DNA of 64,000 bases from Polytrichum commune (taxonomy: Eukaryota > Streptophyta > Polytrichopsida > Polytrichales > Polytrichaceae), in contig OX485805.1 of assembly GCA_950295325.1 (NCBI GenBank), forward strand, positions 31,173,501 through 31,237,500. The letters run 5' to 3'. The notes below the pieces were generated by a model. The model was given only the letters and a program-made list of their open reading frames with translations. It was not told the origin of the DNA and did not search any database. Each line of letters starts with the position of its first letter. Positions within the stretch are counted from its first letter, which is position 1. Positions 1 through 64,000 of the stretch are shown here, in pieces. The position numbers were made by a program, and so were the translations under genes.

Positions 1-1780
1 GTGGTGTCATCGTAGTCATAGTAGTACTGCCAACTGGATACGCTCCAAATCACTTGTGCTGTAAAGGTCGTGCCTTGTTTATGCAACGAGAGTTTATATA
101 TGTATGAATCTATGATCAGCTGTTTTGGATTTCACTGGTGTAACTTGCTCACTTGAATCTTCTCTCCGATTGTACTGATGATTTGTCTCATCCATCTAGT
201 GCATATTTTGAGATACTCCTGCCGAGGAGTTTGTCCGGATCTCTGACATACCTCCGCCACAAAATACTAAACTAGGTTGCACTATAAATATTACATCTTC
301 ATTGTGCATGCAACGAGCAGGGCTACGCCAATAATCTGTTCATATATATACATTGTATCTATTTCTACTCTTATGTTTTTTTCCAATAAAACAATTGCTA
401 TAGTCACGTTATCGAGTAGTGTGGTTATCTGACGTGTAACTACATGGAGTAATTCGATTGCATACCAATTTCAATCTTGGCGTCATAACGTGCTGGTCTG
501 TGACTGTCCAGTGTAGAATATCGACTACTGTAATTCATCGATATACTGAGCTGGACCGATGACGTCGTAATCAAGCTGAAATCCGGCGCAGGATAGACTC
601 ATTCGATACTGAAAGGTACAAATTTGCAATGCAACAGCCACCAGTCGATTCAAACAGGACCTGCCAAAGGGAAGCCGGGTTACGATGTGGCGAGCTTACA
701 AAGTTCAGAATCTCACTTTCTAGATCCACTTGCAATAGGGGCACCAATAATTCTGCAATTAGACAAGTGATTAGACTAGTTCTAGATATTGGAGTGCAGG
801 AAAGATGGCCAAGGGTACAAAAAAACCAAGATGTCCAAAATTGGAGTCCTCAATAAACCCTAGTCCTGGTAAAATTGAAAAAGCACACCTTCTGTCTCGG
901 AACAAATTGCGCACACAATTTCCAGCAGATTTCTAGAGAAAAAGTCTCGGTCACATGATCAATGTCCAAGGACATGGGAGACACTTGCAAACTCTTTACA
1001 ATCGAATCGAAAACTATTTCATGGTAACCACGCAAGATCACGAGGAGGTTCACGAAGAGTTGAGTTCGATGAAATTGGATACTGCTTATCGACAGGATTG
1101 GTCGAAGAAAATTTCTAAATAAATTGATGCTAGAACTCTCAAGATCAGATAACCATAGGAAGAAATACTTGAATATTGGTAGCTGAAACTAGTATCTTCG
1201 CTCTGTGGAAGAGAGCTATCTATGGCAACTTCAATGTGTTATACCATATGCTTCTGATATTCAACCCAAAAGCCACTGCTAATCATTTCTTTGAAAGTGT
1301 ATGTTACGAGGATCTCAAGGATGGCTGTGCATATAAATTCTAAGACTTTATGTGTCACAAAACTGCCTTCTACAACCGTCATCGGATTATTGATAGACTA
1401 TGAGCCTGGTCACACAATTAAATCTCCGAGAGGCATGTGCCAACACATAATGCACGCACCTCTGCTCAGGCACATATCCAGCTAGTGTTCCTTGATAGAA
1501 AACCTGTAAGTTTTGCCAAAACAATTCTTTGGGAGTGCAAGGGCGTCACGTGCACAACTCAAATGTTTGAATTGTTGGTGATACTGTATTGCAATTCAAG
1601 TGCATAAGGCAGAACACAAAACGAATGCTACCACCTGTAAATGGAAGGATCTTCTCGTTAGAATGTACACCACGTCTACCGTAGCAGAAAAACATACCTA
1701 ATCACACTATAACAACACTAAGCATTTCAGGAAGAATCAACTTCTAATTAACGTGGGCCTATTAGATCCCTACAGTCTAA
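1..1780. repeat. left part of duplicated unit, copy A
   Basis: This segment lies 3' of the copy A AP2-like gene. Positions 1 to about 1,510 align by eye, with scattered substitutions and small indels, to 18,263-19,710, an offset close to 18,262. The duplication therefore started left of the window. No confident gene is visible apart from the short conserved frame listed separately. After about 1,510 the two copies diverge, and similarity returns at about 1,600 (matching about 22,490). Confidence 0.7.
955..1122 (+). CDS. short conserved open frame, copy A
   Basis: This ATG-to-TAA frame codes for 55 residues. The same frame is open in the duplicate at 19,196-19,390. The two share the segment LSSMKLDT followed by QDWSKK, and the indel between them inside the Glu run is in frame (three bases). 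I do not recognise the protein. It may be a terminal exon of an unrecognised gene or may simply be non-coding duplicated DNA. The antisense frame is also long in copy B but is broken in copy A, which favours this strand if anything here is coding. Confidence 0.22.
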   Translation: MINVQGHGRHLQTLYNRIENYFMVTTQDHEEVHEELSSMKLDTAYRQDWSKKISK

Positions 1781-3658
1781 TCACTTTTGTGAATCATGTG
1801 TCGAAGTTAGACAGGTATAGCTCCGCTTACGAGTAATGTCCGTGCTTTTAAGAACGTCGTTTGCACTTTCCAACTCTAAGATGCGGGAATCCTGCTCCTG
1901 AATTCGAGACTTCATTTGCTGATTTTCAAGTAGTAAATGTTGTTGTTGGCGCTGACACTCTAAGATTAGATTTTCCATCCGCTGCATTCGAGACTGCTGC
2001 TGCTGTTGGTAAATCTGTTGCTGGCTTTCCAACGAAGAACAACGCGTTTCCAAGTGCTGAATTTGAAGTTGCTGACATTGCGATTGCCATTGCAAATACG
2101 TCCTCTGCTGTTCCAACTCCTTCACCTGTCTTTGAATGCTAAAGTCGTCAATAATCATGTTGACTGCTGAGTCGTTAGCCTGATTCTCTTGCAACCGTGT
2201 TTCTGGATGCTGAGGTTCTAAAGGTTGTTCACTAGATTCTCCAGTTCCAATTGTGGCAATGTTGGTTGCCGCCTCGGGCTGTGATCTCGCAATTGACTCA
2301 GGCGGAGTGAAGTTAAATTCGTCACCGCCTACGCCATCACTCGGTGTGTCGTTAAATGTATGATGTTGCATCCCTTCTGTTCCTGGTGCTACATTTAAAC
2401 TATAATTGCTTGAAGATACGGGACGTACTAAGTCACCACCCTGGTCGCAGAGCTGGAATGGATGTGCGTCATCAGCTTGTACCCCACTGCTACCACTTGG
2501 GATAATAACTCTTGCACCGACATCTAGACACTCAGGAAGATCAGGAGGTAACGCATCCCCAGTTAGATGAACCGGCTTGGAATTGAGCTTCACTAGTTTG
2601 TACAATCCAAATTCAGCCTTTGCTCTCTTGGCCCATTCCTTCCTCTGCTCTAGATCGAGGTCCCCCTGCTCCTTATTCATGGTGGGAATATGATAAGTGG
2701 TTCCATCTGGCAGAGGGAGCTCGCCTAATCGAGCGTCTTCGCCAAACCAGAAGGCAAGTATTTGATAACAAGCCTTTGCATCCTCTTCCTGTTCGTAACC
2801 GCCAACAGAGATGTAGTTGTTGGAACCTAGGGGCTTGAAACGGGGCTCGAAGTTGCCATAGTACACCCTCTCCTCCAACGTGTTCATTCTAGATTTGCGG
2901 TACAATCCTGGCGAGGGGCGCTGGTTTGACTCAGGAGCAACCTCTCTAAACTTGATCCAAATGTAGGCACCTTGGAACAGCACAATGGAGATATATATAG
3001 ACCTAAATTCTAACGAACCAGATGAATATAGTTCACCACCACCCCCATCAACCAAATTGATCAAATATTGGTGAACACTTGACAAAAGCAGAACTGCCAA
3101 AATGACGAAGGCATCATAATATACTGCTGCTCTACCAAGAAAAGCTAAAGCAATAGGTATGATGAGACTATCCACTTCCTTCCAATTCTGAGAATTTAGC
3201 GCATTTTGCACAGATAAGCGAAAATTCTCGGACACAGAGAAGTTTGAAAGCTTCATTGTAGATGTGATGATGTAGTCAAGAACTTGTTTGAACTTCAACA
3301 TCAAATATTTCACCTCTTCTACAGAACTTAAAGTTGCAAATAACTGCTTCCTCTCCAATCGCCACTTAGATTTTGTTTGTTTATTCCATGCTGAAAGCCT
3401 TTGCTCGTACATAGCACCGTAAAGTAGCGTTCGTGACTTTTCAAACACTTCGTCTAGAGCATCACGTAAGGGAGGTTGGAGCAACCCGCCCTCTATCTTA
3501 TGTTCTGTACTGTACTGTACTGTAAGATATCTCTGGATTAATAATGTCCTCAAACTCGTCATTAATGTCGAGAGCCTAAACTTTGACTTGTCCTCGAACG
3601 CTTGGGTGATCCTAGACTTTAGGTCCAGAGGGACCGGATTTGGATCTTCCACCTTCAT
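1781..3658 (-). CDS. AP2-like domain protein with C-terminal coiled coil, copy A
   Basis: This is an open frame of 625 residues with no visible intron. Residues about 1-240 are helical, with a hydrophobic stretch near 225-245 (YISIVLFQGAYIWIKF). Residues about 251-305 resemble an AP2/ERF DNA-binding domain: GLYRKSR opens it, a YYG-F-P strand follows, then VGGYEQEEDAKA resembles the conserved LG-F-T-EEAA-AYD end. The WGKW core is not obvious, so the match is by pattern only. Residues about 500-610 are a Gln-rich heptad coiled coil, suggesting dimerisation. Inferred role: nuclear DNA-binding protein. It is a paralogue of 22,670-24,631; the core is highly similar while the first 90 residues differ, which suggests a different start or first exon. 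The ATG used is the first in frame. Confidence 0.55.
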   Translation of the reverse strand: MKVEDPNPVPLDLKSRITQAFEDKSKFRLSTLMTSLRTLLIQRYLTVQYSTEHKIEGGLLQPPLRDALDEVFEKSRTLLYGAMYEQRLSAWNKQTKSKWRLERKQLFATLSSVEEVKYLMLKFKQVLDYIITSTMKLSNFSVSENFRLSVQNALNSQNWKEVDSLIIPIALAFLGRAAVYYDAFVILAVLLLSSVHQYLINLVDGGGGELYSSGSLEFRSIYISIVLFQGAYIWIKFREVAPESNQRPSPGLYRKSRMNTLEERVYYGNFEPRFKPLGSNNYISVGGYEQEEDAKACYQILAFWFGEDARLGELPLPDGTTYHIPTMNKEQGDLDLEQRKEWAKRAKAEFGLYKLVKLNSKPVHLTGDALPPDLPECLDVGARVIIPSGSSGVQADDAHPFQLCDQGGDLVRPVSSSNYSLNVAPGTEGMQHHTFNDTPSDGVGGDEFNFTPPESIARSQPEAATNIATIGTGESSEQPLEPQHPETRLQENQANDSAVNMIIDDFSIQRQVKELEQQRTYLQWQSQCQQLQIQHLETRCSSLESQQQIYQQQQQSRMQRMENLILECQRQQQHLLLENQQMKSRIQEQDSRILELESANDVLKSTDITRKRSYTCLTSTHDSQK

Positions 3659-4550
3659 TCTGGACCAAATATAGCTGAGTGCTAAAGCAATGAAACTCGA
3701 AGCCGGCTCTCAGTGATATTTGGGAGGGATTTCAAAAGGGGATGCGTGACATGGAGGTTTCGTGACAAGGGAACTCTAGGAGATACAGAGTCGACCGCAC
3801 ACATACCCAACCTGCGTCAAACCTTGACAAAGGTATGATTATTTAGCCCAAAGAAGTACGATCGATGACTTTGGCCTCTCTAGACACGCAGAAGAATTGA
3901 AGGAGAATTGGAACATTTCACGAGAAGAGTTACCAATCAAAGGGGGATCAAAGGAAGCTCAGAATGAAGTCCCTAACAAGTACAAGCGCAGAACTGCAAA
4001 ACACAGGGAATCAAAAGCAACATGAAACCCCACGGACTCAGAAGCCTCGCACTGCGCAGGTTGATTATAAAGCCTGGAGATCAGCAGCGGGGGTGGGGAA
4101 GTTGGAGAGTGGAGGTGGTCGTGTGCGAATGGGGAGGTGGAAGTGGAACCTAGGGTGGGAATGTAAAAGCTAGGGTGAAAGTGGGGTCACTGCGGGAAGA
4201 CCTAATTTTATAAGGTAAGGTACATGGTGTCAGAGTCCGGGGAGTTCTGTAGAGAAAACGGCTAATTGCCGAGCTCTCTAGAGGTGGCTCGGATTTTTCA
4301 ATTTTTACCCGGAAGTGGGCCTAGAGAGTGCAAAATTTTATCGGTTGATAGCCCCCATTTCCTAATGTATTTAGGCAATTAGTCGACATTCGTCTTTTCA
4401 TTTATGCAATTTCCGAAAGGTCTAAAGTGGGGTCGGTTTTATATTTTGGTGGTGGATGTGTCATTGTCATTTTTATTTTTTATTTTTTTTCAAGTGTTTA
4501 GGATTAAATAATGTGGGCATTCACTCTTCATTTTTTTTCGTCTAAATAGT
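3659..4550. other. upstream region of copy A gene
   Basis: Positions 3,690-4,190 are similar to 24,790-25,270 plus 26,280-26,310 and to the scrap at 19,990-20,215, so they form the 5' flank of the duplicated gene. A TATA-like site is listed separately. Positions 4,200-4,550 are AT-rich and show no gene. Confidence 0.5.
4063..4071 (-). promoter_or_regulatory. degenerate TATA-like site of copy A
   Basis: Read on the minus strand this is TTTATAATC. The aligned position in copy B reads TTTATAAATACC, a much better TATA box. It lies about 400 bases upstream of the copy A ATG. If both are promoters, copy A has the weaker box. Confidence 0.3.
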
Positions 4551-4604
4551 ATCCTTAGCAGGAGTTGAACCTGGCAAAGCCCCTACCATATTAGGGCTAA
4601 GGAT
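4551..4604 (-). ncRNA. tRNA-like element, copy 1
   Basis: This 54-base unit has a perfect 9-bp terminal stem (ATCCTTAGC with GCTAAGGAT). On the minus strand it contains CAGGTTCAACTCCTG, which looks like a tRNA T arm and RNA polymerase III B box. A second short hairpin (CCCTA with TAGGG) fills the middle. It is too short for a normal tRNA and lacks a recognisable D arm. A diverged copy at 55,175-55,231 keeps the same layout with a compensating base-pair change in the terminal stem. It could be a degenerate tRNA, a SINE head, or a structured mobile unit. Confidence 0.4.
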
Positions 4605-4675
4605 TTAGCCTTCGGAAAATACAAGCACCACAAAAGGGTCCAAGTATTATCCGGAGGCTAGTTAGTATTGAAAAA

Positions 4676-5667
4676 TCACGAAATTTGCATACCATTGCCG
4701 TTAGTATCAATTGCCCCAAACAAACAAGACACATCACTCACACTCACTGTATTAGGAGAATTCAAATAAGAAGAAGGATTAGCATACAAAAAACGGTACT
4801 TACTGTCCTTCTTCCAAAGTGGGATAGTGTCACCAATTATGTCATCTACCTCCTCATCTGTGGCGGGAAGCAAGTAACTCTAAACCACAAGCCAACAAGG
4901 CATAGTCTCCAATTATGCATAGTATTGAAAAAATTACCTAAAATATATATATTTGGTCGACTGCCCGCCATGAAAATAAATTTTTAATCGGTAATTTGCC
5001 GAGGATACTCTAGGGTAGCTTGCCTTAATGCTGGCATTTTTTTTTTCTAATCGGCCCATTTCCGTAAACCTTGATTTTCCTAAGGAACCCCTTCCTAAAC
5101 TTTCCAATTGCATTCGGAAATTCTCAAAATCAACCGGCTAGCTTGTAACTAACTACTGGCACTACCCGTTCATTGCATGGTGTTAGTCGGTACGTTTTTC
5201 TTGCTCTCTATCTCCTATTGATAAAATTTACGTCTTCAAATTTATGTCGCTTTTAACAAATCTATGAAGATTCAAGAAACATCAACAAAAATAAGATTGA
5301 AGAGCAGACGTTCCCTAGTTTGGAGTTTGGTTATGGTTATCAGTAATGCATGATTGTTGGTTCCTTACATGAATACAAACTAGGTTCTACCAACTGTGTT
5401 CAGTATTGAGTGTGGAGGAGTTGATAAAGATGTGGTATGATTTCCTCTAGACAAGTATCTTTTTGGTGTTTATCGAGAAGAAGTCTATGGGCGATGAAAG
5501 CAGCTTATGGCTTCTGGTGAGGCCACGTTGCCTGTGCTTTCTCGACCATCGGATTTGACCGATGTAACCCTCCTCCCTTGATCTCCTCCATTCCTGCCAC
5601 CACTCATCCACTGCTTGAAACCACAATACGATCCAAGTGAAGGGTTAAACACACCTAAGCTAGCCAC
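4676..5667 (-). pseudogene. possible gene relic, two exon-like blocks
   Basis: On the minus strand, about 5,485-5,660 is an open Gly/Ser-rich frame (FKQWMSGG, DQGRRVTSVKSD). A second block runs from an acceptor-like CCACAG to a donor ACA|GTAAGT at about 4,803 and contains DEEVDDIIGDTIPLWKKD. The residue mix and splice signals look gene-like, but I do not recognise either block or see how they join. It may be an exon pair of an unrecognised gene, a relic, or chance. Confidence 0.2.
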
Positions 5668-7723
5668 ACACCACTTAACAATAGGTGTTTGGTCAAATCA
5701 AATTGCCATGTAGGCCTGCTAACCTTATAGTACAATGCCATAGTTTGAATTGATTGGGCCTTTATTTTTGGCCGTACTTTCCCACATAAGGTAGATGAGG
5801 CTAATTTGGTGGCCTTCCTAAGTCGGACACATGTAGCAAAGGCACCTATTTCCAATCAAGACCCCATCATCAATTTATAAGGAGTCGGAATTTTGATAAA
5901 GTTGAAGTTGAATTTCAATTAGGCCAAAACCAATTGTGCCATGACACATGTACTAGTTTTGAGTGCTAAAGTGAGGAGGAATGAGCGGTTATGCCAGACT
6001 CTAGACATTGGTAATATGTTTAACTTTTGCTTCCGAAATTCATAGAAATTTCAATTCAAGGAATAAAACTACCAAGAAAATTTGCAGTCCTCATGATTCC
6101 TATCTTCTTATACAAGAAAAATTTGCACCACCTTATGCTTCTCCAAATCTAGCACAAAATCTCTTAAGTGATCAGTTATGGGCGTCTCTACTTTAATATA
6201 TAGTGATTTAGCCGCCGCCTAAATGATATGTGGGTTAGTTACCTTGCAAAAGTCAAACTACACCCACCATCCTCCGTACGGGTACTATCCACCAAGCTAT
6301 GACACGCTTGATTTTTGTGCCCGATGTGGGAAAATTATGAGGCAATATGTGGCTATGAGGTGCCGACCAACTTGTATTGTGGGTGTTCTATAATGAAAAA
6401 ACAATTTGGCAACATTTTTTCTTACACATGATTGCTTTAGAGACATGACACATTCAATATTGGCAATGAACTTGGCCCATGTAGTATCTGCTAATGAAGT
6501 TGTCCACTTACACAACATTGAATGATCAAAAGTTCCCCCCTATGACACCACATTGGGAAGTAGAGAAATTTTGATTCCGGAGCCTAGATCAAAACCTTTC
6601 TCAATTCTGATTTCAACAATTTCAAAGTCATTGGTCATCATTTGCAGTGGCTGGCATGCTCGAATCCGTTGGCTAGATGATTCCACAAAGTTGGAAGTGT
6701 CCACATTAGCCTTGTCTACCTTAGCAACATTAAACATATACATGGAAAACTATTTAATGTATTACAAAAGTATTATGAATTCAGTGCTTTGCAATGGTGG
6801 GTCACCCCACCTCTTTGGGGGATTTGAGAAGATGTGAAATTTCTACCAATGGAGTGACTCTTGTTAATGATTTAGTTGGAAGACATCAAACCTCAATTTT
6901 CATAATAAATGTTGTAGGCATTAGATATGTAAGTTACTTGTGGTGCTTTTGATGGTGGTTTTATCCTTTGTGAGATTTGGAAACCCACCTCCATCGTGAA
7001 GCTAATACTCTCATGATTAGTAAGCAAATCATTATGTATAATGCCCTTGACCATCTTATTGGCTCCACTCTATGGAAGATCAAGCAACAGCTCAACGGCA
7101 TATTGAGTCTTAGTTGGGTTGGTTTGAGGCTTGTTGCACTTTCGTCTAGTCATCAAAAACTTCTAGAGGCAAAATTACTACATTAAAATGATTGAATGTT
7201 GAACTGATATCGTTCATTCAAATAATGTCGTGATAATTACAATACTATGTTACTCTCTTTCATCTTGTGTCGCATTACACTATTTCTAAACAAAATGTCA
7301 CATAAGATTAACACATATTATGTGATTATAAAATCACATATTATACACCACTAGGTGTAATAGTTACACTATATAGCACGTTTGGGAAGTATGTGATGGT
7401 TGTATGGAGGCCATTGATTTAAAGGCAATGAGTTTGGTCATACTAATATGACTCTAGCATTGCCTTTAATGACTTATCTTAACTTAGTGCTTTCACTTTC
7501 CTTTCTCTAATTTGAATTATGTAGTCTAGCCTTTGCTTGTGCTTTCATGCATGTCCAGAGACCTATTGTGCAAAGTCTACCTTCATGTCATTTCTTGGCT
7601 TCTGGAAATCAATATATAACAAGTGTTCATTCTCAAATAATGTGGAGTGCTCACAACTTAGAGCTCATTCAAATCATTATTTTCTTTGCAATTGTTTGAG
7701 AAATTTTTGGCTTCCTCAAAATA
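5668..7723. other. no gene recognised
   Basis: The sequence is AT-rich with short frames on both strands. A minus-strand frame at 6,540-6,743 has a protein-like composition but no family I know. An AT-rich inverted repeat (ATTATGTGATT with AATCACATA) lies near 7,315-7,345. Nothing else stands out. Confidence 0.4.
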
Positions 7724-9890
7724 GGTCCCATTTACAAATGTGTTGCCCTCCTCAACAAAAGATTCGATGCAAATCCATTAGGAAGGCATACATATATGTT
7801 GAACATATGTCACAATCTCCCCAAAGGGATTCCCAAAGGGTGAATAATCTATTTTGTTTCGAAACACCCTATACTACTATCGGTTGTTCAATGGTGGTTG
7901 AAAATATATTATCTTGTATTTGCAAGAAGGGTTGTGGCACACTACGGGGTTATGTGTAGTTTGGACAAATTAAACCACATAATTGACAAGAAGACAACTC
8001 ATAAAATATAATCTTATATCAACTTGATTTGAACTTGCATCTTATCAAGAGGTAACAATGCTTTGATTATTGTAGTGATGGATTGCTATGTGGACACCTT
8101 TAGTCACAACAAAAGGAGGTGTTCTACTCCAACATTCAGTCTCATGATAGCTAGGATTTTCAAAAAACAAGATATTGGGTTGAACTCCATGTTTCATCAA
8201 TCCACAACAACTAATCACTTTAAGTGTCTCAAAAATTTTTGTGGGTCCTTGGAGGTACCTAATTATAGAAACACCTAACCTATCATTTTCCTCATAATTC
8301 TTCAAATTATACTAGATGTCAACCTTCATTCATTAAAAATTTATGTGACATCTAGAATATTAAAAATAAATTGTCCATAAACCCTCAAATTGCTGAAATT
8401 GGAGCGCCTTTAATTGATTAGGTAACCAAATTAGGCACATCTACCTTAGGTGCTATGAAACATCACACTATTTTGAACAATCACCTTTGCTCCACCCCAA
8501 GAACACCCTCCCACTTCCACCCTCCCCTATGTTGGTTGATGATGCTCCCCCTTACACATGAAGCTCCACCCCCACCTCCAACCTTGAGCTCCATCCTCCA
8601 CATCTCCCTCCACCCTTGAGTTCTCTCGACCCCCCCCCCTTTTCTCTCTCTCTAAGGTAGACAACCCTTATTTGGTTATCTTTATTTTATTAGGACACCT
8701 ATATTTGAGTAGTATGTGGTTTGGCGCAACTCCAAGACTGGGTATCAAAATGACATGTTTTAAAGAGATTGGATTATGTGTTCAAAATACGATAATCATT
8801 CTAGGTTCAATAGTCAACCTAATGGGGGGGGACCTATACGATCATGTAATATACATGAAATCTTCACTTTGATAATGAATAAGATATTCATATGAGCTCC
8901 AAGAATCGTGAGGAAAGTGGCTATGGCCTTGATATGATTTGCTAACCATCTTGTGCTAATTGTGTGTTTCATATCCTAGGATAAGCAAGCTAGACAGAAA
9001 AAATAACCATTTAAGACCCATCTACCTTACCTCATTTCCACCCTTCCCTCATGGTAATTCATAAAAAAATGGCATCTACAAGACACTCGCAATGTATCAT
9101 TGCCCACATTTGTTCATTGCTACCTTCCCACTTCGGCTCAACTCAGCTAATTACCAAATTGAAGAATCATATTCCGAGCACACAATCCAATATCTTTAAA
9201 ACATATGTCAACTTTTAACATTCACTCTTGTAGGCCCACCACTCATATATATTAGGTATGAGATTAATAAAAAAAAGGTAACCAAATAAGGGTTGTCTAC
9301 CTTAGGTGTTACAAAACATCACCCAAGTTTGAACAACCACCTTTGCAAAATGCTCCACTCCATGATCATGCTCATATCAACTCACCAAAACCTCCACGGA
9401 GAGCGGGAATTATCGTATAAGGGCGTACCTCTCATTCATCCAACATAAAAACCTTGAAATAGTATGCAATCCCATAGATCTTTTTAAAAATGGATTTGAC
9501 ACCAAAATTTGCTTTAAAGACCCCGAATTAATCAATTTGAAATGGATCAGCAACAAATCTATAGAGAGTCAAGTTTTTATGTTGGGTGGATGAAAAATAC
9601 GCTTGTATAGATAATTCCCTCTCTCTCACTTCCATCCTCCCCTCCCCTCCCCTCCCCTCCGCCTCCGAAGTTTGTTGATATTGCTCTCCCCTTGCTCTCA
9701 CCATCCATATGAGCTCCACCGTTGAGCTCCACCCCCGCCTCTACCCTTGATTTCTCTCCACTTCTTCACCCCTCCCTCTCCACCCTTTCCTCACCAATTT
9801 TTGTATCAAATGGCATAGAGTACTCCACTCCCAACGTATCGTTGTTCACATTTGTTCATTGTTAATAGTTTCCTACTTTGAAATTGAAAC
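7724..9890. repeat. 2.2 kb low-copy repeat, unit 1
   Basis: This segment aligns by eye along its length with 14,034-16,305 in the same orientation, an offset of 6.3-6.4 kb growing through indels. Shared landmarks include a block reading GATAATGAATAAGATAT near 8,869 and 15,280, and CT-rich blocks near 8,500-8,650 and 14,900-15,060. Short frames inside are not conserved between units, so it is probably non-coding. Scraps of the same family recur at 9,990-10,860. Confidence 0.65.
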
Positions 9891-12326
9891 TGAGAACAAC
9901 CTTTCCCTAGGGTTTTGGGATATAAAATAGGAGAGACATTAAAGGAGGGTGATATTACAGAGGTTAGGGTTATGGAATGATTGTCATATTTTGAGCATAT
10001 AATCCAAGCTCTCTTAAACATATGTCTTTTTGGTAACTATCTAACGAGCCACATCTAACCACATGCCGCTCAAATATAGGTACCAATGAAAACTAATTAC
10101 AAAATCATGCATGTTTACCTTACCAATGTTAATCGGACACTTTTTCCCTCTACACCCACTTCTCGAAGAATAAGGTGCACGGCCATTTCTTTGGTCATTT
10201 ATCTTGATCATACACCTATATTTGAGTGGTGTATTGTGATTAGATTAGATCTAAGAACCAAACCCGACAGGAGATGTGTTCAAAAGAGATTGGACTATAT
10301 GCTCAAATTTTATCAACCATTCTACACTCAAGAGGCAACACAATTGGGGGACCTAGGTAATCACTCAAATAATTAGCACACATGCACTTTCAATATTCAT
10401 CACCAAAACGAGAGAAGTCTATTTTGGTCATGCTTCATCATAGATTTGCATGCAACACAAGTTCCGTTGCGTTAACCTAATCAGTAGAAGTTGGAGGACA
10501 TGAAAATCAAGCCACTTACCACCCACATACTTTACAAAAGTCGCAATTAGTGCAAGATGATTAGCAAATTCAAACCATGTCCATAGCCATTTTCCTCAAA
10601 AATATTTGAGCTCATAGCATGTATATTTTGTTTATTCTCTCATTAAATGGTCATATAGGTCCCATCCAATAACGTTGACTATTGATCTTAGAATGGTTGA
10701 TGTATTTTGAGCAAGTTACTAGTCCAATCTCTCTGAACACAGGTATTTTTGGTGTATGCTCTTAGCTAGGAAAGCTATCACAATGACATAAAATACCACA
10801 TGACACTAAATATCATCATATTTAATGTAGTAGAAAACATGATCTTGGAAAGCAATTGCCATTTGATACGGGTGGTCATTGCAACATGACCTTTTTTACA
10901 TGTGCTGAATTCTATCTACAATTGTCATATATTTGACTTGACATGTAAATGATGTCATGTTGCATTAGCCACCCAGTCAAATGGCAAGTATGTTCTAGGC
11001 CCCACAATCCTATTGGTGAGGACACATGCTCCTTGAAGAAAGAGAATTGTCTTTTGATAATGAATAAGATATTCATACGGGTTTCGATAATTTTGAGATT
11101 TTTTTTTATCATTTGCCTTATTGATAAGGTAAGAGCCTTGAAGGGACACTTGAAGGGACAAAATCAACAAACATTTGACCCCCTACACCTTCAATAAAAT
11201 CCAACCCCACAAAGACAAAGCTTTTGGGGTTCAAAATATGCCTCAAACATTCAAAATCAACACATATTTGACCTCACACCTTCCAAAGACCAAAACCCAC
11301 AAAAATAAAGCTCTTAGGCTTCAAAATATGCATGAACATTTGAACATCAATACATATTTGTTGTCTTACACCTCCAAAAAACCAAACTCCACAAAATAAT
11401 TGCACTAGAGCTTCAAAATATGCATCAAACATTCTACATCAACAAATAAAACAAACACAATTACCTTGAAGATGGTCACTACGACCAAGAGCACCAAAAA
11501 CATGTGTATCAAGGGGAAGAGGGAAGGGAGATAGATGATGGCAATGACGTTTAAGTTTTAAGGTTTAGGGTTTAGATGTTGAAGTTATTTTTAATAGGCC
11601 CACAACATAGGATGCCACTCAAGGAGAGGTGGCGTCCACAAAAGAAGAAAGTTAGCAAAGTCTTGAAAAACGGATGTGCGAGGTGTGACAACCATACCCA
11701 GAAATGATGGACGACAATACACACATGGCAACCACCAAGACCAATACAAATTGCAAACATGGAATGGCAACCTGCAAATCACCCTCCACCAAATAAGTGT
11801 ACCCAACCCACAAAAGGCTATTAAAGTGCTACTGAAGTGCTATGGAAATGCCTAGACAAAAATGTTGAAATTGCAACCAAATCATCTAAAACCCAAGTCA
11901 AACCTGAAATGGGTTGTCATCACCCACATTCCAACAAAATCGACAGTCAAAATGGCGGTTGTAATCAAAATGGCAGTGGACATGGCCGCTACTAGCATCA
12001 TGGCAGATGGTTGATTTGGACACGATTTAGTCTAGTGCTAATGACACTTCTTATGAATAAGTGTACAAATATTGTCATGGATGATGGATGTTAAGTTTAT
12101 CCATTGGCCAAGATCCTACCTACTCTTGTGGTTTGGATGAGATTGTCCAACTTTTTGATGAATACTGATTACATATAAGGTTTTGTCACAATTGCTAATT
12201 GCGGATGTCATACATTGTGAGAGCAACAAGTTTGACGTAAAAGACATGTCAATATTGCATCTATCCATGTTGCAAGTCTAGGACGTGCTATCTTATTCCC
12301 TAAACATAACCATTGAAGAGTGAAAT
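9891..12326. other. low-copy repeat scraps, no gene recognised
   Basis: Positions about 10,020-10,360 and 10,550-10,760 carry fragments of the 7,724-9,890 repeat, partly in opposite orientation. Near 10,803-10,840 there is a short palindrome related to the MITE at 13,232. Around 11,190-11,450 a loosely tandem motif of about 80-100 bases recurs about three times (CAAAATATGC, CAACACATATTTG). No coding gene is supported. Confidence 0.4.
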
Positions 12327-12334
12327 GAGCATTT

Positions 12335-13170
12335 CGGACCTTGTACAATTGCTAGCCCACGGACTTTTTGGGCTAGTAGCTAACCCAATAGCTAAGTGTT
12401 ATGACTGAAAACAATACTTGAAAAGAATGAGCTAGCCTGCCTATGGCTAGATTGAGGCTTGAAAAAAATGGGCTAGCCCAGCTAGTTATTAGCTAGCTAA
12501 AGATTGGGTAGGTAGCTCAATCGGCTCAAGCTAAGGCCCAACCACACTTGACTTTAGGACATTGTGGTTTTAAATGCTAAAACCTAGAATGCCCTGCTTG
12601 GCAGAAGCAACCACCGCTTTGCTAGCATGCAAGCCTGGATCAGGTGGGCTAGAATGTGACTTTGGCAGTCTAAATGATAGCATCACCTCAAAGAGATCAT
12701 CACTTGGGGGAGGCTTTGCAAAGGCGTCGATGATGCTGAAGTTGAACAAGCATCTAATGCCATACGATCCTGAAGAACAAATCTTGCTGGACAATTCTGA
12801 TTGGGAGAATCACATTCCAAAACGCTTTATTTTTTATGAGGTGTTGCAGATAGAGGATGATGACGGTTCATTGGTAGAGAATGGCAAGCAACAAGAATTA
12901 GACATTGATGACAATGAGTGATTTCGACATATGAAATATGATTGTATTGATGAAACGACGCCTCCTTGAATTCAACATATGAGCTAGTTGAGCTAGCTTT
13001 TTAGGTTAGCTAGCCCAGCTATATGGTTGAAAACAATACTTGAAAAAAATGGGCTAGTCCAGCTATGGCTAGATTGAGGCTTGAAAAAAATGGGCTAGCC
13101 CAACCATGGCTAGATTGAGGCCTGAAAAATATGGGCTAGCCTAGCTAGCTAATGGGCTATAAAAGGTTTG
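12335..13170 (+). mobile_element. hAT-type element, non-autonomous, with GGGCTAGCC repeats
   Basis: The element is flanked by an exact 8-bp duplication GAGCATTT (12,327-12,334 and 13,171-13,178). Its ends are a weak inverted repeat: CGGACCTT at the left, and CAAACCTT read inward from the right. Both subterminal regions carry repeats containing GAAAACAATACTTGAAAA, TGGCTAGATTGAGG and GGGCTAGCC (12,400-12,540 and 12,990-13,165). Between them lies a transposase C-terminal remnant. At 836 bases it cannot encode a full transposase, so it would need one in trans. Confidence 0.6.
12574..12921 (+). pseudogene. hAT transposase C-terminal remnant
   Basis: The open frame codes for 115 residues. The segment PGSGGLECDFGSLNDSI followed by KRSSLGGGF and MMLKLNKHL resembles the dimerisation region at the C-terminus of hAT transposases, which has a small-residue turn, an (S/C)(E/D)-F-S-like motif, then R-L and a final helix. 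An acidic tail follows. The N-terminal zinc finger and RNase H core are missing, so it is a fragment left by internal deletion. Confidence 0.45.
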
Positions 13171-13231
13171 GAGCATTTAGATGTAATTGACCAAGGTTGT
13201 CAGATTAGATGGGATGGGATGCAAAAGTCAT

Positions 13232-13566
13232 CACTACACTAAATAGGATATTTAGTGTTGATACACTAAATATGAACGCATACAATAATGTAAATGTCAA
13301 TAACCCTATGAAAGTAAGTAACATTAAATGTAAACTCAAACACTAAATATCAACTATGGTAATATGTGGAAGTTACATGTTTGAATTTAGTGTTAATAAG
13401 GATATGAAATCCATGCTTCACAAGAAGGGAGGTGGTTGTAGGGAAGATAACGACACATTTATGTCTAACTTTAATTGTCCAGAAATTAAAAATTAGTGTT
13501 GAGTAGGGTAGGGTGATAACAACATTAAATATAACCGAATACTAAATATCATGTTTAGTGTAGTAA
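13232..13566. mobile_element. MITE with ACTACACTAAA terminal inverted repeats
   Basis: The left end reads ACTACACTAAATAGGATATT. The right end, reverse-complemented, reads ACTACACTAAACATGATATT, so about 20 terminal bases match with two or three differences. The interior repeats AACACTAAATAT-like words. The target duplication is not clear. A related scrap lies near 10,803-10,840. Confidence 0.55.
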
Positions 13567-14033
13567 TAGAATGGAGACTAAAACATGTAACTTATTTAAC
13601 GGTCGATTTTACCAATTGGTTGGGAAAATCCTGATGAATTTGATATGTGAATTGGAAAAATTTCATACTAGACTTTATTGGGAAGTCATCCAGACAACTT
13701 TTGTGGAGCAACTTCAAAGGAGGCATAAAACCACACATTGCATCACGGAATACCGTGATCAGTGTAAGGCCAAAGGGCTCGCATTTACGCCGGTATACTC
13801 ATACGGGCGTTATCTTTTCTTTTTTTCTTTTCTGGAGCAACTTGCGTGATCGGTTTAGTTTCTTTTTTCTTTTTTCCCATTTTTTTTTTTTTTTTTTTTT
13901 ACCCCCTCCCTTTTGGTGATGTGATGGGATGAGATGCATGTGACGTGACAACCCTGCAGTTGAAACTAATAAAAATCTTTGGAAGATTTCTAAAGCAACC
14001 AAAGATGGAAAGGATATTGGCTCTCTCCAAAAA
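13567..14033. other. no gene; poly-T tract
   Basis: Short frames only. A pyrimidine-rich stretch at 13,818-13,918 includes a run of about 22 T near 13,880-13,900 and gives meaningless Phe-rich or Lys-rich translations. Confidence 0.5.
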
Positions 14034-16305
14034 GGTCCCGTTTACAAATGTGTTGCTCTCCTCAATAAAAGTCATGCAAACCCATTAGGAAGGCATATAA
14101 GTTGAATATAAGTTTTTTATATATATTTTAAAATGTTACAAATCCTCCCTTTGCAACGTCAATTTCCAAGGGGCGAATAATCTTCAATTTTAGTTTCTGA
14201 ACACTCTATATTGCCACCGGTTGTTCAATGGTGGTTGAAAATATTGTATTTTGTATTTGCAATGGGAGTTGTGGCAGACTATTATTATGCATAATAGTTC
14301 ATATTTAAGGAGGCTATAGACAACAAAGTTTTTTAGTTTTAAAATTATTTGGACAATTTGAAAACATGTGTGACAAGAAGCCAACAATACAATATAATCT
14401 TATATCAGCTTAATTTAAACTTGCATCTTCTTATTTTGGTGTTGAATACTTCAATATATTAAATGTGATTATTGCACTGATAGGTTACAATGTGAATACT
14501 TTTTAGGCATAGAAAAATACTAGGTGTTCTACTTCAACATTCAATTTCATGATAGCTAGGGATTTCAAAAAATAAGATATTGGGTTGAATTCCATGTTTC
14601 ATCAATCCACGAAACCTAATCATTTCAAATGTCTCCAAATTTTGTGGGGGTCATTTGAGGTACCTAATTATAGGAACACCTAACTATTCGCATTCTTATA
14701 AGTCTTCAAATTACAATAGATGGTGACTTTCATTCATTTAAACAATTCTATAATATTTACAAATTTAGAATATTTAGGATATTCTTCCCACATGCCCTTA
14801 ATTGTTGAAACTGGAGCACCTTCCATTCATAAGGTAACCAAATTAGGCACATCTACCTTAGGTGATATGAAATATCTTATAATTTTGATAAACCACCTTT
14901 GCTCCACCCTCCCACTTCCACCCTCCCCTACATTTGCCGGTGTTGCTTTCCCCTTGCTCTTGCCATGCATAATCTCCACCCATGTCTCCACCTTTGACCT
15001 CCATCCTCCACCTCCACCTCCCCCTACACCCTTAAGTTCTCCAATCCCCCCCCATCTCTAAGGTAGACAATCCTTATTTGGCTACTTTTCTTACTAGGAC
15101 ACCTATATTTCAGTGGTATGTGGTGTGGTGTGCCTCCAAAGACCGGATAGAAAAACAACATGTATTTAAAAGAGACTGAATTATGTGTTCGAAATCCGAT
15201 GACCATTCTAGCAATAGTCAACATGAATGGGGGGACTTAATTATATGATCATTTAATGTGCATGAAAATCTTCACTTTGATAATGAATAAGATATCCATA
15301 TGAGCTCCAAAAATTATGAGGAAAGTGGCTATGACCTTGTTATAGATTTGTTAACCATCTCGTGCTAATTGCATGTTTCATATCCTACGAGAAGTGGGCT
15401 AGTCAGAAAAAGTAACCATTTAGGACCCGACTACTTTACCTTGTTTCCAACCTTCACTCGCGGAAATTTGTATAAAATGGCATCGACTCTACTCCCAACG
15501 TATCTTTACCCACAATTGTTCTTCGTTACCTTCAACCCACTTCAGCTAAACTCGGCTAGTTACCAAAGTCAAGAATCATATTCTAAGGATGCATTCCAAT
15601 ATCTTTAAAACATATGCAAACTTTTAGCATTCACTCTTGGAGGCACACCAAACCACATTCCGCTCAAATACATTAGGTATATATGCTAATAAAAAAGGTA
15701 ACCGAATAAGGGTTGTCTACCTTAGGTGCTACAAAACATCACCCAAGTTTGAACAACCACCTTTGTAAATTGCTAGATCACCCCAAGATCATGCCCATAT
15801 TAACTTAAGAGAACTTCACCCTCCCACTTCCATGAAGGGCAACAATTATCATATACGGACGTATCTCCCATTCATCTAACATAAAAGCCTTGAAATAGTA
15901 TACATCCAACAAGGTACTCTTTTCAGTTGATTTGACACCGGAATTAGCTTAAAAAACCCCAAAGCAGTCTACATGAGATCATTTGGGATGAATCGACAAC
16001 AAACCTATAGGAAGTCAAGTTTTTTATGTTGGATGGATGAGAGATATGCTTGTATACTAGACAATTCCCTCTCTCCCACTCCCACCCCTCTCCCTCCCCA
16101 AGTTTGCTCATATAATTTGCTCTCGCCATGCATATGAGCTCCACCCTCCACCCTGTTCTCTCCACTTCACCCCTCCCTCTCCACCCTGCCTCATCTTCAC
16201 CTCTCCTTCACCGATTTTCGTATAAAATGGCATCGAGTACTCCACTCCCAGCGTATCCTTGGTCACATTTGTTCATCGGTAATAGCTTCCCACTTTGACT
16301 GCACT
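14034..16305. repeat. 2.2 kb low-copy repeat, unit 2
   Basis: This is the second unit of the repeat at 7,724-9,890, in the same orientation, with many substitutions and small indels. No coding frame is conserved between units. The right edge meets the 5' side of the small spliced gene at 16,363. Confidence 0.65.
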
Positions 16306-16362
16306 CATCAAATTTGTTTGCGGGACATAGTTGCAGCTTCACAAGTGGAAGCTTGTGAGAAG

Positions 16363-16841
16363 ATGGCAATCGAGGAGAACTCCAGGGAATCGGAGCAGGA
16401 TCACGGTGCCACTGTGGGTAATTCGTAGGAGGTGTTCAGTTTTAGTCATGTCATGAGTTATGGGTTGTGGTTAGTCACATAATTGATGTTATGGATTTTT
16501 GGAGATTGAAGGAGAGGAAAGGTGCCAGTTCTGAGCCTGACAATTCTTCTTGTTGCAACAGGGGAAACCAGAGGCCATGGCTGCGAAGACCAAGGGTGCA
16601 GGATGGAAGCCGCTGCCAAAAAGAGACGATGTGAGTTTGTTACTCAACGCCTTTTGAAACCTTGCTCCGTTTCGTCTTGAGGAAACGTTGAATGTTTCAC
16701 ACGCATTGAGATGTCGAGGATTCTGAAATACGTCGACGTTGTTGATGGACTTGTGTAGGTGTTGAAAAGGATTCTGAAGGATATCAAAGATACTTTGACA
16801 GGGTGCGTTCCAGCATCGGAGAACTCACGTGCTGCTCCTGA
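16363..16841 (+). CDS. small spliced gene, unknown function
   Basis: Three exons fit in phase: 16,363-16,417, 16,562-16,630 and 16,759-16,841. The donors are GTGG|GTAATT and CGAT|GTGAGT and the acceptors AACAG and TGTAG. Together they give 68 codons plus TGA. The protein is hydrophilic and charged, with a basic AAAKKRRC segment that could be a nuclear signal, then DSEGYQRYFDRVRSS. I recognise no family. The frame is also open upstream of the ATG back to about 16,325, so further exons may exist. A hAT element lies 160 bases downstream. Confidence 0.4.
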
Positions 16842-17000
16842 TCATTAGTACTGCCCGAAGCTTTGCGAGGGACTGACTCCAAGTGAATTGGATACAATAT
16901 TCTTACGTAGTCAGCTTTCAAAAGTATGGGTGGATAAGTTCCTTGCTTAACATTATCCAGGTGCTATCCGCCGTTCCATTCTAATAATATTCAGTGATAT

Positions 17001-18090
17001 CAGTGCTCAAAATTGAAGTCTTCAGTGCCCTTCAAATGGGTTTTGGGACTTCAAAAAATACCTCAAGGAAAACAACCCTTCAAAACATAATCCTCATGTC
17101 TAAGTGCTCCCTTCACTTGAAGTGCTGGATAAATAATACCCTTCAAGTACTGTTCATCATCTCAAGTAGCCGTTTAACTCCGGCTGTCTAACTTTGGGCT
17201 CCATATCTCAAATCCAGATGGGAATTGTATGTTGATAGGTTTGGTTGTGAGAAAGTGCATACTTTGCACTATGACTCTATGCCCGGGTGTGATGTAGGGG
17301 GCTCGTTGGAGGATTGCATCACCCTTGGTAGACTATACGTCCAAAAGGTTATTGACTCACTAAATGATCGCTTCCCCGACTTGCCTATTTTTAATGCAGC
17401 CAGACTTTTTAGCCCAAAACACTATCCCATGGATGCATTGGATCGAGGCACTTTAACTGAGCAATGGTTGAACTGGTTGGTGACACATTTCAAGTGGAGC
17501 TATGTTCTTGTTGATCAAGCCAATGCGGAGTTGCTCGAATTTGTGGAGATGTTATCTTCAACTTGTCAACACCGAAGTATGCATGAAGATTGGGTTTTTT
17601 GTGGCCGTGACCGAGAGTTTAAGATCAATTGGCCAACCCTAATGTCGCTATGGCAAGCCAGACTTGTGATCCCTACTAGCACTGTTGTTTGTGAGCGTGG
17701 TTTTTCAAAGCATAATTGGGTTAAGAGCGAAAGGAGAACATGCCTAAACCTTGACACACTTGATGCATTGATGAAGGTTAGCCTAAACAGTTTGGGAGTT
17801 GAATTCATGGATTGGAATGGAATTTTTGACACTTGGAAAACTGCTACAGTAACCAACAAGCGTAGGGCATTGTCACTTCAAGAGGTGGAGTTAGATAGTT
17901 GATTCTCCATTATTTCATAGTACTAGAAGCATGTACCATGCAAATCATGCATAATTTTTATATAATTTTTATATTTCTTAGAAAATTTTCCATTGACGTC
18001 CTAGATTTAGATATGCCCTTCAATTGCAATGCTGAAATTTCAGAGTCCTTCAAAATGAAATTCATATGAGGGCTTTAATTTTGAGCACCG
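17001..18090 (+). mobile_element. hAT element with exact 8-bp target duplication
   Basis: It is flanked by AGTGATAT at 16,993-17,000 and 18,091-18,098. The left terminus is CAGTGCTCAAAATTGAAG. The right terminus, reverse-complemented, is CGGTGCTCAAAATTAAAG. Both subterminal regions repeat CCTTCAA words. At 1,090 bases it retains only the 3' part of a transposase, so it is a deletion derivative. Confidence 0.85.
17225..17902 (+). pseudogene. hAT transposase C-terminal part
   Basis: This is a 225-residue open frame. The end carries the hAT dimerisation signature: LWQARLVIPTSTVVCERGFS, then KSERRTCLNLDTLDALMKV. The segment before it (LFSPKHYP through TFKWSYV-like sequence) matches the usual region between the RNase H core and the dimerisation domain. 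The BED finger and the catalytic Asp residues are absent, consistent with internal deletion. The reading frame itself is intact. Confidence 0.75.
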
Positions 18091-18262
18091 AGTGATATTG
18101 TTTCATCCGAATCACACTCGCTTTTCAGCTTAAATCTACTTACAGACAAGCATTCATAAGGAATAATTACGGCACCTAACATGACATATTCCCGGCCCCA
18201 CCCAACCTGGTCACTGAGCTGAATAATGTTATGTGTAGCAACAGTTTCTGATTTTAATTAAA

Positions 18263-19710
18263 GTGGTGTGGTCGTAGACATAGAAGTACAGCCAAATTGA
18301 TACCCTCCAAAGTACTTGTACGGCACAGGTTGTGCCTTGTTAATGCGACGAGAGTTTATGTATGTATGAATCTATGATCAGTTGTTTTGTAACTTGCTCA
18401 ATTGAATCTTCTTCCCGATTGTAGATGATTTGTCTCATCCATCCCGTGCATATTTTGAGACATTACTGACGAGGAGATATTCCGGATCACTCGGCTCGTA
18501 CACGACACACCTCCGCCCCAAAATACTGAACTAGGTTGCACATGAAATATTTCATCGTTGTTGTGCAAGCAACGAGCAGTTCAAATATAATTCATATTTG
18601 AACATCAATGATCTGGTCAAATATATTGTTTCTAATTCTACTCTTATGTGGTTTTCCACTGAAACAAGTGCTTTAGTAACCTTATCGAGTAGTGTGGTCA
18701 TCGTACATGTAACATGGAGTAATTCGATTGCACACCAATTTCAATCCTGGCATCATAACGTGCTGGTCTGCAGCTGTTTAGTTTTGAATGTGGACTACTG
18801 TATTTCATCGATATACTGAGCTGGGCCGATGACAACGTAATCAAGCTGAAATCCGGCGCAGGATAGACTCGTTCGATTCTGAAAGGTACAAATTTGCAAT
18901 GCAACAGCCACCAGGCGATTCAAACAGGGAAGCCGTGTTACGATGTGGCGAGCTTACAAAGTTCTTCAGATTGTAACTTTCTAGATCCACTTCCAATAGG
19001 GGCACCAATAATTCTGCAATTAGACAAGTGATTAGACTAGTTCTAGATATTGGAGTGCAGGAAAGATGACCAAGGGTACAAAAAAATGAAGACGTCCGAA
19101 TTGGAGCCCTGAATAAACCCTAGTCCTGGTAAAATTGAAAATGCACACCTTCTGTCTCGGAACAAATTGCGCACACAATTTCCAGCAGATATCTCTTGAA
19201 AAATTCTCGGTCGCATGTCAATGGCGAAGGAGATGGGAGGCTCCCACAGAAACTTTACAATCAAGTCGAAAATCATTTCACGGTAGCCGGGCAAGATCGC
19301 GAGGAGCTTCACGAAGAGGAATTGAGTTCGATGAAATTGGATACTGGTTATCAACAGGATTGGTCGAAGAAAAATTCTAGAATGAATTGATGCTAGGACT
19401 CCTGAGATCAGATAACCATGAGAAGAAATATTTGAACATTGGTAACTGAAATTAGTATGCTGGCTCTGTGGAAGATAGCTATCTATGGCAGCTTCAATAG
19501 GTGATACCAAATGCTTCTGATATTCAACCCAGAAGCCACAGCTAATCATCTCTTTGAAATTGTATGTTACAAGCATCTCAAGCATGGCTGTGCATACAAA
19601 CCCTAAGTTTGTGTGTCACAAAAACTGACTTCTACAACCTTCATGGAATTATTGACAGAGCACGTACCTCTGCTCAAACACCTATCCAGCTAGTGGTCCT
19701 TGATAGAAAC
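18263..19710. repeat. left part of duplicated unit, copy B
   Basis: This is the partner of 1-1,510. Similarity is high across most of it, with indels, for example near 18,595 and 18,930. The stretch 18,099-18,262 to its left shows no feature. Confidence 0.7.
19196..19390 (+). CDS. short conserved open frame, copy B
   Basis: This is the partner of 955-1,122, sharing QD-EE-HEE and SSMKLDT before a stop. It starts without a clear ATG, so it could be an internal or terminal exon. No family is recognised. Confidence 0.22.
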   Translation: MKNSRSHVNGEGDGRLPQKLYNQVENHFTVAGQDREELHEEELSSMKLDTGYQQDWSKKNSRMN

Positions 19711-19899
19711 CTGTAAGAGTCACCTTCTACATGGCCATGCATGGCATGACAGTGATCTGAGTATCAGTTGTAGGAATATAGAGCTTGTATATTCTGTAGG
19801 AGATTCATTGTTGTACCACTTAAGCACTTCAATAAAATTTCAATTCAATCAAAGCTACTATATCTGACAGATACTTGTGACTGACATTATTCTGCATTA

Positions 19900-20215
19900 C
19901 CAGAATCACAACTGAGGTCTTGAGCCACCTTGTTTAGTCCTGCTAACTTGGCCCATTCCTTGTCTGCATAGAGCAACGATTTTCTTGCATAATCACTTAA
20001 TTTGTCCTGGGAGACCCAATATGGAAGTTCCATGGAAATCTAAGCTGGCTCTTAGTACTTTTTACGACGGATTTGTGAGAGGGGATGCTGATCGAGGTTT
20101 CTCTATGAGACACAGCATCGACCACACACATACTTAACATGCGTCAAACCTTCACAAAAGGTATACTATTAAGCCGAAAGAAGTATGATTGATGACTTTG
20201 GCCTCTGATACATCA
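19900..20215 (-). pseudogene. rearranged scrap of AP2-like gene 5' region
   Basis: Words from the AP2-like gene and its upstream flank recur out of order. Near 19,908 ATCACAACTGAGGTCTTGAG matches 24,330. GGCCCATTCCTT near 19,951 matches 2,630. From about 20,040 to 20,212 the sequence follows the upstream flank at 3,700-3,890. This is a third, truncated locus of the family. It ends abruptly at CTTTGGCCTCT, where Copia sequence follows shortly after. Confidence 0.5.
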
Positions 20216-20259
20216 TTAACTTCGCTTCATCTCCTCTGTTACATCAGCAACTCTACTAT

Positions 20260-20550
20260 AAAGAAATTCATTATACTCTTTGAATTTAATTTGACAACCA
20301 GAGAATAAGTCTCCTTGTAATCAATACCATGGACTTGTGTAAAGCCTCTAGCAACTAGTCTAGCTTTGTGCTTGTCAATTATACCATCAACCTTAGTTTT
20401 AACCTTATAAATTCATTTAGAACTTATTGTTTTTCGATTGGATGGAAGAGGGGTAAGCTTCCAAGTGTTGTTCTTGTCCAAAGATTACAACTCAGCATTT
20501 ATGGCAACTTGCCAATCTTTGGCATCTTATCATGTTAAGGCTTCTTTCAT
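20260..20550 (-). pseudogene. Copia reverse transcriptase remnant
   Basis: The minus-strand translation contains KHKARLVARGFTQVHGIDY, then KETYSLVVKL, preceded by a KTISSKWIYKVK-like segment. These are the standard opening motifs of the Copia RT domain. Stop codons interrupt the frame and the catalytic YVDD region is missing. Confidence 0.75.
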
Positions 20551-21079
20551 GGTTTGAGGTGGGTCTGATGAAGTATTGACAACGTGTGCTTGATAATGTT
20601 GTTGTGAATATTAAGGTTTCATTGTTTGTTCTTTGCCTTCAATAGATTCAATTAACCTTTGTGATGGTTTAATGTATCTTTTGGGTCGAGCTGAAGAACT
20701 TGACGGCTGGTTGTAAAAGCTTGGAAGTGTACTTGGTGCTCTTAGTCTTGAAGTTGCTTCAACTTCATGAGATAAGTTTTCTCTATCATTGTGTGATGAT
20801 CATTCTAAAAATGTTTCAAGTACATCATTATGAGAAGGTGAATTTTGTTGATTTTGCAAAGATTGTCCTTATGGAGGTGGAGGCCCAACTATACTGGATG
20901 GCAAGGGTGGTGGTGGCCCGACATTACTTGATGGCAAGGATGGTTAACTTTCCTTTGTTATTGAAGGGTGTATTTTAAATAGTTTTGGATCTATTAGAAT
21001 CTCTTATTGTATTTGGTCTTGCAATGTCATTTCTCCATGAGTTTCATAAAAAATGACATCGCTTCAAATGATATTTTAT

Positions 21080-21659
21080 TCAAATGACATCAACATTGGT
21101 TCCTTTTAAAAGGCTTGGAGTCAATCTCTCTCCTTTAAAATATGAACTTTCCCTAAAGTTCATTTTAGTATAAGGTTTGTTACATTCATTAAAATAAATA
21201 ATTTTATATATATAGAGTGTTGATGCGTGATCTGTAATAAAGTTCATATCCTTCATTAGGATTTCTTCTTGAATCAAATCCGTGATTGGTAATTGCAAAG
21301 TAATCCATGGCCGCCTTCTTAAGGAGCTAATGAAAGATCTATAACTTGGAGGAAGATTTCTCATCAAGTGAGTATGGCTTCATCATCACGAACTGTTGAA
21401 CTTGTTGCTAATAATTGCTCAAGGTGAGCTCTATGATTATGAATGTGTTTAACAATACTTCATTTTCTTTCATTTTTAAAGCGTGTAGTTTATCCTTCAA
21501 AACCATTTTTGTTACAACATCATGTGATTCAAATAACTTTATTAGTTCTTGCCATGTAAGATGAGCAGATGTGCATGATTGTATACGTGAAACAATATTG
21601 TTTTGAAGGCAGTTATTGATAATTGTCAAAGACAAAAACATTTTTGTCTTCCCATGCAC
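21080..21659 (-). pseudogene. Copia gag remnant
   Basis: Two minus-strand pieces, 21,659-21,408 and 21,367-21,080, carry WQELIKLFESHD, LKDKLHALKMKEN and RNLPPSYRSFISSLRRRP, the usual UBN2-type gag pattern. They are split by a frame break near 21,410, and no CCHC knuckle is visible. Confidence 0.65.
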
Positions 21660-22669
21660 CTATATTTATTGCTCCTATAATAGGTAATGGTGGGGATCCA
21701 ACAGCAATTTGTGCTGCCATTTGTGCCACCGGTAAGTGTTCTACACCACTTGCAAGGGGCCATAATTTTTCTGCCTTGAAAATCAATGTTAAACTATGTT
21801 TCTATAAATTGAAGTAAGAACCATTGAATTTAGTACCATGATTGATGTCCACCTTTTGTGCCATCTTCAACATGCTTGATTTAATATGACATGTATTTCA
21901 AATTCTTCCATGAAGATAATAAAATTGTTCCACCATGCTTCCATTCCTTCCATTTTACTTATGGTTTGTGTTCGATTGTTTATTATGTGGGTTTTGGTGC
22001 AAGATTGGAATCGCATTCCATAGGCTTGATGATTTTAATTTCATCAACAACCTCTTTCAATAAAATAAGTTGTTCTTCCATGGCCATTACAAGCTATTTT
22101 GCAATCAATGCAATTCTTTTCTTATTCAACACTATACTCATTGAACTCAATGATCAAGCGTTCTAAACATCAAGATTGCTATGAAACCATGTGAAATTTT
22201 ATGAGAAAAGAAGAAGATTCATACACATGAGCAAAGTAATCGTGTTAAAGAAGAGTGTCACAAAATTTTCAATGTATTCTTGTACTCATGAAGAACCCTC
22301 TTCAAGAGTCACAAATCTATGTAAGAGTCGCATCTCTTACATGACAACCCTTCAACTTAGATTACAAACTAGTGTACTATACAATGTATATACATTCATG
22401 AACATATGTCTAACAGGTTGGTTGACAAAGAAAGAGTTTATGAAGAATACTAACATCCAATAGAAATCTTGGTGAGTACTGAAATTTCTTGCATAAGGCA
22501 AAAGACAAAACAATTGCTACCACCTGTAAATGGGAGGATCTACTGGTAGGAATGTACACCACGTCTACTGTAGCAAGAAAACCATACCTACAACACACCA
22601 TGAACACACCAAGCATTTCAGAACGAATAACATTCTAACTAACGTGGGCCTATCAAATCTCTACACTAA

Positions 22670-24631
22670 TCAATTGTGTATGACTAGATTGGTGCAGTGC
22701 CGCTTGCGAGCATGCTGTCCACTTCTAAGAACCTCGATTTCACCTTCCAACTCCTGAATTCGAGACTTCATTTGCTTATTTTGAAGTAGTACTTCTTGGT
22801 GGTCGCGCTCAAACACTAAAAATTGATTTTCCAGCCGCTGCATTCCAGACTGCTCCTGCTCTTGGTAACTCTGTTGCTGGCTTTTCAACAAAGAACAACG
22901 AGTTTTTAATTGCTGAATTTGAAGTTGCTGACATTCCGATCCACATTGCAAATCCATGTTCTGCCATTGCAAATCCCTGTTCTGCCGTTGCAACTCTTTC
23001 ACCTGTCTTTGAAGGCTAAAGTCGTCTGCTGAGTCGTTAGCCTGATTCTCTTGCAAGCGTGTTTCTGGACGCTGAGGTTCTAAAGGTTGTTCATTGAATT
23101 CTCCAGTTCCAATTGTGGCAATGTTGGTTGCCGCCTCGGGCTGTGATCTCGCAATTGACTCAGGCGGAGTGGAGTTAAATTCGTCACCGCCTACGCCATC
23201 ACTCGATGTGTCGTTAAATGTGGGATGTTGCATCCATTCTGTTCCTGGCGCTACATTTAAACTATGATTGCTTGGAGATACGGAACGTACTAAGTCACCA
23301 CCCTGGTTGCCGAGCTGGAATGGATGTGCGTCCCTTGGGACAATAACTCTTCCATCGACATTAGGACACTCAGGACGATTAGGAAGTAACGCATCCCCAG
23401 TTGGATGGGCCTCAGGACTGCAAAGGGTTCGCAACATTTGATAATATCCAAAAACCTTCTTGGCCCATGCATTCATCAGCTCTGGACCAGGGCGCTGCAT
23501 TTGCTCTGACATAGGTGGAATAGTATAAGTGGATCCATCTCCCAGAGGGACCTCGCCTTGAGCGCCCTGCTTGCCATACAAGAAGGCGAGTATTTGATAG
23601 TAAGCCTTCGCCTCCTCTTCCTGTTCATAACAGCCAACATAGATGTAGTTTTTGGAACCTGGGGGCTTGAAACGGGGCTCGAACTTGCCATAGTACACCG
23701 TCTCCCCCAACTCGTTCTTTCTAGATTTGCGGTACAATCCTGGCGAGGGGCGCTGGTTTGACTCAGGAGCAACGTCTCTAAACTTGATCCAAATGTAGGC
23801 ACCTTGGAACAGCACAATGGAGATATATATAGACCTGAATTCTAACGAACCAGATGAATATATTTTACCATCACCCCTATCAAGCATCCCAATCCAATAT
23901 TGGTAAATCCTTGACAAAAACAGGAGTGCTGCCATGACGAGGGCATCATAACATACTCTTGCTCTACAAAGAAAACCTAAAGCAATAGGTATGATGAGAC
24001 TTTCCACTTCCTCCCAATCCTGAGAATTCAGGGCATTTTGCACAGATAACCGAAAAGTGTCGGAAACGGAGAAGTTCAGAAGCTCAGTTTCAGGTATGAA
24101 GATGTAGTCAAGAACTTGTTTGAACTTCAACATGAAATATTTCAGCTCTTCGACAGATGTGATATTTAAAAATTCTGTCCTCACTCTCGGAAACATGAAA
24201 TGATTGTGTGTTTCATGTATTTCATGTACTGAAACACTCCCCTCCTTGTACCTAGCCCCGTAGAGTAGCGGTCGTGACTTTTCAAACACTGTCTGTACAT
24301 AGGCCCGCCAAGTTGTTCCAGTTTCACAACTAAGGTCTCGAACCTCGTATCCGAGACCAGGACGAAATTTCTGTTCCCTGTCTTGTACCCAAGAAGGTGG
24401 TAGGAAAAGAATTGTATTTGAGTCGATTAACTCATCCACTAAAGCCTTAAACGCCCAACGTCCCATATCATTATATTCGTTAATGTGGGGCAGACTCTGC
24501 CACCTAGGTTCCCTATTTTTCCTAGATTCCGTCTGCGACATCATTGGCCTAGTTGAAATCCTTGTGCTTCTTGGGCCTCCGAACGGGGAGATCCGACCGC
24601 TAGTTACAGATGGACCGGTTGGGTTTGACAA
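22670..24631 (-). CDS. AP2-like domain protein with C-terminal coiled coil, copy B
   Basis: This is an open frame of 653 residues. The Ser/Arg-rich N-terminus is followed by a helical region. Residues about 298-352 form the AP2-like block: GLYRKSRKN, TVYYGKFEPRFKP, then YVGCYEQEEEAKAYYQIL, closer to the AP2 consensus than copy A because of the EEEAKAYY helix. Residues about 535-640 are a long Gln/Glu coiled coil. The gene sits downstream of a good TATA box at 25,175-25,186, and its upstream flank carries a foldback insertion that copy A lacks. Inferred to be a nuclear DNA-binding or scaffold protein. It is intact and is probably the more reliable of the two copies. The domain call is by pattern, not by search. 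Confidence 0.6.
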   Translation of the reverse strand: MSNPTGPSVTSGRISPFGGPRSTRISTRPMMSQTESRKNREPRWQSLPHINEYNDMGRWAFKALVDELIDSNTILFLPPSWVQDREQKFRPGLGYEVRDLSCETGTTWRAYVQTVFEKSRPLLYGARYKEGSVSVHEIHETHNHFMFPRVRTEFLNITSVEELKYFMLKFKQVLDYIFIPETELLNFSVSDTFRLSVQNALNSQDWEEVESLIIPIALGFLCRARVCYDALVMAALLFLSRIYQYWIGMLDRGDGKIYSSGSLEFRSIYISIVLFQGAYIWIKFRDVAPESNQRPSPGLYRKSRKNELGETVYYGKFEPRFKPPGSKNYIYVGCYEQEEEAKAYYQILAFLYGKQGAQGEVPLGDGSTYTIPPMSEQMQRPGPELMNAWAKKVFGYYQMLRTLCSPEAHPTGDALLPNRPECPNVDGRVIVPRDAHPFQLGNQGGDLVRSVSPSNHSLNVAPGTEWMQHPTFNDTSSDGVGGDEFNSTPPESIARSQPEAATNIATIGTGEFNEQPLEPQRPETRLQENQANDSADDFSLQRQVKELQRQNRDLQWQNMDLQCGSECQQLQIQQLKTRCSLLKSQQQSYQEQEQSGMQRLENQFLVFERDHQEVLLQNKQMKSRIQELEGEIEVLRSGQHARKRHCTNLVIHN

Positions 24632-25285
24632 ATATCCGCTTTGGTTTCAAGACTCTAGGCAAATCGCCGATCATTTGAAAAAAAATCTCCAGGACATACT
24701 TCAAATTGATAGAGGAAAACCGAAAGATACCAACATGACGTAACCGGTTGGACTTGGAAATACTGGGATCTCGACCAATTTTTGCCCAAAATCTCCCCGG
24801 AAATCTAAGCCCGCTCTCAGTGGTATTTGCTAGGGATTTGAGACAGGGGATGCCGATTGAAGTTTCTTAAAAAGGACTTGAACTCTAAGAGACACAACGC
24901 CGACAACTCACATACTTAACCCGCGTCAAACCTCGATAAAGGCATACTATAGAATTGACCGAAAGAAGTCCGATCAATGACTTTGGCCTCTCTCGACACG
25001 CAGAAGAATTGAAGAAGTGGAAATTTTCACAAGTAGAGCTACCCAATCAAAAGGTGGATCAAAAGAGGCTCAGAATGAAGTCCTTAACAAGTACAAAGTG
25101 CTCAACTGCAAAACACACGAAATCAAACCTACCAACATGAAACCCCACGGACTCAGAAGCCTCGCACTGCACAGGGTATTTATAAAGCATGGAGATCAGC
25201 AGCGGCGTTGGGAAGAAGGTGGAGGTGGGAGGCTAGGGTGGAGAGGTGGAGACTGTGAAGGTAGGGTGGATGGACTATTTCAACC
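24632..25285. other. upstream region of copy B gene
   Basis: This is the 5' flank, similar to 3,690-4,150. It contains the TATA box listed separately and no separate gene. It ends at the left target duplication of the foldback element. Confidence 0.5.
25175..25186 (-). promoter_or_regulatory. TATA box of copy B
   Basis: On the minus strand this reads TTTATAAATACC, a near-consensus plant TATA box about 545 bases upstream of the copy B ATG. A start about 30 bases downstream would give a 5' leader of roughly 500 bases, possibly with an intron. Confidence 0.45.
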
Positions 25286-26271
25286 GGGGGACGTCAAAGT
25301 TCCCCTCACGGACTTATAGGGGAGGTAGATTCGGGCAGGGGCAGCTGCCCTTTCAGCAAAACCAGATTTTTTGGATCTGACCTAAAACTGTTGTCCGCTC
25401 TCCCGATTTCGAAAATATCAATGCCTTTGTATTTTTGGGGGTTCACTTATCCACAAATCTCATATTGAGTGTACTTTATTTTCAAGGTCTAAATCCCAAT
25501 ATATATGTTCACTTTCATTGACTAAATAAGCAATTGACTGGGATTTCATTTTCAAAGTGAAACCGTTAATAAAGCATGTGAATAACTTGGATGTCAAAAA
25601 TATTACAAAACCCTCATTAGCACCAAGGTTGTAATTTTTTGACTTACCATAATTAAATCATCATTAATTTCATCATTAATTAGGATTAATTAATTTGGTA
25701 AGCATGCTTCCTGATTTAATTGGGCTTAATTAGAATCAATCAGGATTAGTTAGACTTAATTACAATCAATCACACTTGATTAGTTAAATGCGTATGCAAA
25801 CTTTGTGAAAGTAGAAGGTATTAACTAAAATACTATAATATTTAACATACTAAAAAAAATCACTAATTTTAGTTCCATTTTAGAATGACAAAGATCCTTT
25901 TAATGGTAAGTCACAAAAATCATAACCTTGGTGCTAATGAGAATTTTGTAATATTTTTGACTTCCAAGATAATTACATGCTTTACTGGCGGTTTCACTTT
26001 GAAAATGAAATCCCAGTCAATTGCTTATTTAGTCAATGGAAGTGAACATATATATTGGATTTTGTACCTTGAAAATAAAGTGCACTCAATATGGGATTTG
26101 TGGATAAGTGGCCTTCAAGAATGCAAGGGCAATGGTTTCTCCGAAGTCGGGCGAGTGGGCAGGCAATAGTTTTCGGTCGGGTCATGAGAATCTAGATTTT
26201 CTAGACGGGCAGTTGCCCCTTCCCAAATCTACCTCCCCTATAAGTTCGTGGGGGGAACTTTAACGACCCCC
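25286..26271. mobile_element. foldback (Mutator-like) element with long inverted repeats
   Basis: Two arms of about 370 bases, 25,286-25,655 and 25,890-26,271, are reverse complements with some mismatches. The ends are GGGGGACGTCAAAGTTCCCC at the left and, reverse-complemented, GGGGGTCGTTAAAGTTCCCC at the right. Flanks are TTTCAACC (25,278-25,285) and TTGCAACC (26,272-26,279), an 8-base duplication with one difference. The middle is AT-rich with TTAATTAG-like words. There is no transposase. The corresponding place in copy A (near 4,145) lacks the insertion. Confidence 0.75.
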
Positions 26272-27182
26272 TTGCAACCCGGGGTGGAAAACTGAAAGCT
26301 AGGGTGGAATTTGTCCGCATGCTAGGCTACATGGGTGTCTGTGGCCATGGGATGGGACCACTGTGAATATTATTTGAATTGGACATTTGCTCACAGCAAT
26401 GACGGGTATATGGTTGAGGCATCCATGGTCGACTATGTTCATTAAAACTCTTACCAAGGTCATGTAATGTCCATATGGATGATATTTGTATTTTTTTAGA
26501 CAAATGGAGTCAAACTTTATGTGGTGGCGCCTTGTGATTGACTACCCTTATAAGAGTTTTGACATTTAACACTATATTCGTTAAATTGAGACTTTTTGGG
26601 CATTTTGAGACATTCACATAAATAAGAACAAGGATAAATGGAACACATATTGGTGAAAGTTGTAAGATGCGAACACTTTGAAGCGGGTGTTTAGACCAAG
26701 AACCCCATTAATAACTCATATTTGTGATGGTATAGGGTGGGCAATCGAAACCTTAGACCAAATTGAAGGGGACATCTTAAAACATTCATATTAATGCACA
26801 CAAAATATGAGAGCTTGTATGAATATGGTTTAGGTAGGGCAATCCAAACCATAGATCTTATTGAAGGGAAAATCTTAAAACATTCATATTAATGCACACA
26901 AAATATGAGAGCTTGTATGAATATGGTTTAGGTAGGGCACTCCAAACCATAGATCTTATTGAAGGGAAAATCTTAAAACATTCATATTAATGCACACAAT
27001 AAGGCACTCCAAACCTTAGACCATATTGAAGGCAAAATCATGTGACACTTACATTATTGCAAAAAAAAAAACATACAAAGTATGGCACGTAAAATGCATA
27101 GCATGCTAACACCACACATCCATTGGATAGTGCGACCCAAAATCATATTGCCCATGGTCCAAAACCCTACGCCTACTATGGC
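26272..27182. repeat. intergenic region with 98-bp tandem repeat
   Basis: Positions 26,280-26,310 still match copy A near 4,160. From about 26,720 to 27,060 a 98-bp unit recurs. GAAGGG-AAATCTTAAAACA starts at 26,765, 26,863 and 26,961, with a degenerate fourth unit near 27,026. The two middle units are nearly identical. No gene is seen. Confidence 0.65.
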
Positions 27183-27994
27183 CTATCTAGCCTCGGAGAC
27201 TGCCTCTATCTCTTTTGCCTTTTTTTCTTTTGCCTCTTTTGCTTTTGCCTCTTTTTCTTTTGCTGCAGCTTCTTTTGCTCGCATTGCTTGAACATTCCTG
27301 AAAATCTCCGCCCCGCGACTATAGCCATTTTTGGGTTGACCGCCCTCCATAACACATTTTGGATTCCGTCGGCCGCCCGAATTATACGACGAAGAATTCG
27401 AATTATACGATGAAGTGGACTGTCTTGCATTTCTGGTCATGGAGTAGAAACGCTCCAACTCGACAGACGCACTAGCCCGCATAGGTTTACGGGTGGAAGC
27501 AACCTGCAATGCGTGAATGCAAGAACACATATGTTAGTTTAGGGAGGAAGACCCAAACGTGTCACACGTTCATTTTTTAAGTGCAAAATGATTGTAAAGC
27601 GCGGTTAACCATGTTGGGAGGGGGGGGGGTTCACCTTGTCATGGGGGGGGGGGGGGTTCGCGTCCGAGTTGGCGAGGAGGGGCAAGGCGTCCCGCAAAGG
27701 GATAGGAAGGGTGCCGCTCTTCGTAGGCCGAGCGTCCATCCGCAGCCGCCGTTGAGGTGTAATACTGCCGCCAGGCGGAGAGGGGGACGCCCGAACGGAT
27801 TTGCGATCTATGCCCTTGAGCGGCGACGGGGACGGAGATCGCCGGAAGATTTGCTTCGGTGGGGGGCTATCGACGACGCCGGCGTCAAGAGGCTCCTTGG
27901 AGTAGTCAATGGTTGACGCGGCGTCGTAAACGGTCTCGTAGAAGAAGCTCCCCAAGTCTGACTCGCTGACGATGTCAATCGAGGGCTCCAAACG
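27183..27994 (-). CDS. unknown gene, two 3' exons
   Basis: Two minus-strand blocks fit in phase: 27,994-27,635 (acceptor GCGCCAG, donor GACAAG|GTGAAC) and 27,503-27,183 (acceptor ATTGCAG, stop TAG). They encode 120 and 106 residues. The first is acidic then Ser/Pro-rich (SPSPSPLKG). The second has a Ser/Asn-rich linker (SYNSNSSSYNSGG) and ends in an Ala/Lys/Glu helix of KEAKAKEAKEKKAKE type. No family is recognised. The first block starts with an acceptor and no ATG, so an upstream exon is needed. The nearest coding block upstream is the FCP1 exon, whose stop lies only 166 bases away. These exons may be an alternative 3' end of that gene or a separate gene. Confidence 0.4.
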
Positions 27995-28098
27995 CTGGCG
28001 CAAAAAAGGAAACGAAACAAAACCCAAAGGAAGAGGGTTTGCTAGAGCGCGTGAAAATCAAGATTTATATGAAGCATATATTACACAAAATGAACGGG

Positions 28099-28104
<6 letters not shown>

Positions 28105-28130
<26 letters not shown>

Positions 28131-28150
28131 TACATACACATACAAACACA
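28105..28150. repeat. CA dinucleotide microsatellite
   Basis: A run of CA repeats, ending in CATA variants, lies between the FCP1 exon stop and the next block on the minus strand. Confidence 0.85.
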
Positions 28151-28159
28151 CGTAGTGTC

Positions 28160-28972
28160 TCAAATGAGCTTGTTAAATTTCGCGTGAGATAACAACTCTC
28201 TGTACAAATGGTCTCGTGGATCCAAGTATCTCTCGCCTATGGGATTATTCCTAACAAAATTGTTTATGGGCAGTCTGCTCCCCCAGAGCGTCTGGAGGTA
28301 TTTACCAAGGTCTAACAAAAATCGGTCCCGGACCTTCTCGACCGTCCACGTAGGGCAAACTATGAAGTTGGCCGTCGGGTTCAACATGTTCTTTGCGGCG
28401 CTGTCGTCCACCATGAGCGTGTTCTCGCGGGTGGGGCGGACGTCGTAGGGGACACCTATCAAAGACGGTCGCTGGTCCCAAAAAATGGGCTTCAAGACCT
28501 TGAGATATTGGGGGGAAGCGGGGTTGTTTGGTTTTTTGACGACTTTGCCGTCCTGTGTGTACAATATTCTACAGGCTTCCTGTGCTAGGACCATGCAGGG
28601 GGGCTCGATGCCCTTGAAGATGAACTCCACGACGGCATTGGTGTTCTCGGCCTTCATGGAGCTCCACACGACCACCCACCATTGTTGTTGGGCGATCTCT
28701 AGGAAGGTCCGAAGCCACAGGCGGAGGTGAACTAGCTTGCTCTTTATGAATGTGGGCGGCCCGTCGTAATTTGCGTCCTCGGGCTTGCAAAAGGGCACCG
28801 TGGGGGTCCTAGGGCAATGAACGCATTGGACGAGGACCCCGTTCAGGTCTAACACCAGGAATCGTTTCTTCGGCCGCGGGGGTGGGGCGGGTAAAATCGG
28901 GGGGGCCGCCGTGCTGCCCTCTCCGCTCCTTGGAGAAGAGCGTCTGGGGGCCGCTACGCTATGCTCCGAGCC
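28160..28972 (-). CDS. exon 4 of split gene: FCP1/NIF-type HAD domain
   Basis: The exon begins after acceptor ATCCGCAG and encodes 270 residues to TGA. After a Pro-rich linker, KKRFLVLDLNGVLVQ is the first HAD motif. WWVVVWSSM matches the second motif, and LMVDDSAAKNMLNP the late Asp-Asp motif of the FCP1/SCP phosphatase family, which removes phosphate from Ser in RNA polymerase II tails and other proteins. The catalytic DxDx(T/V) motif reads DLNGV here. The first Asp is kept, but the second, the general acid, is Asn, so ordinary phosphatase activity is doubtful. It joins exon 3 in phase 0. Confidence 0.7.
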   Translation of the reverse strand, partial: GSEHSVAAPRRSSPRSGEGSTAAPPILPAPPPRPKKRFLVLDLNGVLVQCVHCPRTPTVPFCKPEDANYDGPPTFIKSKLVHLRLWLRTFLEIAQQQWWVVVWSSMKAENTNAVVEFIFKGIEPPCMVLAQEACRILYTQDGKVVKKPNNPASPQYLKVLKPIFWDQRPSLIGVPYDVRPTRENTLMVDDSAAKNMLNPTANFIVCPTWTVEKVRDRFLLDLGKYLQTLWGSRLPINNFVRNNPIGERYLDPRDHLYRELLSHAKFNKLI

Positions 28973-29485
28973 CTGCGGATATGATCGAGAGAAAACGGTG
29001 GGCAACTTATGTCATGCTATGTCCAAAGGAAGCATTAAAGAAACGAGCGTTCTCGGTGCAAAAACAAAACCATTTCATTCATTTTGGAGGGGGTGCAACA
29101 AGAGACACAAGAGAGGCAAGAGCATACAACATACATTCAAACACAGGATACAAGTATATAGGAGTTAAAAATGGCGATTATATTGTATACAATGCTCTAT
29201 GTACATCTTGATTGGGGGGAGCCGCGTTGAACGATGCGTTCAAACTAGCCTACTTCTACATCTAGCAAAAATTGAAGAGACAGGCCGCCGTGATGAAGAC
29301 TTCGTCGCAAGTCGAGGGTATGTGGACGAACGAATGGTCGGGGGGATGTGGCGAAAGGCGCGAGTGCGGGGGGGGGTGATGTGTGCGTGAGTTTAGGGTA
29401 GCTAGGGGACACGACCAAGGCAAGAAGTCAAAGACCCAGGGAGTTTGGGTCGACCGACCCAAACTGAGTGGGGTCAGTGCATTAC
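28973..29485. other. intron 3 of split gene
   Basis: The minus-strand donor GAG|GTAATG lies at 29,485 and the acceptor CCGCAG at 28,973. One copy of the palindrome family sits at 29,444-29,463, within 30 bases of the donor. Plus-strand frames here are short and unconvincing. Confidence 0.5.
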
Positions 29486-30426
29486 CTCGCCTTGGTCGTG
29501 CCTCGACGACGTTGATGCCGGCATCGCGTGCGCTGCCCCACCTCTATCACCGCCGCCTCCGACGACGACGTCAGCCACAACCTGCTCCTGCAAAGGCTGA
29601 CTGTCAGGCCTTTGTCCCAACCCAACCTCCGCATGCGCATCATGCATTGGTTCATCGACTGGGTTAGGAGTAGAGGTATCACCAGGCCCTTGCGGGCCTT
29701 CAACATCTAACATGGGCTCGTCCACCGGGGTCTGGTCGGGGACGGGGTTTGGGTCGGCCGACCCAAACCCTGCTGCTTGGCGAGCGTCGCTCTGGGACGC
29801 TGCAACGTCGGCACTGTTTGGGTCGGACGACCCAAACATGTGGGGGTCGTCCCGCTGGTGGTGTGGGGGCAAGAGGATGGGAGGCCGAAGCGGCGGGGGT
29901 GCCAACGAGCTGGAAGATCCGGGGACGCGCCAAAGGTTGGGGTCGTCCACCTGCTGGACGGGCGCGTAAGGGCGGGCGTGAGGCTGCAGCAAATGCCCGA
30001 AGCTGAAGGACTGCTGCGGCATGGGCCGCGGGCCGATATCCTGTGGATGGAAGCCTGCGGGCAAGTGAGGGAATGAACTCGGGGGAGCCATCACCAATCC
30101 CTGCGCCAGCATGCCCTGGATCACTTGCGTGATCAGGTCCGCTTGGGACGGAGGTGGGGCAATCGCCCTTTGCCGCTCCTGCTCCAACAGGAGAGCCCTC
30201 AACTCCGCGACTTCGTTGCGGACCAAGGGCTCCTCGGCGGCGGCCTTTTGCAATCGGACGCGCTGCTCCTCGTCCTGGAGCATCTTCGCGTTGGCCTCCT
30301 CCACGGTGAGGACCTTGGGTTTCACCCTCACATTCCCAGCGAACCCTCCGGGGGAGGCAGGATTCGACCTGAGCCTCTTCGTGAGCTCCATGTCGTCCTC
30401 GTCTTCGGAGCTTATGGCGATCGTCT
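29486..30426 (-). CDS. exon 3 of split gene, 3' part
   Basis: This is the 3' part of exon 3 beyond the CACTA insertion. It starts in frame with TIAISSEDEDDMELTKRL and has a short Glu/Gln-rich helical segment (EEANAKMLQDEEQRVRLQ). The rest is a Pro/Gln-rich low-complexity region ending at donor GAG|GTAATG. Two palindrome copies lie inside the coding sequence (29,748-29,767 and 29,817-29,836) and are read as FGSADPN and FGSSDPN. The last three bases are the TCT target copy. It has no known domain and probably acts as a flexible linker to the FCP1 domain. Confidence 0.6.
29748..29836. repeat. two palindromes inside coding exon 3
   Basis: TTTGGGTCGGCCGACCCAAA at 29,748 and TTTGGGTCGGACGACCCAAA at 29,817 belong to the family that forms the 58.27 kb array. 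Both keep the frame open and encode FGS-DPN in a disordered region. Confidence 0.85.
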
Positions 30427-30459
30427 CACTATAAGAAACCCGCGTTTTTTGTTACGTCC
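30427..30459 (+). repeat. CACTA left terminal inverted repeat
   Basis: It begins CACTATAAGAAACCCG, then GTTTTTTGTTACGTCC after one variable base. Transposase binds such termini in this superfamily. Confidence 0.95.
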
Positions 30460-31901
30460 TTGCTCATGTCCTGGGAGACATTGTGACATCCGGGTTTACA
30501 TCCTTCGGACGTACTAACGCGTGTAACACGTTGTAACGCGCGGGGACATCACAAAAAACGTTTGGACATCCGTGTAACACAGACGATTTTTGGAGATTTT
30601 GGGGGGATGAGAACTGTGCCCACTGGGCACCACGTCGAGGACACCTAAGCAGTAGAATGGCGGGCAGTGCCACATGGCCGCCAATGTCATCCTATCCAAT
30701 GGTGACGTGGAATATGACGTGGCGTCTGACATGGACCCAGGAAAGAGTGACGTGGCAGCCACGTCAGCATTCATTTGAGTGGTTTTTTTCCCACATTGAC
30801 GTTCGCGAGTACGTCACCAGAAACATCGTTGTGCTTTCAAAGACGTCCCAAGATGACGTGGAGATGTCACGCTTGTTGTCTACGATAACGCGGCCTTGGT
30901 TTTGATGCTCATTTCGTTGAACATCGCCATGTCCCTGAGGACATGGCGATGGACATGAGGATGTCCTTGATTGCGTTGCCCATCCGTGGTCGTGGGCATT
31001 GTGGGTGTCATGACAGACGTCACAGAGAACATTTGCGTGTCTGTAGTGACATCTTAGCGTGCATGTTATTGCTGACGATGTGTATGTGATGGTGTTTTGG
31101 CGGATGCGATACATGCTTTGGGAGATAGGAATAATGTTTATGTGGACGTCAATGTCACCGCGCGGATGTCCGGCCGGAGACGTTCTAAACTTAAGCAGGG
31201 CGTCCATGAAAACATCTCGCGGGATTTTAGGGATGTTATGCAAAACACTGCCATTACTCGACAATCAGTCCTTCAAAACATGTTCACGTCACGTCTTACA
31301 TGTTATAAAAACATTTGCAAAGACATGCAGTTGTTGTGTAAAACATTTCAACGTAATTTGGCAATTATTATGGAAGACATGCTCATGTTCACAGAGTCAT
31401 CGACGAAAACATGAACACCTCACGTCCAACGCGGGGAACGAATATAATCATCATCACACAGTTGATCCGGGATACATCCCCGTGTCACGAATTGGTAGCT
31501 CTAGAAGACGTCATCATAATCACGTAGACGCCGCATAAAATATCCCCACATCATGTTAAACATGCGCCATGAACATCATCCTCATCGCAGACTCGTTCAA
31601 TAGAACACCCCCCTATTAGTTAGAAAATGTCATAAGAAACATCATATTAATGATGCAGTCCTCCGGGATAACATTCCCACGCCGTGCAGGACGAATTATA
31701 CAAGACATCCGCCGACATACCTAAAGTCTTTGTGGCATACTGACGTCAACATTCAGACGTCCTCTGCGACGTCCCCACATACTCTTGAGACATCCCTACG
31801 TCATGCCCTACATGTCCAACAACACATCTCTACTCTAATGCATTGTTCTCACGAAGCACCAAAATAACCCGTTCCAGAGTTTTTGTTGCAGGCCCTTTCG
31901 T
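30460..31901. promoter_or_regulatory. CACTA left subterminal region
   Basis: This stretch is packed with GACATCC, GACGTC and ATGTCC words in both orientations, the kind of short subterminal repeat bound by the TNPA-type protein in En/Spm elements. It includes a 30-base hairpin at 30,922-30,951. The same words are dense at the right end (49,660-49,880). No gene is supported here. Confidence 0.6.
30922..30951. repeat. perfect hairpin in CACTA subterminal region
   Basis: Arms CATCGCCATGTCC and GGACATGGCGATG flank a CTGA loop. The core TGTCCCTGAGGACA recurs elsewhere in the element, for example 42,809-42,826. Confidence 0.85.
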
Positions 31902-34900
31902 TCATTTCTTCTTTGCCGCCTCTGCTCTTGTTGAGGTGCCTACCTGCACTTGCAAAATGAAGGCATGTTATGGATGATGTCTTTGCACAAGATATCATCA
32001 TTTAGGAATAATGTAGTTTTCCCCATTTTCACGACACCAAAGGGTTCAGGGTTCAACCTACCCAAACACAAAGATCCAAAATGAAATGTTATGACAAACA
32101 AGTCTGCACATGGAGCGGGTTCAGAGTTTTCTAACCTTCTCAGGTGGTTTCCCCTGTTTGGACACTCCTGCTGGCTTTGTTGCTTTCGATGCAGCTGTTG
32201 GCTTTTGTGTGTCGCTCTTCCCCGGTTTAGAAAGTCCTGCAGGCTTAAATGTCCTTGATAGAGACTTCAGCATGTTACCTTGTTGCATTCTCAGCGTTGC
32301 ACCTCCCTCTCCCCCAGGTGTTTCCATGTCCTCCTACACCGCCAATTCATCATTACATGAAGACACTTGTCCCAACATGCACAGTAAACATTCACATTGT
32401 GGTATGTAGAGAAGAGAAGTTACAGGCCCATGTACACTCATCCAACCTAAATGCTAATTGGCCTACTTGCAAACGTGGTAGTATGCGATACACACAATTA
32501 AATATATGAATCCATGCGCTTCATAGTCATTACACGAATGAATGAAAAAACAAAATACTCAAAATTCGGCGTCGCAAAACTGTCTTGACAACAACTCAAC
32601 ATTCTCCTCTTCGTGAACATGTCCATAGATGTCTTCATGGACGTCACAGAAGACGTCACTGCGTTTCCTAGTTGATTTGCAGACGTCTTTCTGAACATGG
32701 TGACGTCTACATGACCATCACAACACGACCTACATCAGTTTACCTTCTGGGCGAGCTCTCCAGGCGCGGGGGTATCCACAATGGCGTAGGCGTCGTCCTC
32801 TACAGCCTTGTCCACCACCTCCGGTGGTGCTGTTGCACTGGCATCTACCTCTCCGTCCATTGTGCCCCCTCCTTCGGCCTCCACCATCAAGGTCCCTCCC
32901 CCGACATCCTCCGCAGCGGCCATTTCCACCTGCTCTTGCCCATGCGGATGCGACACCCCCGACGCAGCAAGAGTTGGCGAAGGTGGCCTCGCAGTCTCTA
33001 TGATGGCCGTGGGCGCTGGGGTCACCTGCAAAGCCACAAGATGAACTGTATCCTGAAGACTAGTGGATTGCGTGACAGTAGAGTCCGTGTGAGATGCCTT
33101 TCCCGCTAGGATCTCCCGGAACATGGCCTCCATGCGGGAGGTGGACTCATCTATCTTGGTCTCTAGGCGCTTGTTGGAAGCGTCTATCTTGGCCTCTAGT
33201 CGCTCATTTGTTGCATCCATCTGGCCCTGCAGCTCAACCAACCGGATCTCCAAGTCCTGTACGTCCTCGTCCGGATCACCTCGCGCGCTTTCCCTCTCCT
33301 CCTGCAGTCGTTCCTCAATCTCTTCGACTATCTCAGATTCCCAAGGCTCCCGGGAATGACGCAGAGTCTGCCAGCGACAAACATGCAACGATTTCATAGT
33401 CAATATTCTCGAATGCGTTTACGGAGGTATACGAGGACGTCCTGAAAGACGTAACGAGCAACGACGATGCGACGTGAGGATGTTTTCACAGACATCCTCT
33501 GACGTCTCTAACAATTCAGAAGGCAGTTCCATGGACCCTTTGGCATGCACACAGAGTCGTATATTCTCTGCCAAACAATACGCAGTGGATCGGTCGGGAA
33601 TGCCAGATTTCCTCCTACACAATAAAACAACTACTTCAGGACGATCTACACAGACTTAGAGTCCTCTATTACAAAGTGCAGGCCAATACCAGTTTCACCA
33701 CCGCAGCCTCTCGAAGTGATGCCATTTGAGTTTTGGAGTTGGAACCTTTTCCCTTTGCCACTTTCCGCATCTTCTCCGTCGTCAGTTTGGATTCCTCAGT
33801 TGCCCTCTTCCGCACAAGCCTGTTCCATTGATCATCAGAAACTTCTGGTGGCTTGCGCTCCTTCTGGTCGATCATACGGTTCAACCGGAATCGCCTGTTG
33901 ATCAGTATCTTGTTCACTCTTACTTGGATGTACTCCGGTTCCATAGACTTCCGCGCCCCCTTCACCACCCAGCCTACAAACGCATGGACAACATTCCCAA
34001 AAGGGCGAGGTTACTCCGCTGGGAGAAGTATGCAACGTCACGTTCACAGTAGAGCACCGCCAGCAAGTTTTTGCGGGGCTTCCAGAAGTGTTCTCTGGGA
34101 CATCTATCGACGTCATCTTGGACGTCGGCGTATGTCACCCTCAACGTGCAAACGTACAGTTCCACAGCCTTGTGTCGACATGGACATCGTCCGGTTCACA
34201 AAGAATACAACATCCTATCCAATGTAAGTTGATGAAGGCTACTTCACAGGAAAGCCACGCATTGAATTGTACAGGAATGTCACATAATGTTACTGAAGGT
34301 AGAGAGGATGTTCGACACAGCATGAGTCAAAGGAGTTTAAATGTGAAAAGGTGGGAGGGTTTCTGGAGTGATAGTCATGTCGTACCTTGCCATAGGCGTT
34401 TGAAGAATCGATCCTTTGTCGCCTCCGCTTGCTCCACAAAGTTCCCATTGGGATCCAAGTCCCTCGCCAGAGATCGAAGATCCGCGTGGAAGGCTCCCAC
34501 CAATGCCCCGTAAGGCTCTCCTTTCTCGTCCACAGTGATGGGTTTTTTTTCGACTGCATGCTCGCGCTGCATCGACACCCGCCGGACGTTGCGGGGAGGA
34601 GGTGTATTCTCCTCGGACATTTCGTCGTCTTCGGTGTCCTCGTCCTCGGCATCCTCTTCCTCCTCTTCGTCGTGTTCATTCTCGAATCCCCGGCTACACA
34701 ACAGACAGCCGATCCTTCATTACACATGAAAAACTCCAAACATAGGCAGCCCTGGCATCACCTACATTGTGGATGATGTCTGCACATCCCGGAGAACATG
34801 AGCGTGTCCTGCCAAACGTCTAAGATCACCGTAGTGACGTCTAAAAGAAGCAGTGTCCAACATGGTGACATCCCCGACAGCGTCTAACCAGCACCATGAC

Positions 34901-37900
34901 GTCCACATGGACATCTCCATGTTCTCCACCGCGATACAGGAGATGTGTGAGTCTACAACACGGGGCGACCAACTTCCAAAGACACATGTTACACTACGGA
35001 TATATGTAGAAGACACTCACTGTATCTCCCGTTCCTGCTCCGGCTCCTTCATCCGCAAAGTGGCCTTATCTTTTGCACGGATGAGGGGTCGCACTTCGTG
35101 GCGGATGCCATTTCCTCTCGGCGCCGCGCGGATGTCGTGCCTGTTCTTCGTCCGCCGCTCCACAACCGCCTCTACATCATCAGCGTCGTCCCCATCGCTT
35201 GCCTCGGTCTCCCACCTCGATGGTGGAGACCGAGGTCGCTTCTTCGATTTGGCGTGAGCGTTTGGCATTCTCACGCGTCTGCGCGGCCACCCAACAAAGG
35301 CCTCCCCCTGCTTCGGCTAAGGCCAGGAGCAGTACACACAGAATTTAGAGGGATAGCTAGATACACATACTCAATACACAACAATCTATATAAGTCTCGC
35401 GAAACATAAAGTAGAATGAATAGAACCGAATCAGTGCGGCGGTAGCCCAAATGCTGTCATTGAAATGAATTGAATATCATTGGGGACCAATTGCTCGGGA
35501 AAGCATCCAAGGTAATTGATGTATAGCATGTGTAGAAGAATGGCCGCCTGACACAAATGAATTTCGAAATTTGGAAAGTCAAAAGCCAAAGGTGAGATGA
35601 ATTGAGAAAGCTTTCTTGTTTGTGCTGCATCAAAAAAATTCAAATGCCTTTTGCCCTCTGAGCTAATTTGTCCATCGGTCAGGGGATATGTGTTTCGGGA
35701 CCGACTTATAAACCTCGCACACCGAGGCGGGTTTCTTATCAAACACCATTTTTACAGCGACAATGAACCTCTATACTCTAGTCACAGACTGGAAATAAAA
35801 AGTCACTAGCACTATATCTCGAAAGTTTCTACAGTCTTGTGGCACACAGAAATTAGAAAATTATCTCTTGAAATCTGCGAGGAGATGTTCCAAATTAAGT
35901 TTTCCGAAACAACATCAGAGCAAACCCAATCATAAACAACACGAAATGATAAACAACACTCATAGATTTGCCAAGTTTAAGCCTCACCTCATGTAGTTGT
36001 TCGCCTGCACAAGAATTCTTGAACCGGCACTCAACACATACTGAATTTACCAGGTGAGTCACACATAAATTTCTCCGAGCACCAGCACGGACTTCTTACA
36101 TATTGGATGCATTGACCTAAAAAACTACAGAGCTAGCATGGTGATTCATGACGAAAACCAAAGAATAACAGAAAGAAGGCGAGCATGATAATTCATGGAA
36201 CATGGTGACCATGCAGCTCATCCAGTTAAACTCACCTAGTAGAGAGTAATAGTACTGACTACCACTCGTAATCCCACTCCTCATGCAAGCTCAAAAGAGA
36301 ACTTCAAGTTGCCAGACTCTTTGTCGGTCCTTAAAGTGTAAGTCCTCTCCTTTTAAGAATAACCACCTTTCTGGAAACTCCAAAGCTTGCAAGACTCATG
36401 TGGAAAATGCAAAGTGTCGAATACGCAAGAGATGATGACGACGATTCAGACTGACAACATCCTCTGACATCTAACCTCACAACTACCAGAATTTCAAGAG
36501 CCACTCATAAATAGGGAGACCTAGATGCATAACATGGTGACGTCTTGTGAGCCCAAAATTGATGCCCACATTGATTGTTAACACTTGTAAAACATTACAA
36601 GTGGTGTTTTGGTGATTTATGATTATTCACAAAAATATAAAAAGAGTGAAGCTTGAAGAAAGCTTAGTTTGAAGCATTAGGCTTTTGTGGAGTGGATTTA
36701 AGTAGGAGAAGGACAAACCTTGGTAAAGTGTGGTAGGTAGAAAGCCAAGGTTAGTTAAATGTTTGAATTAGGATCATTGTTGATCATTTGAGGGAAGAAG
36801 GCTTAGGAGATAGGATAAGAGCCTACAAAGTAGGAGGAAATCTCGAGGGCTTATCGTGAGCCTTGAGGGTGCTCACCCCCTCAAACTCACTATATAATCC
36901 CTCATTCTTCCCTCACTCATCCTCTCTTTCTTTCGTGCTCCTTGGCACTCCACGTGTTATAAGTGTGGGTGCGTGGGAAGCAAGATATGAGCACGTGTGT
37001 GTGCATGGATGTAAGGTTAGGAGCCAAGGCTAGTTGGCCTTGAAAAGGGCTTGACCTCTTGTTAGTAATAGTTGGGCGTGAATGATTTAAAGTTCAATTT
37101 ATGGCTTTGTTTGAATACTTAGATTTACATTGATTAGCCTTATACTTATGCGGATGTGCAAAGTCTCTTATTGGAGCATTTAGTTTTGTTGGACTTCATA
37201 TGAATTTTTGAGAGCCAAAAAACCGAGACTATGTCCAAACTTCCAAAAACTAGTGAAAAAATGTAGGTTCAAAGAGAACATCGTAGAATTGCGACCATAT
37301 ACTTTGTGGCAGTAGAAATATTATTGCATATTCATGTAGAGGACTTCATTAGCTATCCATGGATACCAAGAACTCATTTTTTGGACTTCATATGAATTTT
37401 TGAGAGCCAAAAAACCGAGACTATGTCCAAACTTCCAAACTTCCAAACTTCGAGATTAAGGAGTGTAAGAAGACATAGTATAGACTTGGCTAAGTTGCGT
37501 ATATTCCAACGATAGATTGGAATCATACATTGTGTTACAAAGAGAGAAATCTCTACATGTCATTATAAACTTCTCCATTCGGGCTAGGACGAAATTGAAG
37601 GGTGGAGGCTTTTTGGTGACACGTCCCTGAGGACAGCCCTGCAACATTACAGAATACGTCGACACGTCAATCGAAACATATAAAGCTCCCACGCCCTAAA
37701 ACCGCCAGACGTCTCCGATAGCGTCCGGATCGCGACAGATGAAAGTAGCAAACTGGCAACGATCACGGCTAAGGCAGGAGGTTATAAGGGGTGAAATCAC
37801 AAAAGGGCCCACAGATGGAACACGTCTCCAAGCTGTGCACGGCATGCTACATGCGGCAAACCCTAACCGAACCCTTAAGCTGTCTTCGAGAAAAGGGGAC

Positions 37901-38981
37901 CGTGTCGCATAACATGATGACGTCCCCGACTGCGCTAAAACATTACACAAAATGTTGACATGTCTAAAAGCCCTACCTCGCTCGCAACATCGGCCTTCAA
38001 AAGCAACGACGCCTCCGACAGCGTCAAGAATGGCAGGATAAAGTAACATGACCCTAAACCCTTCACAAATGAATTGTTGCTGGCTCATACATCAGTACAG
38101 AATTCTAAGCCTGGGTGCTACATTCCACAATTGCAGCTATGAGTTACCTAGCACTACAATTGTTATTTCCAAAAACTAAGGTCACAGGAGTACACTAAGA
38201 ACTGACATTCGCATGCAAGTTCGAGAGAACAAGCTGGAAACACATTTCAAAACTAACGAGCGTTGGGGAGCCATGGTGTGCGTTTCACAGACCTCCCTCA
38301 ACGAGGCCGACTGTCCAGCTCCTCGGAGGAGCGCCGCTGCTAGAGAGCTCCGACCTGGAGCAAGAAACCGCCGCCCCCAATACCAGATCGCCGAATGCGG
38401 GAGTGCCTGGAGCTGAGTGCCGAATGCGGCGTCTCCCGAGGTGACGCGAAGACGTCTCTGGGGTTAGGTGCAGGGAACTAATACCCCTGCCGAGAGCCAA
38501 TAACCCGACCCCCTAGGACCCATAACCGCGTCTAAGTGACCTACCAAGCTATACATGTGCACTGACGTGTCTGGGCATGCACTAGCAACGCCGCCAAGGT
38601 CTTAACTCTCGGTACCTGCAGAACTTGTAGGGTTTGCAGTGAATTTCAAATGTGCAATACCTTTTGTGTTGTGCGCTTCTCCGATGTGGGCTGCTCTGAT
38701 GTGGGCTTCTCCGATGTGGGCTGCTCCGACGTCGATGGAAGCGATTGGAGTGCCTCCACGGGCTTCAGGAATCGCTGGCTACGGCGCAACTGCAAGGTGG
38801 GTATCGGAGGCTTCTCCTTCATGGTTGAGGCTCCGGGGGAGACCCTGGCAACTTGTTCGACAAAGTTGTTGAAGATTGATACAGCGGCGTCATTCACGCT
38901 CATTTGTTGCACGTGCGCAGGTAATGTGTTTAGGGTTACAACACCAGAATCAGGCAATGCGATTTGTGGGTTTAATGCCAT
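31902..38981 (-). CDS. CACTA second gene, Ptta/TNPA-like
   Basis: Seven exons fit in phase: 38,981-38,661, 35,307-35,021, 34,693-34,386, 33,973-33,690, 33,367-32,744, 32,333-32,136 and 31,943-31,902. They total 2,064 bases, giving 687 residues plus TGA. The first exon ends in TSEQPTSEKP repeats. The third is strongly acidic. The fourth carries DDQWNRLVRKRATEESK, then KGSNSKTQMASLREAAV, which resembles the plant transposase Ptta/En/Spm domain (DW-LV then GSKSF). The fifth has heptads (ATNERLEAKIDASNKRLETK), a coiled coil expected in a multimerising DNA-binding protein. Inferred role: binding the subterminal repeats. The 3.35 kb first intron holds a foreign insertion. Splice junctions were chosen by eye. 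Confidence 0.7.
36546..37450 (+). mobile_element. unclassified insertion in intron 1 of the Ptta-like gene
   Basis: CACTA-type sequence stops at GACGTCT and the insertion begins TGTGAGCCCAAAATTG. It is AT-rich, has a TATA-like TATATAAT at 36,891, and carries a hairpin near 36,581 (CACTTGTAA with TTACAAGTG). A direct repeat of about 59 bases occurs at 37,189 and 37,381. The right edge is unclear; CACTA-like words return by about 37,610, and GACGTCT recurs at 37,708-37,714. It could be a degraded solo LTR. Confidence 0.35.
37451..38660. other. rest of intron 1, CACTA-type repeats
   Basis: GACGTC and GTCCCTGAGGAC words return. GACGTC-CCGA-AGCG motifs occur at 37,708, 37,918 and 38,008. No exon is supported. 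Overlapping opposite frames at 38,285-38,500 look like chance. Confidence 0.4.
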
Positions 38982-39336
38982 GATGATATGAACTCTCTTT
39001 TGCAAAATGCCCTAAAGTAGGGTTTCGAAAAAACCCATACATGAAGTGCATGGGCCCTTCGCTGTTTGTACTGCTTGTAGATGAAACGTGCTCGAATCTA
39101 CGGCGACTAAAGAGGTATAGGTGCAGGATGTAGGGAATGGGTCAACATTATGGACTAATCTAAATGATGTCATAAAAGTCACTGACAATTCCAGGAGACA
39201 CGGTGACATGCACGTGCTGACAGATATGTCACTAAGAACACGACGACGTCACCTATAACGTCAATGTCCACGTCTGCAAGCTGCTTGCGGCATGCTTCAT
39301 TGTCAATAATGCTTGTGCACTGGGGCTTATTTGCAG

Positions 39337-39567
39337 ATGAAGCATGTGTGTTCCAAGACGAAGAAACCATGTGACTGCTTATGCCACGATTGTGGCCGTG
39401 ATAGGTGGGGCTGCCTTAAACCACCTTGCATATGTCCGTTGCAGGTGAAGTGCATGTTCGGGTTGGATTTCGCCGTGCGCAAACAACGTTTAAAGTGCAA
39501 GTGCCGCTGGAAGAACGGTCGGGTGCTTCCAAGGTGGATGTGCAAGTGCAAAGTCAAGGCGACTTGA
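39337..39567 (+). CDS. Cys-rich small ORF in CACTA
   Basis: An ATG directly after an acceptor-like TTTGCAG opens 76 residues with fourteen Cys, in pairs such as CDCLCHDC and CICP, and many Lys/Arg. Such spacing suggests zinc binding. It lies between the two main CACTA genes, is read on the transposase strand, and might be an exon of a third gene or an upstream exon of the transposase. An overlapping antisense frame exists. No family is recognised. Confidence 0.3.
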   Translation: MKHVCSKTKKPCDCLCHDCGRDRWGCLKPPCICPLQVKCMFGLDFAVRKQRLKCKCRWKNGRVLPRWMCKCKVKAT

Positions 39568-39764
39568 TTTTTGGTAAATGCCTATCAGACCTCTGCGTAA
39601 TGCGATGACGTCTTCGTGGATGTCATCGTAAATGTTGCCAAGGACATCTGTAGTTAAAATGTCTTGTCGTAAAGAACATTCTTAGCGATATTATGAGAGT
39701 GTGTACATCTAAAGGTGTAATGTGACACGATTACAGGGCCTCCGAGCCGTACTACCCCGTACCC

Positions 39765-40040
39765 ATGGCGCTGCAAGAGGAGGCTGGATCCGATGTCTCA
39801 TCTGTGGGCGAGTGCGATTATGCATATGAATCGTGTCCTTTCGAAGAATACGAACAAGAGCTGAGCACTCACTTGCATGAACCGTATCCTTTCGAAGAAT
39901 ACGAACAACAGCTGAGCACTTACTTGCAACGGCTAGCGCTTCTCCATAGAGAACACATGTATTTTGTCGAAAGTGGGCTCCTCAATGAGCATGATTTCTT
40001 GCCAGACGATGGAAGATGTCTACAACACGAACCTCTATAG
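39765..40040 (+). CDS. acidic ORF with internal repeat in CACTA
   Basis: This frame of 91 residues is preceded by an acceptor-like GATTACAG at about 39,736. The protein is acidic and contains PFEEYEQELSTHL then PFEEYEQQLSTYL, an 18-19-residue tandem duplication. It may continue in another exon near 39,964-40,260 (YPFDTWEDNYDHWLYDQ). No family is recognised. Confidence 0.3.
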   Translation: MALQEEAGSDVSSVGECDYAYESCPFEEYEQELSTHLHEPYPFEEYEQQLSTYLQRLALLHREHMYFVESGLLNEHDFLPDDGRCLQHEPL

Positions 40041-40914
40041 CATGTCCTGGTTCTACGAGGGTTGTTACCCATTTGACACTTGGGAGGACAACTACGACCA
40101 CTGGCTTTATGACCAAGTGTTTTTGGCAATGAAACGTGGCGATGATCTGGTCCCATCTTGGAGACGTGGAACCGCAACACTGTCATCTTCATCATCCATT
40201 CGTGAAAATGAATACGATCCGCGTGGATGTACCTCTGTTGAAGGAGGATGTCTTTCATGACGTGAGGATGTTGAAGCGTGTCTGTGGGAACACGATTGCG
40301 TTAGAGACCGCTATGCAGGCCATTGCGTAAAACATCCCCATTGACGCGGAATGGTTCAACCGGATAGAGGTTTCGCGGTGCCCTAAAGTAGAGTAGCCCA
40401 GGACAAGTAGACATGGATTGTGGTTGGCGACGCTTCATGCGCAAATTAATCCACAGTTCGAAATAGAGACATAGTTCGAATGTACAGTTGTTTGCAAAGT
40501 TGCACATGCGTTGCCTCTGTAAAGACTCTCATAAGTTCAGTGTACAAGCATGTGCGTTTTATCCTTTCTGGATTTTTTATGGATTTTGGGCACTTCAGTC
40601 TTGATGCAATGGTTACTACATCCATGACTCAATTTTGAAGTGCAGAACAAAGGATTACACGGGAAACAAAAACTCGTAAGTACTGTCCACGTCCACGGAC
40701 GTTGGGATGTCTGTTGGGACGTCCGCAAGGATGCCTTGAATAACCACAAAGCGTTCGCATGGACATAGTCGTAGACGTTGTCACGGACATGGTGACGTTT
40801 CGCATCAGTATGCATTACTGAACTCCTGCATCTAAGTGCTTTGTGAGTTCAGTTGCGTTTTTTAGAGCATTCTAACACACAATTTATATATGTCAGACGT
40901 GCAACGTTGGCGCC

Positions 40915-43900
40915 ATGAGTACCAGAAGGCATGGCAGGGGCTCACGTATCCGCGTTGATGGAGATGGCCGCACTAAACGTCACATCCCCCTTGGGGACCT
41001 CATACTACAGACAGAGCTACGAGTGGCGACGTTGCAGAACATAACATCATACCCATGCCCCTGCCGAGACTGTAATGGCAGTCGGCGCAGGCGCATAGAC
41101 GTCATCCGGGAGCACCACCGAAAAGTGGGCAGACACCCTTGTTTGTCTTTTTCCATGGTAGGGGGAGACCCAACGAACGGATATCCAGAAGATGGTGTGT
41201 GGGTGGACGACATTGCATATGACGACGACGTCGTCGAAGACGCTCCCAACATCCACGGCGATGTCCTGGCGGACGTCGGCGGAGACGTTACAGAAGGTCA
41301 TCATGTTATTGAAGACGGTGCACCACTGGATGCAAATCACGACATCCAGCGGCAGGTTATGGAGGCGCTGGACCGAGGCGACGCATTGCACAGAGATGCA
41401 GATGGGCAGCAGCATGTGGAAGATGGCAATGACCTTGACAGCGAGACTGTTGATGGTTTGCATCGGTTGTATGAACAGGCCACCACTCCCTTGTACACGG
41501 GATCCAAGACGAGTGTTGTGTCAGCCACTGTCGTGATCATGAACATGTGTGTTGTTTTCGGGGTTAGCAACAAGTTCACATCGGAGTTGTTGCGGTACTT
41601 GTCAGAGGATTTGCTTCCAGTCGGGAACAAGCTGCCCAATAGCCATTACGCTGCGTCCTCGACCATCCAAAGGCTGGGATTGAACTATAACAACATCCAT
41701 GCATGTCCTGATGGTTGTGTCCTCTATGAGGACGAGCATGCGGATGTGCAGGTGTGTCCAAAGTGTTCCAAGTCTCGATGGGTGGAGGGCACGAACTCGA
41801 TCCCCGCCAAGGTGATCCGGCACTTCCCTCTTGTACCCCGCTTGAAACGGATGTGGCGTTCACCTGAGATAGCAAGGATGTTAACCGGTCACACGAAGCA
41901 TGTCAGTGACGACGGTGTGATGCGATCTGTGATTGACAGCCCAGCATGGAAACACATCAACACTGACGCGGCGTTCGACAACTTCGGACATGAGGACTGC
42001 AACATGCGTCTCGCTTTAGCACTAGATGGTGTGAACCCTTTCAAATTGAGCAACACCAATTGGTCTACGTGGCCAGTGTTGGTTCTGATGTACAATCTGG
42101 AGCCCTGGTTTGTCACAAAGAAGTTCTTCGTATCGATGTGCATTTTGATATCTGGGAAGCGTTCACCAACTGCATCAAACATCGATGTGTTTATCCGTCC
42201 GTTGTTGAAGGAGTTGCACCAACTTTGGCGAGGTGTCCATGCACAAGATTTCACCCAACCCGCGGGGTCTCGGGGCTTCAATCTACGAGGGTTGCTGATG
42301 TGGACCATTTCAAATTTCCCGGCATACGGCCTAATCTCCGGACTATGTTGTAAGGGATATAAAGGTTGTCCAGAATGCGGCCCAGAGACAGATGCACAGA
42401 TGGCAAAGACAGGGGATATGTGTCCTGACCGTACAACACGTGGTTCGAAGATTGTTTATGGAGGGGTGCGTCGGTACCTTCCTCGTCAGCATCCTTACCG
42501 TCAAAACACTAGGTTCAATGGCATGCGTGAGTACCGGACCGCACCTCGAACCATGTTTGGCGCAGACATCATCCGTTACGCAGCATGGCGGCAGTCATAC
42601 TTGGATCTTGGTGGCAGGGAAGGAGCTCCAAGAGACCCCGTGCACGTCACTAGAGTTAAGCGTCTCAGCGCATTCTTCGAACTCCCATATTGGCAGGTAA
42701 ACACATACTATAGGTTGTCTGTGGGAACAAATATCCAGTGCATTGTATCATTGTGGCTAACATGGTAGACGTTATCGCGTTAGTGATGATGTCTATGGAG
42801 TTCTGGAAGATGTCCCTGAGGACATCACAGAGGACATCCCAAAGAATGGGCGGATGTTTCGAGCACAGCATTGCAGTTTTGTCGGAAACTCCCCTGAAGT
42901 ATTACAAAACTAACGAGCTTGCGTATTTCATTCGAACAGCATCTGAAGGTTCGTCACGTACTAGACGTCATGCATTGTGAGAAGAATCTATGCGAGAACA
43001 TCCTGAAGACTTTGTTTGGGATGAACGACAGCCCAGGAAGTCGTCAAGATGTGCAGGACTTGAACATACGTGAGGAGCTATGGTTGCAGCCCCCGCGACG
43101 CCGAGGTGACGAGTACTACATGCCGCAACCCCCCTACATACTGAGGCCAGAGGAGAAGCGGGAGTTCGTGCACATAGTATCCAGCATCCGCACTCCCACG
43201 AACTACGTGGGAGCAATTTACAAGCGCCTACAGGACGGAAAACTGCAATACATGAAGACACATGATTACCATGTCCTCATGCAGCAGGCACGTCCTCGAA
43301 TCCTCATGTATAGAACAATCCCTGTATAGCACGCTTTCCAAAACACGAGGTTGTTGAATTCAAGATGTTCATAATAACATATCCATGTTTTGCAAGACGC
43401 AACAATGTTTTTCAAAACATGTCAATGTGTTCCCAGACAATGCTGATGTCTGACAAAACATCCACAGACGTCGAAGTCAGAGTTTGTTGATAGCATGATT
43501 ATTTGCGTCTCATCTGCTTTTACCTTTCACAAAATTCACATGATGATGGTTCTTTGTCTTGCAGATACTACCTGTGGCTGTGAGGAACTTGTTGCCCGAG
43601 GAGGTGCGCGTAGCTATCATCAAAATGTGCAGAGTTTTCCAGCGCATATGTGAGAAGGAAGTACGAGAGGACGCCCTCATGCGGGACGTCGTCATGGCAA
43701 CGTGTGTGCTTGAAAAGGAGTTTCCCCCCACATTTCTGAATGTCATGGCACATCTTCCGGTCCATCTCGTGGAACAATTGTTCATATGCAGACCGGTCCA
43801 TTGCAGGTGGATGTATCCGATTGAGCGATACATGAAGACGCTGAAAGATTACGTACGGACGACCGCACATGTCGCGCACCTCTCCATGAGGAGTGCCTGA

Positions 43901-46217
43901 AACACCATGGGCGCAAGGGGGACCCCGGAGTGACACCCGGGACTTGTGGCGCCGTTGGTGAGAGGGCCCAAGTGATCCTAGTGTGGGTGACGGCCCCGGG
44001 CGTTGGGAACGCCTCCCACCCACAGAGACTAGGAGGCATGAGGGTAAGGCCATGAGCTATGTGTAGCTCATGGCGTGGTGATTCTAGAAAGCTCAAGAAC
44101 ACCTCAATCGGAGGTGTGAGCTAGGAGTTATGGCCATTTGAGTGGGGCGCTGTCCCGGGACAGCGCCCTGGTACAGCAGTGCCTGGGAGTGATTCCCGGG
44201 ACTGCGAAGGTTCAAACAGGCATAACTTCCTCAAGACTTGCTCAAATGGGGCAAGTGAGGAATCCATCGGCATCTACGTGAAGCGTAGATGAAGATGGAG
44301 TGGTTGGTTGGCATGATCAGACATCATACAAGGAAGTTATGATGGTCTGAAGCTGCTGGGGGGTTCTAGGCCCAGCAGCTAAAGGAAAATGTCCACTTGG
44401 CCCCAACTCTTGGTAGAGAGACAAGAGGTTGGTTGACGGTGGGGTAGGGGCCCCGCGTGAAGTCCTAGAGGCTTATATGGGTGAGGTGGTGTGGCCTCAC
44501 CCACCCGAGGCCGAACGGCAAGGACTCCATGGACCTTGGCCCAATGTGAGGCCATAGTTGCCTAGTATGGTTCGGGTTGTTGTAGTGTTGCTCCGGCAAT
44601 GCGATGATCAACATGGGATTGGATTTCCATGGATGGAAGTCCACATGTAGGAATGGGTTACCGATTAAGGGGTGAGTCCCGAAAGCAAAGTAGGAGGGTT
44701 GGTTCCCTCCTATGAACTATAAGGTCCGGGGTAGGAGGAGCTAATCATTAGCATGGCGGAATGGAAATGGTTAGCGCTCGTAACCTTTGCTAGAATTGAA
44801 AATTGGCAAGATTGTCAAGGGGGGCTAGCAAGGGTTGCGACAGCACATCCAGAAGGGAGTATGGCAGAAGGGTATAGACTGGAGGACACACTTGGCTTTT
44901 GCACAGAGTACATGCAACGACATAGTGCAACCACACACCGGGTATGGGACCCAAACGAAGATGCCATTATGAACGACGAGATTCTGCGCCTCAACGAACA
45001 CTCGAAGCGACGAATGTCCGACGAGGTGCGCGGCTACGCACATGCATTTGTCATCAACAACGCGCCATGCTTGGAACCATGGCGAGAGTGAGTTCCTCTT
45101 TCAGCACATTCAGTTGCCCTTGTCAACAACAGTGACTAGCATCGACAGGATGACATTAGGACGTGAAACGCATGTCCATGTTTACATCGTCCAGAACGTT
45201 GCCATGTTTTGGAGGACGTTATGATTAATTACTTGTGCACGTCATTTACAATGTCAACATGGATGTCCAAATGTTACTGGATACGTCCCGAACGATCATT
45301 TCCAATGTTACAGGTGGTGTACTTCATCTCCTGTACATGTCCAATGTCTGACAGCCGAGGTGGGATTCTTGTACAGGGAATACATAACCGCGAGGGGACA
45401 CAGATGGGAAGAGCGAGAGGCTTTCCGAGCACAATCTCGACGTCGTCGTCCTGTTAGACCGGTAACGTACCCCCCCGAACTGAGTGATTTGCCAAGCTTT
45501 GCCGATTGGCTCAAGGCACGGGTGCTGGCATCTGAGCATGACGGTGTTCCCCTAGATGAGGACGTGGTGCAGTATTCGTGTCCGCCGGAGCGTTATGCAA
45601 CCTCCCACCGGCAAATGCATGCATTTGGGATGCACTTGCGTGTTCGGACTGCCGAAGGGGGCCTTGTGACTTGGGACTGTGGCGTGGTGGCCGCCTACAC
45701 TCAGCAATTGCGTTGGGGGATTCGCAATGGCAGGCCCATAGATCATACTGCCGAGCATGTGGGGTACATCGAGGAGATATTGGAATTGGATTACCGCAAT
45801 CATTGTACCACGGTGTTGTTGTGCGAGTGGGTTAAAGCGTCTCGGGATGTGCGTATTCCCACCATTGAACGCGACAAGTACGGATTCAGCGTGGCTAACT
45901 TCAACCACATGGACAACATAGTACACCCGGACTCCTTTGCTTTCCCCATGCACTGCCAACAGGTTTTTTTTTGTGATGACATCACGAGACGCGGGTGGAA
46001 GATTGTGTGCAGAAGAGAAGTGAGAGGGAGGCGAACCGCACCTCATCATCAAAATCCCATGGCCAATGCAATCGCCGTTGGTGACGATCAGGACTTCCAG
46101 GGCTTGCAACCCCCGATGTTGGAAACGGAGCCAATTCGGAGACCTCATACCACGGGAGGAGTCTATGTCACAGCCACGATGGAAGGAAACAACCATGATG
46201 AAATTGAGGAGGAGTAG
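40915..46217 (+). CDS. CACTA TNP2-type transposase
   Basis: Exons are 40,915-42,696, 42,940-43,287, 43,565-45,087 (carrying a solo LTR) and 45,314-46,217. Without the LTR and one target copy the total is 3,579 bases, 1,192 residues plus stop. Order: transposase-associated domain (YPCPCRDCNG near residue 43), Cys pair CPDGC at 264 with CPKC, the TNP2 core (LALALDGVNPF with Asp 371; CCKGYKGCPECG), VLDVMHCEKNLCENILK, a DUF4218 region (CRWMYPIERYMKTLKDY) and a C-terminal DUF4216-like region. It cuts and joins the element ends. Intron 2 begins GC (CAG|GCACGT) instead of GT. The solo LTR introduces stops, so this copy cannot make full protein unless the insert is spliced out. Confidence 0.85.
43870..44842. 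mobile_element. solo LTR inside transposase exon 3
   Basis: It begins TGTCGC and ends GCGACA, a 6-bp inverted terminus of TG...CA type. GCACA is repeated at 43,865-43,869 and 44,843-44,847, a 5-bp target copy. Removing 978 bases rejoins TTAH to PEGS in frame, as expected in this conserved transposase region. The interior is GC-rich and has no long coding frame. Confidence 0.9.
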
Positions 46218-46957
46218 ATAGTGGTGTCTTTTTTTTGTCGTAGTAACATTCTGTACTGGCCCTTTTTGTTTGTCCGGTGGGACATCCCCTAGGACGTGTA
46301 CGCTGACATTACTATGTATCTGACGACATTGTCTATGTTTTTGCTAACATACATTTGCGTCGACTACCGTGTCATAATGAATGTCTGTGCCAAGACGCCA
46401 TGCTGCATCACAAATGTAAGCGTGCATGTTTTGACTGTGCCTCCATGGACATCCTTGAAAACATGCTTCCAGACATAGGCCCCATCGTTGCGGATGTCAC
46501 GCAGACACGTTAGTAACAACATGCAAAGGTCCGATGGGATGTTGTAGCACACGTCCGCAGAGACACGACGGATGACATCGGAGTCACAGGTGGCATCCCC
46601 TCAAACATGTCTACATGTAGGCGTTGTCCTCGTTGTAATTGCTGATGTCTGTAAGGATGAGTACGGAGACACCTGATGGGACGTATGCTGAAACATGTCT
46701 CTAACTCAGCGGAAACGTGGTCCCGTTTCGGAGACGTTTTAGGGGACGTCCCTACGGATGTCCCCAAAGTCATGCACACGTTACCTGAGACATCGTCAAG
46801 TGGACGTGTCGAGTGATGTGGACGTGTAGACAGAATGACGTGTCACCTACTCCGACGTGGAATTGCGAATGCCATGTAGATAAAGTGATGTCAAAGACAA
46901 ATATCCAAAGACAGATGGATATGGCACCAAGAACTCCACAAATTCACCCTACATTCC
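46218..46957. promoter_or_regulatory. CACTA right internal region, dense GACGTC/ACATCC words
   Basis: This follows the transposase stop. Short words ATGTC, GACATC and GACGTC occur in both orientations, as at the left end. No gene is supported. It is cut off at 46,958 by an LTR. Confidence 0.5.
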
Positions 46958-49201
46958 TGTGAGCCAAATTTTTGGTCATTTCAGTTCAACTATAGGCTTA
47001 TCGTTTAATTCGGATGGAGTCATCCAATAGGATGAATATAGTTAAACCATAGGAGGAAGTTATAACTATTGTCACGGCCATAGGAGGCCCTAGTAGGCGG
47101 TTACGGAAACTATCTTCTCCTCGCCTCCGTAAGAGGGCGGCCGAGGAAGGAGAAGCCAGACATTTCTTAGATCATTGTTGAGCGCAGTGTAGAACAAATT
47201 GACTTGTCTCCCTCGACACTGATTGTGTGAGGATAATATTGAAACTATATTCTGAGGAACTGAGCAATTACCGCAGTGATTGCAGGATTGCCAGACTCTG
47301 CTTATGTTTATTTTACTTTTTGATTATTGTTGATGGCTGAATCAATGTCGAACTATTGTTGTGAGTGGAATACATGAATGAGAGGTTGGAAACTATAGTA
47401 TGTGGAAACAATTACATTTATCTGGGTATGGATTGACAAGCATAACTGAGTGACCTATAATCGGAATAGAAATGAGAAATGAGAACTGTTGCGGAGGAAG
47501 TAAAGTGGGAAAGGAGTTGAGCAATTTGAGAAACAACAGAGAGTATGAGATTGAGAGACGTACGTGGAATTGTGGAATGATAATGAAGTGAAGACGATTA
47601 CTGCAAGAGATGGAATATTGTGTAACTATCGTCTGAGTGTGAGTAATTGAATATGGTTGAGTAAAGAGGAACTGTGAGTTAAGAGTGTGAGCATTGTTGA
47701 AGAAGGAAGCTAAGATTGAGTGAATAGTCGTTGTTGCGAGGAATGTAGAGATAGAGATATGAGAGTAACGTAAATAAGAATTGAGTCAAACTATGGGCAG
47801 GGGAGTCCTTTATAATCCGAGCTTATGTTATATTCTTGGCCGAAGAAGGTGAGATTGAATTGAGAGAAAATGAGAAGCAGTGAGAGCGAGAATTATCAGC
47901 GAGTAAATCAAAATTGGTGTAACAATGAGCACACGGAGGAAAGTGGAATATAGTTGCACCTATTGGTCTCGTAAACTGAGGGGGTAAATCGATCGATTGT
48001 GAGAGAAACCTGTGGTCGAATTGAGAAATAGATCTGGAAGAAAAGATAGAATTTAAGAGAGGAATGACGAGAGGGAGAGAAGAGGCATAAAACTATGGAC
48101 AGAGGAATTGAAAGAACATAGTTGAACCATGGCCAAGTGGTAGAAGAAGTTGGAAATTTGAGTGTGCAGCCTGGAGTGGAACTTATGAGCGAGGGACCCT
48201 GTGAGAAGGCAGAAGGCCAAGTGTCAGAGCCGAGAGTTAATCAGCATATAGTGTCACTATGGGCTATTGTTGAGACTTAAGTTAAACATTGAGGTGAAGT
48301 GTAAGGCCAAAGGCCAGCCCATGAGGTGAAATGATTATTGTTAACCAGAAGAGAGGCAGAAAAGAGTGAGGTGACGATAGTGCGGCCGAAAAGAGATCAT
48401 AGTTGAATTTGATATCTTAGGCTGTTAGAGTTATCATTTGAAAAGTGAGTTTAAGGAGAGAATCTTAATCAATTGAAGTGATGAGAAATCACTTCCGATC
48501 AATTGATTAGGAAGAAAAATGAGAGATATAAGAGAGATTCAATGAACTTAGAATAGGATTAACTTTGGAGTATAAAGGAGACCTAGGCATAAGTTAATCT
48601 AATCTTAATCAAGTTTTAATGGTTAAGTAGTCAAGAGATGAGATCTTTGGGTATGGAATGCGATTTAATCCTTTCAACTATTGTCTTGTGTGTTACCCTG
48701 GTTGTTGTTGTTGCAGGTTGTGCAGGGCGACCAAGACTATAGCTTGACGGATAATGGTTAATTGCATAAGTTGTGAGTAATGATTAAATCTGGAGATAAG
48801 GAATAAACAATTGTTTTGTATTGGAATTAACATTGACCAAGTAATAAAGGAATTGCCTTGAATTGAAGATGCATTGGCCAATGGTTACCAAAAGACAATT
48901 GTGTTACTCAAAGACTATTGTTCTCTCTTGACTATTGTTCTACAAAATCTCATGACGAGATGGTTACTACCGAGACTGACACACATACCCCACTGACTGA
49001 GACACAGTGAGAGGAAACCAAGAGAGAAAAGGAGAGTAAAAGACATACCAGTCATGTTCTAGAGTGAATATAGCAAACCCTTTGGTCTAATTAAGGAACT
49101 ATGAAGTGACAAATGCCTGTAATAGACACTAGTTAAGCCTTCCTTGAGAGTCTGTACCCTGGTGTTTTGGGTTATTTAAGTGAGAGCAAAAACTAACTAC
49201 A
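46958..49201. mobile_element. solo LTR, 2,244 bp
   Basis: It begins TGTGAGCC and ends AACTACA (TG...CA). ATTCC is repeated at 46,953-46,957 and 49,202-49,206. The interior is purine-rich, lacks coding frames, and repeats words such as AACTATTG and AACTATGG on one strand. The length suits a long Gypsy-type LTR, but the family is not identified. Confidence 0.65.
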
Positions 49202-49206
49202 ATTCC

Positions 49207-49862
49207 GGTGTTGGTACAGAAGTGGGAAAATAATACTTTAATATTTTTTAATATTTTTTAAGCAATTTAATATACAAGACTGAACTGAATATGACCGCTT
49301 TAATTACGGAATTATTGGATTTTATGAAATACTAGCAGGTTATAAATTAATTTGTATTTATTTTTTACATTACTTTTTAATTCCCTAAACATTTTCATTC
49401 GAAGCGGACAAATCGTAAATTAAGAGGATCATAGTTAATAAATATAATCAATGTATTCTTTAGTTTTATATATTATAAATTTAAATTTAAATTTTGTCAC
49501 ATAACTTTCTTTGGAAATGCCACATGGCTTTATTTTCTCCTCTTGCACACCGTTGCCCGTTTCGGTGATTTTGGGACGTTGGGCTGCTTTCTACCTTGCA
49601 CAGCACTAACTTCCACATGTTCAACCCAGGCGAAACGGTTGTCCACTGCCAGCGTGGCAATTGTCCGTACGCAAGGATGTCTTCGACGACGTCCCCCGAG
49701 ACGGGTGCGTCGTTGGAGACATTGTCACGTCTCCTGTTTCACACGCGCATTCCGTGACCCTACCCCCTCCATTGGTCCTTATTTACGCATGGACATCCTC
49801 CCGTTCACGGGGACATTACTGGCTAGCTCGAAGACATCCCAAAAACACGCTGACATGATTGG
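49207..49862. other. CACTA right subterminal region
   Basis: Positions 49,207-49,520 are very AT-rich with nothing recognisable. From about 49,660 GACGTC, GACATC and ATGTC words return toward the terminus. Confidence 0.5.
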
Positions 49863-49895
49863 GGACATAACCAAAAACACGGGTTTCTTATAGTG
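49863..49895 (-). repeat. CACTA right terminal inverted repeat
   Basis: Reverse-complemented it begins CACTATAAGAAACCCG and continues GTTTTTGGTTATGTCC after one variable base. It differs from the left end at three of 33 positions. TCT follows. Confidence 0.95.
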
Positions 49896-50412
49896 TCTCC
49901 TCCACCGCATAGTCCCCGTACAGCTTCTTGCCCTTCAGCATTCGCCGCTCCCTGAAGGTGGCCGTCGCATCCCTCGAATACATGTCCTTCGCGTCGGCCA
50001 CCATGAGGACGGGCACTAGCTTGCTTTGCGGCGTGGCAGCCCGCATGGCCTTCTTCCGCTGAGGGGCCTCGGATTCTTGAGTGAATCCTGTTGCCCCTTC
50101 CTTGACCTCCCCCTCCACTTTCTCTGCTTCCTCCCCCTCCTCCGCAACCTCACCACCTGCTCCCATAGACGGATTGTCCGGATGCAACCCGATGAGCGGC
50201 TCTGGCAATTGAACGGGGGCCCGCATGGCGAATTCACCCGGGTTGATTCGCCTCGCCATATCCAAAGGATTCTTGCCCCCCTCGACGATCTCTTCGACGT
50301 AGGATCTGGGTATCCAGTCGAGGATGTCCATTCTCTTGGCCAGCGCCTTCTGGGTCCTGTAGAATTGAACATCGGCATCCTCCACATAGGAGTAGATGTT
50401 CAACCCAGACAT
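49896..50412 (-). CDS. exon 3 of split gene, 5' part
   Basis: The frame from MSGLNIYSYVEDADVQFYRT runs to AVEE, where the CACTA element cuts the codon. With the downstream part it gives 485 codons, divisible by three. The content is a helical segment, then DILDWIPRSYVEEIV and a Glu-rich linker. The 5' splice edge is unsure: no clear AG precedes 50,412, and GTGGAG at about 50,391 is an alternative. In the present allele translation would stop at TAA three codons into the transposon (GAG ACA CTA TAA). Confidence 0.6.
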
Positions 50413-50494
50413 TTGCACAATCCAAATCAATAGTATTAGTATCACCAATGAAGAATAAGGAAAAATGACACCCAAAACAAAACAATAATAGTTA

Positions 50495-50620
50495 GTTTGG
50501 GTCGAGCGACCCAAGCAATGCATGCCCTAGTTTGGGTCGCTCGACCCAAACAATGCATGCCCTAGTTTGGGTCGCTCGACCCAAACAGACCGTGCCCCTA
50601 GTTTGGGTCGCCCGATCCAA
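50495..50620. repeat. four tandem palindromes in intron 2
   Basis: Palindrome units start at 50,495, 50,530, 50,565 and 50,601, a 35-36 bp period with the spacer CAATGCATGCCCTA in the first two. The cores vary (GAGC, GCTC, GCTC, GCCC), while the TTTGGGTCG and CGACCCAA arms stay nearly fixed. Confidence 0.85.
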
Positions 50621-50655
50621 ACTGTCCATATAGTTCCTTCAGGTTATTTGCTTAC

Positions 50656-51987
50656 CATGGCTGCGAAAACCGGTTTGGAGCCCCCGAAGACATTGAAGAT
50701 GCAGTCCCCTCTCTTCGTGAGGGTCCTCATCATCCGCAGGTAGAACTCCATGCGCAGTTCATCCGCGGGGTAGTTGGCGTACTTCGCATCGTCGTACAAG
50801 CTTCTGCTGGAGCCCAACCCTTCTTGAACTTGGAAGAGCTTCTCCATCCTGGCTATGGGATGGTTTGGCACCTTAAGTAGCTCAGCTTTGTACACGAAGT
50901 ACAAGCACAGCACGTTGACGATCCTCGTCTTCTTGTCTTTCAGCGTGTTGTACGCCCCCTCCGCCGGTGCAGCAACGTAGTGAGATTTTGAGACGGCGTA
51001 CTCTGGCTGCAATTTCCGCACGATCTCGTACACCTGCTCTGCCCTCCTGTCCTCGACAATCCACAGCCAGACGTCGACATCCCTGAATTTGGGGCTACCG
51101 TAATCCACAAACTTCGTGAAGAACGGCTCGTAGAACGGGGTGCTCATTGTCCCCTCAAATGAGGCTCCAGGGATGTTCCTGAAGTCTATCATTCCGAAGG
51201 GGAAGCGGTCCCCGGCTTTTGTCCTGATAGCCTTTCTGGCATCAGAGCCCAGCCAACCTTGGATCTTGAGAGGCTCGAGGGTGACCAAGTTGAAGTAGGC
51301 GTCGCCCTCGAAGCTGACGATCTTCTTCTCCTTTATAAAGTTGGAGAAGGCACGCGTGGAGTGTTCGGGAAGCACCCGGTTCCTCCCCCCCTTCACAAGC
51401 TTGGACTTCAGGAAGTCGTCTCCCGCCTCCCTGATGAGTGCCGCCATGGACGCACTGGTGAACTTGTAGGCGGCTTTGAATGCCCTCCAGTGCGCCTCGT
51501 CGACCTCTCCATCCACTATGAGCTTCCTTTCCGGCACCAGCTTGTGCAGCTCCTGGACGATGGTCGTCTTTTTTTTCCTATTCTCCGTCCATTCCTTCAT
51601 GGTGTAGCATGAAGGGACGAAGATTTTGGGCTTGATGAAGACGATTTTCGGGTGGATCCAGCATCTCTTCGCAGTCGGCTGCACGTGGAAGATGTGGGAC
51701 GCCGCCTTTCCCATCTCTGTCTCCGAGAGACCTTGAAGAGCTCTGAAGAACTCCCTCACCAGAGGCTTCATTTGCTTGAAGCGCGCAGTCTGGTTGAAGA
51801 GCAAGCCGGTGTCAGGATCCATGAGGTCCCCCGTCTTGTGTTTCTCGAAAACACTCTTCCATCTCCCCCACACGGAGTCAGACGTTGTGATCAAATCAAT
51901 TTCTCCTCTTAGCTCATTGTACTTCTTCTGCTTGTGGGAAGTATTGTCAATCGAGGAGAATTTGTTGATCATCTGGTATTTGAAGTC
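50656..51987 (-). CDS. exon 2 of split gene
   Basis: The exon runs from acceptor AATGTGCAG to donor CCATG|GTAAGC, 444 codons, and joins exon 1 in phase 0. The protein is mixed alpha/beta with many aromatic residues (WGRWKSVFEKHK, EAHWRAFKAAYKF, VDVWLWIVEDRRAEQVYEIVRK). I do not recognise a domain. Long plus-strand frames opposite it are antisense shadows. The frame is fully open, which with clean splice sites argues the gene was functional until recently. Confidence 0.65.
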
Positions 51988-52034
51988 CTGCACATTAAGT
52001 AAATAACACACGTTAGAAAACTGCGAATGCAAGC

Positions 52035-52111
52035 TTTGGATCGATTGACCCAAACTATAAACAAGACGAGAAAAAGTAAACAATGCAAGAGTTTGGGTCG
52101 ATCGACCCAAA
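52035..52111. repeat. palindromes in intron 1 of split gene
   Basis: One degenerate copy lies at 52,035-52,054 and one perfect copy (core ATCGAT) at 52,092-52,111. The second is only nine bases from the exon 1 donor. Confidence 0.8.
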
Positions 52112-52120
52112 CATATTCAC

Positions 52121-53446
52121 CTCCCATTTTGGGTTCTTGTCTTTAGCATTCTCCCTTTCCTTGGGAGGCCTGCCGTAAAACTCCCACACCTCCCTCGAGG
52201 CCATGATGTTCCGAATCCAGGATGCCTGGTACGCCCTCTTCTTGTTCTCCATGTTGAAGAAGCGTGAGATGTCGGTTACTACGGTCTCGTTGTCAAACCA
52301 AACCACCAATGCCTTCCACACCTTTATCTTCTCCTTTTGGTTATTGGGGTCGTCCCACTCGGTCATTAGCTGAATTTTTTTAGAGGCCTCCACACTGTGC
52401 TGGCCGTCAATCAGCCAGAAGTCGTCTTTGCATATTGCCGGCCACATTTCAGGCGTCGGCATTCTCTTCAGCCCTTGGGGCATGACAACAATTGTCTGCC
52501 TGTCGTCTTTGAATTGCCCTCCCAAGATCTGAGCGACCATCCAGTCGACGTAGGCGTCCTCCTTGGCTCGGACACACTTCTTAGGTGGCGCAAGGTGGCA
52601 CTGTGCAATGTTCACCTCGAACTTGAAGTCCTTGCCCATGAAGAAGCAATGCAGGCACTTCGTCTCGAAGTTATCATTGATTTTCTGTATCTCGCCTGCA
52701 TCCACCTCTTGGCCAGGTTTCGGCATCCGCAGCTCCGGGGAAACTGGCTCGGTGGTCATGACGGAGGACTCTCTCGCCCTCTTCGACGGGGTCGTCTGCC
52801 GGCTTCCGGACGGTGTGGGCGTCTCGCTGTCAGCCGGCGTTCCTGTAGTGCTAGTCCGTCTGGAGTCTGCAGGGACCGGATGCGGCTTCCTCACAGTTTG
52901 GGGTCTGGACGACCCTGCGCCTTCTTCTGCCATTGCCTTACGCCTCACAGGTTGCTGCGTTTTGGCTTTACTTTGCAGCGCCTTGTTGAGGACTGTGATA
53001 GCCTGTTTCAATTTTGTAAACCTACTTGCAACCTTCGTGTTGGTTACATTGCCATCTATGAAAATTGTCTCCGGTTTAATCGTTTCAGGCTCCACGCATG
53101 ACTCCTTGGCGTATATGGTGTCGAATGACTCGGAGAACTGGTGCATGAACATGTGGGCGTTTTGCACGGCGGAGTTCTCGAGAATTACGTCCACGTAATT
53201 CCCGAGGGCTTGGACGGACGCAACCTCCCATCCTGTCAACGTTGTCCAAGTGTGGTTCTCGTGGGTCCCTACTTTTACCACGAACAGGAGCTTGAACTGG
53301 GAGCCCTTTACAACCTGAACTGACCACGCAAGGACGAGCCCATCCTTGGGCACGTATGAGTCGTCCTGGGGAGTTTCATACTCTTGCCATATTACGTCTG
53401 GCGCGAGCATAAAGAACCTTTCTCCAGGTCTCTTCTTGGGGGCCAT
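52121..53446 (-). CDS. exon 1 of split gene: ParB/Srx-like motif
   Basis: The ATG at 53,446 follows an acceptor-like CTTACAG, so a non-coding or coding exon probably lies upstream. The exon has 442 codons and ends at donor GGGAG|GTGAAT. After a Lys/Pro/Thr-rich linker near residues 165-245, the segment TIVVMPQG, then DDFWLIDGQHSVEASKKIQ (Asp 347 to Ser 351), then SRFFNMENKKR resembles the ParB/sulfiredoxin fold, where a DG-HR motif binds nucleotide and an EN-R helix follows. Here His 350 is kept and Arg is replaced by Ser. The function is unknown; nucleotide binding is an inference. A Cys pair, CLHC, precedes it. Confidence 0.55.
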
Positions 53447-54160
53447 CTGTAAGTCCAAAAATTGAAACCATTAGTTTCGGTCGATCGACCCAAAGTAGTC
53501 GACAATGCATTTAACATTTGGTGGAAATGGAACAAATGTATTTTATTGACCATCCCGAATTCAAGGTTTGGGTCGATCGACCGAAACCTTGAACACTTGG
53601 TGGCTCGTGCTCCTTGTGTGCTGAAATAGACCTATGATGGTTCCTCATTAGAGAGTTTGTGTGTATTTAGTATAATATATGTGTATGTACATGATTTCAT
53701 CAATTTCAATTATGGGCATCTGAAGGATTTTTTGATACTTTTCTTGTTCAGACGTCGTGTTTGGGTCGGGCGACCCAAACATGAGGCTTTGTTTTGGGTT
53801 TAGGTTCCCAATCATGAGGCCATGTTTGGGTCGAACAACCCAAACATGAGGCTTTGTTTTGTGTTTAGGTTCACAGACATGTGGCTTTCTTTAGGGGTCA
53901 GGGTCCCAAAATGAGGACATGTTTAGGTCGGACGACCCAAACAAGATCATGTGTTTGGGTCGATCGACCCAAACCAGAGGTTGTGTTTGGGTCGTCTCCC
54001 CAAATAATATTATTTTATTATATTTTTTAAACTTGGCATGAAGCATATACAATGCTTATGCGTTGTGTATGCTACAAACCATGAATTAACCATCTCACAT
54101 TGTGGATATAAGAAAACACAATACCTTTCAAAGATGTGTTGCAGACACTTTGGAGTAGAT
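53447..54160. repeat. upstream region of split gene with palindrome cluster
   Basis: Palindrome copies lie at 53,475, 53,567, 53,761, 53,824, 53,922 and 53,954, with a half copy at 53,986. The 53,761-53,900 part is a loose 62-63 bp tandem containing CATGAGGC. This is the 5' flank or first intron of the minus-strand gene. No other feature is seen. Confidence 0.75.
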
Positions 54161-54560
54161 CTGGTTCTGTGGCTTCCAAACAATTGTAAATTCTCTCAAA
54201 CAACTCTTGAATCTCTCAACTAACTCCTGAATCTCTGAACTAACTCCTGAATCTCTGAACCAACTCCTGAACCTCTGAACCAACTCCTGAATCTCACACA
54301 CAACTACTATACCTCTTAAACGAATTCGAAATCTCTCAAGCACTCCTTAAACAACACAAACTCCTAAAACCTCAAAGATATAACCACTCCTGAATCTCAC
54401 AAAAAACTGCTGAATCTATCAAACAAACCTAAAACAACACAAACTCACAAAACCTGCACCTCACAAACACTCCCGAATCTCACAAGAACTCCTGGACACT
54501 CTTCCAACACTTTCCAACACTCTTCCAACAACTCTTCCTACTCTTTCCTTCACCCTCACG
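54161..54560. repeat. CTCCTGAATCTCTGAAC tandem region
   Basis: A 20-bp unit (AACTCCTGAATCTCTGAACT) repeats about five times at 54,200-54,300. Looser copies continue to about 54,540. Translations of it are repetitive and probably meaningless. Confidence 0.7.
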
Positions 54561-55174
54561 CCCTAAAACCTTCCTCCGTGTGTTTTTGGTTTTTTCTAAA
54601 CTCTTCCTAACTTCCAAGGTTGCACAAGTGCTATTCTATTGTTATCGCAAGAGAAAGGAGAGAAATAGAAGAAGGAAAAACAAGCAAGATGCGGGAGAAA
54701 ACGATGTAAAAGCTACACCCAGCCTGAATCGCCACGCCGCTTCGCGAAAGCGGCGCTTCCAAGCGAGGCGGCGCTTCCAAGTGAGGCGCGGAGCGTATGC
54801 TTGGCGCGGAGAGTAAGAGAGAAAGAATGAAATTTTGTGACGGTTGGGGTTTTGTTTGCCTCGGGAATTGGCCCCCAACCGCGCGAATAGGGTGCCCACA
54901 GGATTAGGGCACCCACGGGAATAGGGATATAGGGAACCCTAAATTCGAAAGCCCGACTCTAAACCCTTAGCGGGCCTACCTCTTTAAAAAGGCATAGGCT
55001 ATTTCCCTCATGGCATAGGTTGCATACTACAATATCAAATTTTTGTAAGTTGAAAACCTTTTGAGCCTTTAAGTTACCCGCCAATTGCCTTCAAAACTAA
55101 TTTTTAGTAGGTTAAAATCCTTCATATCTTTTAATGTTGTAGGTTTTAAATTCAAAATTTGAGTACTAAGTCGT
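54561..55174. other. no gene; short GC-rich hairpin region
   Basis: Around 54,735-54,790 there is a hairpin (GCCGCTT with AAGCGGC) and an 18-bp tandem pair (GGCGCTTCCAAG). The rest is AT-rich. Nothing gene-like is supported. Confidence 0.4.
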
Positions 55175-55231
55175 ATCCTTGGCAGGAATTGAACCTGGCT
55201 AAGCCTTTCACCACATTTGAAGGCCAAGGAT
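55175..55231 (-). ncRNA. tRNA-like element, copy 2
   Basis: The unit is 57 bases with a perfect 9-bp terminal stem (ATCCTTGGC with GCCAAGGAT). On the minus strand it has CAGGTTCAATTCCTG, a T-arm and B-box-like sequence. Compared with the copy at 4,551 the seventh stem pair has changed from A-T to G-C on both sides, preserving pairing. The middle hairpin differs in sequence and length but still pairs (CCTT with AAGG). There is no D arm. Confidence 0.4.
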
Positions 55232-56567
55232 TAACCATCTGTTTTTTAAAGCGTTGATTATAAGTTATGAAAGGTTGCTAAAATTCAAATGAGTTCAAGG
55301 GTGAAAGTCCTCACCATCTTCTGATTCAACCTCTACTCTTCCTAAGATATAGCCTAAAGATATGTACTTAGGCCAACTAATTTTCTAATTTGAAGAAGGA
55401 TGAATGGCCAAAATCCTCTCTTTTAAACAAATTGTATTTAAAATTTCCTACATTTTTTTATCACATAGGTTGATATCCTATGTTCTTAAATTGTGCATAG
55501 GCTCTTTGTCCTACACTTTCAAAATTTTATAGGCTAAGTCACTTATTTTTTAGGCCGCATTTGTATTAATCACTTTATTCGTTAATTTGTGATGGTTTAG
55601 GTAGGACGACCCAAACATTAGACTATGTTGTTCTGGTCTTACAATAAATATGGTTCTAAGCCCTTGAAATAATTGGATGACTTTATGGTTATATTCTCAA
55701 ACCTAAGTTTGATCCAAGACTTCATGTATAACTCTACTATGATGTATAAAATGGCCCCCACCCCCACCTCGCACCCCACCAAAGCTTTTGTACAAGTTTC
55801 TCAAGATTTCAATCCCTTGTGCTTGTGATCATTTCCTAATCCACTAGACTATTTTCTCTAATTAGTGTGGGTTACCATTCGGAGCTACACATTTCTGTAA
55901 CATTTAATAGAAAGTATTTTTTTCATCCAAATAACTTAAGTAGGTAGTATGCACACGAAAGATTATGATCTGACTTAGTTGGTAAAAAATGATAATGTCA
56001 GTAAAAATTTATAGCAAGACATAATTATGAAGTGCACAAGTGCACCTCTCGTTCATCCAACATACAGCCTTTAAATAGTATGTAACTTGATCTCTGGAGT
56101 ACACTAAGGTGCTACATAAAATGTGTTATTCTACAAAACTAACCATTTATATAGCCAATGCATTCTTACAACAAAACTTTATGCTAAACTAATACTTAAC
56201 CCCTACATACATGACACCATACCCTAAATTTTCCAAACACATTGAAGGCATTGGTTTCTCTTTTGTTTGACCATGTTAGGAAAACCATACAATTGCGTGA
56301 TATTTAACAATGTAATCATTGACATCTAGACTTTACCAATGATGCCAACAACTCACACGATATTGAATGAATAAAAAAAGGGTCCCACACCCCCCAACAT
56401 GTGGAACAATTTAGAATACGTGAGTGTGGAGCCTATTAAATGAATACCTTCCCCAACTGCATTTTGTAAGGGTTTTGAAATGCATGATCCTTATTTGAAA
56501 ATACTAACATGCGCAAGTTTTAAGTACATGATTCCGTGAGATCGTGACTTTGATGAATCGCAGAGTC
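55232..56567. other. no gene recognised
   Basis: The stretch is AT-rich with one degenerate palindrome at 55,596-55,615. Short words of the 7.7-16.3 kb repeat family (CTCTCGTTCATCCAACATA near 56,046) appear around 55,990-56,110. No coding frame is supported. Confidence 0.4.
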
Positions 56568-57370
56568 GCCAATAAACCATGGTTCACGATATATTTAATA
56601 TATAGATTATGATATAAGAGTAAATCAGAGAAGCACAACATGAAATGAAGCCATTCAAGCAATCATGTTGTTATTCATTGTTCCCTCCATGTATATTAGA
56701 TGATGGCGCAAGATAAAATAGATGTTGTTTGTATATGGGGGCATCAGTGAACCACAACTACATTTGGTGTTTAGGGTTTAGGGTTTAGGGTTTAGGAGAT
56801 AGGGTTATAACATATTAATCTATCCAATGTCAATGTATAACATTGTCTTACTCGTGAGAAGAGTCTTATAGGAAGGTTATAGTGAAGACGATCTTGATTA
56901 TGTTAATTTGTTATTTGAGACGTTTAAACGCGATATATTGATTGGTCTTGTGTTTATTCAAATAACATGAAATATTGTGGATGTTAATAGGGGCTAGGGG
57001 TCCAACTTTGGATGTTTCGCTCACTTTAGGGAATCACATATTAGTCGCTAATAAACCATCGTTCATGATGTATTTAATATATGGAATGTGATGTAAAAGT
57101 AAATCGGAGAAGCACAACATCATGTTGTTATTCATTGTTCTCTCCACGTGTATTAGATAATGGAGGAAGATATAACAGATATTGTTTGCATAATATGAAG
57201 AAGAGTCTAATCGGAAGGTCATAGTAAATACAATCTTGATCATGTTAATATGTTATATGGGACGTTTAAACATGATATCCTAATTGGTTTTGTATTTAGT
57301 CAATACGCATTTCATGTTGTGGATGTTATAAGGGTTTAGGGTCCAATTTTGGATGTTTTGCTCTCACACA
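56568..57370. repeat. duplicated block with telomere-type insert
   Basis: Positions 56,568-56,990 and 57,047-57,370 align in the same orientation: AATAAACCAT-GTTCA, then AGAAGCACAACAT, CATGTTGTTATTCATTGTTC and AGAAGAGTCT. The first unit has about 120 extra bases containing four TTTAGGG-type repeats. Confidence 0.6.
56769..56796 (+). repeat. interstitial telomere-type repeats
   Basis: Three to four copies of GTTTAGG occur inside the duplicated block. A shorter run lies at 57,518-57,538. Confidence 0.85.
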
Positions 57371-58268
57371 TTAGTAAACTTGAAGTGAACTTGAGGATAG
57401 ATTCAAGTAACATTAAAAGATTGAACTAAAAAGGGACATTGGTAGTTAGTATCCCCTTAACAACGTCCACATACGTTCGTCATTGCCACTCTTGTATGCG
57501 AGATAATAGAGCAAGGTTCTAGGGTTTAGGGTTTAGGGGAGACAAATAAATAATTGTATTCATCATGACAATGGCCTCAAGCCTTGGAAACTCTCTCATA
57601 ATTGCAGCCTCCAAATGGCCCAAACCCCACCTAAATAGGTTTACACTTGAAAGCATTGAATGGAGTTGTGTTTGGGTCTACATATTGGTTAAAATATACC
57701 GTCATGATACTTGAAAAAATTAATGTGGCCGCCACCCTTCCTCCCAATGGCGTATGTCATATCCACACAAAAAAAAAAAATTAAAAAAAAAAAAAAAAAC
57801 ATAGACTAAGTCATATGACGGCTGGGGTATCAGAGGGGCATTTTTCTACTATAAACAGAAAACGGGGAATTCTGTCAGGAGGTTTGAAATAACCTCTGCA
57901 AGAGAAGAAGGCGGGGAATGCATCCAATGACTAAGTCTGGGAAGCGGAGGTGGATAGTATAAAGGAGCGCACCCCCCAAAAGTCGGTCATTTTTTTCTCT
58001 TCTCTCGTTGTCGAATTCGTAGAGAGAACTCTTAGTAGGAGCTGTACTTCAAGGTTTGTGCATGCTGCCGTTCACGAGCACTTATCCACAGCATGCAAGT
58101 TCATGAGCACCTATCCACAGCATGCAAGCCCACTGTGAACTTTGCAATGAGCTGAAATTCAACACGCCACGCAATATCCGCCGCATCATACGCCGGATTT
58201 TGTGGTGTACTTGGGCGAACCTTCACCTTTCCACTAGTGTTGGCGGGTTTTGAGTCTGACCCTATGAG
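57371..58268. other. non-coding; A-tract, TATA-like site, 29-bp duplication
   Basis: A poly-A tract lies at 57,770-57,800. A TATA-like ATAGTATAAAGGAGCG at about 57,954 is followed by a CT-rich leader-like stretch and could be a promoter for the gene at 60,006. Two 29-bp copies containing ATCCACAGCATGCAAG lie at 58,071-58,099 and 58,100-58,128. Confidence 0.35.
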
Positions 58269-59806
58269 GTTTGGGTCGACCGACCCAACTCTGTCCACTA
58301 GTGTGTTAGGGTTTATGTCTGACCCTTAACAGGTTTGGGTCGATCGACCCAAACCCCAACCCCAGTGTGTTAGGGTTTTTGTCTGACCCTTAACAGGTTT
58401 TGGTCGGTCGACCCAAACCCCAACCCCAGTGTGTTAGGGTTTCTGTCTGACCCTTATCAGGTTTGGGTCGACCGATCCAAACCTGTCCACTAGTGTGTTA
58501 GGGTTTATGTCTGACCCTTATCAGGTTTGGGTCGGTCGACCCAAACCCCTACCCCAGTGTGTTAGGGTTTTTTTCTGACCCTTACCAGGTTTGGGTCGAC
58601 CGACCCAAACCCCTACCTCGTGTGGGTGGATGTACCCTTGTGAGGTTTGGGTCGGTCGACCCAAACCCCTACCCCAGTGTGTTAGGGTTTTTTTTTACCT
58701 TTATCAGGTTTGGGTCGACCGACCCAAACCCCTACCTCGTGATGGTGGATGTACCCTTGTGAGGTTTGGGTCGGTCGACCCAAACCCCTACCCCAGTGTG
58801 TTAGGGTTTTTTTTTACCCTTATCAGGTTTGGGTCGACCGACCCAAACCCCTACCTGGTGATGGTGGATGTACCCTTGTGAGGTTTGGGTCGGCCGACCC
58901 AAACCCCTATCCCAGTGTGTTAGGGTTTTTTCCTGACCCTTAGCAGGTTTGGGTCGACCGACCCAAACCCCTACCTGGTGTGGGTGGATGTACCCTTATG
59001 AGGTTTGGGTCGGTCGACCCAAACCCCTACCCCAGTGTGTTAGGGTTTTTTCCTAACCCTTAGCAGGTTTTGGTCGACCGACCCAAACCCCTACCTGGTG
59101 TGGGTGAATGTACCCTTATGAGGTTTGGGTCGGTCGACCCAAACCCCTACCCCAGTGTGTTAGGGTTTTTTTCTGACCCTTTTGAGGTTTGGGTCGACCG
59201 ACCCAAACCCCTACCTGGTGTGGGTGGATGTACCCTTGTGAGGTTTGGGTCGGTCGACCCAAACCCCTATCCCAGTGTATTAGGGTTTTTTCCTGACCCT
59301 TAGCAGGTTTGGGTCGACCGACCCAAACCCCTACCTGGTGTGGGTGGATGTATCCTTATGAGGTTTGGGTTGGTCGACCCAAACCCCTACCCCAGTGTGT
59401 TAGGGTTTTTTTCTGACCCTTATGAGGTTTGGGTCGGTCGACCCAAACTCCTACCCCAGTGTGTTAGGGTTTTTTTCGGACCCTTATCAGGTTTGGGTCG
59501 ACCGACCCAAACCCCTACCTGGTGTGGGTGGATGTACCCTTGTGAGGTTTGGGTCGGTCGACCCAAACCCCAACCCCAGTGTGTTAGGGTTTTTTGTTAC
59601 CTTTATGAGGTTTGGGTCGACCGACCCAAACCCCTACCTGGTGTGGGTGGATGTGACCTTGTGAGGTTTGGGTCGATCGACCCAAACCCCTACCCAAATG
59701 TTTTAGGGGTTCAGTGTGACCCTTGTGTGGTTTGGGTCGGTTGACCCAAACCCCTATCCCAGAGTGTTAGGGTTTCAGTATGAGGTTTGGGCCGGTCGAC
59801 CCAAAA
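58269..59806. repeat. 26-copy palindrome array
   Basis: I count 26 copies of TTTGGGTCGNNCGACCCAAA-type palindromes. The first six are spaced exactly 64 bases (starts 58,269 to 58,589). From there they form a 119-bp dimer with spacings of about 56 and 63. In the dimer the cores alternate GACC and GGTC, which are reverse complements. Spacers alternate between a TACCTGGTGTGGGTGGATGT type and a CAGTGTGTTAGGGTTTT type. Open frames through the array are products of the repeat. Confidence 0.95.
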
Positions 59807-60005
59807 TCCCACCAAAATATTGTCTGGAACTTTTTTTGGACTTGCGCACAGTGTTGGGAGTTCACATTGTAGTTGTGTTGGAAATGTCTTCATCCTCGGT
59901 GTCCCCATTGATCATGGTGTCTTGCATTTTCCGATATTTGATTCTTTTGGACCCTTACATTCTTTCCATGTGTGTTGAGGTTTCATGTGCATGTGTGTAG
60001 GCGCA
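59807..60005. other. spacer before DUF7869-like gene
   Basis: This is T-rich sequence ending in TGTGTAG just before GCGCAATGG, which looks like the end of a 5' intron. If so, the palindrome array lies within that intron or the promoter. Confidence 0.3.
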
Positions 60006-63000
60006 ATGGAGGGAGTTGGTGGAAGAGGGGATTCCTTCTCTGACGACATGGGCAGCACCCAATCTATGTCTGGGGATGAGCTAGACATTGTCGGGGAGGA
60101 TAGTTTTGATGACAGTGCAGATGAAGGTGACTTGGGGAGTCCTTCGACATCTGCACCTTTTTGCTCCATTGTGGAATGTGCGGGGCTTTCACGAGCTTTA
60201 TGGGTGAATTTGGATATGGTACTTGTTAATGAGCGTGGAGTTGCTGTGGCGGAGGATATTTGTCGTAACACACATCCACAAGATTGCATTGATGAAAACC
60301 CCCTTGGCACCGAAGACGTTGGAGTTGTTATATTGGAATCACTCGTACATTCCGAAGTCAATCCAACTCATAGGTTCTCGTTGCGAAGGTGGCCGTTGAG
60401 GAATGTGACAATTGAGGGGGTTAGCTTGCATGACCATGAGCGACGACACATCCAAATCCAACAGGAGCTCCAAGCAAACATTCGGCCACGCAAAGGCCTA
60501 CGGAAGTACGATACATTGGCACGTCCTACTCCGTCTGCAAATGAGTGTAAACGTCAAAGGTTGCTCTGTGAGGAATCTATTAGAGAAGTTGTCACAAAGG
60601 ATTTTTGTGTACATCGTTGTTGCCAATTGTTCCCAAGGGATAAATTGAAGGCCATCCGCGAGGAAATGTGGCTTGGAGATTTCCGTCTAAGATCCACCAA
60701 AAAGCTTGATGTCCATAGGGCGATACATGTGAACGGAGTGGGTCGCAAGGTCATCACCCTTGAGAGCATAGACGTGTGTTGTACGGCATGGTACACCATT
60801 CACGGTGTGTCGAAAGCGGAATTTTATAGACAAGCCGCGTATGCCAAGGAAGGACGCCGGTCTCGTCACCATGGGAATACGGGCTTAAAGAAACCAAGGG
60901 AAACAACGAGACAAGTAACAGCCACTCTGGCAACCATCATTGTCCCCCTTGCCGATGCAATGCCGCACAAGACACGCACACTCGCAACCGGTGAAAAGGT
61001 TGTGGAGAAGGTTCTTCCTACAGGCACGAAATGGAAAGATATATTGTTGGACGTAAACGCAGTTGGCGAGAAGGCTAGGTTGGACCCTATTTCGTTGTCG
61101 AAACTGAGTGCAATCAAAAAATCGAACTTTAACGAATACATCACAAAAAGATGAGGCGACAAATTTGCCCGTTGTTCCAAATGCGAGAAGTTGAAACACC
61201 TTCGAGATGCACACACGATGGGGACAGAGTCCTATGCCGCACATCAAATGAACTATTTCAAGCATGTGAACATGCAAGAGGCACACCGTAATGATTACTA
61301 CACAAATAGAGCTTTGTCCATCTCTAGGCCTTTGGAGGTCCTTACAATCATCCATGACAAAATGGACCATGCCAAAACAGCCTCACCATGTTTTGCAAAT
61401 CGAATCAAAGCCACGGACGGCCTTTTTAAGCTTCCTGTATCGGTTACATGTGATTTCGATAACAATTGCATTGCATTACCTAAACACAAATTTGTGCTTT
61501 TAGGTTTGTACTTGGGGCCATAGATGTACATCATGTGAATTTTTTGGTGTTATAGTTGAATATTAAACCATTGAGTTGGCTTTGCAGGGATGATTGCACA
61601 TGGACATGGTGATGTCAAGTATGCTCATTATGCTCTTGATTTGTATCCGGCGGGTTCAAACCACACGATAGGGTCATTTGCAAAGCTTTTACGTGATTTG
61701 GAGAAACCGCCGTCCTATTTATCAAGATTGTTATTTGAAAACTCGGGATCAACACCTCTATATGAAGCGGTCTTGGATGGAAGAGATGTATGCGTGCACT
61801 CCTTGCCGGAGCCACCAAGTGAAGATGTGATTGCCAAGAATTTGCCCCCAACTCTGCGTGCCCAATTGGATAATTGTGCGAAGGACAATAAAAGTAGATA
61901 TGTTTTTGCATATTGGTCGTTGTTGGTTGCGAAAGGCATTTTCAAGGAGGTTTTTGTGTCCTTTCTATTGGTAGGCCACACGCATGATGATATCGATGCA
62001 TCTTTTGGGCGGTGGAGCATGAAGTTGCGCGAGGAGGATTTTCCAACAATCCCATTGTTGATGAAGGGATTTGGAGAACATTCCCGTCATCCCCCTAAAC
62101 CCTACATTCTTGTACATGGATTTGGAGAACATTCCCGTCATCCCCCATATGATCGAGGAGGTTCCAGACTTCAAGGCATTTATACAACCGTATATTCGAA
62201 GCGGAGCTCACCGATTGATCGGGCATACGAAGGCACAACAATTTCGGTTCTACGTGCGTGACGATGGTGTCCCCACCATGCAATACAAGTTGTTGTGCAC
62301 ATCACAAGACTGGAGCCCGCCGGAGGGTCTCCTTGTATGGCGTGTTGATGGGGAGGGAAGGACGATGTTGCCTGATGGAGAGCCTAAGCCTTGCAAACCA
62401 ATACCCATGAAGAATTTGGAGGACATTGGTAAAGGCATATCAGACTTCATACAATATTGGGAGAGTTTGAGGGTAGCGGATGTTAGTGGATCGTGTTGGC
62501 TTCGTTACGGAAGTTGGATACAATATTGGACACGTGTTCGTGGCGCTTTGGCAAACCTTCATGAAGATACACCCCTTACTTTAAGGCATGGGTTTTGGCC
62601 ACAAACACGTGTCAATGTACAACCTTCGGAGACTAGTCTTTTGGGAAATGGAGAGATTCGAGAGGAGTTTGATGTGGACGACCATTACGTGGGGCCTGCT
62701 AGTAGTCGTCCGCCACCATCTTTCCGCATTGCAGTGGATTGTCATGAAGGTTATATGCTCATTTTGCGTCCTGGAGATGAGACATATGCAAAGCCAGTGT
62801 GGGTGGCAAGAGCTTTGTCCAATCCAAATTTTGTAACTTCCAGCCCTCATTTTCGATAAATACAAGTAGAGTACTACCGACCGACAGCACGGAATGAAGA
62901 TGTTGTTCGGCATTATACAGGCTGGGATACAAACCAACACTTTCGGTGGAAGGTGGATTTTGAGCACGGTCCATCTTGGGTAGATATAGATTCCATATTC

Positions 63001-63099
63001 ATAGCATGGAAACCACGGAAAAATCATAGTGGATCAGTGTCCATCCCTCAAAAGTACATAACTTTTGCAAAAGACAACCTTGCTCGGATCGCAGAATAA
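60006..63099 (+). pseudogene. DUF7869-like transposase-type gene, decayed
   Basis: Exon 1 is 60,006-61,449 (donor ACAT|GTGATT) and exon 2 starts at 61,588 (acceptor TTTGCAG). Recognisable blocks are an acidic N-terminus, DKFARCSKCEKLKHLRDAH, LTIIHDKMDHAKTASPCF, MIAHGHGDVKYAHYALDLYP, QLDNCAKDNKSRYVFAYWS, FLLVGHTHDDIDASFGRWS, EEVPDFKAFIQPYI and a C-terminal GWD/WK segment. The spaced Asp residues suggest an RNase H-like nuclease fold. I recall this family as abundant in non-flowering plants and probably transposon-derived. Breaks: TGA at 61,152, an extra base at about 62,067, a 51-bp duplication from 62,068, and TAA at 62,857, with the frame continuing to TAA at 63,097. Confidence 0.65.
62068..62146. 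repeat. 51-bp tandem duplication with telomere-like filler
   Basis: GATTTGGAGAACATTCCC starts at 62,068 and again at 62,119. Between them is CCCTAAACCCTAC, two telomere-type repeats. The duplication is in frame (17 codons), but a preceding single-base shift is not compensated. Confidence 0.8.
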
Positions 63100-64000
63100 G
63101 CAACCCACGTTGAATGAGAAGTTGGTAGGATTGTGTTAGCATGATTATAGTGTAATATGTAATTCGACAAATATATATTACTCATATGTGTGCTCCTCAA
63201 ACTTGGGGCAAAGTTTGGGTAGAACTTGCGAATGCTATATTGTTTGGGGTTGGATGAATATCCATTTACTATATTTCAATACAGTTGTGAAGTTCATTTT
63301 TTTTTATTAAGTTTGGGACTAAATTTTCTATTGAAGAAAAATGCATTTATTGCATGCACTTTGTATGTTGCAATGTGTATATTTTATTGACCATGTTAAT
63401 AATAGAAATTATTTTATATGTTTCTTGGGTGAAACTAGTTTGGAGTGCTCTACCCAAATTGTTTTTGTTGATGAAGTTGGTGTTGAGTGCTCTACCATAT
63501 GTGCTTATGTCCACACATAATAGATTTGGGATATTAGAACATATAATATATTTGAGATTGTTCACAATATAGTTTCGGAACACGGAATGTTGTTTGATCC
63601 ATATATTAATTTGAGACTAGAGAAAGTCTCAATTTAACGAATATAGTGTTATTTGTCTTAGCCAAGAATTAGCGTTTAGATGAGCAGTTTTGGATCAACC
63701 TATAAATTGAATGTATGTCACCCTAAACTATATTGCTTGAAAATTTGTAGCAATTTCCATATTATCTATGAATATAAACAAATGAAATACATTCTCCTCA
63801 TAATATGTTTCTCTTCGCAAGAAAAATAATCCCCCACTATTACTCATCCTAAACAGATGCAAGTGTAGGAGATTACAATAGGAATATCTATAGTGGTCTT
63901 GACGGGTAGCAATTTTAGAAATTAAAATAAGGTTGATTTCTAGATCGAACCTCCACTCAAATCATCTCTAAATGAAAAAATATTACCCTCGTTCAAAGGA
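63100..64000. other. no gene recognised
   Basis: AT-rich sequence after the DUF7869-like relic. Opposite frames at 63,347-63,583 overlap and look like chance. A short direct repeat (AGTTTGGAGTGCTCTACC near 63,438; TTGGTGTTGAGTGCTCTACC near 63,476) is the only structure seen. Confidence 0.4.

Follow-up and report, generated by a model that had tools for sequence, protein, structure and literature searches.

Transposon self-recognition and escape from silencing are known in detail for few systems. According to two papers (PMC5735166, PMC10398659), the VANC targets of the Arabidopsis VANDAL elements (Mutator-like) were a short motif nearly confined to one transposon family, lay in introns, upstream regions and terminal non-coding regions, and formed tandem repeats that changed quickly; an unrelated element, AT9TSD1, had the VANC6 target as well. 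VANC21 motifs in particular occurred in introns and in upstream regions, where they were repeated in tandem (PMC5735166). The palindrome studied here, TTTGGGTCG-NN-CGACCCAAA (22 letters, scored by mismatches), likewise lay in transposon non-coding regions and was tandemly repeated, except that two copies were within coding sequence and that the motif was also carried by a second family. It differed from the VANDAL case in its palindromic form (22 bp, the centre fixed at 2 bp), and in belonging to a DUF7869 family with 4-bp target duplications. The VANC21 motif, YAGTATTAY, is not a palindrome.

Element-specific repeated motifs, presumed to be bound by a protein of the element, are also described for CACTA transposons (the TNPA/TNP1 repeats of En/Spm, Tam1 and Tgmt*), and in soybean Tgmt* the subterminal repeats can form stem-loops (PMC2613891). 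These repeats are confined to roughly the terminal 0.2-0.7 kb, whereas at our locus the strict copies were internal and degenerate ones were subterminal. For Mutator-like elements, target duplications of 7-12 bp were given in PMC10741241; the family at our locus (family 1) differed, with a DUF7869 gene and 4-bp duplications in 6/6 copies examined (ATTT, AAGT, CCTT, ATAA, ATGT, CACT). Sola elements make 4-bp duplications, in some cases exceed 15 kb and are known from a moss (PMC10741241; for Sola2 also PMC3627910). Family 1 likewise combined 4-bp duplications with terminal inverted repeats, and its presumed transposase was labelled DUF7869 by Pfam.

Two nested transposons at the locus

The window, that is, the whole 64-kb stretch of Polytrichum commune DNA that was analysed, contained an outer DNA transposon with a CACTA element nested within it (Table 1). 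An earlier sequence-only reading had described a marked locus around an unmarked transposon; both the marking and its absence from the inner element were correct, but the marked locus was itself a transposon. Its ends were 28-bp inverted repeats (a 35-nt inverted repeat at 94%), and this end sequence occurred at two places only in the window. The left and right subterminal motifs had 19/21 bases in common, and degenerate relatives of the palindrome lay inside the left end at 26,829 (4 mismatches), 26,927 (5) and 27,122 (3).

The nested element had CACTA ends, a 3-bp duplication and Transposase_21, and its insertion site was unbroken in A, B and C, three full-length relatives of the window's outer element (W) elsewhere in the genome. 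Assignment of the outer element to CACTA was rejected: its family had 4-bp rather than 3-bp duplications, and the scanned outer frames yielded DUF7869 and the NIF domain without Transposase_21. Family 1 consisted of DUF7869-type DNA transposons of 17-18.6 kb, and 1,768 ends of the outer-element type were present in the genome. The DUF7869 gene of the window contained an in-frame stop and a frame break. The term DUF7869 was absent from the literature searched.

Table 1. Features of the outer element and its nested insertion (window positions; intron borders are predictions)
Feature	Position	Strand	Evidence
Outer DNA transposon, 37.1 kb including CACTA, 17.6 kb without	26568..63650	.	inverted ends; full-length relatives A, B, C
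Target-site duplication ATTT, left	26564..26567	.	
Target-site duplication ATTT, right	63651..63654	.	
Left terminal inverted repeat AACACTATATTCGTTAAATTGAGACTTT	26568..26595	+	
Right terminal inverted repeat	63623..63650	-	
Left subterminal repeats, degenerate asymmetric motif TTTAGGTAGGGCA(A/C)TCCAAAC	26727..27141	+	98-bp tandem repeat
Right subterminal degenerate motif TTTGGGTAGAGCACTCCAAA, mirrored orientation	63439..63458	-	
Nested CACTA, inserted in exon 3 of outer minus gene; target duplication TCT	30427..49895	.	CACTA ends; Transposase_21 E 1e-57
Predicted 5'UTR intron of minus gene; palindromes 53475, 53567, 53760, 53825, 53922, 53954	53447..54124	-	
Minus gene exon 1, 442 aa, DGQHS stretch	52121..53446	-	purifying selection
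Intron 1 of minus gene; palindromes 52035, 52092	51988..52120	-	
Minus gene exon 2, 444 aa	50656..51987	-	
Intron 2 of minus gene; palindromes 50496, 50531, 50566, 50602, 35-bp period; acceptor uncertain	50380..50655	-	
Two palindromes (29748, 29817) in open coding frame, read FGSxDPN; also in A, B, C	29748..29836	-	
Intron 3 of minus gene; palindrome 29444	28973..29485	-	
Minus gene frame, NLI-interacting-factor-like phosphatase domain; 3' splice end unsettled	28160..28972	-	PF03031 E 1e-12; acceptor
Lone palindrome, 2 mismatches, between the two genes	55596..55615	.	
Predicted 5'UTR intron of DUF7869 gene	58054..60000	+	donor and acceptor; TATA-like box upstream
Tandem array of 26 palindromes; higher-order unit of 120 bp (about 64+56)	58255..59806	+	
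DUF7869 gene, presumed transposase, apparently decayed	60006..62859	+	PF25273 E 2.9e-35

Number, geometry and placement of the palindromes

The window held 43 matches to the palindrome at ≤3 mismatches, 42 at ≤2 and 27 perfect ones, against a chance mean of 0.03 and a largest count of 1 in 100 shuffles. They were found in the intervals where the sequence-only reading had placed them, and none of the 43 fell inside the CACTA element, as it had also reported. Its claim that the first 27 kb were free of copies held at ≤3 mismatches but not for the degenerate relatives with 4 and 5 mismatches. When the 8-bp halves were searched with spacer lengths of 0-12 in the window, matches were obtained at the NN length only (n=28). 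The whole 408-Mb genome contained 9,731 exact palindromes and none of the reversed control, so the site was by no means as local as proposed earlier. Spacers of 3-30 pooled gave 178 sites, one 11-nt stem-loop sequence accounting for 49 of 50 among the matches listed. Genome-wide, a G flanked the half-sites in all but 526 of 19,462 cases; the extended half-site was GTTTGGGTCGR, two of which face each other, and the palindrome can also be written GTTTGGGTCG-NN-CGACCCAAAC. The centre was pyrimidine-purine in just 38 of the 9,731, with TA and CG at zero.

Rather than being scattered evenly over the genome, the outcome that the sequence-only reading had set against itself, the copies clustered in transposons: all 110 sampled places were within the outer-element family or one unrelated Mutator-like family (family 2). 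In a prokaryote collection of 257 billion bases one stretch had the palindrome pattern. A viral collection had none, and a protein search of it gave no confirmed match. Rfam and tRNA scans gave zero matches, PDB sequence searches returned nothing convincing, and in a literature search by 9-mers, among the matches listed, 9-mers alone matched.

Within the outer element, 39 of the 42 palindromes were in predicted introns, which made up 3.6 of 17.6 kb. The copy noted earlier beside the exon-1 donor ended at 52,111, with the donor G at 52,120 and 8 bases between. Copies A, B and C had 26-40 palindromes each, at introns matching those of W, and in all four elements 2.7 kb or more separated the palindromes at ≤2 mismatches from the element ends. 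Such distances argue against a binding site of the transposase itself, comparable to the TNPA repeats near CACTA ends, although a degenerate asymmetric relative did occur at both ends in mirrored orientation. The motif was also common to a family with other ends, and two short family-1 copies retained both ends and 4-bp duplications (ATGT, CACT) with zero exact palindromes. The one short-copy deletion junction tested was single-copy (1/40 scored matches spanned it), and thus the mobility of palindrome-free copies was only putative. Overall, transposase binding appeared improbable.

Conservation of the palindrome core

Between W and C, the core was changed at 2/108 positions over six corresponding sites, compared with 123/228 for the flanks and 8/12 for the centre, a contrast inflated by the choice of ≤2-mismatch matches and by ungapped flanks, and including one site (the first of intron 2) whose match was uncertain. 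Other distant pairs had 3/108, 1/108 and 2/108 core changes at the same sites. The exon-1 synonymous distance of W and C came out as -1, which was read as saturated. In copy A, a 78-bp array stood where W had the 64/56-bp array, the spacers being unalignable and the motif identical.

The length of the tandem arrays varied among full-length copies, as would be expected of a neutral or self-spreading sequence, whether a miniature mobile element or a simple product of satellite growth. We regard this as very improbable, since the core was conserved against replaced spacers and diverged flanks, positions matched across copies, the centre followed a rule, and 0 of 110 sampled places were outside the two families. 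The miniature mobile palindrome that had been suggested earlier was not supported, given the matching positions, the growth of arrays in tandem and the restriction of the sampled places to two larger families.

The location in predicted introns, with one copy 8 bases from a donor, would also suit an intronic RNA hairpin acting in splicing, in stability or as a small-RNA source. Complementary flank pairs were in weak excess outside the big array (offsets 2-8: 43 pairs, p 0.011 by shuffling; offsets 1-6: p 0.056). However, 15 window copies carried 17 core changes, of which none was compensated, 6 kept a G-T pair and 11 broke the pair. The variant TTTCGG..CCCAAA was retained in all four full-length copies (W, A, B, C), B and C both kept TTTGGGCC..CCCAAA, and two palindromes were in coding sequence. 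The persistence of uncompensated mismatched variants suggested that sequence, not pairing, was selected, and a hairpin seemed highly improbable. Accordingly, of the structural intron element proposed by the sequence-only reading, the intronic location stood, while pairing as the selected property was disfavoured. Its other proposal, a recognition site, agreed well with the conserved core, the free centre and spacers, the fixed geometry and the extended half-site, and may be considered probable from these sequence patterns.

Candidate readers of the palindrome

On balance, we lean towards the palindrome being a sequence-specific docking site for a dimeric regulatory protein, which would serve to regulate the genes of the element itself and not to recognise its ends. 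The sites, each made of two facing half-sites, are found for the most part in the first intron of each of the element's two genes and multiply by tandem duplication. The bound protein might then mark the whole element, keeping host silencing off or raising expression in a VANC-like manner. If the palindrome is such a docking site, anti-silencing rather than plain activation would have somewhat less than an even chance. The binding protein would probably be encoded by a transposon, the long minus-strand gene being the first candidate. Its two large exons matched nothing convincing in Pfam, NCBIfam or PHROGs. Two AlphaFold models made without alignment had pLDDT values of 35.5 and 45.0 (the DUF7869 piece at 45).

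The palindrome was also present in predicted introns of family 2. As in a Mutator-like element, its copy F had a 61-bp inverted repeat at 87%, with exact ends read by eye, and AGTTGGCATG flanked one copy as a target duplication of ~9 bp. In a MULE domain scan the sole match of copy F was a sub-threshold SWIM zinc finger (E 0.076). Relatives of five family-1 protein pieces were not encoded in the family-2 stretches examined, nor were relatives of eight family-2 protein pieces encoded in family 1. With no common protein detected, the palindrome would be read either in trans or by a protein of the host.

A host factor (a transcription factor, an insulator or an intron-mediated enhancer) might therefore read the site, with two transposon families exploiting it and no transposon protein involved. 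The arrays were directly behind predicted transcription starts, and profile scans recognised no DNA-binding domain in the outer element's proteins, an observation also weighed against the docking site. A host factor should, however, have sites near host genes, whereas all 110 sampled places were in the two transposon families, and two 11-bp half-sites are long for it. This explanation was judged unlikely.

One copy had a promoter/first-intron stretch in common with the Mutator-like family. It is possible, though doubtful, that a palindrome cassette of this kind (promoter/first intron) passed between the two families, and that a protein of one of them, anti-silencing or activating and perhaps ParB-like with parS-like loading and spreading, licenses both. 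At least one half-site ending in a purine would be the reading rule of that protein. By eye, LIDGQHSVEASKK in the minus gene and IWDGNHRFFAWK in a gene of family 2 make these two genes look ParB/DGQHR-like. A Pfam scan of the element's protein up to E 10 showed no ParB N-terminal domain, and blastp between the two genes gave E 6. For the ParB candidates, hhalign probabilities were 3%, 0.4% and 0.4%, the best, against four ParB sequences, with P 0.015. PF02195 had four matches in the genome, on three small contigs only.

The palindrome was long, strict and frequent, and was kept amid replaced surroundings in two unrelated families. It offers a rare DNA-binding specificity that would be traceable among the few proteins of the element. 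The hypothesis of element-specific regulatory passwords that other elements may steal thereby becomes directly testable.

Palindromes inside a transposon

The 22-letter palindrome TTTGGGTCGNNCGACCCAAA, two facing half-sites around a free 2-nt centre (NN), matched the window at 43 places with up to three mismatches, 42 with up to two and 27 perfectly, against 0.03 in shuffles. The copies that the sequence-only reading had reported at 29.4-29.8, 50.5, 52.0-52.1, 53.5-54.0, 55.6 and 58.3-59.8 kb were all found there. The locus carrying them was a transposon (W): 26,561-26,595 was paired with 63,623-63,657 by a 35-nt inverted repeat (94%), CACTATATTCGTTAAATTGAGAC had no further place in the window with up to three mismatches besides the two element ends, and ATTT flanked both sides of AACACTATA...TATAGTGTT. 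The CACTA element proposed between the palindromes was confirmed by its domain and target duplication.

Features of W and of related copies
Feature	Position	Strand	Details
Palindromes	29,444-29,836		n=3
Palindromes	50,496-50,621		n=4
Palindromes	52,035-52,111		n=2
Palindromes	53,475-53,973		n=6
Palindrome	55,596		n=1
Palindromes	58,270-59,805		n=26; tandem array, 120-bp higher-order unit
43rd palindrome match	27,122		3 mismatches
DUF7869 gene (presumed transposase)	inside outer element	+	E 2.9e-35
Minus-strand gene, NIF-type phosphatase domain	from 53,446 towards 27.2 kb	-	E 1e-12
Nested CACTA	30,427-49,895		in exon 3 of minus-strand gene; Transposase_21 E 1e-57; duplication TCT
Copy A	from C1:610,757		17.0-18.6 kb (A-C); aligns with W; duplication AAGT
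Copy B	from C1:1,174,918		aligns with W; duplication CCTT
Copy C	from C1:2,112,817		aligns with W; duplication ATAA
Two short copies			3.6 and 4.8 kb; duplications ATGT and CACT

The sequence-only reading had also placed many copies in introns, and 39 of the 42 lay in predicted introns (3,639 of 17,614 bp, by splice signals and open frames); two others were in coding sequence and one was intergenic. This tally covered six introns and did not include two more that are presumed around 28.1 and 27.5 kb; the borders of two introns proved to be 1-13 bases off, affecting no copy's placement. The big array was in the DUF7869 gene's predicted 5'UTR intron, and the 53.5-54.0 kb group in the corresponding predicted intron of the minus-strand gene. 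TTAGGGTTT, which we take to resemble the plant telo-box, also recurred in the big array (58306-59767, with 15 of its 20 same-strand window copies). The window also contained TTTAGGG-type repeats, which suggest a plant.

Directly outside the left end of W, nested inverted repeats at 25286-26271 (196 nt at 91%, 120 nt at 78%) were probably a separate foldback element. Two related long minus-strand open frames, 1781-3709 and 22670-24646 (642 and 658 aa), matched no Pfam family above cut-off and were probably a repeated gene or element. A hAT dimerisation domain lay at 17192-17902 (E 3.2e-6), with a relative at L023:2546-3652.

Copies of the element and conservation of the core

Across the 407.8-Mb assembly (window at C3:31,173,501-31,237,500), the genome-wide count proposed with the sequence-only reading gave 9,731 exact palindromes against 0 for the reversed control. 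The element end sequence occurred 1,768 times with up to two mismatches (control 0); the 93 ends listed for contig 1 gave 37 facing pairs under 80 kb, with 19 pairs spaced at 15-20 kb. The nested CACTA was absent from copies A, B and C. Target duplications, read by eye, were 4 bp in six of six copies including W, which ruled out CACTA (3 bp) for this family (family 1). A passage of PMC10741241 states 4-bp duplications for Sola, a likeness in duplication length. In copy A, the protein encoded by DUF7869 exon 1 was 59% identical to that of W, against 84% in C, and the DUF7869 domain piece beyond this exon was 96% identical; family-1 copies look mosaic.

Palindromes with up to two mismatches numbered 42 in W, 40 in A, 26 in B and 36 in C, at corresponding places. 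At six corresponding sites, chosen as motif matches and with ungapped flanks, changes in the 18-position core against changes in the flanks were 2/108 and 123/228 (W-C), 3/108 and 115/228 (W-B), 1/108 and 118/228 (A-C), 2/108 and 111/228 (A-B), and 1/108 and 33/228 in the close pair W-A. The centre was changed at 8 of 12 positions between W and C. For exon 1 of the minus-strand gene, dN and dS were 0.049 and 0.71 (W-A) and 0.039 and 0.23 (B-C); in W-B, W-C and A-B dN was about 0.10 and dS was not computable, which we read as saturation. Thus, protein and palindrome core were kept and silent sites were not. The DUF7869 array of copy A had the same motif at a 78-bp period, with spacers not alignable with those of W.

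Spacers of 3-30 gave 178 sites genome-wide, against 9,731 for the NN centre. Among the 50 of these listed, 49 were a single 29-nt stem-loop sequence whose spacer is 11 nt, TTTGGGTCGAGCAAAATGCTCGACCCAAA, present once per place (e.g., C1:1020528, 4669380 and 4674843); the NN palindrome was not found in its fetched surroundings, so it was probably part of another repeat. Of 19,462 half-sites, 526 had a flanking base other than G. The centre was pyrimidine-purine in 38 of 9,731, and never TA or CG; in 134 exact copies from seven stretches, a purine ended both halves in 85, one half in 49 and neither in 0. This pattern is the one expected if a dimer reads the site and one complete GTTTGGGTCGR half-site is its minimum. 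Core changes were uncompensated (17 in 15 of the 42 window copies, 6 leaving G-T and 11 breaking the pair), and a TTTCGG..CCCAAA variant was retained in four of four element copies.

A second family with the same palindrome

The first 100 genome places listed (C1:0.44-2.16 Mb) fell in copies A (38), B (18) and C (25) and in stretches D (2), E (12) and F (5), the last three being one family (family 2) by comparison. Among 69 contig-1 sites with a non-G flank, 34 were enclosed by end pairs that face each other and cover 1.1% of the contig, 8 were close to one inward-pointing end and 27 had neither setting; ten of the 27 were fetched, 6 matching family 1 and 4 family 2, and two more were copies D and F, so that 12 were covered. 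All 110 places examined by sequence were within one family or the other.

Copy F (about 12.3 kb) had inverted ends of 61 bp (87%), was flanked on either side by AGTTGGCATG and gave a SWIM match below threshold (E 0.076), suggesting a Mutator-like family. Its arrays, at 32-bp spacing, occupied two predicted introns, one separating two open frames and the other in a 5'UTR. Five family-1 protein pieces found no match in the D, E and F stretches, nor eight family-2 pieces in W, A, B and C. Despite this, the pre-array stretch of F (TATA-like box, 5'UTR and donor) matched the corresponding stretch of the DUF7869 gene in copy A over 25/27 and 80/115 bases (E 3e-6); the match to copy B was weak (E 0.07), and none was seen to W or C among the matches listed. 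We read this as a promoter/first-intron cassette exchanged between the families.

In family 2, the second gene closes with a stretch (L024:7273-7734; VVDLTCSTGASILATRACGRHLLAFEGD) that looks like a DNA methyltransferase by eye and had no Pfam match. Contigs C10, C12 and C23 (20-61 kb; L032-L035), which carry ParB and recombinase-like frames, looked bacterial and were probably contamination.

A putative docking site

Near each end of W lay a motif relative that is degenerate and asymmetric, the two in mirrored orientation, so this variant may have a role in end recognition. Both ends were retained in the two short copies, which had no exact palindrome; these copies may have shrunk in place, since the one deletion junction tested was single-copy.

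The strict symmetry, the purine-ruled free centre, the core kept against replaced spacers, the uncompensated variants and the tandem growth in first introns fit a protein docking site for element regulation. Profile libraries and predicted models named no DNA-binding domain in the element proteins. The closest worked example is VANC21/VANDAL21: as described in a section of PMC5735166, the VANC21 motif forms tandem repeats in VANDAL21 introns and upstream regions, and VANC6, a relative of VANC21, has an effect on an element of another kind that bears the VANC6 motif and is unrelated. However, superfamily and motif differ from family 1, and we do not claim membership in the VANC system.

Family 2 also carried a second palindrome repeat, CCCTGTGCGTTAACGCACAGGG, in 5 to 6 copies per stretch (L024:2336-2857 and 3354; L020-L022), and stretch E a third, GTGTCTCGGTACCGAGACAC, in 18 copies with GTGTCTCGNNNNCGAGACAC at a period of about 138 bp in two opposite blocks. 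Transposons of this genome may commonly carry palindrome arrays.
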